64,000 bases of DNA from Pohlia nutans (taxonomy: Eukaryota > Streptophyta > Bryopsida > Bryales > Mniaceae). Below, piece by piece: positions 1-64,000 of this stretch (positions are counted from its first letter, which is position 1; each line of letters opens with the position of its first letter). The notes below the pieces were generated by a model that was not told the origin of the DNA, searched no databases, and saw only the letters and a list, made by a program, of their open reading frames with translations. The translations under genes and the position numbers were made by a program. Location: the NCBI GenBank assembly GCA_022496805.1, contig CM040107.1, positions 13,007,501 to 13,071,500 on the forward strand, given 5' to 3'.

Positions 1-59
1 AAATGTGTTATTTTCGCTTTAATTCAGCCCTATGATTTACAGTTTAAATACAAGTACCA

Positions 60-1325
60 GACGGTAGTTTAGGTCGATGTCAGTTTAGGTCGATGTCAGT
101 TTAGCTCGACACATTGTAAATGGGCAGCGAAACTCGCGTGATAAACGATAATTTAGGTCGGCCCGATCTAAACTTCACCAATACAAGTCACATCTGAACT
201 CGACTCTCCCAAAACCGCAGTCAATTCAGGTCGACACGACCTAAATCGCAGTCAATACAGATCGACTCTTCCTAAACTGCAGTCAATTCAGGTCCACACG
301 ACCTAAATTGCAGCCAATTCAGGTCGACCCGACCTAAATTGCAAAAAATTCATCTCGACACGACATAAATTGCTGTCAATTCTGACCTAATCTCGGAACT
401 TCACGTTATCGTACACCAAGTCTAGGCTGAAACATGTAGAACATGAACATGTACCATGTGTGAATTCAGGTCGAATAGACCTAATTTATGCTATAAAGCA
501 ATACGAATCGGTCTGATCTACCTAAGATTCAGCTCGTTTTGACCTAAATCACATAAATAACCTACCCAAATATTGAACAATTTCAAACTAGGACGACCTA
601 CTTAAAGGTCGGGATACCCTAGAATACCAAATCTTATAATCAATTCACATAAAGCTTAGCACAAAATAGTAAAAACACTCTCCCCCTCCAGCAGTTTAGG
701 TCGAATCGACCTAAATAAAGAACTATCGGTCATCGTTTGCGAAGAATAGGCTGGAAGTTCTAAAACTTGAACATGTATCAAGTGCGAATTCAGGTCGAAT
801 CGACCTAATCTACCCTAGAACTCAGTACGATTTGACTAGATAGCTGCCTAAGATGCGCAGATTCAGATCAAGGCAGCCTTTACGGCCATGAATGGCCTAC
901 AATGATCGAATGATATCCTGTATAGTAAACAAGAAAAAACACATAAGATGTGAACATTCAGGTTGACCCGACCTAAATTGCTCGCTAAGTAGGGCAATTC
1001 AGGTCAGGTCGACTTGAATGTTCACATTTTCTGTGTTTCTTCATGTACTTCCGAATATCCGTAATTCCTTAATACACAAAGTCCTTACCTATATTTCCTC
1101 TTTAGGTCGGGTCGACCTAAAGAGTATCACATTCACGACTCAATGCTTCATACATATGAAGCGTACTACATCCTTCAAGATTAAGAGCCTCGTCTAATTT
1201 TTAGGTCGATCCGATCTAATTTACGATGAACCCCTAGATGCTCGCAACAGACAAGTCTGCAGTACGCATCTCTACATAGGCATGCTGATGTGTGTGTTGT
1301 GCATTTTAGCTCGTACCGACCTAAA
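60..1325. repeat. Class-A palindrome array upstream of gene A copy 1
   Basis: About 16 dispersed copies of an odd palindrome, core GGTCGA-N-TCGACC usually extended by TTTA or TTCA on the left and TAAA on the right. Good copies start near 225, 318, 692, 788, 956 and 1101; others are degenerate or half sites (69-110). The last copy (about 1302) lies some 30 bp before the start codon of gene A. Spacing is irregular, roughly 40-150 bp. The array is equivalent to 43970-45105 in copy 2. It holds no coding sequence. Confidence 0.9.
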
Positions 1326-2814
1326 CATCGTCTGTCCTCGTTGTGAACAAAATGGCAACAGAGAGGAAGACACCAAGGGAACAGCAAAGTGAACCCCTCA
1401 ACCTCTACTACAAGAAAGTTGCACATCCACAAAGCACGGATGATGCAGAAGACGACGACCTCGCGAACTTCGGGGAGTTCTGGGAACTGCAGGAACAAAA
1501 GCATGTGCAGTTCTGGAGTCTGAACATGATACCAATGACTCGTGATTGCTGCTTGATCACGAAGAACGCCAATACACCGACCTACCTCCCACTCTCATTA
1601 TACGAGAAGGTGAAAGACATCAGCAACGGTGATGGCTCCAAAATCATGTTGCACTGCGTGACAACAAGAACTGAATGGGAAAAGAAGAATCAGTACAACT
1701 TCACGCTGATTCTTGACTCCGCTGTCATTCCATTCAATATCAGCCCCTTGATAGCCTCTCTCGAACATACAGAATTCAGAGGAATGATGAAGGAGCTGGA
1801 GAATAAATTTGACAGCGAATACTTCACGTCTACCAACAGTCAGCCTCTGCTCGGGGCCCAACTCTGCTCAAAAATCCGAAAGGTGATCTAGAACTTCGAA
1901 ACCTTCAAGGCCAAGATGAACATGCAGAGTCTATCGATGACACCAATAAGTGTATCCCTCAATAACCGCAGCCAGGGAGGTAGTGCGGGATCCATGTTCA
2001 CAAACTCGCCAAGACCCCAACAGAGCCGTCGCAAGCGCAAGCCTAACACGCCTCTTACACCTACACCACCACCCAAAAGCCATCTCGGCTCCTCCTCGAA
2101 GAGGAAGAAAGCTGTTGACAAGACGGCATCTGAAGATGTCGACGACGTTAGCTTGGCATCCGCTGTGACCGAGTTGCCAGAGCCCGTGCAGGGAAACAAG
2201 AAACCAGATTTCACACGGTCGACCGAGGCGTACAAAACGTTCTGGTCGTCCTGCACTGAGGTCTTTGTCTGGGGAATCGAAGATAAGAAAACGATCCCCA
2301 TCGAGTAACTAGTCGATGCGCCTCCTGACATGAACATCAAGTCGTACGAGCCGGGTCTTGCGGAGAAGATCATGGGCTTCCTTCTCAGCATGCCGATAGA
2401 AGCACAAAGCAGACTCTGTGCGTCATGCCTTGCGACCTGGACGAGAAGCCCACTAGCTGGGACTCCATCAAAGATGGAAAGTCTGGGCTGATCAACGGGC
2501 AGCACAGTGTCAAAGCAAGTTTCATGATGCGCGAACAAAGGATGGATCGCAAAGACATCAAAGAGTTCGCGCAATGGAACTGCTTTATTGTTTGGACGAA
2601 GAACAACGAAAAACTTCGTCAAATATCCGCGTACTACAACCGGGTCAACCACTTCGGCGCCATCAAGCCGTCCTAGGCGACTAACATCTTGGGAGCGCGG
2701 CAGGTCTAGATTAAACTCAATCGCCCCAAGAACCCGAAGGAGTTAGTTCAGGTGGGAACAAGCAGTCAAGCGTCGCGAACGAAGGAGGCCGCGATCAACA
2801 AAACAAAATTCAAC

Positions 2815-3053
2815 GTAATGTTCAGCTCGACTCGACCTGAATAGCTTTCGATAGTACTCCAAGTCCTAGTCAGTCCCTACAGAGTAGATCCGTGGCACCT
2901 GCGAGTTAGGTCAAGTCGACCTAAAATGCTTATGCTGTCGTGATCTTTTCTACTGATTGTCCTTGTAATCCGTGCTCTCCCCACTCTGTGTTGGTTTAGG
3001 TGGACTCGACCTAAATGACTCTATAATAGCTAACAGTGTATGTGCCCTTGCAG
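2815..3053 (+). other. Intron 1 of gene A copy 1, with class-A palindromes
   Basis: The donor is CAAC|GTAATG and the acceptor CCCTTGCAG|GAGTTTC. Both positions match the intron in copy 2 (46599-46818). Three class-A palindromes lie inside, near 2822, 2905 and 2995. Confidence 0.8.
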
Positions 3054-4401
3054 GAGTTTCAAGCTGCTATGAAGCTGCGGTTCCTGATGCTCGACGTGGC
3101 GCAGGCGCAGAAGGACGCCAAGAAAAGTAATGCGTCCGAACTGCTCGACATCCACAATGAGTTGAAGTTGATCACTGCGCCGGACGAGGTGTTCGACCTC
3201 TGGAGCGAAGTTATCTCAAGAGCGGGTGCCGGAGAGCTCCATGACCCAGACACTGATTTTCCGTTCAAGGACAAGCCTAACTGGAATCCAGAGAGTGGGA
3301 ATCTGACGCGCGAGTTCTTCAAATGGCTGGGAAATCTAACCTATGAGGACCCTCACCAAAATCGCGAGGCATATCCTGAACCACGGGAACCCAAAATGGA
3401 CTCGGGGATACCCGAAGGTCACGATTAAAGCAATATCCTGAGTTCAAGACAAGTGCTACTCGACCAAGGAATGGGTGGAGAGAAGGAAGCGGAAGCACCT
3501 TATCAAGAAGGAATTGCACAACATCAATCGTGATCTCGGACTCTTCAATCCGGCGGGGGAACTGGTTCCGGAGAAGTGGAGGCAGTTCAAGGAGGACTAC
3601 CACGTCACGAGGGCGACAATGAATGTACTCCTTGAGCGGCCGGATGAGGTATATTTCAGGGAGGCAAAGCAGGTCAGAAGCAAGAACAAGAAGACCGCAG
3701 AAATCTCCTCGTACGCGTACGAATTCTTCAAAGTCTTCCTGAAGAAGAGGAAGAAATTTGAGAAGCCCGCCGGCAACGCTCACTTTCGACCATACGACCC
3801 GCAGTTAAACGATTACGCCGACTAGCCCGAGGGCGCCTGGTCATTCGTCACGTTTGTGGACATGAAGCTGGGGGTCATCGACTTCAGAGTCCTCCCCGGG
3901 GTGGATGACAAGGAGAAGTCAAGTACGGATATGCCGTACTTTCACGAGTTCATGTCTTCTCTAAAAGAAAGACGTGAACTAGAATTCGATGAAGTACCTG
4001 CGTGGCTCTTCATCTGCGCCGATATGATAGAGCAGAACCTGGCAGTTCATTTCGCTGAGCACGACCAACTCCGCAGATACAAGATGGAGTATGCGGACTA
4101 CCATCCAGCAAGGAATGAGCGACTGGGAGACTATCCGGCGAACCATAAGAAGGCGCCGGCGAAAGTGCACCTGGTCTTCTTGCAAAGGCCCGATATTCCG
4201 ACGGTGTCGATCCCCCCCGACTTCTACGCTCCTGAGACCACAGTATACACAAAGCCCCGAGCGTATGATGAGCTGTTGTACCGCGTGTACAACGCAGAAC
4301 TCAGAATGGAGTTCTACTTGTGGCTCATGAACGCGTTCTGCATGCCGAGGTCGAACGTCGTCTCCATCTACGCGGGATCCAAGTTCACTTGCGCTGCACT
4401 G

Positions 4402-4914
4402 GTGAGTAGATCACCATTTGGAATCATGCCCTTCAGCTCGAGTCGATCTGACCCTACGTAGTGTTACCGTTCATACATTTTAGGTCGAGTCGACCTAAAA
4501 TTCATACCGGCATACTTGCTCTTCTAGGAAGTGCCCAAACTATACCCCCTACGTAGTGTTACTGTTCATACATTTTAGGTCGGGTCGACCTTAAATTCAT
4601 ACCGGAATACCTGCTCTTCTTGGAAGTGCCCAAACTATATCCTCAATGCGTTTCAGGTCGGGTCGACCTAAAAGTTCAGTGTGCAGCTCTTAGAGTCGAT
4701 GCTGTTGTTTAGCTCGGGTCGACCTGAACTAAACCTTAAACCTTCTCAGTGCCCCCATTCTTTAAATCGATTTGACCTGAACCATCCCTTCGTACTACCT
4801 CATCTCTTCGTGCTGCCTCTCCTTCACGATTTAGGTCGAGGCGATCTAAATCCTTCTCAATCCCCAATTATATCAACCCTGACTCACTTGTTGACTGCCA
4901 TGCCATTTGTGCAG
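4402..4914 (+). other. Intron 2 of gene A copy 1, with class-A palindromes
   Basis: The donor is CTG|GTGAGT and the acceptor TTTGTGCAG|ATGTGTTGC. It holds about seven class-A palindromes (near 4433, 4478, 4574, 4650, 4709, 4764 and 4829) and a partial internal duplication of about 95 bp (4457-4550 versus 4551-4645). The intron splits the methyltransferase-like motif region. Confidence 0.8.
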
Positions 4915-5916
4915 ATGTGTTGCGTGAACAGCTACGCTGTCGGGGACAAAAGAATAAAAGACTGGTTTGCTTCTATCGCGATCGACGCCTTAGACCTCGA
5001 CAAGGCAGACTTCCTGGAGGACGGATACCCTGTGCATGGTGATGGAGAGCAGAGTACCCCTGCTGCACGATCTGGGTCCTCCAGATCAAAGGGGAAATCC
5101 AGAGATCAGTTGTCTGATCCCCCTCTCACGCAGCGGGATGAGGAGAACTCGTAAACCTCCTCTTCCAATGAGGAGGATGATGACGAGGACGACGATGCTC
5201 CTCCTCTGGATACCCCCCGGAGATCTGATGCGCCAGGTTCGTCCGCGTCCTCTGGCTATCAGCTCGGGACTCCTTCCTCCGAGCGGAAGTCGAAGAGAAA
5301 GAAACGTGAGTCCTCGAACAAAATTTTGAAGACGTTGGCTACCACGGTTGCAGCTCTCACTGTTCAGACCTCGAAGACCGCGGAGGAGAATCTGAAGATG
5401 AACCAGGAGACGAGAAAAGAGGAGTACGATTTCCAGAAGTTTATTATGGAACAGCAGCGTCAGCAGCAACAGCAGCAAAATGTCATGCAGCGGACGCTGC
5501 AGGCGCTGATGCAGAGCCTTCTGCCGCCTTCTGGGGCCGTACTGAATCCGCTGCCGCTGGCTTCTCTTGGTAATCAGCCGTCGGGTTCAACCACCAGCGG
5601 AGAATCTGCTCCACCTGCGCCCTCGTTTTTTGCTCTTCTTCCTCCGCCTCCACCTGCGCCCTCGTCTCTTGATGCACCGCGTCCGCCTCCTCCTGCGCCC
5701 TCGCCTGTCGCTGCGCCTCCACCGCCGCCAGCTGCTCCTGCATCTGCTCCATCCACTTCGCCGGCTCCTCCGCATGTGTCATCGGGCGCTGCTAGTGATG
5801 CCGCCGATCCATACAGCCTTGACGACAATCTGGGATTCGGCGGAGCCGCTGGCAGTGACAATGCAGACACTGCTGTCTCGCCCGGCACAGACGCTGCAGC
5901 AGGTGGTTCCCAATAA

Positions 5917-6157
5917 TCACTCGATGTCATTTGTATAGATTTAGCTCGACTCGAGTTGATTTGTATCATAGGTTTTTTGTAGATTTTTTGTATACACGGC
6001 TCAGGATTTGTAGGATTTGTAGGATTTTCAACTCCTGGTTCAGTAGAGTCCTTAGGACATTTTCCAATGAACATTTTTTGTATTTCAAATTTTTTTGGCC
6101 TTTCTATAATTTACACACTCCTCACTCGGAATTCACGTTCATCTACTGTCATCGCAG
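5917..6157 (+). other. Gene A to gene B spacer
   Basis: It contains one palindrome-like site (TTTAGCTCGACTCGAGTT near 5940) just after the gene A stop codon. The same site sits just after the stop in copy 2 (57176). The remainder is T-rich and holds the presumed 5-prime region of gene B. Confidence 0.5.
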
Positions 6158-7406
6158 GCTCCATCGCTGCCCACATTGTGCCTCACGCTCAATTGCCTTC
6201 TTCTGTTCATCCGCTCGTGCAATGTAATCGGGGCGGTCAGTCCTTGGTGCCCAGTCCAAAATCGCCCGCACTCCCTTCCTCTCATGTCGTCCCTCTGGCC
6301 TCTCAATCACTAGTGTCAGGACGTAGACTTCAGCGGGATTCGAAATTGGATGTGCGGACACGTACATCGGCCTCCCCTCCTCGTCACGTCGCCGGCGCTG
6401 CACCCTCGACAGCCACACCTGTCGTCAGTGCGAAGTCTATTGGGTCCTCCGGCCTTCAGGTGCGTTCCATACGTTTCTTAATGGTCGGAACTTCGTGTTT
6501 GTTGTCTTTGCGCTCGAACGTGTGCCGTTTTTATTACTATGTCGTCCAAAATGTGTCGGTTCAGGATCATAACTGGCTGCACATATGTCTGCCCGTTGTC
6601 GCCAGGGATCTGGTCCTCCTCTTACTCGTGGAGGTTCTTCGGAGTCGGTCATTCGGTCGCCACAGCTTAGGCCTCCCAAAAAATGGCTCAATGTCGTCCT
6701 AGACCTGAATGGAATCCTCTGCGTCTGTGTGGATTTGAAATCCCGGTCCGGGATTACGGCCTTTAATGAATACTCGGCGCAGCACTCGGCCGTTCTCCCC
6801 GCTGTAGTCGGACCGAAAGCAGTTTACGTGCGTCCACTCTTCTTCTCGTTCCTACGGGAGCTGACCATGTTTGCCGACGTTACCGTCTGGAGCTCCATGA
6901 AGAAGTCTGCCACTGAATTGGTAGTGCGATATTTATTCCGCGGCATCCAGCCCCTCCCTTCCTTTGTACTTGGCCAGGAGTCGTGCGAAACCCTCAAGTG
7001 TAGGGATAGGCACGGCCGGCTGTCCTCGTTCAAAGTGCCTAGCACTGATAAGAACTTGTTCCTTAAGAATCTGGCCAAGCTGTTCACAGGCTATGGTGGC
7101 AGAGTCATGTCCGCAAACACCGTTGTAGTGGACGACAGCCCCAATAAGCACATTTTGAATGAGCCCCATAATGTAATACTCCCTGACTCTTGGTCCTACG
7201 TTGGAGACGGTGCGCGTGACAATTTCCTCGATGATGTTCTCCTTCCATGGTTTCGGCGTCTCCATCGCAGTCCTGGCACAGGGTTGCTATCTTTCCGTAG
7301 GGACAATAATATTGGGCGGCGTATGCTCTGCGACGAGCCCGACCGTCAAGAGTACAGCGCGCTCATGGAGGCTGTACACGCATCCCATAGTCTGCCTAGC
7401 TCCTAG
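6158..7406 (+). CDS. Gene B copy 1: FCP1/NIF-like HAD phosphatase-family protein
   Basis: Two exons are visible: 6158-6459 (low-complexity, Ser/Pro-rich) and 6606-7406, joined in phase 0 by a GTGCGT..CGCCAG intron at 6460-6605. The second exon encodes an FCP1-homology-like domain: LDLNGIL in place of the DxDxT motif I, VTVWSSMKK as motif II and VVVDDSPNKH as motif IV. The second catalytic acid is Asn; DLNG variants are known in plant FCP1-like proteins, so activity is uncertain. No stop interrupts 6606-7406. A 3-prime splice site at 6157 implies an upstream exon that I cannot place. It lies 240 bp after gene A and is conserved in order in copy 2. A role in the element is not shown. Confidence 0.65.
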
Positions 7407-7727
7407 TTCATTGTACGGTTCTATAGCTGGACGCCTTTTTCTTAGTGATGTAGCCGTTCCGGACTACCTATCGATTTCTGGTTGCCTTGACTGATGTGTA
7501 TAATCCCTTGTAATTGTAATATACCTTTGTCTTCACAACATCTACGCTTCAGTACTTTGTGAGATGAATATTATGGACACTTGAATGTTATCGTTGCAAT
7601 GTGTTATGTCTTAATGGCACCCTTATACAGTTTGCATTATTTTTCTTCTCTTTTTTTTCCTGCTTGGAAAATTCTGTTTCGTTGCAATGCGTTCGTGGAA
7701 TTTGACCTCATTGGTAATTCTCTTCAG
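7407..7727 (+). other. Gene B to gene C spacer
   Basis: AT-rich sequence of about 320 bp. I see no palindromes and no coding signal. It ends at the acceptor TCTCTTCAG of gene C. Confidence 0.4.
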
Positions 7728-8535
7728 GCAAGGTATGCCTCTGCCAATCCAGCCCACGGTGCTGGCCTCCAAAGCACAGCGTCTACCAATTCTATCATGG
7801 ACTATGGCTAGTATGCTATACTCAGTAGAGGAAACGTCTTGTGCTCGGCAGCTACGGCACAGTCAACGATGGACTTTTCCACCAAGCCAATTCAACATGG
7901 TGTTGTGGACAGCCCTCCTAACGGTGGTACCCGTCCTGTGCCCAAGTCCTCACCTTCTCCTTGCGGTCACGAGAACCGTCCACTTCTCGTCGCTCGCGTT
8001 CTCCGTCTGATAGGGTGCCTCAGAGAAAGCTTTATGAAGACGCCTTACACCCAATTAATTCTCTTGAGGTACGAATACTTTCTTTCCCCGCACCATTATT
8101 TCGCTTAGACGGTCTTCCTTGATGTATACTTGATGTAGATTCCCTTGTACTTGCAGGGTTCCGACATTCCCAAACCATGCAAGTCCTCTGCTACTGTAAA
8201 TGCTTTCCGAATGACTCCTGCGATGCTGTCATCAGACCCGCCTCCTCTAACCCAAGTCCGTGTTCATGTGCCCTCTCGTGCGCCCTTGCGTACTCGTCTC
8301 CCTTCAGTGAATGTGGGTCTCCAAAAGACTAAGCCGCATGACAAATTCAGAAGGAGATCCGCTCCGATTCGAGATGAGAGGGAGGAATTGAGACTGGCGC
8401 AATAGAAGCGTGAGATTGCGCAACGGCGATTGTCGATGTATCACTTCGATAGTCGTGGTCATGTGATGTTGAAGGCAGTAGCTGAACTTCAGTTGAAGGC
8501 CGAAGCTCAACAGAAGAGTCGATCGCAACCCTAGA
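7728..8535 (+). pseudogene. Gene C: basic, Pro/Ser-rich protein of unknown function, decayed
   Basis: Coding-like sequence in two exons (about 7728-8069 and 8157-8535) with donor GAG|GTACGA and acceptor TTGCAG|GGTTCC. The first exon has an in-frame TAG at 7809 and a frameshift near 7985, after which RRSRSPSDRVPQRK reads through to the donor. The second exon is Arg/Lys-rich with a predicted helical, charged end (EEL..KREIAQRR) and one internal TAG at 8403. No family is recognised. It follows gene B in copy 1; copy 2 is truncated before this point, so conservation cannot be tested here. Confidence 0.45.
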
Positions 8536-8939
8536 TCCGCTAGGCATTCTATTTGTAAAACAATATTGGGCCATTTCCTTGTCACGCTAGAAGAAAATCG
8601 GAGGAATACTTAGTTCATCACTCCAACTAAACAATCAAATGCATTCATCCATGATAAATGGATAGATACTTTACTTTAGAATTGTAACTATGGGCACAAA
8701 GACAAACCAACGATTTTGCAAATGTCCACATGTTGGATTAATGCACAAAAATAAAAAAGAAATTCATTGATCTCAAAAAAACTTCTTTGAAAGAATACTT
8801 CAAGCGCAATTCAAGTAGGCAACGGGTGAGTCTACATCTTTATGAGATTTACAAACCCTGCCACCGTTGAACTTGAATCGAGGTCAATGACAAGATTCAA
8901 AATTAATTATTGTCGTCATCTACGATTAAGATTGACCTC

Positions 8940-9850
8940 TCATCACCTTAGGCGTTCTTTCAACTCGAATCGAGTTGAATGAAAACATTCAAATTTTCGT
9001 CTACTACACTTGATTTTTCATGGGTGCTTTATAAAGCTAGATTCAAGCCGAATGGTAAGATACAAACCGTCATTACTACAATTTACTTTTCATGGGTGCC
9101 TCCATTCAACTCGAATCGAGTTGAATGAAAAGATTCAAGGAGTCATTTACTCCATTTGACTTTCCATAGGTGCGTCCGTTTAACTCGATTCAAACTGTCA
9201 TTAAATGATACGTCCATTCAACTCGATTCGAGTTGAATGGCATTTCATTTGATTTTTCATGTTGCATCCATTCACCTCGATTCGAGTTGAATGGCAAGAG
9301 CGTCCGTTCAATTTGATTCATTTCATTTGATTCTCCATGGTGCGTTCATTCAACTCGATTCGAGTTGAATAGCGAGAGCGCCCAGTTCATTTCATTTCAT
9401 TTTCCATAGTACGTTCATTCAACTCGATTCGAGTTGAATTGCAAGAGCGTTCATTTAACTCAATTCGAGTTGAATGGCAAGAGCATCCGTTCAACTTGAT
9501 TCATTTCATTTGACTTTGCATGGTGTGTTCATTCGAGTTGAATGGCATTTCATTTGACTTTTCATGTTTTGTACATTCAACTCCATTCGAGTTGAATAAC
9601 AAAAGCGTGTGTTCATTTCATTTGACTTTTCATGTTACGTTCATTTAACTCGATTCGAGTTGAATAGCAAGAGCGTCCGTTCATTTCATTTCATTTTCCA
9701 TAGTACGTCCATTCAACTCGATTCGAGTTGAATTGCAAGAGCGTTCATTCAACTCGATTCGAGTTGCATTGCAAGAGCGTTCATTCAACTCGATTCGAGT
9801 TGAATTGCAAGAGCGTCCGTTCAACTCGATTTGAGTTGAATGACAAGATT
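8940..9850. repeat. Class-B palindrome array, left arm
   Basis: About 14 copies of CAACTCGA-N-TCGAGTTG, often flanked by ATT and AAT. Examples start near 8953, 9106, 9218, 9350, 9418, 9645, 9712, 9747 and 9782. Between copies recurs a spacer rich in TTCATTTCATTTGACTTTCCAT and GCAAGAGCGTCC. Spacing is from 35 bp (9712-9817) to about 100 bp. Confidence 0.9.
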
Positions 9851-10670
9851 CAAACCGTCGTTTACTCGATTTGATTGACTTTTCATAGTGAAATAGCATT
9901 TCTATTTAACTATTCCAAAATTTGCGGCGATAATATCGGAAACTCTTGCATACGCACTACCAATTTCAAAAATGAAGCAACACCACAATTGGATTGCAGA
10001 ATCGAAATTAACTTCATCAATCATCAATGCACTTCAAAAAGAAATCTTATGAACAAAACAAATCAAAACTTGCATCTCGTTCACAAATCAAAACTTGCAT
10101 CCCATTCACAAGTTAAAACTTGCACCGCACCTGGTGGTGATTTCCAAAAATGTCATGCGTCGTAACCTTGAAACCCTGTAAGTAATGAATTCCAAGAAAT
10201 AAACCTTGACCTTTCAATGCATACTTAGAAAGTTAGCAACACTGTCTTATCAAAAGAAATTGAGGGTTTGGCACCTTTAAAAAAAACTCCTTGACCTTTA
10301 GCAACAAAAATGTAAATAACACAGTCGCATAAACACGGAGGCATAGAAACAGAGTGATGCAAAAACACAAGGAGAAATAAGAAAAGAAACTTAAGCTATA
10401 GAGGCTCAGAAACACGGAGGTGCATACACGCATGCACAGGAACACGCAGTTGCTCAAAGGTAAGAAGCAATGAAAAAAGAATTTTTGCAACTGCACATCA
10501 AGACTTATAGACGATTAGGCGGGAAGGATATGGCGCTAATTGCAATGAAGAATTTCAAATTCTCAACTTTCATCCATGAAATTATAATAGGATCCACAAA
10601 GTCCGGTAGATCTCCTTTACAACTGTAGAGGTAAAAAAAGACTGAAAATTATTGAGCCAACAATTGATTC
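9851..10670. other. Element-terminus-like segment outside class-B array (left arm)
   Basis: GGCGATAATATCGG near 9925, GAAGCAACA near 9975, GGCGGGAAGGATATGGCG near 10520 and ACAACTGTAGAGG near 10620 match, in order, the segment outside the class-A array at 36840-37430. The similarity fades near 10650, which may mark an element end. No reading frame is convincing. Confidence 0.55.
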
Positions 10671-10904
10671 CCACCCCAAATTTGGATTTGACATTATTGT
10701 ACAGTTGACTTTTTGTGTTGTACAAAGTTGCAAATTGTAAATATGAAAATTAAAAAATCTACTATATTCCACATTATATAAATAAATAAAAATGTACAAA
10801 CAATGCACTCTTTGTTTGTACATTTCCAAAAGTGCATAGTCATCAACATTGAAAAAAATAAAAAAATAAATTTATGTCTGAGGATGTATTGTGCTTGAAT
10901 TTAG

Positions 10905-11575
10905 TGTTTTTTAAATTATAATTAAACCGATCCAACTTATGAATGACTTAAAAAGTAAAAAACATGGCATGCATGCGCACAAATAGGCTAAATATAGATT
11001 ATTAATAATTCTAGAATTTCTATATAACAACACAAAGTCGTTACATTTAATTAATTCAAATTAAGACTTTGAATTAGATTATATTTCTATGACATGAATG
11101 AAAGCCATGTGGACAAAATTTTCTTAATTTAGCATGTTAAAACTTATAATCACAACCAATTCAAATTATGAGTATTGTAAAAAATTAAAAATATATATGA
11201 CGATACATGTGCACATTCATACCATGGGTTCTTAAAATAGTTGTAAGACCTATACACCGTACACAATTTCACTATATTCGGGACTATATTCAACTTACAT
11301 ATTTAGTTTTGTTTATGTTTTATGGCATAAATAAATGCTAGTCGACTATGATATTCTAATTTGGTATTTTGTAAATTGAAATTAGACCTAATTCAACTTA
11401 TGAATACTCTAAAATATTAAAAAAAATGTCATGCATATACGCAAATAGGCCAAATATGAGTTATTAAATTAATTATAAAAATCTATATATAATAACGCAA
11501 AATCACTAACATATCTATTTTGGATTTTGGTTTTGTTCATATATTTATGACATAAATGAACTATGAAGGAAATTT
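10905..11575. repeat. Degenerate ~230-bp AT-rich tandem repeat (left arm)
   Basis: Three units are recognised by AACTTATGAATAC-like blocks near 10935, 11160 and 11395 and by TATGACATAAATGAA-like blocks near 11088, 11318 and 11546, about 230 bp apart. Related single units occur near 13100 and 15615. The mirrored copy is about 18600-19270. Confidence 0.6.
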
Positions 11576-11947
11576 TGACACAGTTAACACACAATTCGCT
11601 ATTTACGCACTTGGCTATATAATCATGCACTTGGTCCCCGATCACTTGATTTTATTTGTCTTACTTTTATTTTTAAAAAACCAACGATTATTGTCTTTCT
11701 TCAATCCCTTACATTGTAAACAAATCATTATTTTAATAAGTTTTTATTCTCATCTTTATCTTATCTTTTATCTTTTCTTTTTTATCTTGATTTCTTTCTT
11801 GTCTTCTTTCTTGTCTCCCTCTTGTCTTTCTTCTTGTCTTCCTTTTTGTCTTCGTTTTCTTTTTTTTCTTCTACTTTTTCTTCAGTTGTGGCTGCTGAAC
11901 CCTAAACAATGGGAGCAAACCCAAAAATAAAAATAAAAAATAATAAA

Positions 11948-11981
<34 letters not shown>

Positions 11982-12224
11982 TTTCGTTTTTTTTCGTTTT
12001 TCGGGTTGGCCGTGGGGTGCTGCTGAACCCTGAATGGCAGCCGCCAAAAAAAATAAAAAATATTTTTTTATTTTCTTTTCTTTTCTTTTTTATTTTTTAT
12101 TTCTTTTTTCTTGTCCGTGGGGTGCTGCTGAACCCTGAATGGCAGTTGCCAAAAAATAAAAATAAAAAATAAAAAAAATTTGACTTTTTTGACTTTTTCT
12201 AAAAATTACTATTTTTAGTCGCTG

Positions 12225-12244
12225 GGGTGCGCGGCCGCGCACCC
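12225..12244. repeat. 20-bp perfect GC palindrome (NotI core), left arm, outer
   Basis: GGGTGCGCGGCCGCGCACCC, flanked outside by a CTAAAAATA-type AT sequence. It pairs with the identical site at 12428, and both bound a 183-bp core of CT/GA-rich sequence. Confidence 0.95.
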
Positions 12245-12427
12245 AAAGACTCTTCTTCCTCTTCTTCTCCTTCCCCTCTCCTCATATATATAGGAGAGAC
12301 GTGAGGAGGGAGAGGGAATTGAAGAATGAATGGGAGAGACCCTCTCCTCTCCCTTATATATATGAGGAGAGGGGAGGGATGGAGAGGGAGGGATGGAGAT
12401 GAAAATGAGGGAGATGAGAAGGTTTAT

Positions 12428-12447
12428 GGGTGCGCGGCCGCGCACCC
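12428..12447. repeat. 20-bp perfect GC palindrome (NotI core), left arm, inner
   Basis: Identical to 12225-12244. Mirrored sites lie at 17728-17747 and 17931-17950. Confidence 0.95.
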
Positions 12448-13718
12448 AAGCGGCTAAAAATAGTTATTTTTGAAAAAAGTCAAAAAAGTCAAAAAAAGTC
12501 AAAAAAAGTTTCTTTTCTTTTCTTTTTCTTTTCTGGCAGCTGCCATTTAGGGTTCAGCAGCTCCCCACGGCCAAGAAAAAAGGAAAAAAAAAAAAAAAAA
12601 AACTTTTTTTTTTTTTTTTCTCTTTTGGGCGGCTGCCATTCAGAGTTCAGCAGCACCCCACGGCTAACCCAAAAAACGAAAAAATAAATAAAAATAATTT
12701 ATTTTATTTTTTTGGTAATAATTTTTAGGTTTGCTCCGATTGTTTAGGGTTTAGCAGCCACAACTGAAGAAAAAGTAGAAGAAAAAAAAGACAACGAAGA
12801 CAAAAAGGAAGACAAGAAGAAAGACAAGAGGGAGACAAGAAAGAAGACAAGAAAGAAATCAAGATAAAAAAGAAAAGATAAAAGAAAAGACAAAGATGAG
12901 AATTAAAATTTATTAAAATAACTATTTGTTTACAATGTGGGGGATTGAAGAAAGACAACATTGATGTTTTTTAGGGAACTATTTAACCAACCTTTTTAGA
13001 AGTCAAATATGCTTATGAAATGAGCGCACTTGGCCAAGTGCATAAATAGCGAATTGCATGTTAATACTCAAAATTTAGCATTTGTATATCAGAATTAGAC
13101 TCATTTCAATTCAGAAGCACTGTAAAAAAGTTTAGTTTCTTGCAATGCATGTGCAAAAATAGGCTTTTCCTTGGGTTATTAAAAATAATTCTAATATCCA
13201 ATTTCTATTTTTATTTTTTTTATAAATCAATGTGATGAATAATACATGATTAGGATGACTTTTCAAATTCTTGAAACGGCATAGGTGAGTAGGTGTTCAC
13301 CTCAATCTCCACTTCTTATAATGTATATGTTATGTTATTCAAATTTTGCATATGTTCAATTTTCACATTAATTATGCAATGTATCTATTACAATGCATTC
13401 TTTATTTTTAATAGTAAATAATAGGAATTCCTTTTTAAATTTCTATACATAAGAAAATGATTTTTGTATGTATATGATTTTAGTAGTTCAAAAAAATAAA
13501 ATAAAGTTTATATAATTGTGATTTCGTTAAGTTTATGGATGAATGTTTAGGCATTGTAATTGCAATATGCCATATTATTGTGCAAGTAATGCTAAAATTC
13601 TATTTCTCTCTAATGAAAATGATTAAAAAGTTATTTTTTCAATTTGAATTTTGAACCCGATTTAGAAGTAAATTCAAGAAAGGTTGGACTTGGGCTATTA
13701 TAATAATGGAAACCATAC

Positions 13719-14031
13719 GCGGGGAGTGCACTCTTCAAGTATTGTAATTATACACGTGCGTGCATAACAAGGGTATTATTTAGAACAAGCATGTACAAAA
13801 TGTATGTATCGGAGACATATTTCAATCGAGCGGAAAGTAGATATACATGGGGCTTGGAATTTAATTCCCTACATTTATCCCATGTGTACATAAGGAAATG
13901 TATTTTGAGGCTGTGAGCTTTGTACATATATTGCTTAATTTTAGCCAAAAGAAAAATGTATATAGGGAGGTTTTAATTAGGGGGATGCACGCATGTGATT
14001 CTTGGCTTTATTGAATAGTGCACTCCCTGAG
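13719..14031. mobile_element. MITE with 9-10 bp target-site duplication
   Basis: The element is about 312 bp and is flanked by direct repeats GAAACCATAC (13709-13718 and 14031-14040). Terminal inverted repeats of about 20 bp share GGGAGTGCACT and TTCAA (17 of 20 positions). A 9-10 bp duplication suggests a Mutator-like (MULE) origin. It is non-coding. Confidence 0.75.
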
Positions 14032-14330
14032 AAACCATACCATCTCATTGTTCAAGTTATTCTAATTCATTTCTATATTTTTAAAAATTTTATGTTAATT
14101 TGGGATTTTTAATTGAATTTCAATCTTAAAATAATTAAAAAGGAATAATTTAATAACATGATAAATCCAACTCTATAGATGTGATCTTTATATTGGCATT
14201 TACTAATTTTTTTGTACATTAACTCCATTTTTAGTTTTCATCATGCATTTTATAAGGCTTCTTTGAAAACAGTGATGAATCTGAACGTTAAAGGGTTAAA
14301 TCAAAATTTCTTATAGAGTCTATTGATTAA

Positions 14331-14680
14331 CCCTTAAACGACACAGCAAGCCCCACGGGCTTATTTCCAAGGAATCTTGCTTCTAGCAAGAATACTATTT
14401 AACTTCTTCAAACCATACATAGATCATTGGATGCACAAGAAAGTGAGGCATCTGATGTGCTCAATTGCTACAACAAATTGTTCCGTGCTTGTTTGCAATG
14501 TCTAGATCAAAGGTTTTGGAGGATCATTTGATTCTTGCCCAAGTACTCAATTTATTGCTCATGTGCTTGTTCCTTTGTTGTGATTAGTCATGCACCCATG
14601 CCCGGCCTAAATATATAACCCTTATTCTTTGAGAGATGCTCGGGTTGCCCACCCAGGACCTGAAATGTCGTTTAAAGGTT
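14331..14680 (+). other. Coding-like fragment of unknown origin
   Basis: A broken frame reads NCYNKLFRACLQCLDQRFW and then MHPCPA. Composition looks coding rather than AT-rich spacer, but stops interrupt it. The segment is bounded by CCTTAAACGACA (14331) and TGTCGTTTAAAGG (14666), which are inverted repeats, so it may be a gene fragment carried by a small transposon. Confidence 0.3.
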
Positions 14681-17600
14681 AAGTAATGGAGCTAAATTTT
14701 TGTTGCACCTAAATGCTCATTCTAGAATTCCACCTAGTTTTATAGGGCCTGTACGTTTTCAAGTATACCACGATACAAAATTTCTTTCAAAGAAGAACTT
14801 CTAACTTGAAGTTCATGTTTCTATACTAGTGATTGTAAAGTTGTTAGGAATGATATGAAGACAATGATGATGAAAATGAGTTGCACAAGATAATGCATCT
14901 AGTCTTATGCAAAGAATTGTAACCATAGTAGTGATTTCAAGGGATAAAAATGACAAACTTATAAATGTCATCTATTTTTTCATCCATATCAAAAGGTCTA
15001 TTCATCTCTTGAGCTATCACCACAAATAATTTTGAATGTCTTATTTAGTAAATGTGCTTAGATTTGACAATCACCAACTTATAGTGATTATGGCATTTTA
15101 TCAGTAACTTAGATCAATGCTATTGGTAAATATCAAGTAAGAGCTATGGTTATTGATTTTCATTTTAATCTAGTTGATTTTTAAATTTCTTTTTCACACA
15201 GCTATGATTTTAACTTGATTTTTTCCATTGAATGACATCATGATTTTATGAGGGAGTGTTCAATCTAGCATAATAAAAGGGGTAGTACCAATTGTTTGCT
15301 GTGTTAACCCCATCAGAGCTAATGCAACTATTGTAATAAAAAAAAGTATTCATCAGTGCAGCAAACAAAATCTCTATATTTTGTCATTGTTGTGCAAATT
15401 ATTTAGTTTCTATTGTAACATCAAAATAAAAATAAATGTTTTTTAGAAAACATAATTTTTTCATTGTTAGAATTCTAATGTTTTTTAATACATGATTGAA
15501 TATATTGTATACTTTATTTTACAAAATTGCACATAAATATTCGAAAAAAAATCTTCTATGTTTAAGGATTATTGGATTGGATTGGATTTTCTATTTTTTG
15601 TAAATCAGAATATTAGATCCGATCCAATTCATGAGTACAAAATTAATTTATCTAAAATTAGGTAAAAAATGTAAATCATATACAAATAAGCTTGAATATT
15701 TTTTAATTTCACCATAGATGTACACTGCATTGTAAAATATCATGGTGCAAATCGATTATTTATTTATTTTGTTATTAAAGTATCAAGAGACCATAATTAT
15801 AGGATAAAAAAATGTAAATCACATACAAATAAGCTTGTATATTACTTAAACATATACCCAAGTTTTCAAATTTTCAAAGTAAAATAGAAATTAGAATTTG
15901 TAAGCAACATTTGATTAATTGCAATTGACTTGAAAAGAGATCATTTTATTCATTAATATTTAAAATTCCAAATTAATTAATGAAAAGGTTGATGTTGCCA
16001 AATACACCATATACTCAACTATTGTAATCGATGGCATTATTCTTTAAATTAGCATAAATATTCAAATGTTTTTACTTTAGAATATCGTGCAAAATGAGAA
16101 AGTTTTCAAATTCTTTTTCAATCCTATCATATGATTAAATGATAACATATGTCTTTTAAAATTTATCATAATGATATTCATTAGATAAGAGGCACTTATC
16201 CTACCATAATTGTAAAAGTAGACAAGCTTCATATTTAACTTCAATTGGATCTATAGTACAAAAAAGATAGGTCTACCCAATGAAAAAAACCATACTAATC
16301 TAAATCATATTGTGATATACTAATGAAAAAGGATTAAAGAAATTCATAGTTGTACATTTAGTATGAAAATCATAGCAAAAAGAAACTGAATTAACAAATA
16401 TAATTGTGTCAAATTTACATTACTCCAATTCTAAATTATTTGATCAAATTATTGTCTTACTTAAAATATCATTATTGTAGCCCAAGTTCAACCTTTCTTG
16501 AATTTATTTCTAAATCGGGTTCAAAATTCAAATTGAAAAAACAACTTTTTAATCATTTTCATTAGAAAGAAATAGAATTTTAGCATTACTTGCACAATAA
16601 TATTGCATATTGCAATTACAATGCCTAAACATTCATCCATAAATTTAACGAAATCACAATTATATAAACTTTATTTTATTTTTTTGAACTACTAAAATCA
16701 TATACATACAAAAATCATTTTCTTATGTATAGAAATTTAAAAAGGAATTCCTATTATTTACTATTAAAAATAAAGAATGCATTGTAATAGATACATTGCA
16801 TAATTAATGTGAAAATTGAACATATGCAAAATTTGAATAACATAACATATACATTATAAGAAGTGGAGATTGAGGTGAACACCTACTCACCTATGCCGTT
16901 TCAAGAATTTGAAAAGTCATCCTAATCATGTATTATTCATCACATTGATTTATAAAAAAAATAAAAATAGAAATTGGATATTAGAATTATTTTTAATAAC
17001 CCAAGGAAAAGCCTATTTTTGCACATGCATTGCAAGAAACTAAACTTTTTTACAGTGCTTCTGAATTGAAATGAGTCTAATTCTGATATACAAATGCTAA
17101 ATTTTGAGTATTAACATGCAATTCGCTATTTATGCACTTGGCCAAGTGCGCTCATTTCATAAGCATATTTGACTTCTAAAAAGGTTGGTTAAATAGTTCC
17201 CTAAAAAACATCAATGTTGTCTTTCTTCAATCCCCCACATTGTAAACAAATAGTTATTTTAATAAATTTTAATTCTCATCTTTGTCTTTTCTTTTATCTT
17301 TTCTTTTTTATCTTGATTTCTTTCTTGTCTTCTTTCTTGTCTCCCTCTTGTCTTTCTTCTTGTCTTCCTTTTTGTCTTCGTTGTCTTTTTTTTCTTCTAC
17401 TTTTTCTTCAGTTGTGGCTGCTAAACCCTAAACAATCGGAGCAAACCTAAAAATTATTACCAAAAAAATAAAATAAATTATTTTTATTTATTTTTTCGTT
17501 TTTTGGGTTAGCCGTGGGGTGCTGCTGAACTCTGAATGGCAGCCGCCCAAAAGAAAAAAAAAAAAAAAAAAAGTTTTTTTTTTTTTTTTTTTCCTTTTTT

Positions 17601-17727
17601 CTTGGCCGTGGGGAGCTGCTGAACCCTAAATGGCAGCTGCCAGAAAAGAAAAAGAAAAGAAAAGAAACTTTTTTTGACTTTTTTTGACTTTTTTGACTTT
17701 TTTCAAAAATAACTATTTTTAGCCGCT

Positions 17728-17747
17728 TGGGTGCGCGGCCGCGCACC
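17728..17747. repeat. 20-bp perfect GC palindrome, right arm
   Basis: Mirror of 12428-12447. Confidence 0.95.
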
Positions 17748-17930
17748 CATAAACCTTCTCATCTCCCTCATTTTCATCTCCATCCCTCCCTCTCCATCCC
17801 TCCCCTCTCCTCATATATATAAGGGAGAGGAGAGGGTCTCTCCCATTCATTCTTCAACTCCCTCTCCCTCCTCACGTCTCTCCTATATATATGAGGAGAG
17901 GGGAAGGAGAAGAAGAGGAAGAAGAGTCTT

Positions 17931-17950
17931 TGGGTGCGCGGCCGCGCACC
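17931..17950. repeat. 20-bp perfect GC palindrome, right arm
   Basis: Mirror of 12225-12244. Confidence 0.95.
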
Positions 17951-19504
17951 CCAGCGACTAAAAATAGTAATTTTTAGAAAAAGTCAAAAAAGTCAAATTT
18001 TTTTTATTTTTTATTTTTATTTTTTGGCAACTGCCATTCAGGGTTCAGCAGCACCCCACGGACAAGAAAAAAGAAATAAAAAATAAAAAAGAAAAGAAAA
18101 GAAAATAAAAAAATATTTTTTATTTTTTTTGGCGGCTGCCATTCAGGGTTCAGCAGCACCCCACGGCCAACCCGAAAAACGAAAAAAAAACGAAAAAATT
18201 AAAAAAAAAAAAAAAAAAAAAAAAACTTTATTATTTATTTATTTTATTTTTGGGTTTGCTCCCATTGTTTAGGGTTCAGCAGCCACAACTGAAGAAAAAG
18301 TAGAAGAAAAAAAAGAAAACGAAGACGAAAAGGAAGACAAGAAGAAAGACAAGAGGGAGACAAGAAAGAAGACAAGAAAGAAATCAAGATAAAAAAGAAA
18401 AGATAAAAGATAAGATAAAGATGAGAATAAAAACTTATTAAAATAATGATTTGTTTACAATGTAAGGGATTGAAGAAAGACAATAATCGTTGGTTTTTTA
18501 AAAATAAAAGTAAGACAAATAAAATCAAGTGATCGGGGACCAAGTGCATGATTATATAGCCAAGTGCGTAAATAGCGAATTGTGTGTTAACTGTGTCAAA
18601 ATTTCCTTCATAGTTCATTTATGTCATAAATATATGAACAAAACCAAAATCCAAAATAGATATGTTAGTGATTTTGCGTTATTATATATAGATTTTTATA
18701 ATTAATTTAATAACTCATATTTGGCCTATTTGCGTATATGCATGACATTTTTTTTAATATTTTAGAGTATTCATAAGTTGAATTAGGTCTAATTTCAATT
18801 TACAAAATACCAAATTAGAATATCATAGTCGACTAGCATTTATTTATGCCATAAAACATAAACAAAACTAAATATGTAAGTTGAATATAGTCCCGAATAT
18901 AGTGAAATTGTGTACGGTGTATAGGTCTTACAACTATTTTAAGAACCCATGGTATGAATGTGCACATGTATCGTCATATATATTTTTAATTTTTTACAAT
19001 ACTCATAATTTGAATTGGTTGTGATTATAAGTTTTAACATGCTAAATTAAGAAAATTTTGTCCACATGGCTTTCATTCATGTCATAGAAATATAATCTAA
19101 TTCAAAGTCTTAATTTGAATTAATTAAATGTAACGACTTTGTGTTGTTATATAGAAATTCTAGAATTATTAATAATCTATATTTAGCCTATTTGTGCGCA
19201 TGCATGCCATGTTTTTTACTTTTTAAGTCATTCATAAGTTGGATCGGTTTAATTATAATTTAAAAAACACTAAATTCAAGCACAATACATCCTCAGACAT
19301 AAATTTATTTTTTTATTTTTTTCAATGTTGATGACTATGCACTTTTGGAAATGTACAAACAAAGAGTGCATTGTTTGTACATTTTTATTTATTTATATAA
19401 TGTGGAATATAGTAGATTTTTTAATTTTCATATTTACAATTTGCAACTTTGTACAACACAAAAAGTCAACTGTACAATAATGTCAAATCCAAATTTGGGG
19501 TGGG

Positions 19505-20324
19505 AATCAATTGTTGGCTCAATAATTTTCAGTCTTTTTTTACCTCTACAGTTGTAAAGGAGATCTACCGGACTTTGTGGATCCTATTATAATTTCATGG
19601 ATGAAAGTTGAGAATTTGAAATTCTTCATTGCAATTAGCGCCATATCCTTCCCGCCTAATCGTCTATAAGTCTTGATGTGCAGTTGCAAAAATTCTTTTT
19701 TCATTGCTTCTTACCTTTGAGCAACTGCGTGTTCCTGTGCATGCGTGTATGCACCTCCGTGTTTCTGAGCCTCTATAGCTTAAGTTTCTTTTCTTATTTC
19801 TCCTTGTGTTTTTGCATCACTCTGTTTCTATGCCTCCGTGTTTATGCGACTGTGTTATTTACATTTTTGTTGCTAAAGGTCAAGGAGTTTTTTTTAAAGG
19901 TGCCAAACCCTCAATTTCTTTTGATAAGACAGTGTTGCTAACTTTCTAAGTATGCATTGAAAGGTCAAGGTTTATTTCTTGGAATTCATTACTTACAGGG
20001 TTTCAAGGTTACGACGCATGACATTTTTGGAAATCACCACCAGGTGCGGTGCAAGTTTTAACTTGTGAATGGGATGCAAGTTTTGATTTGTGAACGAGAT
20101 GCAAGTTTTGATTTGTTTTGTTCATAAGATTTCTTTTTGAAGTGCATTGATGATTGATGAAGTTAATTTCGATTCTGCAATCCAATTGTGGTGTTGCTTC
20201 ATTTTTGAAATTGGTAGTGCGTATGCAAGAGTTTCCGATATTATCGCCGCAAATTTTGGAATAGTTAAATAGAAATGCTATTTCACTATGAAAAGTCAAT
20301 CAAATCGAGTAAACGACGGTTTGA
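19505..20324. other. Element-terminus-like segment (right arm)
   Basis: Mirror of 9851-10670. Here it lies outside a class-B array that is in turn followed by a DUF7869 remnant. Confidence 0.55.
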
Positions 20325-21235
20325 ATCTTGTCATTCAACTCAAATCGAGTTGAACGGACGCTCTTGCAATTCAACTCGAATCGAGTTGAATGAACGCTCT
20401 TGCAATGCAACTCGAATCGAGTTGAATGAACGCTCTTGCAATTCAACTCGAATCGAGTTGAATGGACGTACTATGGAAAATGAAATGAAATGAACGGACG
20501 CTCTTGCTATTCAACTCGAATCGAGTTAAATGAACGTAACATGAAAAGTCAAATGAAATGAACACACGCTTTTGTTATTCAACTCGAATGGAGTTGAATG
20601 TACAAAACATGAAAAGTCAAATGAAATGCCATTCAACTCGAATGAACACACCATGCAAAGTCAAATGAAATGAATCAAGTTGAACGGATGCTCTTGCCAT
20701 TCAACTCGAATTGAGTTAAATGAACGCTCTTGCAATTCAACTCGAATCGAGTTGAATGAACGTACTATGGAAAATGAAATGAAATGAACTGGGCGCTCTC
20801 GCTATTCAACTCGAATCGAGTTGAATGAACGCACCATGGAGAATCAAATGAAATGAATCAAATTGAACGGACGCTCTTGTCATTCAACTCGAATCGAGGT
20901 GAATGGATGCAACATGAAAAATCAAATGAAATGCCATTCAACTCGAATCGAGTTGAATGGACGTATCATTTAATGACAGTTTGAATCGAGTTAAACGGAC
21001 GCACCTATGGAAAGTCAAATGGAGTAAATGACTGCTTGAATCTTTTCATTCAACTCGATTCGAGTTGAATGGAGGCACCCATGAAAAGTAAATTGTAGTA
21101 ATGACGGTTTGTATCTTACCATTCAACTTGAAACTAGCTTTATAAAGCACCCATGAAAAATCAAGTGTAGTAGACGAAAATTTGAATGTTTTCATTCAAC
21201 TCGATTCGAGTTGAAAGGACGCGTAAGTTGATGAA
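20325..21235. repeat. Class-B palindrome array, right arm
   Basis: Mirror of 8940-9850, with a handful of substitutions between arms (for example the pairing around 9485 and 20685). It ends about 650 bp before the DUF7869 remnant. Confidence 0.9.
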
Positions 21236-21351
21236 AAGTCAATCTTAATCGTAGAGGAAGACAATAATTTGAATCTTGTCATTGAACTCGATTCAAGCTC
21301 AACGGTGGCAGGGTTTGTAAATCTCATAAAGATATAGACTCACTCGTTGCC

Positions 21352-21699
21352 CACTTTTTCTCTAAAGGGGGAAGGACGAGTCTGTGCGTGCCATATGCAA
21401 AGGTGTAGAGAATCATATTGACATCAAGTCTTGATCATGTTTGCATATATTCATTATCTCTACAAAAGAGCAAGGGTGATGTTCTTGAAACAATCAAGAA
21501 GGTGGCTAGTAATAAAATTCTTAACAATATACTACTGTAGATGTCCATTCCTCTCTTGCAGGATGCGCTAATACAACTGTTGTTTTGTGTAATGAACACG
21601 ATTGTCTACATAAAAGGACACTGATTTGCATGCCCATATTTTGGTCTTGATATCTTTCTTCATGTCTTGTACTAATGAGTGTAGTTATTAGCAAAGCTC
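21352..21699. other. ~350-bp segment present only in the right arm
   Basis: Inverted-repeat pairing stops at GGCAAC (8820 and about 21345) and resumes at TTCTTTGAAAGAAT (8785 and about 21735). The right arm therefore has 350 extra bases. No terminal repeats are obvious, so a deletion from the left arm is as likely as an insertion. No gene is seen. Confidence 0.65.
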
Positions 21700-21884
21700 C
21701 TACATATACTTTAATTGCTCTGAAATATTCTTTCAAAGAATTTTTTTCGGAATCAAATAATTTCTTCTCTATTTTTGTGCATTATTGCAACATGTGGATA
21801 TTTGCAAATTGTTGGTTTGGCTTGTGCCCACAGTTACAATTTTTAGAAGTCCCCTTGTGGTTTTGAAAGTCTTAAATACACTAC

Positions 21885-22740
21885 ACTATTGGGGACGACA
21901 AGAGTAGATTTGTGTTTGGATATCCTTTTTTTCTTATTGCTAGATAGATTTCTAATAAGATTATGTAAGTCATCTTTGTTTGTCATGTGTATAGCGACAT
22001 CGACACTTAGTTACGAGATGGAGTATGAAATTGAAAATGTGAACTTCCCTACCATTCCATCTTTTATTAAGGTGGAATTTGTGCCTACAATTCTTCACCT
22101 TATTGAGGAGGTACCAAATTTCAAAACCTCCGGAGAAGCCTAGATTTTGCAAACGGTGGATGTACCTGTTTGCCTTGCATAGATGCAACAATTTGAATTA
22201 TATTTAAATTCGATGGGTTTTTCTATTTTGAATTACAGGCCAGCCGGATAGTGATCGGTTACTAGAAAAAGGCAAAGTAATAAATTGTGCAAGAGGATTC
22301 TAAAAAACAAAGTTTATGGCCTCATAGGTAGTGGATGTCCATTGTCCTCTAATTTGGTGCATGGATGACATTTACAAGAGGTTATTTGGGTTCATCAAAT
22401 ATTTGGAAATATTGTGCAATGAAGATGGAAGTGGGGGTGCAAGAGACAATTTGAGAATTTGGTCTTCTATTGGTGGGTGGTGAAGGAAACCTTAAAAGAG
22501 CCAAATGAATTGTCTATAGCATTGAAGGACAATTTATGGCCTTCTTTTTTAATCAAAACAATAGAGGAAGAAAAACTTGATGAAGATGGTGTGGAGTTCG
22601 TTGAGGATAATACCTATTTAGTGCAACTCTACAGTTCTCTATTTCTATTTTTTTGGGTGGTGCATGATCTTTTTGAAGGATTTTTTGTTGCCCTTCAATC
22701 AACTAATGATCATTTGAAGTTTGTATAGATTATAAGAGCC
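21885..22740 (+). pseudogene. DUF7869-type transposase-like remnant next to class-B array
   Basis: Fragments in shifting frames align with the better copy at 32873-35725. Near 21885-22010, GTTRVD plus FFLIAR and SDIDT match the DNKN..LLIAR..HTHDDID region; NFPTIPSFI and PTILHLIEEVPNF (22040-22130) match NFPTIPLLM and PTIPHLVEEVPDF; and FYWWVVKETLKEP..LKDNLWP (22460-22570) matches HYWRAVKVALQEP..LKDGFWP. Identity is low and stops are many, so this copy is older. DUF7869 is known as a transposon-associated domain; an RNase H-like transposase role is inferred. Confidence 0.7.
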
Positions 22741-22989
22741 TTGTCTAATCCTTTCACTAACTCGGAACATTCTAATTGTGTACTGGTTTAATACTTTTGG
22801 GCTTTGGCACACTTCACAAGATCGAAATGCTTCAGAGTTATATTGGAGGTGGGACTTTGCCAAAGATTATGTTGGAAAGGGGACAAGATCCATAATCAGG
22901 ACTAGCAAGAGACAAAAATTTTCATCAAAGTATAGAAGTCTATGATCAAGAAGAACATAGTGAAATGTGTTCTTAAAATATCATTGTTT

Positions 22990-23400
22990 AGTATTGGTGT
23001 TATCGATGGAAGTTTAGCTTAGAACAATTTTGATAGAGCGTGTATGAGATACTATAGATATACTTTGTAATATTTAAAGCTATGTTGATAGTTTCTATTT
23101 GATATTTCATTCTTTATGTTTTCCTCTATATAATTAGAGATGATTTTATATATTAAAATTATGCTGCGTGTTGTCAAGTACTTAGTACATATTGGAGTAC
23201 TATGATTCAATTTTATAGATTTGTATTGGAACTACTTTTTTACATTGTATGAAGCACCTTATGCAATAAATGCACTTAAACGTAGTATTTAATATATTTA
23301 CACTTACATTATACATTGACTTGTATCTATGTTGGTGTCATTTTCCTTATTTGTTCACTTTATAGATCTCTTTTGAAAATAGAGTACAAGTAGAAAATAT
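22990..23400. other. AT-rich spacer
   Basis: No gene, repeat or structured element was recognised. Confidence 0.5.
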
Positions 23401-23404
23401 TGGT

Positions 23405-23685
23405 AGTAGATAGGAACAATTTCTATTCTCTTGACTCATTAAGCACTTGTCACAATTTCAAAAGAGGGGCTAGTTGGTTGTTTAAAACTTTATTACATGT
23501 AAAGTTCACCAAGGAACTCCAAATCATGTTTATCTTGTATCCACTCATACAAATTCAATGGAAATTGAACCCAACCCATTTGAATGAGATAAATAGCCTC
23601 TTACAACCAACCATTCACCTTATGACTTGGTGTTCAAAAAGGGATACAATATGCACTTATATAGGAGATCACTATTATTATTGAT
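23405..23685 (-). mobile_element. tRNA-derived SINE, diverged copy
   Basis: Read on the minus strand it has an A-box-like GTGAATGGTTGG following CACCAAGTCAT, a B-box-like GGGTTCAATTTCC, and a 3-prime part with ACAACCAACTAGCCCC and GTGACAAGTGCTTAA. It aligns end to end with the copy at 32228-32468. Confidence 0.7.
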
Positions 23686-23689
23686 AACT

Positions 23690-25249
23690 ATAATTTTTTG
23701 GAAGACACTTTGATTACCAAATCTCTCATTTTAATGGAAATTGTAGAGTACAATTACAAAATTGAGTTCTACTCATCTTAAAACTACTTCAACTCTACTT
23801 CAGTTATAGGACCACAAATGAACAATATTATTTTGAGAGGCTGCTAATCTCTCATTTTAATGAATATGATGTTCCTTGTGGCAGCATCACAAACCCAGTT
23901 TTTTAGGTGCGCGTCGACGACACAAATGGATGTGTACACACAACATCAAAGCCATGTAGTAGTGGACGTCTTAGCCGCCAAGCGTTCGCTGTTGGCTGGA
24001 CATCAACCTTGCATATGGCTTCGTGCATCTATTGTGTGGTTGGCTACAACACTCATAGATGTCGACGGTGTGGATGGATTGTCTCGATACAACGTGTTTC
24101 TAATTGAGTTGCGTCCGTATTAAGGTTTTTGCGTGTACACTGTGAATAGCAACCTAATACATGGACGCAGTGCAATGATCGGCAGTGGCGCCCACGAATT
24201 TTTACCATATTATATTTGTTACCGGACCGAGACATGGCCGCCACTGAGGACAAGGAGATAGAAGACGGTAGAACTGGCAGTGTTTGGCTTAGATTACGGA
24301 TCAGGCTTAAATATAAGAAGTAGTGTACGATAGGGACGAGACACTCTTGGTTTTTGAGACTTATGAGCATTTAGTTATGCTCTGGTTTTGTTGTACCAGG
24401 AAGTCATTCCTTGCTTATTCCATATTAAACCTGGATTCCATGGTTGTGAGTTTATGTATTACATGGGTTCAATTCCTCTGTTTAACATAGTTCTGTAGAC
24501 TTAGTCTCTATACTGTATACATGCGTTATTACATCCTTGGAATAAACATCAGTTCTTGCATCCCGTGTCTCTACTGTTCTGTCTTCACTACTGATGTCAC
24601 CTTAATGATATCTAACTTGGAAGGCTGGGACAACATGTGCTTTCCTGCTTGACTAACTCTAATACCAATACTTAGGCTAAATAGCTATTCTTTCTAACTA
24701 CTCCTACCAAGCTGTCCCTACTTTGACCTCCGTCTTCAGGCGTATTCTCAGTTATACTCTGTCTTTTTGCCTTCAAAACACTCATTATCCAAGGACACCA
24801 AGGACGTCTAGGAACTAACCCTTACTTAGTTTAGTTACTCACAGTCTACCTCCTCTATCACACAGCTTTCTCTGACTTTGTCTAACTCGCAAGGAGTCCA
24901 AGTACGCCAAGGAAGTCCTACACCGTATACTATCGGAGAACCAGTGTATAAGTGGTATACATTATTGTATACCCTCCTGGGGAACCAAGGCATACCATGG
25001 AACTTGGAGCACGTACTTATTAACTAACCACTGACTAACTCTACTTGACTTCTTAACTTCTGCCCTCTCCCCCTTGTCTTCCTTGATTAGGCAGCTCTAC
25101 TGGCCTAAGTCTGGTCTCAGTCATCTCCATACAATTACCCAGGCTAACAATATTATAATGCTTTATACTTAATTATACTATAAATCCTGACAAAATAATA
25201 TTTTAACATTTCGTACCATTGTATTTCAAAAAGTCCAATTACAATTGTA
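23690..25249. other. Unassigned stretch
   Basis: Mixed-composition sequence. Short frames (23860-24123 plus, 24053-24370 minus) have no recognisable domain. 24340-25200 resembles neither a gene nor a complete LTR; ACCAAGG, AAGGA and GTATAC motifs recur. Confidence 0.4.
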
Positions 25250-26537
25250 GGTATTTGCGAAGGCCTGCATGTCCGAATGCCACCTCAAACCAAACAAGTA
25301 GTGCTGCTAACTTGTAAAACAATCGAGGATGCCAGATCCGACATCCTTTGTCTTATGAACGCCATGAACCAAATGGCGGTAGCACACGGTCTACATATTC
25401 CAAGGATATGCTTGGTATCGTCTAGGTGGCTTTGCATTGAAAAACAAGTCATCGTTCCCATTTCAGAGGTAAGGGGTATTCTTGGAGGCCCGAGTACTGG
25501 TGGAGGAAGGGGTGGTACTACTGTAGGTAGGTTGCTTGCTCCTGCAAGCAGAGCAAGTTTTGTTGCCAGAAGAGGTGTCACGCGCACACCTCAAAGAGGC
25601 CGCGGGGCAGGCTAGACTGCAGGGTTACCTTGCAAAAAATACGAGTCTTGGGAGGACATATGTGCCAAACCGGAAGTTGAGCTTTTCAATCCCGATCAGT
25701 ACATGGATGGTGGTGCAAGCAGCAGCCATAACAACAATTGTATGATCGCGCCGGAATCCGGCAAGTTTGCAATTTGAATGGATGAGTCACATTTTCATCA
25801 TGTATCACTGGCAAGCCTAAGCACCGTGCACATGTGTTAGCAATTTAGCATGTATTGTTCTAATTGTTGTAGAGTAGGTAATATCTATGGACATGATGCT
25901 CTCAAAAATTTGAAGATGATTCCAAATAAAAAGGTCTGCCGTCTAGTGGATGGCTTTGAAAAAGGAAAGAAAAGACGCCAAGATGCGGTATCGGTGCACA
26001 TTGACGAGGGCATCGTTGTCAACCTTTCCCAACACGTTGCGATTGAACTGAAGAAGAGGGTTGCACGCCAAAGAAAAAAGCCACATCGTTTTGGCGGTGA
26101 GTTCTGTTCGCAAGATATGACAGCTAAAACCAGACTGGTATGCAACATCTTACTTTTCATGCACATTTAGCATGATATTACAATTTCATGATTTGCTTTG
26201 AATTTCACTTAGGAAAAAACTTAATCATGTGCATGTCACAATAGATGCTAGTAACGCCAAACAAGTCTGTCTACGTGATACATCCAGAGCACCATGGTGA
26301 CGCTGTTGCTGAAGGAAAGTCAGGCGTGCACTACAAACTTCCAAAGGGAAGATGGAGAACAGGATATGCGATGTTAGCGTTCAGTGGGTGCACATCCAAC
26401 GAGTGTTTCTTCAGGGGATCAAGCTCATGTACTAAATCAAGCAACCACATCTGGTCGTATTGGAGGATGCATTGACTAATTTTGAGGAAGATGACTGGAT
26501 AATGTGGAATCCTGACTATCTTTTCGAAATGAAGTGA
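25250..26537 (+). pseudogene. Multi-exon gene remnant of unknown function
   Basis: Coding-like blocks are separated by splice-like sites: about 25277-25469 (MNQMAVAHGLHIPRIC, donor AG|GTAAGG); 25540-25777, with a frameshift between EEVSRAHLKEAAGQARL and KYESWEDICAKPEVELFNPD; about 25874-26138 (KKVCRLVDGFEKGKKRR, donor CTG|GTATGC); and 26245-26537, which shifts frame near 26375 and ends LTNFEEDDWIMWNPDYLFEMK. The third block is strongly basic. I do not recognise the family. Confidence 0.4.
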
Positions 26538-26564
26538 TTTGTCATGATACATGAAATGCTAGGT

Positions 26565-26663
26565 TTTGTACACGACATATTAGATGAAATGCTTTGTTGT
26601 GTACACAATATGTTAGATGAAATGCTTTGTTGTGTACACAATATGTTAGATGAAATGCTTTAT
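26565..26663. repeat. 36-bp tandem repeat, ~2.7 units
   Basis: Units contain GTACACAATATGTTAGATGA and ATGCTTTGTTGT. Reading frame is kept (12 residues per unit), but the frame has no other support. Confidence 0.85.
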
Positions 26664-27157
26664 GGATGCATGAACTATACAGTGATCCAAACGTTATGTT
26701 ACTTTTTTATAGTAGTGTATATATTCAATAACTAAAACATTAGCAATCTATGTATAGACTGTGATTAGCGGTACTTGCATCGCCAATGCCTGGTGCATGT
26801 CTATGGGTTTTGTTGGCATTTATTTGGATATTTATATAATCATACAACTTTTTCATTAGTGTTGGCTTTCAAAAAAGTTGAACTCTCCTCGCACGGCGTT
26901 GTGTATGACATTCATCTCAAGGTTTCTTGATTGCTGCATGTTAGTTCTGTCATTCCTCTTTGTCATCCAATATTTCACTAAAAAGAGATAGTTGGCATGC
27001 ACCAATGCCTTTTGAACTGGTTCGCACGAACTCATCGTCCAGTTGAACAAACACCTTATTCATGCCGACATCAACTCTAAACCACAGCTTCTATCGATCT
27101 AGCTACCTCGTTGATTTTCATTTTTCTTTTGAATATTGTGAATGAAACAAATTTTCA

Positions 27158-27198
27158 TTTTTTTGAAGTTATTTGAATTTCAAATAACTTCAAAAAAA
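27158..27198. repeat. 41-bp perfect odd palindrome
   Basis: Two 20-base arms (T7 GAAGTTATTTGAA and its complement) surround a single central T. It would fold into a very stable hairpin or cruciform. It lies in AT-rich spacer. Confidence 0.9.
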
Positions 27199-27364
27199 AT
27201 TCATAACAGATACATTCGTAGTACCTACAAATTAATTTTTTTTTTTTTGGGATCCCAAATAACCGTTATATTTCTTAATTACAGATTTTTCACTTAAGTA
27301 TCAATATGGTTGCTTGAAGGTATATTGCGCTCGTGTTGGAAGCAATTAAAAGTTCGAGAATGCT

Positions 27365-27470
27365 AGCATGTGAGCCTGGGAGCGTGAGCCTAGGAGCCTG
27401 AGAGCCTAGAACATTTTCAATTTTTTTTTCAATTTTTCTTTAAAGGACCTATAACCGTGGGATCAATATT
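27365..27470 (+). mobile_element. Transposon end with heptamer-like repeats
   Basis: Tandem units of the type GTGAGCC/TGGGAGC/TAGGAGC are followed by A/T-rich sequence and ACCTATAACCGTGG (27450). The same layout begins the 7.6-kb insertion at 48805. No partner right end was found. Confidence 0.5.
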
Positions 27471-27755
27471 TATGGAATTTAGAGTGTATTTGGACTATAA
27501 TGTAAAATATAATTATTTCACATACTACATCTATGTAAATAAATTATTAGAACTTAACAGTTTTAGGGTCAAGGGTATAGGGATTGAATATCAAAAAATA
27601 AAACATAAACAAAAAAAATAACAAATTAATGAGGTTGGAGAATAGAAGGTTTAGGGTTTAGGGTATAACAAGGATGTCAAAAATCCTGAGTAGTGGTCCT
27701 TTTAGTCTCACTACAAACATCATAAAGAAAGTAGTACAAAGAAGCGGAGAGAACA

Positions 27756-28667
27756 TCAAAGTTCCTCTAAGTCATCACTAGAATTACCGGTACTAGTAGA
27801 CCCTAAGCAAGAGCTAGATGTAGGGCATAGTGGTGAACTAAAAACGTCACAATCAAACTCTTTAGCCTCAACATCAAAGTATACTAGTGTGTGTGACTTC
27901 AACACCTTTGGCTTTGGAATGTGATCTATAATACCATGACCTACAAGAACTCGTGCAACAGGCTCAACGTAGACTGGCAACTGAAAAGGTTTGGAAGGGC
28001 TCTTCAGAAACTGTGGCCTCCAAAAAAAATGGCCTCTATACGGTAGAATTTGTGGGCTTCATTTTTTTGCACAAAAAAAAGAAAAGAAACATGAGACCAA
28101 GATGATCAAGCATTTATCAAACTTAGTTACTGAATTGAGATTTCTTCAACACTTGAACAACCGCTCATGGAACTGCGTTTGGATCCTTTGATGCTCATGA
28201 TGATGCAACGATTGGCTCGGGTTCGACTTTGCGGGCACGTTGCATAAATAAAAGCGGTCCATCAAATAGCACTTGGTCCTCTTCAAATGCTACAATGTGG
28301 CGTTGCACGCGGCGACATGCCAACATTGAATCACCTGATTGCATGCAAACAACAAAAAATCATGATCATTTAGAACGAAAAAATGAATGTGAAATTACAA
28401 AAACTAGATAGAATAGAAATAAATGGAAGAAAAAAATCCAAGAAATACAGAGAAAATAGATGTTAGTAATATACACCTGTCATGGCGGTGCAATCCAAGA
28501 CATCATCGTTGGCTTGAAAAGAGGCCTCAATCAATATTTCAATAAACTGATTGTCCTTTTTACGAGGGCCTTACCAAGGCTTACTTCCATTCATACGTTG
28601 AGAGCCTTCGTGGTGAAATTCTGTAACATATCATCACAACCTACGTCTAATCCAAGAGCCTCAAGAA
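27756..28667 (-). pseudogene. DNA-methyltransferase-like gene remnant, spliced
   Basis: Read on minus, exon 28667-28477 (acceptor CTATCCCAG, donor ACAG|GTGTAT) ends in ANDDVLDCTAMT. The next exon, from 28334 (acceptor CAATCAG), continues in frame as GDSMLACRRVQRHIVAFEED. Joined, these give the D.VLD..A.TG.S...A.R..R....E.D pattern of the SAM-binding/C-terminal part of beta-class N6/N4 DNA methyltransferases. A third exon (27987-27756, acceptor CTTTTCAG) reads PVYVEPVARVLVGHG and ends in an acidic tail, SSDDLEEL. Stops near 28590 and 28190 show decay. The DPPY motif is not seen; it would lie upstream. It is unlike gene A in sequence, but both have an intron in the same motif region. Confidence 0.5.
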
Positions 28668-28949
28668 CTGGGATAGATTGAAATGAAAACCAAGCACAAG
28701 CATCCTCAGGTAACATTCAAACCAAAAGATAAACACCAAAGCGCAGCATCTGCAACATACATAACCAAAAGAATTCGTTGATAGGAAGAACAAAACAATA
28801 ATGAATGTTTGAAAACTAGATTGTGAATGAGTACTTATCGTCTTGAGATCGTTCACAGGTGATGCCAAATGGAGCCTATTCATGCAAGTCCAATTTTTGA
28901 ACAATGTAAAGCTCGTTGCTTTACTGTAACCAAAGATAGAGAAAAACTC

Positions 28950-29090
28950 GTGGGAGAGCCTAGAATGTAGAGCGGAGAGCGCAGTATGGAGAGCGGAGAG
29001 CAGAAATTTTACTTTTGCCCAATAAATTTTGAACAATTTATTTACTAGATTGGGAAAAATTAGAAAAAATAGTCATCTAAATTTAGGTTT
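28950..29090 (+). mobile_element. Heptamer-rich transposon end, copy 1
   Basis: GAGCGGAGAGC units lead into AGAAATTTTAC and then about 110 bp (AGTAAATTT-like, GAACAATTT, CTAAATTTAGG) that recur at 31586-31715 in the same orientation. Confidence 0.55.
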
Positions 29091-29225
29091 TTACTCAACT
29101 AAAAAAGTTTTTATTACATGGTAACTTTTCGATAATAGTTTTACACGGTAAATGTCTATTTTTGTCATATTTTTGAACATTTACCATGGTAAAAATGTCT
29201 CAGTGTCAGTGCCGGCCAGTCCCTG

Positions 29226-29385
29226 GACCAAGCACCTGGATAGCCTTTAGCTTGTCCCGGGGAGTCCGGGGACCAAGCCCTACGACAACCCTTAGCCTGT
29301 CTCGGGCAGTTCGGGGACCAAGCACCGAGACAGCCTTTAGCTTGTCCCGGGCAATCCCGAATTCAAGCATCGGGACAATCCCTGG
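29226..29385 (+). repeat. 45-bp minisatellite keeping a 15-residue frame
   Basis: Three units of 45 bp begin GACCAAGC; a fourth is partial. The frame from 29186 reads GPST.IAFSLSRAVR-like repeats without a stop through 29461. It is GC-rich against AT-rich surroundings. No gene is recognised. Confidence 0.75.
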
Positions 29386-29429
29386 AGTGGATTATTATCA
29401 GTTATTGCCCTTAACGAACACATGGACTA

Positions 29430-30780
29430 TTATCAGTTTTGGATGTGAAGAGGCCGAGTGACTAGGTTGTGCCCAAGAAGCTAATCAATACCATTTTCTT
29501 CAAGCCCTAGTTTGGCATAATTAATGGGGCATGCATTCATATGAAGACTTTGTTTTAAACACTTATGCCAATAATCCGTTTGTAGAGGTAGATGTATAAT
29601 ATGTTACAATCTCAGACTGCAGTCTAATTAGACATGTGGAGCTTGGAGATTCCCATGCCAGGCTGCATTTGCTTCCTCTAACTCGTCATTAATATCTACA
29701 CTTGGAATTGGTATCTATGGAATGATTGTTACGCTTGCAAAGCGTACCAATCACCATTATGAGATGTCTAATTTTGTAATCTTGCTGATCTACGATCGGA
29801 TATAAATCATGCGTTGTTTATAGGTCCTCAAGACCTGACCTTGCTCTGGCTAGATTATGCAGACAAATTCCTAACAAGAAGACACTGAGACTGAAGGTGT
29901 GAACCGTTGAAACGGTTCACTTTAGTATTATACTCTTAGTTCTATAATTTTGATGTGTTTAGTGATTTATATTTGTCTAACTGGGACATTTTAGCCGATT
30001 AGACAAATTCCCGAATTTGGATGGCATTAATATTTGGTTTTGATCGTCAATTGTAGATTCCTTTTTATCTAGATAATTTTGTGTGTTTATTTACTTCTAA
30101 CGATGTGATTGTTTGATTATGTGCAATTGAGCCGTTTGCCCTTTTATTTTACTCGATGATTCTAGTCTATTTTTATTGCTTGTCATTTTAGTTCATTATT
30201 TTAGTTTAATTGATTAGTTTATTTTATTAGTTGCTTGAGTTATTCTTCGTGAATTGTTATTTTAGCCTTTTAATTTCCTATTGTTTTAGTCTTATTTTAT
30301 TAACTTAGTGTTGAGTTTATTCTTTAGTCTATTAGATGGGGTTTATTATATGTTAGTTGATTAGTAGAGTGTGTGTCCCTCTTCCTCTCTCTCCCCCCGA
30401 ACCACATAGTCATAGGCTGTTTTCTTTTCAACATAGATTCTGGTACGAAGATAGTTAGGTCTTGAAAGTTGTAGGGAAGTCCTCACTTTGAGTAAACCCT
30501 CTCAGAGTGAACTGCGTCACGAATCTCTGGCGAGGGATTGGTATGTTTTCGTTGAGACAAGATTATTAGTCTAAGTTATCCAATCTAAATTTGCCCATCT
30601 AGCAGCATTGATGATCGATGATAGCTGGCTAGAAACAAGTGTACAGATTGTGAATCAATCTAGTATGAGCATAGTTTCTTCTGCGCCATGTATATATTTG
30701 AACTAGTAGTCGGTCTGCTTGATCCATAAGTATAGTGCTAGTTGAAACAATTCATCCAAGTACTTGGTTTTAATGCTGAC
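29430..30780. other. AT-rich stretch without a recognised gene
   Basis: It contains a short perfect hairpin at 29899-29920. CTGGCGAGGGATTGGTA near 30530 faintly recalls sequence at the 5-prime end of plant retrotransposons, but no LTR pair supports that. Confidence 0.4.
29899..29920. repeat. Perfect hairpin GTGAACCGTT-GA-AACGGTTCAC
   Basis: Ten-base arms around a 2-base centre. It stands isolated. Confidence 0.85.
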
Positions 30781-30789
30781 GAACAAAAA

Positions 30790-31560
30790 AATAATTTCTT
30801 CGCTTGATCTAAATTTTTTTGATTTCAAGAATCTTCGCTTTCCGCAGACAGTGCCCTCTTGGTTCGTTCAACAACACGGTGAAATTTTTTGAAAATCAGT
30901 TATGCCTCGAATGGAAGCATCCACGAAAGCAACTTGGCATGAAATTCTCACCATACATATGTTCGCTTCGAGTTGGATACAAGTGAGATTTTGCAGCAGT
31001 TGGAAAGATTTCATCACTTGCAATGGCCTCGTGGAAGGCAATTCGCTTGTCTTTACACTCGTGGCTATGTCCGATTTCGAGGTATATGTATTTCGCAAGG
31101 AGAGACCGTTGCGTTCTCAAGCACAAATGAGAAACGATTCTACACGTTCACGGAAGAGATCAAATTAGTCTCTCAAATGCACAAATTGCCAAGAATCGGT
31201 TGCTGGAAGCCTTGTCGGTGACGCGAAGGTTGGTCATCGATTGAACCACAAGTCGAAGACAGTTGCAGATGAAAACGTGGCCTCTACATCTAGAAATCAC
31301 AATCCTACTTCCATTCAAAATGAGAGCCCAGAGAATTCAACGCATCAAAAGGTCACCTAGGGATTCTATGCTTTCCAACTTCACGATGAAACTGACAACC
31401 ATGAACATCTGTGCCCTGAGCACAAAAAAAAGGTTTAATGGTATGTTCTCTCAAAATTAGATGTTGAATGCAAGTTTCATCCAAACTATTGGCTTTGGAG
31501 GGTCTTTGATGAGATTCGTCTTCCCTTTGGAAGTCCGTCCGTCGATCTCAACGGCACGTG
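30790..31560 (+). pseudogene. B3-domain protein remnant
   Basis: One frame from about 30820 reads LRFPQTVPSWFV, then after one in-frame TGA (30893) KSVMPRM, TKATWHEI, SSWKDFITCNGLVEGNSLVF and DFEVYVFRK. This is the order of conserved B3 elements (L-IP-F, V-L..W-V, GW--F---N-L--GD---F, F-V-IFR). B3 domains are plant DNA-binding domains. Further coding-like sequence follows (HDETDNHEHLCPEHKKKV, HPNYWLWRVFDEIRLPFG) with stops. It resembles REM-type B3 proteins most, by eye. It is not functional as read. Confidence 0.65.
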
Positions 31561-31585
31561 CAAGCGCGGGAAAAGCTCTTGTGCG

Positions 31586-31715
31586 AGCCAAGAGCGAAGA
31601 GCGGAGAGGAGATTAAGAAAGCGAAGAGCAGAAAATTCACATTTACCTAGTAAATTTCGAACAATTTTTTAGCTAGTTTAAGGAAAATTTGAAAAAAAGT
31701 CGTCTAAATTTAGGG
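31586..31715 (+). mobile_element. Heptamer-rich transposon end, copy 2
   Basis: GAAGAGCGGAGAG and GCGAAGAGCAGAAA are followed by sequence homologous to 28985-29090. It abuts the end of the B3 remnant. Confidence 0.55.
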
Positions 31716-32227
31716 TCGTATACAGGAATGGAGACCCGAATTGTAAGTTGGTTGGTAGGGAAAAATGTCTTGATATAGATTGGACCGGTTCATTGGAACG
31801 GCAGACACTCGAGCATATGCAGCCAAACAGTCAAGAATTGCACAAGAAACTCTGTAAAGATTACAAAGAGGACAAAACCGCGTGGGAGTCTGAAGAGCTG
31901 TACCACTGCATAAAAGATATGTCGTTGTCTTCAAGAGCTCCCAACGAAGATTGACTGACCATAATATTCACTAAAATGAGAGAATTGGGACCTCTCAAAA
32001 TCATATCTCTCATTTTCAAGGGGGAGGATTGAATCTGAATGGGTTGTTAATTTAGGTGGATAGTTAGTACATATATCCTATGGAAGTTGGAATTTCCATT
32101 AAAACGAGAGTTACCGAAAGAATGATCAGTCCTAGTTGAAAGGAGGAGTTTCCATTAAAATGAGAGTCATGAAATGAACGGTTGATTCGAAACTATAATA
32201 TTACCATTTAAATAAACATAATGCTTA

Positions 32228-32468
32228 TGTATAAGGGAGTGGTTTCTCATCTCCTGGACACCAAGTCATGAGCTCAATGGTTGGTTGTGACTGGGTGTTT
32301 ATCTCATATAGGTGGTCCGGGTTGGATTCCCGTTGAATTTGTTTGAGCGGATATATGAGATATGCATGACTTGGTGCTGCTAAGTGAGCCTCGGCAGGCA
32401 GGAAATTTGTAACAACCAACCAGCCCCGTATCCTAAACTGTGACAAGTGCTTAACGCGCTAACAAAAA
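32228..32468 (+). mobile_element. tRNA-derived SINE
   Basis: A-box-like TGAGCTCAATGGTTGG (32269-32284) and B-box-like GGGTTGGATTCCC (32319-32331) are spaced as in pol III promoters. A tRNA-unrelated body follows, and the element ends with AACAAAAAAATAG. It is homologous to 23405-23685 on the opposite strand. No clear target duplication was found. Confidence 0.75.
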
Positions 32469-32469
32469 A

Positions 32470-32872
32470 ATAGTGGTCATAACCACTAAACTTTTATATA
32501 TACTTGTTTTTAAAATCAAACACATATAGTTAATCTTTTAAGGAAAACGGATCAAATATACAAAGTAAACGTACAATGTAATAGTAAATATATTAATAAA
32601 ATATAAATATTGCACTTGCAATACTTATTTTTTTCAAAATCAAAACACTTAGTCTTTGAAATGGAAATCTTCAACTTCAAAGTGATAGACGCAAATATAT
32701 TTAAATGAGAAATAAGTCAAAAGAAATCTACAACGTCTAATGAACTAGTCATAGTATAGACTCTATATCGCTTGCATCAAAGCGCAAAGTATCACAATAT
32801 TAGTCAAATGCACACTATCGCATAGACGTAGCAAGCCAGCCATACTCTCCATCGCCTCCAATCAACAGCGGC
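32470..32872. other. AT-rich sequence downstream of DUF7869 gene
   Basis: No gene or repeat was recognised. It may include the missing terminus of the DUF7869 element. Confidence 0.4.
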
Positions 32873-35725
32873 TTAAGTAGAATTATACAAAGCCAAACTT
32901 TGGTTAATGACTTCGATCTGAGCTGATGGAATTTTGATCATGCACTCGATAGTACCTCGTTTGATCCTAGACTTCCATGCTGTCATCAAAGCATTTGTTT
33001 CTACCCAAAGTGGAGGTTCGGTATCATCAACCTTCCAACGCAAACCTCTCGAGGTGTCCCATCCAGTGTAGTAGTCCTGGACATTTTGATCCCTTGATGT
33101 TGGACGAAAGTACTGAATGAGGACACAGTTTGGTCTTTCAGGGTTACAGTTAGGATCAGACAACGCCCTCGCAATCCAAACTGGCCGAGTGTCACCATCT
33201 GCTGGTCGGATTGCAAGGAAGTAGCCTTCGTAAAGGTCTCGACCCACCCTGAATGATGGCAATGGACGACCCCGCATCTGCCCGACGTAAATGTCATCCT
33301 CTGCAAACTCTTCCCGAATGTCACCGTCCTCTGCGTATTGATCCTCCACAATCGCTTCAACCCGAGATGTGGGCCAGAAGCCATCTTTCAAAACATAGGA
33401 CGGTTGCGGAGGCTCTTGAAGCGCTACTTTCACAGCCCGCCAATAATGAATCAAGTGCTCATAGCGTCTTTTGAATTCCCCGGTAAGGTCCTCATTGCAC
33501 AAATTCTCCCAGTATTTGATAAATCCAGATATACCTTTGAAGATGTCTTCCACGTTCCTCATCGGACGCTGTTCAACAAGAATTGGCACTCCGCGGGGCC
33601 ACAAACTCCTACCTTCGGAATCCTCCTTCCACAATTTGATCCCTCCACCTTCTTTGGGCAACCAGTCTATGTCCGTGCAGAAAATCTTGTACTTCATCAC
33701 CGGACAACCAGTCGAGTCAAGGTAGAACTTGAACTATTGTGCCTTGGTGTGCCCTACGAGTGCTTCATCTCCCTCCAGAATACTGCCTTCGATGAATCCT
33801 TTGAAATCGGGCACTTCTTCGACAAGGTGTGGAATAGTGGGGATAGATTCCACATCCATGAAGGACTTCATGAGCAAAGGAATCGTAGGAAAGTTGTCCT
33901 TCCGCAGCAACATGCTCCACCTTCCAAACAACGCATCGATGTCGTCGTGGGTGTGACTCACCAGCATAAAAGTAACATAAACTTCACGAAATATTTTTCT
34001 TGCAATGAGGAGAGACCAAAAACATAAAACATATGTATCTATTCTTGTTGTCCCCGGTAGCATTGTCCATGTGCACATGGAGAAAGGGCGGCAAAGGGGT
34101 CGCTAGAGGAGAGGTTCCAGCGGTAGGACGCAACGATGGTTGACAAGTCTCTGCCCCCTTAAGCACAGCATCAAACAATGGAGATGACCTTGATCCCACA
34201 AACAATTCCCCAGATGCAAACTTAGGAGGCAACTCTAGATCCCGCAACAACTTGGCCATTGAGCCGATAGTGTAATTGGAATTGTGCGAGAATAGATCCA
34301 AGCCGTAATGCGCATAGCGCACATCGCCGTGGCCATGTGCAAGCGTACCCGTAACGGAAACGGGCAACTTCACAAGGCCATCAATCTCTTTGCTCTTGTG
34401 GGAGAAAATCGGAGAAGTTGTTTTCGCGTGGGTCATCTTGTCATGCATGATCGTGAGACACTCGTGGAGGAAGTCTCTAGATTGGATGCGGTTGGCGTAA
34501 TAGTACTCTCGATGCGCACGTGCAAGAGCCAGATGTTTGTCTAATCTCAAAGCAATGCTTGCTGGGATCCAGCTATTGATCCCCTCCCAAGAGAATAATA
34601 TTCGTCGCACGTTGCGCACCGAGCGAAATTGTCACCTGGTTTCTTTGCGTCAAACTCACTGAAGGTGGATGTCCTAATCTTGCTCAAGTTTGAAGGCGAG
34701 ACATCCTTCAACCCAAACGCTGCATTCACCCTGTTCAGTTCGGGAATGGTGTCTTTCCACTGAAAGGTTGCCGGCAGAATTATAGAAACGACCTTCTCCC
34801 CGGATTTAAGCGTCCTCGTGCGGTACGGCATGTGGTCCGCAGATTTCTCTAGAATACATCGCAGCGTGGCGATGGCTTGAACGGTGTGATTACGAGGCTT
34901 CCGGATTCCCGAATTTCCATGAGGATGTGCTTGCCGCCCCTGCACCACGTATGTTTGATAACGGTAGATGTTTGATAACGATAATGTTGCTTCGGGGACA
35001 CCTGCAATATGCATCCATGCTCGCACGCAAACATCAATACCTTCGATAGTCACAACCCTCCGGTTTTGAGAATCACGGTGAATCTGCCTGTGGATGTCCA
35101 TCTTCATGTGGAATCTAAACTGGAAAGAGGTGCCTTGATACATACGTTCGCGGAAGGCACGAATCTTATCCCTCGGAAAGGGTTGAACGCAATTCTTGCT
35201 GCAACAAACTTTGCTGGAGACGGAGTTGATAGAGTCTTGAGTGAGGAGTTGCTGCGATTTGATGGAAGTCTCCCGGGGCGGATTCCTCATTGTACTAGTA
35301 TATCTCAACGACCTAGCGGAAGAGGGCTGCGTGAGACTAGCTTGGTGACGGTTGTAGTTGTCGAGAAGTTCATGATCATGGAGGCTAGCTCCATTGATAT
35401 GAACAAGCCGAATCGGCCAAGCCCGCAACGAGTACTTCCACTCGCGAGGGATGTCTACCTCAGAGTGACTCTGGACTATGTGAACAGCAACGTGAGTGTC
35501 TCCAAGTGGTCCGTTCGCACCGAGGACAAGGTCTGATCTGTCGCTATGACAAGTTCCGTCCCCAAAATGCAAGTCGTTGTCATTGAACAGAGCTACACAC
35601 TGAGTATTCCATTGACGTCGAGGAATGCCTTCACAATCCGGAACCTCGACGTCGAGTGTGTGCTATGCCTCAGCTTCATCGTCTGAAGAGTCGAGTCCAG
35701 CAATGGACATGCGAGCAGGGTCCAT
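32873..35725 (-). pseudogene. DUF7869-type transposase-like gene with class-A array
   Basis: The reading frame starts at an ATG at 35725 or 35710 (MSIAGLDSSDDEAEA) and runs to the stop at 32873, with breaks: an in-frame TAG near 35663, a frameshift near 34590, another near 34030 and a TAG near 33734. Order of features: a Cys-containing N-terminal half (CCSKNC, a GIDVCVRAWMHIAGV-type block, CATCDEYY), then HVHMDNATGDNKNRY, SLLIARKIFREVYV and HTHDDIDALFGRWS (acidic residues as expected for DUF7869), and a C-terminal region with FPTIP, YWRAVKVAL and DLYEGYFLAIRP. About 950 residues would result. An RNase H-like transposase role is inferred. A class-A array lies immediately upstream. The sequence is much better preserved than the copy at 21885. 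Confidence 0.75.
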
Positions 35726-35814
35726 GGCACTAGTACAGGACCTGAAGATACCTGAAAGATTGCAAGCCCTCAAATTAGGGGATATAACATTGGAGATGGC
35801 TCCTTATATGCTTG

Positions 35815-36835
35815 GGTAGCTCGAGGCGAGCTAAATCTGAAGAGGGGATTTCGGAAGATGTACATACAGAACCGGAGGGATTCAAAAGCAAAAGGGTGGA
35901 TACTCTTGCAGCCCCGAGCGGAAGGCTATGGTCAATCATCGGATTTCGTTTATGTCGAATCGACCTCATCTGTCTTGACCATGTCTCAATGTAGGTCCGG
36001 CAGACCTAAATTTTCTAGAAACAGATCTGTATAGACAGAGATTCCATAATCATCTCAACTTAGGTCGGATTGAGCTAACTTGTTGTGAAGGTTTTCTTCA
36101 TCCATCCGGTTATACGATGAACGTATGAGGAGAGGTACCTCAGTTGAGGTCGACACGGGCTGAGTTGAAATTTGGGGTGACAGATTTGACTCACCGCTAG
36201 GTTTTCAACAGAAGATAACTATCAGGTGTAGTTTAGGTCGAGTCGACCTCAAATGTGGATACAGCAAACCCATACGGAAGGGTATCGCTCATATGAGATT
36301 TAACTGTCCTCTCACTTTAGGTCGCCTCGATCTGAATGGAGGAGAAGAGATGGCACGGAATACAATATAGAATGTTTACAGAAAGGAAGGGTTCGATATA
36401 CTTTAGATCGTTTCGATCTGAATTAGGATTATCAGATTACGTGCCATCTACGGAGTTCAGCTCGACCCGACCTGAAGAAGCAACAAGAAGCCAGGTGATC
36501 AAGTGTGGAGTACCCGATTGATTTAGGTCGAGTCGACCTAAACCCCGACGACAAATCTTGCGCCAGTACCAGGCTACAATATGGTAAAGTAGGTGAAACT
36601 TAGGTCGAGTCGACCTAAAGTGGAGGATCACTCTAGCTCGAGTACAAGGCTAGATGTAGGTAACGTTGGTGCCAATTAGGTCGAGTCGACCTAAACATGA
36701 AGATGAATATCGCTCGGATACAAGGATTAATGTAGGTAACGTTGGTGCCAATTAGGTCGACTCGACCTAAATTGGTGGATGGCTCTCCCTCACTTACGAG
36801 GCGAGATAATCAGGTCGAGTCGATCTAATATGTCC
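35815..36835. repeat. Class-A palindrome array upstream of DUF7869 gene
   Basis: Fourteen copies start near 35819, 35946, 35990, 36060, 36143, 36230, 36317, 36401, 36454, 36521, 36598, 36676, 36752 and 36811. The central ones are perfect AGGTCGA-G-TCGACCT, and four are spaced 76-78 bp with a shared spacer (GTAGGTAACGTTGGTGCCAA in two), so part of the array expanded by tandem duplication. Confidence 0.92.
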
Positions 36836-36839
36836 TGTA

Positions 36840-37430
36840 TTTTACGGCGATGATAACGGGAATGTACATTCTGCATTTTGAATCGAAGCAACAACAACTA
36901 CACTGTAGATTGCAAATGAAAGCTACTCGAAATACAATTGTGGGAAAGAAGGCGCCGTCCGAATGATTACAATATCATGACAGTATGACATGCAACTGAA
37001 AATGAAACCTACCTAAATCGTGCGCGCTAACCCTAGAAATTGAAGTTCTGGATACGTAGTGATCCCTTACCGGAATATGTCGTGGACACAGCGCCTCTTG
37101 ACACGATTCTACAGCCTCAGCCCGCAACTACACGCAGTCTCCTCCAAGCCTAAGCAAAAGAAAATCCTCCCTTCAACCATGAGAGAGTACAACAACCGCT
37201 GTGGTGGAGTGCGCGAACGGAGGAGCATGAGCACGCAATAAAACGAGAAAAGGAATATTTCAGCCGCACTTCAAGATTTATAGACAAAATGGCGGGAACG
37301 ATGTGGCGGGAAGAAGAAGGGAGAATTTGAACCGTCGTTTCTCATCCACTAGAAAATCGCATCGTCCACGAAGTTTGGTGCACTTTATAACTGTGGAGGA
37401 AGAAAGCTTACTGAAAATATTCGCGACAAT
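36840..37430. other. Element-terminus-like segment outside class-A array
   Basis: In order it matches 9906-10660: GGCGATGATAACGGGAA, GAAGCAACAACAAC, GATTGCAAATGAAA, TTATAGACAAAATGGCGGGAA, TATAACTGTGGAGG and TGAAAAT. Homology is lost near 37430, a candidate element end. A short frame at 37059-37241 is unconvincing. Confidence 0.6.
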
Positions 37431-37449
37431 AATAGATTTCTATACAGTA

Positions 37450-40400
37450 CTTGTATACTTCATTCAAATATAGATTACATCCCTATGTAACAAGAACATT
37501 GGAAACAGAAAATTCTTTTAAAAATAAAAATAAAAATAATAATAATAAATGAAAATATTAAATTAAATTAAATTTTTATTTTTAAAATTTTTAAAAAATT
37601 TGGCGAAAAAGAAAAAGATCGGAAAATTCTATAGTGAGACATTGCTCTATATTAAATTGTAGATCATAAAAATAATATTATTCAAAATGCACTATGTTGG
37701 TTTTGTCGAAAGTACAAACGTAGTTGACAATAAAATAACCACCTCGGGGAGGAATCTTCCTGTAAATTTCATGTACGGTTTTAGGGTATTTAATCAAGTG
37801 CTACGAAGTGATTTTGCATATTCTAAAATTCATAATTTAGTTATCGTATACTCTAAGAATATCCCTAGAATGTTCTCTAAGTTATTTTAAAATACCCTAT
37901 ATTACTCCTATAAATTTATAATATTCATCAGAAATGAAAAAAGGAAATCCAAGATTTGTTCTCATATACTAGTTATCAAAATTCTCGGCATTCAATCCCC
38001 TGAGGTAACCAGTGAACATATCGGTAAACATTATCAGATACTTCTATTTATGACTAAGATTAATTTTGAATATTTATAAAAATCAAAGTTCACCATTTTG
38101 ACTTCTAGATTCCATTCGTACATTAGGATTTACTAATTTTATCACCGATATTTAATGGTAAATTTTGAAAGTTAAAATAAAAAATTCAGTCTACATTTGA
38201 TCATTACAAAATTTTAATGACTCCGTTGAGTAGGACTTCTTAAGAATAATTGTAAAGTAGATATTTCAAAACATGGTCACTTCTAACGATTGTCGTGTTT
38301 GAAAAATCTATGACATCATTTTTGCAAGTTCAGCATTGCACTACTATTAATCGAACTCTCAGACACTGGCGTAGAGAAGGACTTGAATTACTGAACATGA
38401 TTTTCATTTGAGATAAAAATTATAAATTTGCAAAAGTAATATAAGGTGTGATAAAACCAATTTACGTAGGAATATTTTTGGAATTTATGTGGAATATACG
38501 TAGAATATACCCTAAACATACTACAGATAGTAGCATATTTCAATTGTTTCCTATAGCCCCCTATTAAATACCCTTCGTATGTTTATATGTACCCATAATT
38601 TATACTAACTAACTGACTTCTCCGAGTGTATCTATGTATCTTTCACTGACAGTAGTATTAAGCCTACAAAATAGTATGTCAAAATATAATCCACTTAAAT
38701 ACAAGTCAGGACGCAATCTAGTATTATAGTCAGTGAGTTAATGACAAATGATTCATTTGTTAATATCTACTTGAATGTCGTAAATAATGAGCAGTGTTTT
38801 AAATATATAGAAGCAATTAACAATACTAACTGTTTGAGGTATTTCCATTAAAATTAAATTTAATGTGTTACTTCATTGTGTTATTGAGTTTAAAACCATA
38901 ATTAATCACAATAATTACAAAATAATGAAATATATTAAATAGATATAAGGAAAATTTTAAAAATAATATACAAGCATTTCACAAAATAATTGCAACTAAT
39001 TCACATTTAATTATATTTTAACAAGTTTCAAACATATTTAATTTGTCAAATGCATGATTATTACATGCAAGTCATGCAAGTGTTTTATTAGAGTATTTTT
39101 TACGTGTAAATAATATTCATAATCGCAAATTGTTCTACATTATGGGGCCTCAATCCTAAATGTCAAGAGATTATGATCCAAAAGCATGATAAAAAGAAAT
39201 GCAGAAGTTGTAAATAAATTTTAATACTCTAAAAGCATTAAATTACTCTACCCTAAAGGCCTAAACTCTAACCGATGATTATTTGGACAAAATAATTATC
39301 AGATATGTTAAACTTCATCCGCTCATAACTTCTACGATTCACGTCCAAATATTAAATTTAAAATCATTTTAATCTCATCTCCATGCAGTCCACTTCGTAA
39401 AACCAAAATTGTTAAAAGCATGACTAAATTGTAAATATTTAATATTTCATGACTTTCGAATCATTAAGCTCTATATCGGCTAAATAATCTAGAAATTTCG
39501 TGAAAATTAAGACATTATTATTAGAATCACAAAGGTCTAAATCACGAAGGTTTAGGATAAAATGATCCACAATCATATTATAAAACATTTAAGGTAATAT
39601 TTTAAAGCTTGTGTCAATGAAATCATCATGATTTTACATTTAATACATTGATTCAACGACTTTATTAGGATTGATTTCGAAATACTTTCATTTAAATACA
39701 TTATTTCACGCCATAGACCCTCTCAATAGCTTTCCAATATATATGACACTCTTTCAAATGATCAACAACGTGTATGTTACGGATGAATGAATTATCAGAA
39801 ATCTTGATAAAACTTCATCCGCTCATACCTGCTACGATTCATGTTTGAATTTAAAATACCATCTGAAGCCAATTATTTTCATGTAATCTTCATGTACTGT
39901 GAATCTTTTTTAATTGAGATTTGTATGATTGCAAGGTAAGCTTCATGTGTGTGTGATTTGATCAAAAAGGAAACAAATTGTGGAAATATTATTCCTCATT
40001 TTGTGTTCCAATGTTTCACCCATAATTATGATTGAAGATTTTACAGACTCTAAAATTATTCTTCAATGAAAGAATAAACTCATAAAATCAAGCATCTAAA
40101 AAAATTTCATAAGTCACAGCACCTACTAATAGTACTGCATTATAACCTATCTCATTCAACAAATTTCATCCAAACAATCTGTTCTTATATAATTATATCT
40201 TAATATTCGTAATCGAATTACAGAATAGTTTTTTTATTATATGTTTGTTATTTTTTAGAAAAATTATAAGTGATAACGATCTTAGATTTAATTATATGAT
40301 TGAATAATTAGAATCTAAAATTCAAAACGTATAATTATTAACTTTTATTTATACATCAAGTTCCAAATATTCATGTTAGTTGAATTTTATAATACGTTGT

Positions 40401-41000
40401 TAGAGAACTACCTAAACCGGACATAGGTGAGGGCATGAAGGGGCTACAAAATTTGGAATTAAAATTGAAGTTACGATTGAATGGTCCAAATTAAACCTTC
40501 TATTCAAAAATTAAACTCAATACAGCAACATAGACAATTGTGGATGGATGAAAAATAAAGAATACGTAATTGGTTTATGGTATTTACGGTGTAAGACAGG
40601 TCTCTATAACCCCTAAACGTACCAACCTATTGAACATAAGTTGATTCTAGCCTCTGAATTAGATATTAGCATGGCAAAGATTTATATGTAAGCATAAGAT
40701 CTACCCAAAAAATTAGACATATTTGTAGTCGGAGGCCTCTCCAATATTATCAACAAGTTCCCATCACAAGTCAAAGATTTATTGTGATTGGACGATAATT
40801 TAATAAGCTTTCTAAGGTGACTTGCATAAAGACAATCTCAGGTTGTACAAGACAGTTATAAGGCTAGAAATCTGTTTGAGATCCAGTTTCTGAATGCGGG
40901 GACGTTCAAGAAATACTGTAAAAATTATATTAATAAGTATTTAACCAGAATTATTTGAACAACATGCCAATGTACAAATATAGAAACACATTGTATATAT
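37450..41000. other. AT-rich intergenic stretch
   Basis: No gene is supported. A block of about 120 bp around ACTTCATCCGCTCATA and CTACGATTCA occurs twice (39275-39400 and 39775-39900). Confidence 0.6.
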
Positions 41001-41010
41001 ATTTGTGTAT
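40858..41010 (+). repeat. Direct repeat, copy 1 (second copy 41712-41855)
   Basis: AGGCTAGAAATCTGTT, TTCAAGAAATACT and a TATATA tail recur about 850 bp downstream. Each copy is followed by TA/CA microsatellite and a GC-richer block starting TTTCGCTGC. Confidence 0.65.
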
Positions 41011-41431
41011 ATATATATACCTATATACATATATGTAGAAAGATAAGTGGATACATAAATATAAACATATATGTATTCAATTAAATATAGTACGTGGAAG
41101 TCAGGGTCCGCACTTTCATGTCAAATAATAATTAATAAAAGTTAAAACAGTGGACGTCGGCACTTTCAATAGACAGTACGTATTAAGAAATCGGCCATTG
41201 ATAGATATCAATAATTATTTACGGCATGCTAGTAAACGTTTTATAATTTTAATTCTTTTTCTACCTTTTTTTCAGACTGTCATGTTCTCATCCAGGTTGT
41301 AGTGTTTTTTTTTAACTACTTTAGTTTTTGACTTCATTTTTTATGATATCGACAAAATACTTCATAATTTTTTTAATGTTTCGGCACTTCTTACAGGTAT
41401 TATTTTTGCCATCCCTGCCTTGCATGTACGG

Positions 41432-41451
41432 TATATATATATATATATATA
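41432..41451. repeat. (TA)n microsatellite
   Basis: Ten TA units. Confidence 0.95.
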
Positions 41452-41863
41452 ACACATGTATGTATATACTTGTATATATACATCCTTTCGCTGCTCGTAG
41501 TCCTGGCCGCTGCCCGAGTTGCGCTGCCCGCTGAAGAGTCCAAGTCGTCTATCTCGCACGGCTAGGGTTACTGTTGTTTTTTGTTTTCCGCTCTCTCACG
41601 TCTGTTGCCCTCGTTTAGGTCCGCTTGTCTCTCGTGTTCTTTCCGCTTGTCTGTCTCTTTTGTTTACCGCTTCTTTGTCTCTTTTGTTTACAAAGGTTGT
41701 ATGACAAAGCTACAAGGCTAGGAATCTGTTCACGATCCAATTTTTGAACGCTGGGATGTTCAGAAAATACTTTAGAGATTAGTATAAGTATGTAACAGTA
41801 ATTATGTGAACATCATGAAATACATATACTTGTTATAGATTTTTGTATATATATACACATTCA

Positions 41864-41865
<2 letters not shown>

Positions 41866-41908
<43 letters not shown>
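41866..41908. repeat. (CA)n(TA)n microsatellite
   Basis: About 16 CA units followed by TA units. Confidence 0.95.
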
Positions 41909-42411
41909 GTATATATACGGTCTATAAGATTTCGCTGCGCGTAGTCCTCGTTGCCCGGAATGTAGGATGTGCTAAAACACGAACGAAAATGACAGTTGCT
42001 AGTCTATGACATTCTTGAGTAAGAGCTCATGTAAGAGACCAAATTTCACCCTTAAAGGTCCACAAGCCCGTTCCAACAGTCTTACACAAAAATATTCCAT
42101 TGTATTTGACATGATTCTATACCTCCCATGGGTTTAAGATAAAAAGTGAAGTTAAAATGCAGATCCACATGATTTTAATGAGCTACCGTAGTTCCATAGC
42201 AGGTGCGTCCTAAAATAATTCTAAAAATAAAAAACGTAAAAATTAGAAAGTTCTGAAGACAGAAAAACGACAATAGAATAAATCAGTTTTTGAAATATTT
42301 TTTTATTTCATTTTTACTAATTTTTTGCTAAAAAACGAAAATAGAGAAATTATTCAAACTTTTAGAGGCGAACCTTGTTTTAAGGACCATTCTCTTAAAC
42401 TACATGCGTAT

Positions 42412-42592
42412 ACATATATATAAATATATATGTACATATACGTATACATATACATATATATAAAAATAAATATGTATATATATGTATATATATATATACA
42501 TATACATATGTATGTATACATATACAGATGTATATATATATATATATATATATATACATCTATATACATCTATATACATCTATATATATACG
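42412..42592. repeat. Compound TA/CATA microsatellite
   Basis: TATATACATA repeats make spurious YIYIYI frames on both strands. Confidence 0.95.
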
Positions 42593-42599
42593 GGCTCCC

Positions 42600-43205
42600 T
42601 GCCCCAAACCCTGCCCGTAGCCCTGCCCGGGGGGGGGGTCGTCTCTCCCGCGGCTTGGGTTTGGGGCTCAGATTGAGGCTCGTTAGTTGTTGTCGCTGTT
42701 GTGTGTTTTGTTTTTTGTGTTGTTAGGGTTTTGTTTGTGTTGCTCTCATCCTGTAAAACATTTGTACAATCGCTTGTCGCTTGTCGTCGCTTGCCTCCCC
42801 GCTTGCCGTCGCTCGCTTGCTCGCTTGCCTCCTCGCTTGTCGTCACTCCGTTTAGGGTGCAAGTTTCTCTCCGTTTTGAACAAATTGTGTTTGTTTCTCC
42901 TCCCTCCGTTACTGGTGCTGTGCTCCTTGCATACTGTGCTCCTTGCATACTGTGCTGTGCTCCTTGCTTAGTTGTTGCTTAGGGTTTAGAGCATCTGCTC
43001 TTTTGGGTAAGGTGTAGAGAGCGTGCTCTTTCTTGCTTAGGGTTTATCTTGCTTAGGGTTTAGAAACTGGAGATTATAGCTGAAGCCTGCGCTTGGAGAT
43101 TGAAGCTGAAGACTGAGGGTGGAAAAAACAGGTGGAGACTAAAGCATACTCCTGAAGCTAGAGTGAGCGCGAATAGGAAGCTGGAACGGCAGCAATTCAG
43201 GTAAC
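42600..43205 (+). promoter_or_regulatory. Telobox-rich promoter or 5-prime UTR-like stretch
   Basis: A GC-richer block after the microsatellite with CTTAGGGTTTA/GTTTAGGGT teloboxes (near 42849, 42970, 43040 and 43058) and a purine-rich leader ending CAGCAATTCAG|GTAACC. In plants, teloboxes are common in promoters and leaders of housekeeping genes. No clear coding exon follows before 43970. Confidence 0.35.
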
Positions 43206-43968
43206 CTTCAAATCCCATGTTTCAAATCCCATGTTTCAAATTTTTGTACAAAATGCTCCGTCTTTGCTCTTGTGTGTTCTTTGAAGGGTTAAAAAACATG
43301 GTAATGAATATCTGGCTGGGATTCATCTTCTCTAAATTGCTTCCGTTCAATTCTATTTGGAATTGGGTTTACTATTTAGGTGTTTCGTCATTAGTCTGCA
43401 TATTAGCCAGTGCATGAGATGACTATCAACAACTAGGATGCTTTCGAATTATTTCACCAGAATCAATGAAGAAACTTGTCGTGTTCATCAAAACATATGG
43501 GCATGGAGGAATTGAACAACGAATTTTTGGGGTTTGGGCTTTTGGAAGTAGTGGTTTCCATTTGCTAGACTCGGACTCTAGACCCGGTTCTATGTCTGAG
43601 TGAAGCACTGTTTGTGCTCGAAGGCATTGTCAATGATGTAGAAAGAGCTCCACCTTCTGCAAGTGGAATCGTAAGAATTGTAGTGTTCTTGCTGGAGTGA
43701 GTAGCCATTGATGTTTTTGGATTTGGGTGCTGGTATTGGTTGCTGATTCTATGGGTGTTGTATTGGTTGCAATGTTTCAGATTCAGCAAGTTGGCCATCA
43801 GGAGCAATTTTTTTGTAGAGTTTTCAAGTCATATTACAGGAGGTTAGGTCAGTGCTCTACTAAAATGCAATGTCTACCTGCAAATGATATAGAATAGTTT
43901 TAGATTTGCTCTGTTCTGTTATGTTTAAGGAGAATGGTGTTTGAATAACCTGCTAGTGATAGATGTTA
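43206..43968. other. Unassigned spacer before class-A array
   Basis: Short frames only. One (about 43502-43580) begins MEELNNEF but stops quickly. No gene is supported. Confidence 0.4.
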
Positions 43969-43969
43969 G

Positions 43970-45105
43970 TTTAGGTCGATGTTAGTTTAGGTCGAGTCGA
44001 TGTAATTGGACACAGAAACTGTCGAGGGAAACATTAATTTAGGTCGACTCGATCTAAGCACACACATAAAAGTCTTGCCAGAAACGGTATTCCAGATCGT
44101 GTCAACCTAAAATTCACCAGTAATTGCCTCAGATCAGCTCGGATCGGCCTAAATGGCGGTCTGTTGAGGTCGACCCGACCTAAAGTACTATATCTTAAAA
44201 CAAATAGAAAGAAAACCTAGAAGAAAAGATTCGGAAGAAGGATTCTCCCATCCAGCAGATCAGGTCGAATCGACCTAAATCCGCGATTAGAGATCGTATT
44301 TGTCGAATTCTAGAGTAGGAGGACTTGCCTATGTGCTAATTCACATCGAATCGAACTAAATTACCCCAAACATCGATATAACTGCAGTCCATTTCGGTCG
44401 ACCCGACCTAAATTTCTATTACTTATGATCAATAGAAAAAAAAACCTAGAAGAAAACATAAGTTAGAAGCAGTGAACCAGTCCAGAAGATCAGATCAAAT
44501 CGATCTAAATCCGATATTACGTATTGGATTTGCTGAATTCTAGAGTAGAAAGTCTAGCACATAAGAAGGTTCCAACTGTAAATTCAGATTGAGACGACCT
44601 AAGATACCCCAATTGCAATAAAATTGCAGTCCATTCAGGTCGACCCGACCTAAATTACCATACCATATAATCAGCTAATATTAGTAATCAATTAGAAAAA
44701 AATATATTTAGATTGAGTCGACCTAAGTGGCCTCAAATGTACTGCGTCCAAGCCATGACAAAGAGCTCAGAATTCCACAGAATCCCATTCAACCTATATC
44801 ATAGGCACCACATAATATATCTGTCACTCCTAAATCACCAAAGTCCTTGACTGTAATTTATATTTAGGTCGGATCGACCTAATTAAAAGAGTCCTACTTA
44901 AAGAACTGTATCATATGATACATATGAAGCGTACTACAACCGTGTAACATTCACGCCGGTCTAAACTTCAGCTCGTCCCGAGCTAAACGATGATGTAGGA
45001 CTGATCAAAATAGACATCCAAGTTTCTAGCCAATGGTGATCATGCATGATAAAATTGGTATTTGATATCTCTGTCGCACACTTTAGTTCGTACCGACCTA
45101 ATTCT
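43970..45105. repeat. Class-A palindrome array upstream of gene A copy 2
   Basis: About 15 copies (near 43971, 44037, 44164, 44261, 44391, 44491, 44634, 44707, 44863, 44966 and 45083, with degenerate ones between). The first part (double TTTAGGTCGATG half sites) matches 68-110 in copy 1, and the last site lies some 30 bp before the gene A ATG, as in copy 1. Confidence 0.9.
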
Positions 45106-46598
45106 TTGTCTGTCCGCGCTGTGAACAAAATGGCAACAGAGAGGAAGACACCAAAGGAACATCAAACGCCAAAGCTTAAGCTCTACTACGAGAGGGCAGC
45201 TCATCAGCCACACGCGGATGATGACCAGGCGGGCAACGACCTGGCAAACTTTGGGGAGTTCTGGGACATGAAAGACCAGGACTTGCAGGAGTACTGGAGC
45301 CTACGCATGATAGGGAATACACGAGACATTTGCTTCACGACGAAGGCCAAAAATGCGCCGGGCTTCCTTCCTCTTTCAAACAACGAGAAGATTAAGGACA
45401 TCAGCGCGGCTGAAGGATCTAAGATATTGATTCATTGCGTCACAACGAGAACGGAATGGGATAAGAAGCAGCAATACAACTTCACGCTCACCTTCGACTC
45501 GGCTGTGATCCCATTCAACATCACCCCCCTACTACACTCTCTTGAAACGACCGAGTTCAGTGAATGCATCAAGGAGTTGGAGGACGGTTATGACAATAAA
45601 TACTTCCAGAGTAGCAACGGTCAGCCGCTGCGTGGGGCACAGCTCTGCTTAGAAGTTCGCAAGTTCATCCAGAACTTCGACGTCTTGAAGGCAAAGGTGG
45701 AATCGCATCAGAAATCAATGGCACCTGTAAGCATGTCCCTCGATAACCGGAGCCAAGGAGGGAGTGGGGGATCCATGGGCAACTTCTCGCCAACTGCAAG
45801 ACCGCAACAGAGCCGAGGCAAACACAAGCCCAACACGCCTCTCACACCTTCTGGAGCACTACGCCAAAGCAACCTCGCCTCCTCCTCAAAGAAGAGGCAA
45901 CCTGCAGAGAAGTTGGCACTTGAGGCTGTCAACGAGGATAGCTTGGCGTCCGCTGTGACGGAGTTACCGGAGCCCCTGGTCGGCAACAACAAACCCGACT
46001 ACGTGCGCTCGGCAGAAGCGTACAGGACGTTCTGGACGTCTTGCACTGACGCGTTCCTGTTCGACGTCGACGATAAAAAGTCAATCCCCATCGAACAGCT
46101 AATTGATGCGCCTCCGCACATGAACACCAAGAGTTACGAGCCGGAACATGCGAAAAAGATCATGACCTTCCTTCTCAGCATGCGAGATAGAAGCACAAAG
46201 CAGACTCTGTGCGTAATGCCTGTCGACCAGGCCACTAAACCGACTAGCTGGGACGCCATCAAAAATGGAAAGTTCTGGCTGATCAATGGACAGCACAACG
46301 TCTAAGCCAGTTACATGATGCGCGATGACGGGATTGACGAGAAAGACCTCAAAGTCTTCGCGTTATGGAACTGCTTTGTCGTGTGGACGGACAGTAATTA
46401 CAAAAAACTTCGTCAAATATCCGCCTACTACAACCGCGTCAACCACTTCGGCGCCATCAAGCCGTTATGGGTGACAAACATATTGGGAGCGCGGCAAGTA
46501 TGGATAAATCTCGACCGCCCCAAGAATCCAAAAGAACTCAAAGATGTGGGAACGGCATATCAAGCCTCCAGGCCGAAAAAAACAAAGCAAAATTCAGG

Positions 46599-46818
46599 GT
46601 AATGTTCAGATCGGGTCAACCTAATACGCTTCGTAGTCCATCCCATAGAGTAGATCCGAGACAACTTCAAGTTAGGTCGACTTGACCTAATACGCTCGAT
46701 CTATGCCCTGCCTCGCCTACTACCTTGCCATCCATGCGCTCCATGAACATTTGTTTGTTTAGATCGAGTCGACCTTAAATCACTGTATGATAGCTAACGG
46801 TATACGTACCCCCTGCAG
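46599..46818 (+). other. Intron 1 of gene A copy 2, with class-A palindromes
   Basis: GTAATG..CCTGCAG, the same position as in copy 1. Three class-A palindromes lie near 46606, 46671 and 46757, aligned in order with those of copy 1. Confidence 0.8.
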
Positions 46819-48170
46819 GAGTTTCAAGCAACTATGAGGCTGCGGTTCTCGATGCTCGACGTGGCGCAGGAGGAGTGAGACGCAAAGAAAAGTAATGCCG
46901 AAGCGTTGCTCGACATCCACAATGAGCTGAAACTGATCACTACGCCGGACGACGTTTTTTCTCTTTGGAGCGGAGTGATCTCAAGCGTAGGTGCCGGCGA
47001 GCTTCATGACTCGGATAGTGATGGGAAGTTCTGTGAAAAGGCGAACTGGAATCCCGAGAGTGGGAATCTCACGCGCGAGTTCTTCAAGTGGCTGGGAAAT
47101 TTAACCTACGAGGACCTCGCGAAATTGGCCAAGCATATCCTTCATCGCGAGAACCCAAATGGACCAAGGACTACCCGAAAGTCACGATTAAGGCAATATC
47201 CTCGGTTCTAGACAGGTGCTATTCTACCAAGGAATGGGTGGAGAGGAGGAAGCGGAAGCACCTTGTGAAACGGGAATTGCACAACATTGATCGATCTCTT
47301 GGGCTCTTCAATCTGGCGGGGGAATTAGTGCCTGAGAAGTGGAGGCAGTTCAAGAAGGGCTACAACGTCACAAGGGCGACCATGAATGTCCTCCTCGAGC
47401 GGCCGGGAGAGTAGTACTTCAAAGAGGCCAAGCAGGTGAAGAGCAAAAATAAAAAGACCGCAGACATCTCACCTCACGCGCACGAATTCTTCAAAGTCTT
47501 CCTGGAAAAATGAAAAGAATTCGTGAAGCCGTCAGGTAAGGCTCACTACCGGCCATACGACCCGAAGGAAAACATCCATTCCGAGTGGGCGGACGGCGTC
47601 TGGACAATCGACGAGGCCAAATTCATGACATTGGGGGTCATCGACTTCAGGAACCTCCCCGGGGTGGAGTAGAAAGAGAAGTCATGTACGGGGATGCCGT
47701 ACTTTTACGAGTTCATGACCTCTCTGAAAAGGAGAGGTGAACCGGACTTCGATCAAGTGCCTACGTGGCTCTTTATCTGCGCCGACATGGAGGAGATGCA
47801 CCAGACAGTTCATTTTGCGGAGGGCGACGAAGTCCTCCACAAATACAAAAAAAAGTTTGTCACCTACCTTCCGGCTAAGGACGAGCGTCTGTACGATTTG
47901 CCGGCAAATTCTAAGAAGGCGCGAGCAAAAGTGGAGCTCCTCTTCTTGCAAAACCCCAAATTACCGATAGTGCGGATGATCCCCGACGAATTCAAGGCGC
48001 CAGACACTACGGTATAAACGAAGCCTCGGGTGTACGATGAGTTGCAGTACCGTCTGTGCAGGGGGGAACTCAGAATGGAGTTCTACTTGTCGCTCATGAA
48101 GCTGTTTACGACAACGGGGTCGAATATCTTCTCCGTCTACGCGGGATCCAAGATCACTAGTGCTGCTATG

Positions 48171-48549
48171 GTACGTAGCGCATGACTCGATCTTCAGCTC
48201 GGGTCGATCTAAACATTTGTAGTTTTAGCTCGGGTCGACCTAAACCTGCTGTCGACAGTCCTTTAGTGTAGGTTCAGATTGGGTCGACCTATTCCCCTGT
48301 AGGATTAGCTCCCATACCCTAATCAACCTAAACCCTGTCGTATTAGGTCAAGTCGACCTAACCTTTACAGTTTCCCCCCTCTTCAGCTTGTTTCGACCTG
48401 AAACTAACTCCTCTCTGGTTCCCTGTCTCTCCGTCGTAGTTGAAAGCTGCCTGCCAGGAAAAGTTTAGGTCGAGTCGATCTAAATCTTTCTTGCTGCTCC
48501 ATTTCAGCGACCTCTAACTCAGTTCATCATTGCCGTGTTATTTGTGCAG
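48171..48549 (+). other. Intron 2 of gene A copy 2, with class-A palindromes
   Basis: GTACGT..TTGTGCAG. Six class-A palindromes lie near 48192, 48225, 48266, 48344, 48381 and 48465. Length and palindrome number differ from copy 1 (513 bp, seven sites). Confidence 0.8.
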
Positions 48550-49189
48550 ATGTGTTGCGTGAACAGCTATGCTGTCGGTCCCAATACAAGTTTAGAATAT
48601 TGGACTCTAATCGCAGACGACGCCTTGCAGCTGGACAAGGCGGACTTCCTCGAAGACGGATATGTAGTGAAGGTCGGAGGGAATCAGAGTAGCCCTACTG
48701 CAGGAGCAGGGTCCTCCTGATCGAAGAGGAAGACGAAAGCTGAGGATGACAATGATTCCGCCACCTCCGATGAAGACGAGGACGAGGACGGGAAATGCAA
48801 TTACGTGAGCAGTGAGCTGTGAGCAGTGAGCAGTGAGCAGAAATTTTTGGAAAAATTTCGGGCTGTTGGATTATAAAGGACCTCCTATTACCGCGGATTT
48901 AGGTTGTAATTAGTGAGTATTTATGAAATATTGTTTTATAAAAAGTACCTATAGTCGTGGAATTTAGTGTGTATGTTTAGAGTTATTAATGGAATTCATT
49001 AGTTTGAAACAACTCTAGCTCGTTCCTGAATCTAACAGAAATGCATTCAAACTTGTTATTGAATTAAAAAATGATGTCGAAATAAATTAATACTCAAACC
49101 GTACAATCAAAATGAATCTGTATCAAATTCAATAGCACACACATCGACATATGCCAACACACATATAACTCCTGGACCAACTGATTTAG

Positions 49190-51400
49190 ATTCGACCTGT
49201 AACTGCTGGACCAACTGATTTAGATTTGAAATGGTAACTTTGCTCTGGTCCTCTGGAGCCACTTGTTCTGGCCCTCCTGACTTCCGTCTTGTCGTTGCCT
49301 CTATATCTGATCTGTGGATATTTCCATAACCGGCTCCTCCAGCGCCTCCTCAACCTGCCCGTCTTATTGCTCCATCGGGCCCTACTCCTGCTAATTATCC
49401 ACTGGGATTTGTTCATGTTGTCGATCCGCCAAGACTGCATTTTCCAAATGGTGGGCACCTCCAAGGCTGAACATTGCTTAATCCTGCGGCTCAATGGGAG
49501 GGCGAAATTGTCTTGCCCCGTTCTTACATACCTCTGGGTAGGCCGAACCATACGCTTCATGTCCAGCAGTAATGCGTCCTACTGGTGCGCTCAAAAACGC
49601 TAGAGTAGCCTCGTGATTAACCCTCTAGCCATACCTACCAACTTGCCCCCTGATTGGTCACCTTTCCACTGGACCTCCCCCCTCCGTATCACACCCAATA
49701 CATGAAGTAGGTCGAGAAGCCGTGCAAGAAATTCCAACTCCGTCCAGAGACTGTCGGACGTCTGGCATCACCTGGTCCTCCTCCCTCCATGCTCATCATC
49801 CGACCAATAGACAAAAGACGGATAGGCTTCAGCAAACCGTATCAGGTACTTGGAGTAACTTGCTTGGTCTTCAACATAGGCCCTATTCTCCTCCGCATCT
49901 TGGTTTCTGGAGGTGGTCTAAAGGTGCCTGGTTAGTCCCAGAGATGCCGGAGTGGAACTGGGCTCAGCTAACTCCACCCGCTCTCGAAGCTGTCAAGCTG
50001 CTGGTTCTCCACAGCTAGCTTGTCAAAATCTTTGAATTTGGCGCTCAACCTGGCTTTCAACTCCATCTGCCGTGTCCGAACTTCCTCAGCGTGTACCCCC
50101 TTCTCAGCCCATTCCTTCCACTCCTGCTGCGGCTCTTCTTTCATTGTTGCCAGCTGCTACTTCATCTCGGACCAAGACCCCTCCAACGTGGCATACTCTT
50201 GCCAGTCATGCTAGAGTTGAGTAGTCAACTCCCTGATCTTCTCCTCCAGACCCAACTTGGTGCTGATCAATTCCCCATAGCTCGGTCCAGATGTGTCCTC
50301 CTGCTCTTATAGCTCCTTCACCTGCGAAGCGTCCCCCAATACGACCTGTAACTGCTAAACCAATAGATCTAGCCCCTTGATGACTCTACCATGGTCCCCT
50401 AGAGCCACTTGACCTGCCCCTTCCAACTCCCGTGGAGTCCTTGCCTCTACATGGTACAAGGGTAATTCCATAACCGACTCTTGCGCCTCCACAACCTGCT
50501 CCTCCTATTGCTCCATCAAGCCCTGCTCTTGCAGACGATCCACTAGGATCCGCTCATGTTGATGATCCAATAGGACTGAAGCTTCCAAATGGTGGGCACC
50601 TCCAATGCTGGACACTGCTGGATCCTGCGGCTCACTGGGAGGCTGATATGGTTTTGTCCCCGTAATTACCTGCCCATGACCAATTCTCTTGCTGGTCGTA
50701 CTAGTGTCACATTTGACGGTCCCTCACTACCATCTTGCTCCTCACCTTACCTTGCCTGCTCTGGGTTCGGATCTACGTATTCCTCCTCATCTGGAAACCT
50801 GTTCCTCAACAAGGCATCTATCAGCTATGTCCCCTTGATTACCCTGGTCTGGTTGGTATGCACCCGGATGAGCATCCTCTTGAGGCTAAACAGAATAAGA
50901 GGTGCCCAGTTGTGGCCCCTCTTCCTCACCGCCTGATACATGTTCTCCAGCAGCTCAGTGCTTGCAAGGAGGGACTTCTTCTTCACACACATGATCTCCA
51001 CCAACGCCCTCACTCTGTCTTGTTACTCTTCCATAAAGCCCTTGATCCTGGTCTTGTCAGTGATGTGGTATGCCTTGCTCAAGCCAGACAATGTCATATA
51101 CTTCTGGTCCAAGTCCTTACTGGCTTTAGAAACAGTAGGTGTCTAGGTCCCCTTTATATCCAAAGCCTGTTGGATGGTCTAGGCTGTAATTTTTACCGGT
51201 ATACCTTGCATTGTGGACCAAATGGGCATGGGATACTCTATCTTTCTCTCCCTTGGTGTATTGAAACCACTCCACCAAGTTTGACACGAGCTCTGAGCGT
51301 AGCACTGGCCAGGTATACTCATAAAATGCCCCTAGACTCACCTTTTCTACCCATGCATTACCCTTGAGATCCCTCGATGTCTGCCAATGCTCTAAGGGAA
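49190..51400 (-). pseudogene. Decayed coding-like segment of unknown function
   Basis: Minus-strand frames such as ELVSNLVEWFQYTKGEKDR, HLVHNARYTG and RRIKQCSALEVPTIWKMQS look coding, but stops and shifts break them. A segment of about 310 bp is duplicated directly (49197-49505 and 50339-50645, sharing CCAAATGGTGGGCACCTCCA), so a coding part was tandemly copied. I do not recognise a family. Confidence 0.35.
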
Positions 51401-51479
51401 ATAGTGCCAGTGTCTTCTACTTTGCTCGCGCACCTGCTTGGCCTATTCCCCCTACATCTCCAGAAAGTGAAGCCGAGGT

Positions 51480-52600
51480 CTTGAGTTTGGCTGAGTATGT
51501 GAGCCCGGGATGCAATCATCACCCTTGTCGTCGTGATCGTCCTGTTCCATGTCATGGCTATAGCCTTTGGCACCATAACCGGTACCGGCCACCCTCTCCA
51601 TGGCCCTAGTGTTCACCCTTGTCTTCATGTTCGCCGTGGTCCTCGTGATGGCCTTAGCACTAGTCGTGGTGATCACCCTCATCGTCATGATAGCCCTAGC
51701 CTTTCGCACCATGGCTGGTGTCGGCCACCCTTTCTTTGACTCAAGTGTTCACCCTCGTCATGGTAGCCGTGCCCCTTGTCGTAGAGATCACCCTTGACCT
51801 CGTGTTTGCCCACGCCCTTGTCATAGCTCTGGCCCTCGACATGGTGATGACCGTCGTTGTCGTGATGGCCGTGGCCCTAACCATGGCCCTGGCCCTTGGC
51901 ACTATGACCGGTGCCTGTCACCCTCTCCATGGCTCTAGTGTTCACCCTCGTCATCGTGGCCATAGCCCTCATCTTCGTGATCACCCTCGTTTTCATATTC
52001 GCTCTAGCGCTCGCGATGGTCCTGGCCCTGGTCGTGATGATCTCCCTCGTCGTTGTGGTGTACCTGACACTCATGTAGTGATCACCCTCAACATTGTGAT
52101 GGCTATAGCTGTCGTCGTCGCCCTAGCACTTGTCGCCATTGCCGGTGCCAGCCACCCCCTTCCTGGCATGGTGTTCACCCTTGTCATCGTGCCTGTGGCC
52201 CTTCCCTCCATGGTGAATACCCTCGTCATGGTGCTCGCCTTGGCCCTCCTGATGGCCCTGGCCCTGGTCGTAGTGATATCTCTGGTCATCGTGGTCTTCC
52301 TGGTCCCCATATGGTAATCACCCTCGAGGTCGTGATAGTTGTAGCTGTCGTCGTGGTCCTAGCACTTGTCACCATGGCCAATGCCGGCCATCCACTTCTT
52401 GGTATGGGGTTCACCCTCATCACCGTGTCCGTGGCCCTTTCCACTATGGTGATCACCCACGTTAGCGTGCCCGTGGCCCTTTACACCATGGTGATCACCC
52501 TCGTCATCGTGTTCACCTTGGTCCTACTCATGGTGTTGGCACTTAGCACCATCGCCGGCCCCAGCCAGCGAATTCTTGGAGAGGATGACCACCGGTGGCT
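51480..52600. repeat. GC-rich tandem repeat block, left half
   Basis: Imperfect units of GATCACCCTCGTCATCGTG-type sequence separated by GGCCGGCACC-like blocks. In one frame this gives long Leu/Val/Ala runs that mimic membrane segments. It is inverted relative to 53620-54400. Confidence 0.7.
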
Positions 52601-53620
52601 TGGAAAGGGTGGCCGGCGCCGGCAGGGGTTCCAAAGGTGCGATGATAAGTTTCAGAATTTTCAACTTTGACCCTACTGGAGTTTCAGAGTGGTGTAGCAA
52701 CTTCAATTTCTGGAATCTCGGAGCGTGTAATAAACCGTTGGAAAGGTCGCAAAATTGCCTTTCCAATGCTACATTATAAGCCCATAAAATTGTTGTAGGG
52801 TGGGCCGGCACCGGCTGGAATCTGAAGCTGTCATGACAAGTTTAAGAATTTTCAAGTTGACTCTGCTGGAGTTGTATCGAGGTGTAACAACTGCAAATTT
52901 TTGGAATTATTGGAGCGTGTAATATACCGTTGGAAAGGTCTCAAAATTACCTTTCCAATGGTATATTATGAGCCCTTAAAATTGTTGTAAGGTCGGCCGA
53001 CACCGGCTGGGGTCCTGAAGCTGCCACGACAAGTTTGAGAATTTTCAAGTTTGACGCTGCTGGAGTTTCATCGAGGTGTATAAACTGCAATTTTTAGAAT
53101 CTCGAAGCGTCTAATATACCGTTGGAAAGGTCTCGAAATTACCTTTCCAATGGTATATTATGAACCCTTAAAAGTGTTGTAGGGGGTCGACCGGCTCCGG
53201 CTGGGGTCCTTATGAGCCCTTGAAATTGTTGTAGGGGGTCGGCCGGCACCGGCTTGGGTCTTTATGAGCCCTTAAAATTATTGTAAGGGGTCGACCAGGA
53301 TCGCCTACGGTCCTTATAAGCCCTTGAAATTGTTGTAAGGAGGTTAGCCGGCACCGGCTCGGGTCTTTATGAGCCCTTAAAATTGTTGTAGGGGTTCGGT
53401 CGGCACCGGCTGGGGTCTGAAAGGTACCTTGACAGCTTTGAGAATTTTCAAGTTTGACGCTGCTGGAGTTTCATTGAGGTGTAACAACTGCAATGTTTGG
53501 AATCTCGGAGCGCGTAATATACCGTTGGAAAGGTCTCGAAATTACCTTTCCAATGGTATATTATGAGCCCTTAAAACTATTGTAAGGTCGGCCGGCACCG
53601 GCTGGGGTCCTGAAGCTAGT
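52590..53620. repeat. ~193-bp satellite plus shortened ~64-bp units
   Basis: Full units start at GGCCGGC(A/G)CCGGCTGG near 52605, 52803, 52996 and 53405. Each contains GAATTTTCAAGTTTGACGCT, ACCGTTGGAAAGGTC and CCTTTCCAATGGTATATTAT, the last two forming an inverted pair. Between 53185 and 53405 only the last part of the unit is repeated, about every 62 bp. Confidence 0.85.
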
Positions 53621-54400
53621 CTTGGGAGAGGGTGGCCAGTGCCATGGTCAGGGTGGCCGTTGCAAGGGAGAGGGTGGCTGGTAGCGGTCAGGACCGTGAC
53701 GAGAGCCATGACCATCACGACGACGAGGATAATCACCACAAGGACATGGAGAGGGTGGTTGGCACCGGCCATGGTACGAAGGGCCTCGGCTATAATAAGG
53801 GCCATGACCATCACGTCAACGAGGATGATCATCAGAAGGGGCATGGAGAGGGTGGTTTGTGCCGACCATAGTGCGAAGTGCTAGGGCGACGACGACAGCT
53901 ACGGCCATCATGACCTTCAGGGTGATCACTACACAAGGACTAGGAACACCACGACAACGAGGTAGATCACCACGACCAGGGCCAGGGCCATCAGGAGGGC
54001 TGAGGCGAACACGATGACGAGGATGATTACGATGGTGTCAAGGGCCATGGGCACAATGACGAGGATGAACACCATGCCAAGAAGGGGGTGGCCGGCACCG
54101 GCCATGGTGAGTACTGCTAGGGCTACGACGATAGCCACAACCATCACGACCTCAAGGGTGATCACCACACGAGGACCAGGAACACTACATTGACGAGGGA
54201 GATCATCACGCCAGGGCCAGGGCTATCACGAGGGCCGGGGCAAACACGATGACGAGGGTGATGACCATGGTGTAAAGGGCCATGGGCAAGCTGATGAAGG
54301 TGAGTACCATGCTAGGAAGTGGGTGGCCGGCACCGGCCATGGTGCAAAGTGCCAAGGCCAGGACGAGGGCCACGGCCACGGCCCTTGCAGTGTACATAGA
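53620..54400. repeat. GC-rich tandem repeat block, right half
   Basis: Units of about 236 bp begin GGCACCGGCCATGGTG (for example 54094 and 54330). The block is the inverse of 51480-52600, so the satellite sits as a spacer in a larger inverted repeat. Confidence 0.7.
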
Positions 54401-54654
54401 CCCTTCCAATTGTAGTCTATCTCTAAAGACAACAAAGGCACTATAATATTATCCATTTCTACATACCCTACATCTAACAGTACTATGACACGGGCTCTTC
54501 CAGAAAGGTAGATCTAGATTTTAGCGCTCTTCTCTGAATATAGTTGAAGTGGGCACTACCTCTCAATTTGCATTTAAACAAATTTTCTCAAGTGCTCGAT
54601 CTCAGTTGATATTGCATAGAAAGTTTTGAGTTTGTATTGCTCCGGGAGTAGATC

Positions 54655-55962
54655 ATGGCATTCATTCGAGTCGAAGGTGCAGGCGTTCCTACATCCTTCC
54701 CAATAAGGGACGATGGATTTGTATATGTCTCTGCGTTCAGTTTAAGTTTGATTTTTCAGTTTCTCGCAACAACGGTGCACGTAGATGAGGAGGTCTTTGA
54801 TTCTGAGTCTGGTCAACTTACGCACACCGTTAGGCAACTCTCAACAGTTACAGAAGATGGAAAAGTCTGGTTACTCAGGCCGGGTAGATATAGAGCTTAC
54901 GGTCTTATGGATTGCTTTATGGGCACATCCACCAAACTTTTGACTCCATGAGAGTCATCCACTTGCACTATGCAAACAACTGTCCTAGCTTGCGTGAAAA
55001 TTGAGCCAGGCTTAGAGACAAATTATGAACTCGGTGACAATGAAGTCCCAGAGAATGTAGATCACGATCTTATTCTTCCTCCTCAGCCTAATCCTCAATC
55101 TTCTGCACGCAGCTGTCCGTCCACCAGTAAGCAGCTCACCCCGCTTTCTCTGCCTGCAAATCATAATGTCGTGGAGTGCCTGAAATTGCTATTGGATAGA
55201 AAGGGCTCTAGGAATATGTTTAAGAAGTTTGACTACAACTCTACATCTATCAAGCGAGTTGAGTTCTTCCCGCCCCAGTACAATGGAGATATCATCTTCG
55301 AGTTCCCTTTGTTGGGTTCTTTCTCAAAACCCAGCAGACTATGCAACTCCGTGCCATGGACAAATACTATGACGGGCATGCATGGACCCGTACTCACACG
55401 TCCAACATTGTCAACAATTTAGGTTTGATTTTCCGTACGTCCTCTAGTTGTGGTCATTTGCGACGTGAAAATGTCCATTGCGTTTTTCTAACACGAGTGC
55501 ACTGCACGGCAGCGGTTAATGAAACTGAGTGGGATGGAGTATCCTCCTCTATTTTTGACGTGGGATCTATTCCTCCCAAATGATCCATTCTGGTTTGCAA
55601 ATGTTGTAACGTTCTTCCTTCCTGTCTTGCAACTTGTAATGCCAAAATTTATTACATGCTTGGTAAAGACAGCATGACTAGAGCTTGTGTTCATCTTGGA
55701 ACTCACGACCACCATTTCAAGATTGGGGCTTACCGAGACGATATTGCAAGAGGCAAAAATTTGGTGGAGGAGCACGAGTAGTGAACTCCTTCTGTCGACT
55801 TCCAAAGCGCGAGGTCATATCGCCGCAATGGCTCTTCTAAGACCACCCTCTTCCAGTCGACTTGTCAACATATGTAACCCCAGCTTTCCCAGCTTTCCCA
55901 GCTTTCCCAAGCGACGTCACGGCAAGAATGTCCGCCTTAACAAGAAGAGCCCATCCATCTAG
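54655..55962 (+). pseudogene. Cys/His-rich protein gene carried by the 7.6-kb insertion
   Basis: The start is an ATG at 54655 (MAFIRVEGAGVP). The frame runs to a TGA near 54949, continues in frame past it (MQTTVLACVKIEPG at 54970) to about 55330, and then shifts frame once to RTHTSNIVNNLGLIFRTSS. The C-terminal part has a Cys/His cluster: CGHLRRENVHC, then CKCCNVLPSCLATC, then MTRACVHLGTHDHHF (55455-55730). This suggests a zinc-binding, probably DNA-binding domain. The position between transposon ends makes it a transposase or accessory candidate. I do not recognise the family with certainty. Confidence 0.45.
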
Positions 55963-56429
55963 CAAGCCAAAAATTGCACCAGCGCTGCAGCATTCAAAGG
56001 TTGCATATTATTTACAAAACCCTAAACCTTGAACTCTGGTATTTTTTCTATCTTGTAACCAAACTCGTCTAAACACTAAATTTGCTATGCATTTCAAATA
56101 ATTATGCCCAAACGAGTGGATTGGCCCCTAATAAGACGCTGAAATAACAACCTAAAACCGCGGATTTGGGTCTAATTACCACAGTTATAGAGACAAAGTG
56201 TGCCTATAATGTTCCTTTATCCGTGAACCACTGACTCAAAACCACGGTAATAGGTACCAAATATTCCATGGTCATAGGTCCAAAAATATACTAAAAATAT
56301 AAGAATATTCGAATATTGACTAATTATAGTGTCGTTGACCATGGTTGACCTGAAATTCTTGCTCGTAATCCCACATTTCTTCGCTCACTGCTCACCGCTC
56401 CCCGCTCCCGGCGCACACACTATCCTCGT

Positions 56430-57152
56430 CCGGACGAGGACGAGGACGAGGACGAGGATAATCAAGCTCCTCCGGAGACCCCCAGTACTTCATTCGCGTC
56501 CTCTGGTCGTCAAGGTGGAACTCCTTCCTCCGAGCCAAAGTCCAAGAGGAAGAAACGTGACTCTTCCAACAAAGACATTTTGAAATCGTTGGTTGCCACG
56601 GTTCAAGTTCTTGCTACTCAAATGGCGGAAACAAGATCAAACCACGCCGACTTCTAGAAGTACCTCATGGGTTTGCAGCAGCAGAATAATTTTCAGCTGA
56701 CAATGCAGGCGATGATGGAACGACTTCCGCAACCTCAACCAGTCGCCATAATGTCCCCGCCGCCTTTGCCTTCTGCAGCTCTGCTGCTGACTAATCATCC
56801 GTCGGGGTCAATATCTAGCGACGACTCTGCTCCACCGGCGCCATCCGCTGTCCTTGCGCCTCCTTCGCCTCCACCGTCGTACTCGCCTGTCACTGCGCCT
56901 CCTCCGCCTCCACCGTCGTACTCGCTTGTCGCTGCGCCTCCTCCGCCTCAACCGTTGTTCCCGCCTGTCGCTGCGCCGCCCCCGCCTCCACCCGCTCATG
57001 CGTCTGCTCCTTACACTTCGCTGGCTTCCCGGCAAGTGTCATCAAGCGCTACTGGTGACGACAATCTGGGATTCAGCGAACCTACTGGCAGTGCAAATGC
57101 GGACACTGCCATGTCGCCCGACACTGACGCTGCAGCGGGTGGTTCCCAATAA
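56430..57152 (+). pseudogene. Gene A copy 2, 3-prime part (Pro-rich tail)
   Basis: It resumes with DEDEDEDN-type acidic sequence, then KSKRKKRDSSNKDILK and a TAG near 56656. It is then open to 57152 through Gln-rich and (APPPPPPSYS)-type repeats to the AAAGGSQ end shared with copy 1. A single palindrome-like site follows the stop (57176). Confidence 0.7.
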
Positions 57153-57382
57153 TCACTCGATGTCATTTGTATAGTTTTAGCTCGACTCGAGTTGATTTGA
57201 ATCATAGTTTTTTGTAGGTTCTTTGTATAGACGGCTGTAATACTTAGGATCTTCAACTGCTGGTTGAGAAGACAATTTATGACATTTTTCCATCGACATT
57301 TTTTGTACTTACAATTTTTGGACCTTATTTTAATTTACATACTCCTCACTCGGGAATTTATGTTCATCTATTGTCATCGCAG

Positions 57383-58606
57383 GCTCCACCCGTGCCCACA
57401 CTGTGCCTCATTCTCAATTGCCTCATGCTCTTCGCCGACCCCCACAAACTACTCAGCACCGTCAGTCGTTGGAGCCCAGTCTCCCCTTGCCTGGAGTCCC
57501 TTCTTCTCGTGTCGACCCTCCGTCCTCTCAAACACTTGTGTATGCGCGTAGACTGCAGGGGGATGCGCATTTGGGTGAGGGTACACGTACTTCGGCCTTG
57601 CCTCCTTTTAACGTCGCGAGCGCTGCACCTTCCGCAGCCGCGCCTGTGGTCAGTGCGAAGTCAATCCAGACCTCTGGCCTTCGGGTGCATTCCATACACT
57701 TTGTAGTGATTGTTTGTTTTTTTTTTTGGGTCTTCGCACTCGCCTCGACCGTTTACCGTTTTCATTACGATGTCGTCTGAAATGTGTCAGTTCACGATCG
57801 TAATTGGCTGCACATTTGTCTGTCCGTTGTCGCCAGGGATCCGGTCCTCCTCTTTCTCGTGGAGGTTCTTTGGAGGTGGTCATTCGGTTGCCGTTGCTTA
57901 GGCCGCCCAAAAAATAACTCAATGTCGTCCTGGACCTGAATGGAATCCTCTGCGTCTGTGAGGATTTGAAATCCCGGACTACACGTACGCCTTTTAACGA
58001 CTACTTGGCGCCGCACTTAGCCGTTACCCCGGCTGTAGTGAGGCCAAAAGCAGTCTACGTGCATCCACTCTGCTACTTGTTCCTCCGAAAGCTCACCATG
58101 ATCGCGGACGTTACCGTCTGGAGCTCCGTGAAGAAGTCTACCACTGACTCGGTAGTGCAGTATTTGTTCCACGACATCCAGCTCCCTTCCCTTGTACTTG
58201 GCCAGGTCTGGTGCGAAACCCTCAAGTGTAGGGATAGGCACGGCAGGGTGTCCACCTTCAAAGTGCCTGGCACTAATAAGGACTTGTTCCTTCAGAAATC
58301 TGGACAAGCTGTTGACAGGGCATGGTGGCAAATTCACGTCTGAAAACACCATTGTAGTGGACGCCAGCCCCAATAAGCACATTCTGAATGGGGTCTAGAA
58401 TGTAGTCCTCCCCGACTCTTGGTCCTACGTGGGCGCCGGTGCGCGCAATCATTTTCTCATTGATGTTCTCCTTCCATGGTTTCGGCATCTACATCGCAGT
58501 CCTGGCCCAGGGTTGTTATCTTTCCGCAGGAACGATAATATTGGGCGGCGTATGCTCTATGACGAGCCCGACCCTTGGCTGTACAACCTCCTCATGGAGG
58601 CTGTAC
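57383..58606 (+). pseudogene. Gene B copy 2: FCP1-like HAD protein, decayed
   Basis: Exons 57383-57684 and 57837-58606 have the same intron position as copy 1. Motifs: LDLNGIL (57926), VTVWSSVKK and VVDASPNKH, where the second Asp of the DD pair is replaced by Ala. A TAA stands where copy 1 has a Trp codon (57914). A frameshift lies near 58300 and a TAG near 58396. The gene is truncated at about 58606, where new sequence beginning TGTTAATCGAAT starts. Confidence 0.7.
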
Positions 58607-58974
58607 TTGTTAATCGAATATTCGAATATAGGCTAAGAGTAGGCTAGTCTATACCCGGCAAGAATAGACCCGGCAGGCGATACCCGGTAGTTCAGGCTGG
58701 TACAGACTGGTCGACCCGACTTTTCCGATCGACCAGTCTGACACACTGTCAGACCAGTCTCCTATATGTACTTTCCCTCTCGTTGAGAGAGTTGTTGCCA
58801 TACATTTTGTACATCTTTTTGGCAGCCTCAGTTGTACTTCGTTCTTGTCTTAACTCTTCTTGTGCGCACTAGTATGTTAGACTACTACTGTTAGACTACT
58901 ACTGTTAGACTACTGCTGTTTCCTGCTCTTGCATCGCTCTTTGTGGTTGTATCTTGGTTAGTTGCAGTAGTCTG
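58607..58974. other. LTR- or promoter-like segment at truncated end of copy 2
   Basis: It begins TGTTAATCGAATATTCGAAT right at the gene B break and contains CTATATGTAC and a 14-bp direct repeat (TGTTAGACTACTAC) three times at 58875-58916. It may be another retroelement LTR; no pair was seen. Confidence 0.3.
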
Positions 58975-59230
58975 TATTGAAGGTAAGAGATGAGAGCACA
59001 AGGCACACACACACACAAGGGATGCGTAGAAAGAGATGATTTTTACTCAAAGGCCTTCCACCTTAAGTAGTGTACACTAGGAGGTCACCATGGACAAACC
59101 ATATGGGATAACTCATCACAAAGACACTCTAGAGATCAGCCCATGCCTAACCCCTCTTCCCACACACCATTATTTAGCACCCGAACCTCTTTGGCTCCTA
59201 GCAATACTACCGTACATCAATTACCTCAAT
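58975..59230 (-). mobile_element. Candidate 3-prime LTR of the copia element
   Basis: On the minus strand a polypurine tract (AAAGTGGGAG) is followed by TATTGAGG at about 59230. The complementary ending CCTTCAATA lies at about 58975. Length is about 256 bp. The lack of TG..CA termini lowers confidence. Confidence 0.4.
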
Positions 59231-59296
59231 ACTCCCACTTTACGTAGAGCCAAAGCCTCTAAGTCCAAATGCTATTACTAATCGTTGGTGTCGGTC

Positions 59297-60391
59297 TCAA
59301 TAAAGACCCTTTGTGAGCTCATCCGTCACCATGTGCTCCGTTGGACAATACTCCAACCGTATAACTCCCAATTCCAACTTCTCCCGAATGAAGTGGTATT
59401 GCACATCAATGTGCTTCGTGCGTGAATGATGTGTAGGGTTATTTGCAAATGAAATGCACCCTTGGTTGTCACACATGATCATTGTAGCATCACCTTGTGT
59501 GCAACCCACATCGACCATTAGTTGCCTCAACCAAATGGCCTCCTTCGTGGCATGGCTCGTAGCCATGTACTCGGCCTCCACCGTTGATGTCGCCGTGGTT
59601 TGTTGCCGCTTGCTATTCCACGATACTGCTCCCGATCCGACCTTGAACATGTAGCCCGTTGTCGATCTTCGATTGCTTGTGTCTCTCGCGTAGTCCGCGT
59701 CGCAATAGCCGCTCAACACAATGTCTTTGCCGCCAAGACACAACTTGACATTGCTTGTGCCCTTCAAGTAGCGCATAATCCTCTTGACCGCCATCCAATG
59801 CATTGAGCCCGGTCAGGCCATGTGTTGACTCACCACGCTAATTGGATACGCGAGGTCGGGCCGTGTCGCAATCATCGCATACATCAACGACCCCACCGCT
59901 TGCTTGTATGGCACCTCCGCCATGGATTTGGCCTCCGCCGCATACTCCTCCTCCGAAAGCTTGACGAGCTTGGAGTTTGCATCCAATGGTGTTGCTACGG
60001 GCTTACAATCCTCCATCCCGAATCTCTTGAGCACGTCCATCACATACTTGCCTTGACTCATGGTTATAGTGCGTGTAGCCCTGTCTCGCACAAACTCAAC
60101 ACCAAGACAAAAGTGCAATTCTCCAAGATCACTCATCTCGTACTCTCTCTCAAGCATGCCTTTTAATGCATTCATTGAACTCATGAGGCTTGCAAGAATG
60201 ATCAAATCATCAACATATATGATCACAATCACCACATGTTGTCCCTCTTGCATGAAGTAGAGACCATGATCCGCAATGCTCCTAGTAAACCCGTGTGCAA
60301 GCAAGAACGTGTCAATCTTTTGGTACCACGCTCTTGGAGATTGTTTCAACCCATACAATAATTTTTGCAACTTACAAACAAAGTGCCCCAT
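59297..60391 (-). pseudogene. Ty1/copia polyprotein fragment: reverse transcriptase (C-terminal) and RNase H
   Basis: It starts abruptly with FVCKLQKLLYGLKQSPRAWYQ of RVT_2. YVDD follows (about 60217), then the RT thumb region. RNase H then shows CDADYA, TVEAEYMA and DNQGCISFA, ending before 59297. A single in-frame TGA lies at 59810-59812. Gag, protease, integrase and the RT N-terminus are missing. The 5-prime edge joins the class-C gene A homologue directly, in another frame. Confidence 0.9.
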
Positions 60392-60767
60392 GCTCGTGCA
60401 CTTTGATGACTAGGGAGTGGAGGTGAGATTTACTCCTGCCGCTGTCATCCATTTCGTTCAGGGTGATGACAAGGTAATCGCTGTGGTAGGAGTCGACGAT
60501 TGTGACCTTCTCATTGTTGTTCCACACTAGGAATCCGGGTCCTCCTTTCTCAAGGTGCTTCAGGTAGACATATTTCTTGAACTGGCTCACCCCGAATGTC
60601 CAAGCTTCCACGCAGTCCTTGAATTTCCACAGAGTTCCGTGGATGGACTCCATCTCTGGTGGGATGAATGGCTCCGACTCAAATGGATTCTCAAATGGCT
60701 CCATGTATGGAAGGGTTGAAGAATAGTCATAAGTGTCCACTTGAGCCATTGGAATAGATCCGCACAT
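60392..60767 (-). pseudogene. Divergent gene A homologue (N-terminal part), truncated
   Basis: From the ATG at 60767 or 60749 (MAQVDTYDYS) the frame is open to the copia junction. The block G-LWKFKDCVEAW..PGFLVWNNNEKV matches gene A's G-FWDMKDQDLQEYW..PGFLPLSNNEKI in order and spacing, so this appears to be a third, diverged family member. ParB- and MTase-like parts are lost to the copia junction near 60390. Class-C palindromes lie upstream, as class A lies upstream of the other two. Confidence 0.55.
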
Positions 60768-60829
60768 GACATTGGGAATACGGTTTGTTAGCGATCGCGC
60801 AGTCCTATAGTATCTTTGACCCGAGGATC

Positions 60830-61800
60830 GGTTTTGTGTTTGAGATGCGTTAGGTGTGGTAAGATATGCAGACTTTATCTTTGGCTCGAGGATAAACTTG
60901 TCTGGGTTCACTATAATTCAGCTGAAATCTTTGTTATTGTTGCCGACTCGGTTATGAGTATCTTCGGGTCGAGGATAAACAACTTGCCTTGTCAAGAATC
61001 ACGAAGGCAATTTGGTTAACTGTTGTATCTCTGGGATAATTATCTTTTGTGCAGTTCTTGGTTGATATCTTCGAGTCGAGGATATGACGCTATTATCCTC
61101 GATGCGAGGATAATGTTTTATGACTCCTGTGACTAGGTAATGGGATTGCACCAGCCGGCGCATTGTACGGGTGTGGAGAATTATCCCTGAATCGAGGATA
61201 TTTGTGCGAATTTTTGTGCGGGTAGTTACTTTTGTATTGTGTTTTGGTCTCCGCCGTCTGCTTGCGAGTGAGATTTATCACTGGGTCGAGGATAATGGTA
61301 TGTGCAGGGATGATAGTTTCTTGTTTTATGTGTCATTTATTTCAAGTTTGCATTCCGTGATTGGGTTGGCTGATTGTTATCTTCGAGTCGAGGATAATTC
61401 TATGTCTGTTATTGGTATTTTATGGTTTAGGGTATCAATTTTTCTTGTGTTTGTAACATATATCTTCGAGTCGAAGATAATAATGCTCGAGTGCAATAGA
61501 ATTATCCTCGTGTCGAAGATATGTTTCTTCAAGACCATGATAACTATCCTGGATTTGAAGAGAATTATCCTCGAGTGGAAAATAATTATTCTCGAGTCGA
61601 AGATAATTATCCTCGAGTCGAAGGTAATCATGCTGGAGTTGCTGTTAATCATCTTGGATTTCAAGATAATTATCCTCGATTCGAAGATAATTATTGTCGA
61701 TTCGAAGATAATTATCCTCGAGTCGAAGATAATCATCTTTGATTCGAAGATAATTACCTTCGACTTCAAGGCACTTTCACTAATTTCGAAGATAATTATC
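60830..61800. repeat. Class-C palindrome array
   Basis: About 20 sites of the type ATCCTCGA-N-TCGAGGAT (variants with TTC or AAG). Single sites lie near 60892, 60968, 61070, 61094, 61185, 61282, 61379, 61463 and 61501. From 61550 to 61800 they are packed nearly back to back as AATTATCCTCGAGTCGAAGAT. Spurious long frames on both strands (61171-61833) arise from this packing. Confidence 0.92.
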
Positions 61801-61839
61801 TTCCTAGAGTTCATGATATATTCAGTGTATTGATATGGA

Positions 61840-62790
61840 AATCTGTAGCTTTTACAAGAAATCTTACATTCTAAAGTGTGAGGAGTACCTTTGAAAACCT
61901 GGGTGCTTGTCCTTGAAATTCTAGCTCCCTCCTGTGCAATAATTTGATCCCCACCTCCACTTGGAGAAACCCTCGTGCTATGCTAAATCTGCGAACCTTA
62001 TTTTATCTCAAATTAGGAACAATACGCTTGCCTTCTGGCCAGAATTTCAAAGCTAACATTACTACGAGATCTCTTTAACCCTAATCAACCAAGCAGAACA
62101 ACACACAACGAAACTAGCAATTCTGTAGCAATTCTGTAGCAATTCTGTAACAATACAAACAATCAAGCTAGAGCAAATGTGTAACAATTGTATCATTTTT
62201 GAATATAAGCACCCTTAACCCTAAGCTCTTCTTAAAGAATTCCAACAATTCTAATAGTTTTTACAGTAGCTGTATCCATTTTAACGCCTCTGATACTTAG
62301 CACCCTAAACTCTACGGAAACAGAGAAACAGGCAAGCAAACAAGCAAAAACAAACAATGGGAAGCAAAAACAAGCAAACAAACAAACAAACAAAAACAAA
62401 CAAACATGCAAGCAAACAAGCAAATAAACCATAACAAGCTGGACGGTCGAAGTACCTCACGGAAGCTGGAGTTGCTCCACCTTCAAGCACACACCTCCAC
62501 AACAACAAAAACACCAGAAAGAGAGCTTCCACTGCATTCGCAAGTCACTATACTACCAATTGCCCAATCGCCCACTCGCCGAATCAAAATGTACAGAGGA
62601 GGAGTGTGCAATCACAATCAAAATGTACGGAGAAGATGAAGGTAGCGTGGAGTCAGGCGAGCGTGAGGAGGAGCGGAACACGGCGAGGCAGCGTGATGAT
62701 GCGACGGAGGAAGGTACGAGCGACAACAAAAATCCTAAACCCTAAGCTCGCGGGTGCCTGGGGAGAGAGATGACCTCCCAACCGTAGCCC
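61840..62790 (-). promoter_or_regulatory. AT-rich stretch with telobox-bearing leader-like block
   Basis: 62520-62745 is GC-richer and on the minus strand begins TTAGGGTTTAGG, as in 42600-43205. 62330-62425 is an AAACAAACAAGCAA repeat. No coding exon is convincing. Confidence 0.3.
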
Positions 62791-62794
62791 GAAC

Positions 62795-62945
62795 CTGCAG
62801 GCTTGGCTTGGGCGATTGGCTCGGCTCCGAAGCTTGGGCGGTTGGCTCAGCTCCGAAGCTTGGTCCTGGCTCGGTACCGAAGCTCGGGCAGGGCACCGAA
62901 GCTGAGGTGTTAGGCTTGGCACCGAAGCTTGGCTCCCCAGCATGA
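62795..62945. repeat. Degenerate ~28-bp GC-rich repeat
   Basis: Five or so units of the type GGCTCGGCTCCGAAGCTTGG. A frame (62754-62945) reads APKLG-like repeats without other support. Confidence 0.6.
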
Positions 62946-62969
62946 GTAGACCAAGCCTATAAAGGCTAA

Positions 62970-64000
62970 AAGGCAATTCTATTATTTTGAACTCCTAAAT
63001 GTCCCAGCATCTAGAAACTGGATGACGAACTGATTCAAAGCCTTGCAACTTTCTCAAACAACCTCGCATGTCTTTCATCACAGTCATATTTCTAAGCCTA
63101 TTAAATTTTGTACCAATTGCAATAAATCTCTAACGATGGAGAATTGTTGATAATATTCGAGAGGCCTCTAAAGGCAATAACGTCAAACTTGTTGCCTGGG
63201 TATAATTCCATAGAATTGGTATACAAAAAAAAGTTACAGATTATGCATCGTGGATTCAATCTGTATGATTTGATTCAAAAATACTATGAACAATACTTTA
63301 TTATATAACTTGAAAGGTGAAATAAGATATGTACTGTGAATTTGAATTTTTTTATGTTTATTTTGTTTCCTTCTCTGTTTTACCCTTTAGCGTATTGATT
63401 GAACACTATTATTACAGATTTGTTTTAAAATGTTTGATGAAAAACAAAAATGGAGTTTATGTACAAAGCAAAGTTGTAATTGTCAACATATTAAAGAAAA
63501 ATGTCTGTACAGTTGGATTCATCAAAATTATTCTCAATATTTTTCAATTAATTTTGCACGGTTTTTGCTTGAAACTTAATTAAAAATCCCAAAAAGTAAA
63601 CAAAAATTGAAAAACATTGTAACGAATTTGGAATAACACGCAGTACAAGATGGTAAGATCTCCAATTTTTGACTATAATTATAATTGAAAATCATGTGTA
63701 AGGTTTCATTTCCTGAACTAAAATTGAAATTTCACAAAAACTACTCGAGGAACTTCGTTTGTAATTTTTAGAAAATTCACATCATCTTATTTTGAAGATC
63801 CATACCGTACAAATGGTACTTAACTAGCACAAGAATCAAGAGACTTTTGGATGGATGAAAAATATCACCGTATGTGGTGAAGGGACGCGTCAGAATTCAT
63901 ACAACGTCTAGAAAATGAAGGTTGGCGTGTCAAAGGGTGCACCAATACTAATAAAGGTAATTCTATCAAAACCAAGGTGAAAAACAAAATCTTAAATTCT
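62970..64000. other. AT-rich spacer to the window end
   Basis: No gene, repeat array or palindrome cluster was recognised. Confidence 0.5.

What the first reader, a model, noticed from the sequence alone, without database searches (positions are those of the whole stretch)
1..61800. Three classes of palindromic arrays share one TCGA-N-TCGA centre but have different flanks
Class A (GGTCGA-N-TCGACC), class B (CAACTCGA-N-TCGAGTTG) and class C (ATCCTCGA-N-TCGAGGAT) are all odd-length palindromes with an unpaired central base flanked by TCGA. Each forms its own array of 14-20 sites: A at 60-1325, 35815-36835 and 43970-45105; B at 8940-9850 and 20325-21235; C at 60830-61800. Arrays do not mix classes. 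This looks like one kind of binding site whose outer bases diverged per family, as expected if a dimeric or pseudo-symmetric protein co-evolved with its sites. I know of no described repeat family with this design.
Basis: partly seen in the sequence, partly recalled or inferred. Interest (0 to 1): 0.92.

Follow-up and report, generated by a model that had tools for sequence, protein, structure and literature searches.

The report
Palindrome arrays of plant-like mobile elements
Clusters of near-identical mirror-image DNA sites sit just in front of genes of repeated, probably mobile elements in a plant-like genome; they look like docking sites for a paired protein, and their outer letters differ between element groups.

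Summary
The arrays are real: 114 sites in ten clusters against 5.7 per shuffled window, 113 of 114 keeping their cluster's class. The two B arrays are one array copied in an inverted duplication. Each A element has two more small arrays, probably in introns. The DNA is plant-like. Arrays end about 26-107 bp before candidate start codons of two gene families. 'Gene 1' (class A; perhaps C) has a second half modelled as a beta-class DNA-methyltransferase fold lacking the catalytic motif. DUF7869 genes (classes A, B) are probably transposases, an inference. An independent intact DUF7869 locus, L001, has A-like palindromes on both sides. Half-sites change independently (13 matched double changes, 12.8 expected), favouring a protein dimer over a cruciform. 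The two class A arrays before gene 1 are phased at 10.5 bp; the others are not, save C through its 21-bp tandem unit. Best reading: promoter-proximal, subterminal sites for an element-encoded dimer, working like TNPA sites of En/Spm or piggyBac-type palindromes. Class fits clade within each family on few data, but class A serves two unrelated families. The binding protein is not identified.

The parts
60..1325 (.). class A array before gene 1 of element A1: 16 scored palindromes from 100 on, half-sites from 68; spacings phased at 10.5 bp
1352..5913 (+). gene 1 of element A1 (decayed copy): N-half 1352-2841, C-half about 3030-4420 (methyltransferase-like fold), probable last exon to 5913
   Evidence: gene 1 profile hits for the N-half; homologues; fold of a homologue; exon limits inferred from frames
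2821..3015 (.). three class A sites between coding segments of gene 1 (inferred intron)
4432..4850 (.). six class A sites and one ambiguous site between coding segments of gene 1 (inferred intron)
6573..7403 (+). NLI/CTD-phosphatase-like ORF downstream of gene 1 in A1
   Evidence: Pfam NIF, E 8e-13; same neighbour in A2
8867..9840 (.). class B array, left arm, 15 sites
   Evidence: within the inverted repeat 8680-13707 / 16468-21841
20334..21302 (.). class B array, right arm, 16 sites; inverted copy of the left
21723..23691 (+). decayed DUF7869-family gene next to the right B array; the part matching L001 residues 1-492 was not found
32200..35725 (-). DUF7869 gene (decayed) whose upstream side carries a class A array
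35815..36829 (.). class A array, 14 sites, upstream of the DUF7869 gene; not phased
43963..45102 (.). class A array before gene 1 of element A2: 15 scored sites from 43986 on; phased at 10.5 bp
45130..48200 (+). gene 1 of element A2 (decayed), 74% identical in DNA to A1 over the longest aligned stretch
46605..46778 (.). three class A sites, inferred intron of A2 gene 1
48193..48484 (.). six class A sites, inferred intron of A2 gene 1
60375..60767 (-). start of a possibly gene 1-like, very diverged ORF beside the class C array
   Evidence: gene 1 profile, single-sequence E 4e-4; 4 of 5000 shuffles score as high
60810..61753 (.). class C array, 19 sites, partly a 21-bp tandem repeat

Best explanation
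The arrays are cis-acting binding sites of a family of repeated, probably mobile elements in a plant-like genome. Each site is a 19-21 bp dyad (T at -9, a class-specific triplet at -8 to -6, TCG, a 3-bp centre, then the mirror) read by the two halves of a protein dimer. Arrays fill the non-coding DNA directly before an element gene (gene 1 or DUF7869), in gene 1 also its inferred introns, and in L001 both sides of the gene. Several bound dimers would bring the element's ends together for transposition and would regulate the promoter that they adjoin. When the binding protein of an element lineage changed specificity, its array changed at -8 to -6, giving classes A, B and C. Shown: sites, classes, positions, independent half-sites, phasing in two arrays, an independent locus with sites on both sides. 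Inferred: mobility, promoter function, dimer binding, and which protein binds (the DUF7869 product or the methyltransferase-fold gene 1 product).
Against: No terminal inverted repeat was found for A1 or A2 in the stretches compared and no target-site duplication was established; the right ends seem lost to a Copia fragment and to the B duplication. In the window no array was found on the far side of the DUF7869 gene. The DUF7869 model is poor (mean pLDDT 56) and matches no solved structure (best E 0.6), so its transposase role rests on motifs and on one source's label (P0088). Phasing is absent in the DUF7869, B and intron arrays (held-out R 0.04), and in C comes from the 21-bp tandem unit (unique spacings R 0.34, not significant). 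Class A serves two unrelated genes. The link of C to gene 1 is weak. The B array has only a decayed DUF7869 fragment beside it.
Confidence: 0.7

Rival explanations
1. The arrays are sites for a host transcription factor that the elements exploit as promoters; the classes reflect different host factors.
For: Arrays sit upstream of candidate start codons; one class A serves two unrelated genes, as a shared host factor would; sites also lie in inferred introns.
Against: Outside the ten clusters the window holds 5 of 119 scored sites; L001 has sites downstream of the gene too; the classes look like variants of one site, which different host factors would not predict.
Confidence: 0.15
2. The palindromes are kept because they fold (cruciform DNA or RNA hairpins).
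For: Near-perfect dyads, strongest in class B.
Against: No significant excess of compensating changes in any class (A 13 against 12.8 expected, B 1 against 0.3, C 5 against 5.4). No Rfam family in the window at gathering score.
Confidence: 0.05
3. Passive satellite-like tandem duplication without function.
For: Local 31-, 36- and 21-bp tandem units exist.
Against: Many spacers differ in length while the sites stay conserved; clusters recur at the same places in A1 and A2, whose 5' array middles no longer align as one stretch, and at a homologous gene in L001.
Confidence: 0.05
4. The palindromes are methylation targets of the gene 1 methyltransferase-like protein, marking the element's own DNA.
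For: Beta-class methyltransferase fold; the sites contain TCGA, a sequence that known adenine methylases modify (recalled).
Against: The catalytic D-P-P-Y motif is absent in 38 of 38 aligned members (D-[FL]-R in 36), and motif I reads [FYW]-x-G-x-K in 30 and F-x-G-x-G in none, so activity is doubtful; arrays also adjoin DUF7869 genes, and no ORF like gene 1 was seen in the 4.3 kb of L001.
Confidence: 0.15

Closest known systems
En/Spm (CACTA) subterminal repeats bound by TNPA
   Same: Arrays of short repeats near element ends; motifs diverge between subfamilies while a part is shared, and divergence together with the binding protein has been proposed (PMC2613891, passages read).
   Different: No CACTA-type transposase domain in the 20 ORFs scanned; here each site is a 19-21 bp dyad with a common TCG-N3-CGA core, before genes and in inferred introns; gene 1 has a methyltransferase fold.
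piggyBac and piggyBat subterminal palindromes
   Same: Palindromes near the ends are bound by a dimer, one C-terminal domain from each transposase monomer; the palindromes of the two relatives are unrelated in sequence; piggyBat's left end repeats its motif pair three times (PMC11707139, passages read).
   Different: There few palindromes per end (three in piggyBat's left end), here 14-19 per main array; no piggyBac-type domain was found in the ORFs scanned; here the classes share a core.
Galileo/Foldback long terminal repeats with multiple THAP-domain sites
   Same: Several transposase sites inside long repetitive ends, thought to build a multimeric end complex (PMC3688188, passages read).
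   Different: No THAP domain in the ORFs scanned; no long terminal inverted repeat found on A1 or A2; the B inverted repeat cuts through a DUF7869 remnant and so looks like a duplication rather than element ends.
ParB-fold and methyltransferase fusion proteins of phages and archaea
   Same: The N-half of gene 1 has an 'INGQH' stretch with weak DUF6551 matches, and its C-half a beta-class methyltransferase fold; such fusions are described (PMC12704722, passages and section 7).
   Different: Eukaryotic; the ParB-like part is only a lead (DUF6551 E 0.048, below cut-off, with an unrelated Pfam family scoring better, E 0.009); the methyltransferase motifs are degenerate; partition is not implied.
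Mobile elements that carry methyltransferases (charophyte and dinoflagellate retrotransposons; Mariner elements of algal viruses)
   Same: A mobile element with a DNA-methyltransferase-like gene (PMC5890265, abstract read; PMC3627910, passages read).
   Different: Those described there are cytosine-C5 enzymes or other methyltransferase families; here a beta-class amino-methyltransferase fold that probably lacks activity.

Membership tests
CACTA (En/Spm) DNA transposon | CACTA-type transposase domain (tnp2/TNPD) | tested here: not met
   20 window ORFs scanned against Pfam at E up to 1 gave DUF7869, NIF, RVT_2, a B3 match below cut-off and weak unrelated families, but no CACTA transposase; the genes are decayed, so a lost part is possible
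CACTA (En/Spm) DNA transposon | CACTA terminal inverted repeats | tested here: inconclusive
   the left ends of A1 and A2, where their homology starts (59 and 43961), do not begin with CACTA; the right ends are lost
CACTA (En/Spm) DNA transposon | arrays of subterminal repeats | tested here: met
   (as arrays; binding not tested)
Long-TIR Foldback/Galileo type | long terminal inverted repeats holding the sites | tested here: not met
   no inverted partner of the A1 or A2 left end within the stretches compared; the B inverted repeat cuts a DUF7869 remnant
piggyBac family | piggyBac-type transposase | tested here: inconclusive
   no such Pfam family among 20 decayed ORFs nor among 40 DUF7869 homologues
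Beta-class DNA amino-methyltransferase (gene 1, C-half) | methyltransferase fold of the beta class | tested here: met
Beta-class DNA amino-methyltransferase (gene 1, C-half) | catalytic motif D-P-P-[YW] and motif I F-x-G-x-G | tested here: not met
   D-P-P in 0 of 38 aligned members, D-[FL]-R in 36; [FYW]-x-G-x-G in 0, [FYW]-x-G-x-K in 30, gaps in 3
ParB-like protein with parS arrays | ParB N-terminal domain | tested here: inconclusive
   DUF6551 in 2 of 7 trimmed members, best E 0.048, below cut-off; Spy1 in 2 of 7, best E 0.009; no ParB chain among the 3 PDB matches
DUF7869 protein as DDE-type transposase | RNase H-like catalytic fold | tested here: inconclusive
   the model of that part is under pLDDT 50; no credible fold match
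Mobile element | target-site duplication / empty site | not testable with these tools
   ends lost in the window and no relative with an empty site at hand

The most novel reading that the evidence does not exclude
A plant DNA-transposon lineage built on an undescribed transposase family (DUF7869) and a helper with an inactive methyltransferase fold, both using one evolving palindromic address code (TT-NNN-N-TCG-N3-CGA mirror). Three bases per half-site set which element lineage an array belongs to, and a phased array acts as a cooperatively filled platform at the helper's promoter.
Probability: 0.3. Interest if true: 0.78.

Novelty: new variant of a known kind. Interest (0 to 1): 0.62.

Why it matters
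If right, it gives a readable case of protein-DNA recognition co-evolving in mobile elements: the same dyad in three classes, next to the genes that probably encode the readers. It would also give DUF7869, a Pfam domain of unknown function, a role, and show a beta-class methyltransferase fold reused in a plant-like element.

Tried and rejected
Cruciform or RNA structure: no excess of compensating changes, no Rfam match at gathering score. TCGA-N-TCGA as a strict core: fails for class A centres. The two B arrays as independent evidence: rejected. B inverted repeat as a long-TIR transposon: its edge runs through a DUF7869 remnant. Terminal inverted repeats of A1/A2: none found. DUF7869 fold: model too poor, no credible match. 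ParB-like N-half: not established. Other family matches of gene 1, taken as chance: PABC_AtC3H46 in 3 of 15 N-half members (E 0.0075), Tugs in 5 of 38 C-half members (E 4e-4), unnamed phrog_34937 in 9 of 38 (E 7e-4). Helical phasing as a general rule: it holds only for the two gene 1 upstream arrays; the held-out arrays together give R 0.04 (46 spacings), B spacings lean out of phase (R 0.46, p 0.055), and the pattern was noticed before it was tested. Other genomes: viral contigs gave no relative of P0022, of gene 1 C-half or of DUF7869 and no exact B core; the A pattern gave four loci with one exact site each and no array. Genome contigs gave none for gene 1 and one DUF7869 locus among 13 pattern matches. 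Literature: no paper in the held library contains 'DUF7869'; searches listed no title or abstract start that describes these arrays. Only listings were seen for most hits; passages of PMC12704722, PMC2613891, PMC3688188, PMC3627910 and PMC11707139, section 7 of PMC12704722 and the abstract and section list of PMC5890265 were seen. That bounds the claim of novelty.

Full report
What is there. The window is eukaryotic and plant-like, by inference: a Copia reverse transcriptase (E 1.5e-35), a B3 match below cut-off, and DUF7869 homologues of which the one listed with an organism name is from the moss Physcomitrium patens (P0035). The species is not known. Exact TCGA-N-TCGA occurs at 49 places, 46 of them in the clusters. 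With each class consensus and up to 6 mismatches of 20, 114 sites fall into ten clusters and 5 outside; three shuffles average 5.7 per window. Of the 114, 113 match best the class of their cluster. Four class A clusters are new: two in each A element, at matching places between coding segments of the same gene.

Architecture. A1 (from about 60) and A2 (from about 43963) are copies, 74% identical in DNA over the longest aligned stretch. Each has a 5' array, then 'gene 1', then a NIF phosphatase-like ORF. Gene 1 has relatives in public data: 14 for its first half, 93 for its second. The B arrays lie in the arms of an inverted repeat of 4.9 kb and 99% identity; a decayed DUF7869 gene follows the right arm, and the edge of the repeat runs through it. 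The C array stands before an ORF that may be a very diverged gene 1 (single-sequence E 4e-4; 4 of 5000 shuffles as good); this link is weak. Between the last site and the candidate start codon lie 26 (A1), 27 (A2), 89 (DUF7869), 42 or 107 (C, depending on whether its weak last site counts) and 85 bp (L001). The DUF7869 copy has an in-frame stop 20 codons after that start, and the C ORF offers several start codons, so these two distances are approximate.

Independent locus. The one DUF7869 relative found in the prokaryote genome collection, L001, is a 4.3-kb contig filed under a cyanobacterium, presumably eukaryotic contamination. Its DUF7869 ORF runs 947 codons without a stop (595-3438). Palindromes of the form TTTAG[CG]TCG-N3-CGA[CG]CTAAA with at most 6 mismatches number 14: six upstream, eight downstream, none in the ORF, against a shuffle mean of 2.2 and a maximum of 7 in 200; six of them have at most 3 mismatches (34, 114, 489, 3573, 3821, 4071). 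So palindromes belong to DUF7869 loci beyond this genome, and stand on both sides of the gene.

How the sites behave. In class A the conserved bases are T-9, A-7, G-6 and T-4 C-3 G-2; -10, -8, -5 and -1 vary. In C, position -5 is again the loosest. Classes differ at -8 to -6 (TAG, CAA, ATC) and share TCG. Matched changes on both sides are about as frequent as chance (A 13 against 12.8; B 1 against 0.3; C 5 against 5.4): each half is kept on its own, as when two subunits each read one half. Neighbour spacings of the A1 and A2 upstream arrays are near multiples of 10.5 bp (R 0.77 for 25 within-array unique spacings; 0 of 5000 jittered sets as high), placing the sites on one face of the helix. 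The other arrays do not show this (held-out R 0.04, 46 spacings), except C through its 21-bp tandem unit. I noticed the pattern before testing it, so its weight is moderate.

Classes and genes. Within DUF7869, over the C-terminal part, the A-array copy and L001 (A-type) are 52% identical over 292 columns; the B-side copy is 36% identical to the first (196 columns) and 28% to the second (128 columns). Decay lowers the figures for the B-side copy. Within gene 1, A1 and A2 share class A and the C gene is hardly recognisable. This fits class following clade, with few data points. But class A serves both families, so class does not name a gene family. Either both genes answer to one binding protein, or they belong to one element system. 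In several cases DUF7869 and gene 1 homologues list the same longest-contig length (for example 312168 and 313938), which suggests that they occur in the same genomes.

Verdict. The interpretation (one design, dimer, outer bases diverged) is well supported; co-evolution per gene clade is plausible but rests on few loci. The closest known designs are the TNPA-bound subterminal repeats of En/Spm, where divergence of motif and binder has been proposed (PMC2613891, passages), and the piggyBac-type palindromes bound by a transposase dimer, which also differ between relatives (PMC11707139, passages). By the domain test made here this is not a CACTA element.

Noticed in passing
51500-54400: Inside the A2 element lies a repeat-rich insert with many GGCCGGCACCGGC-like motifs, reminiscent of a CACTA element's repeats (recalled), splitting the homology of A2 to A1.
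   Followed up: no
11676-12972 and 17203-18498: A 1.3-kb internally inverted element sits at the mirrored place in both arms of the B inverted repeat.
   Followed up: no
8680-21841: Inverted duplication with 99% identical 4.9-kb arms and a 2.8-kb spacer; identity falls to 94% and 85% at its outer edges, which may point to gene conversion in the middle.
   Followed up: partly
6573-7403 and 57918-58340: An NLI/CTD-phosphatase-like ORF follows gene 1 in both A elements; it may be element cargo.
   Followed up: partly
5940 and 57176: A single conserved site of mixed type (left half A-like, right half B-like) lies between gene 1 and the phosphatase ORF in both A elements.
   Followed up: no
30893-31165: Remnant of a B3 DNA-binding domain (Pfam E 3e-5, below cut-off) between the two DUF7869 genes.
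   Followed up: no
L001 1-4327: A contig filed under a cyanobacterial genome (CADCWO010000071.1) carries a DUF7869 gene with palindromes; probably eukaryotic contamination of that assembly.
   Followed up: partly
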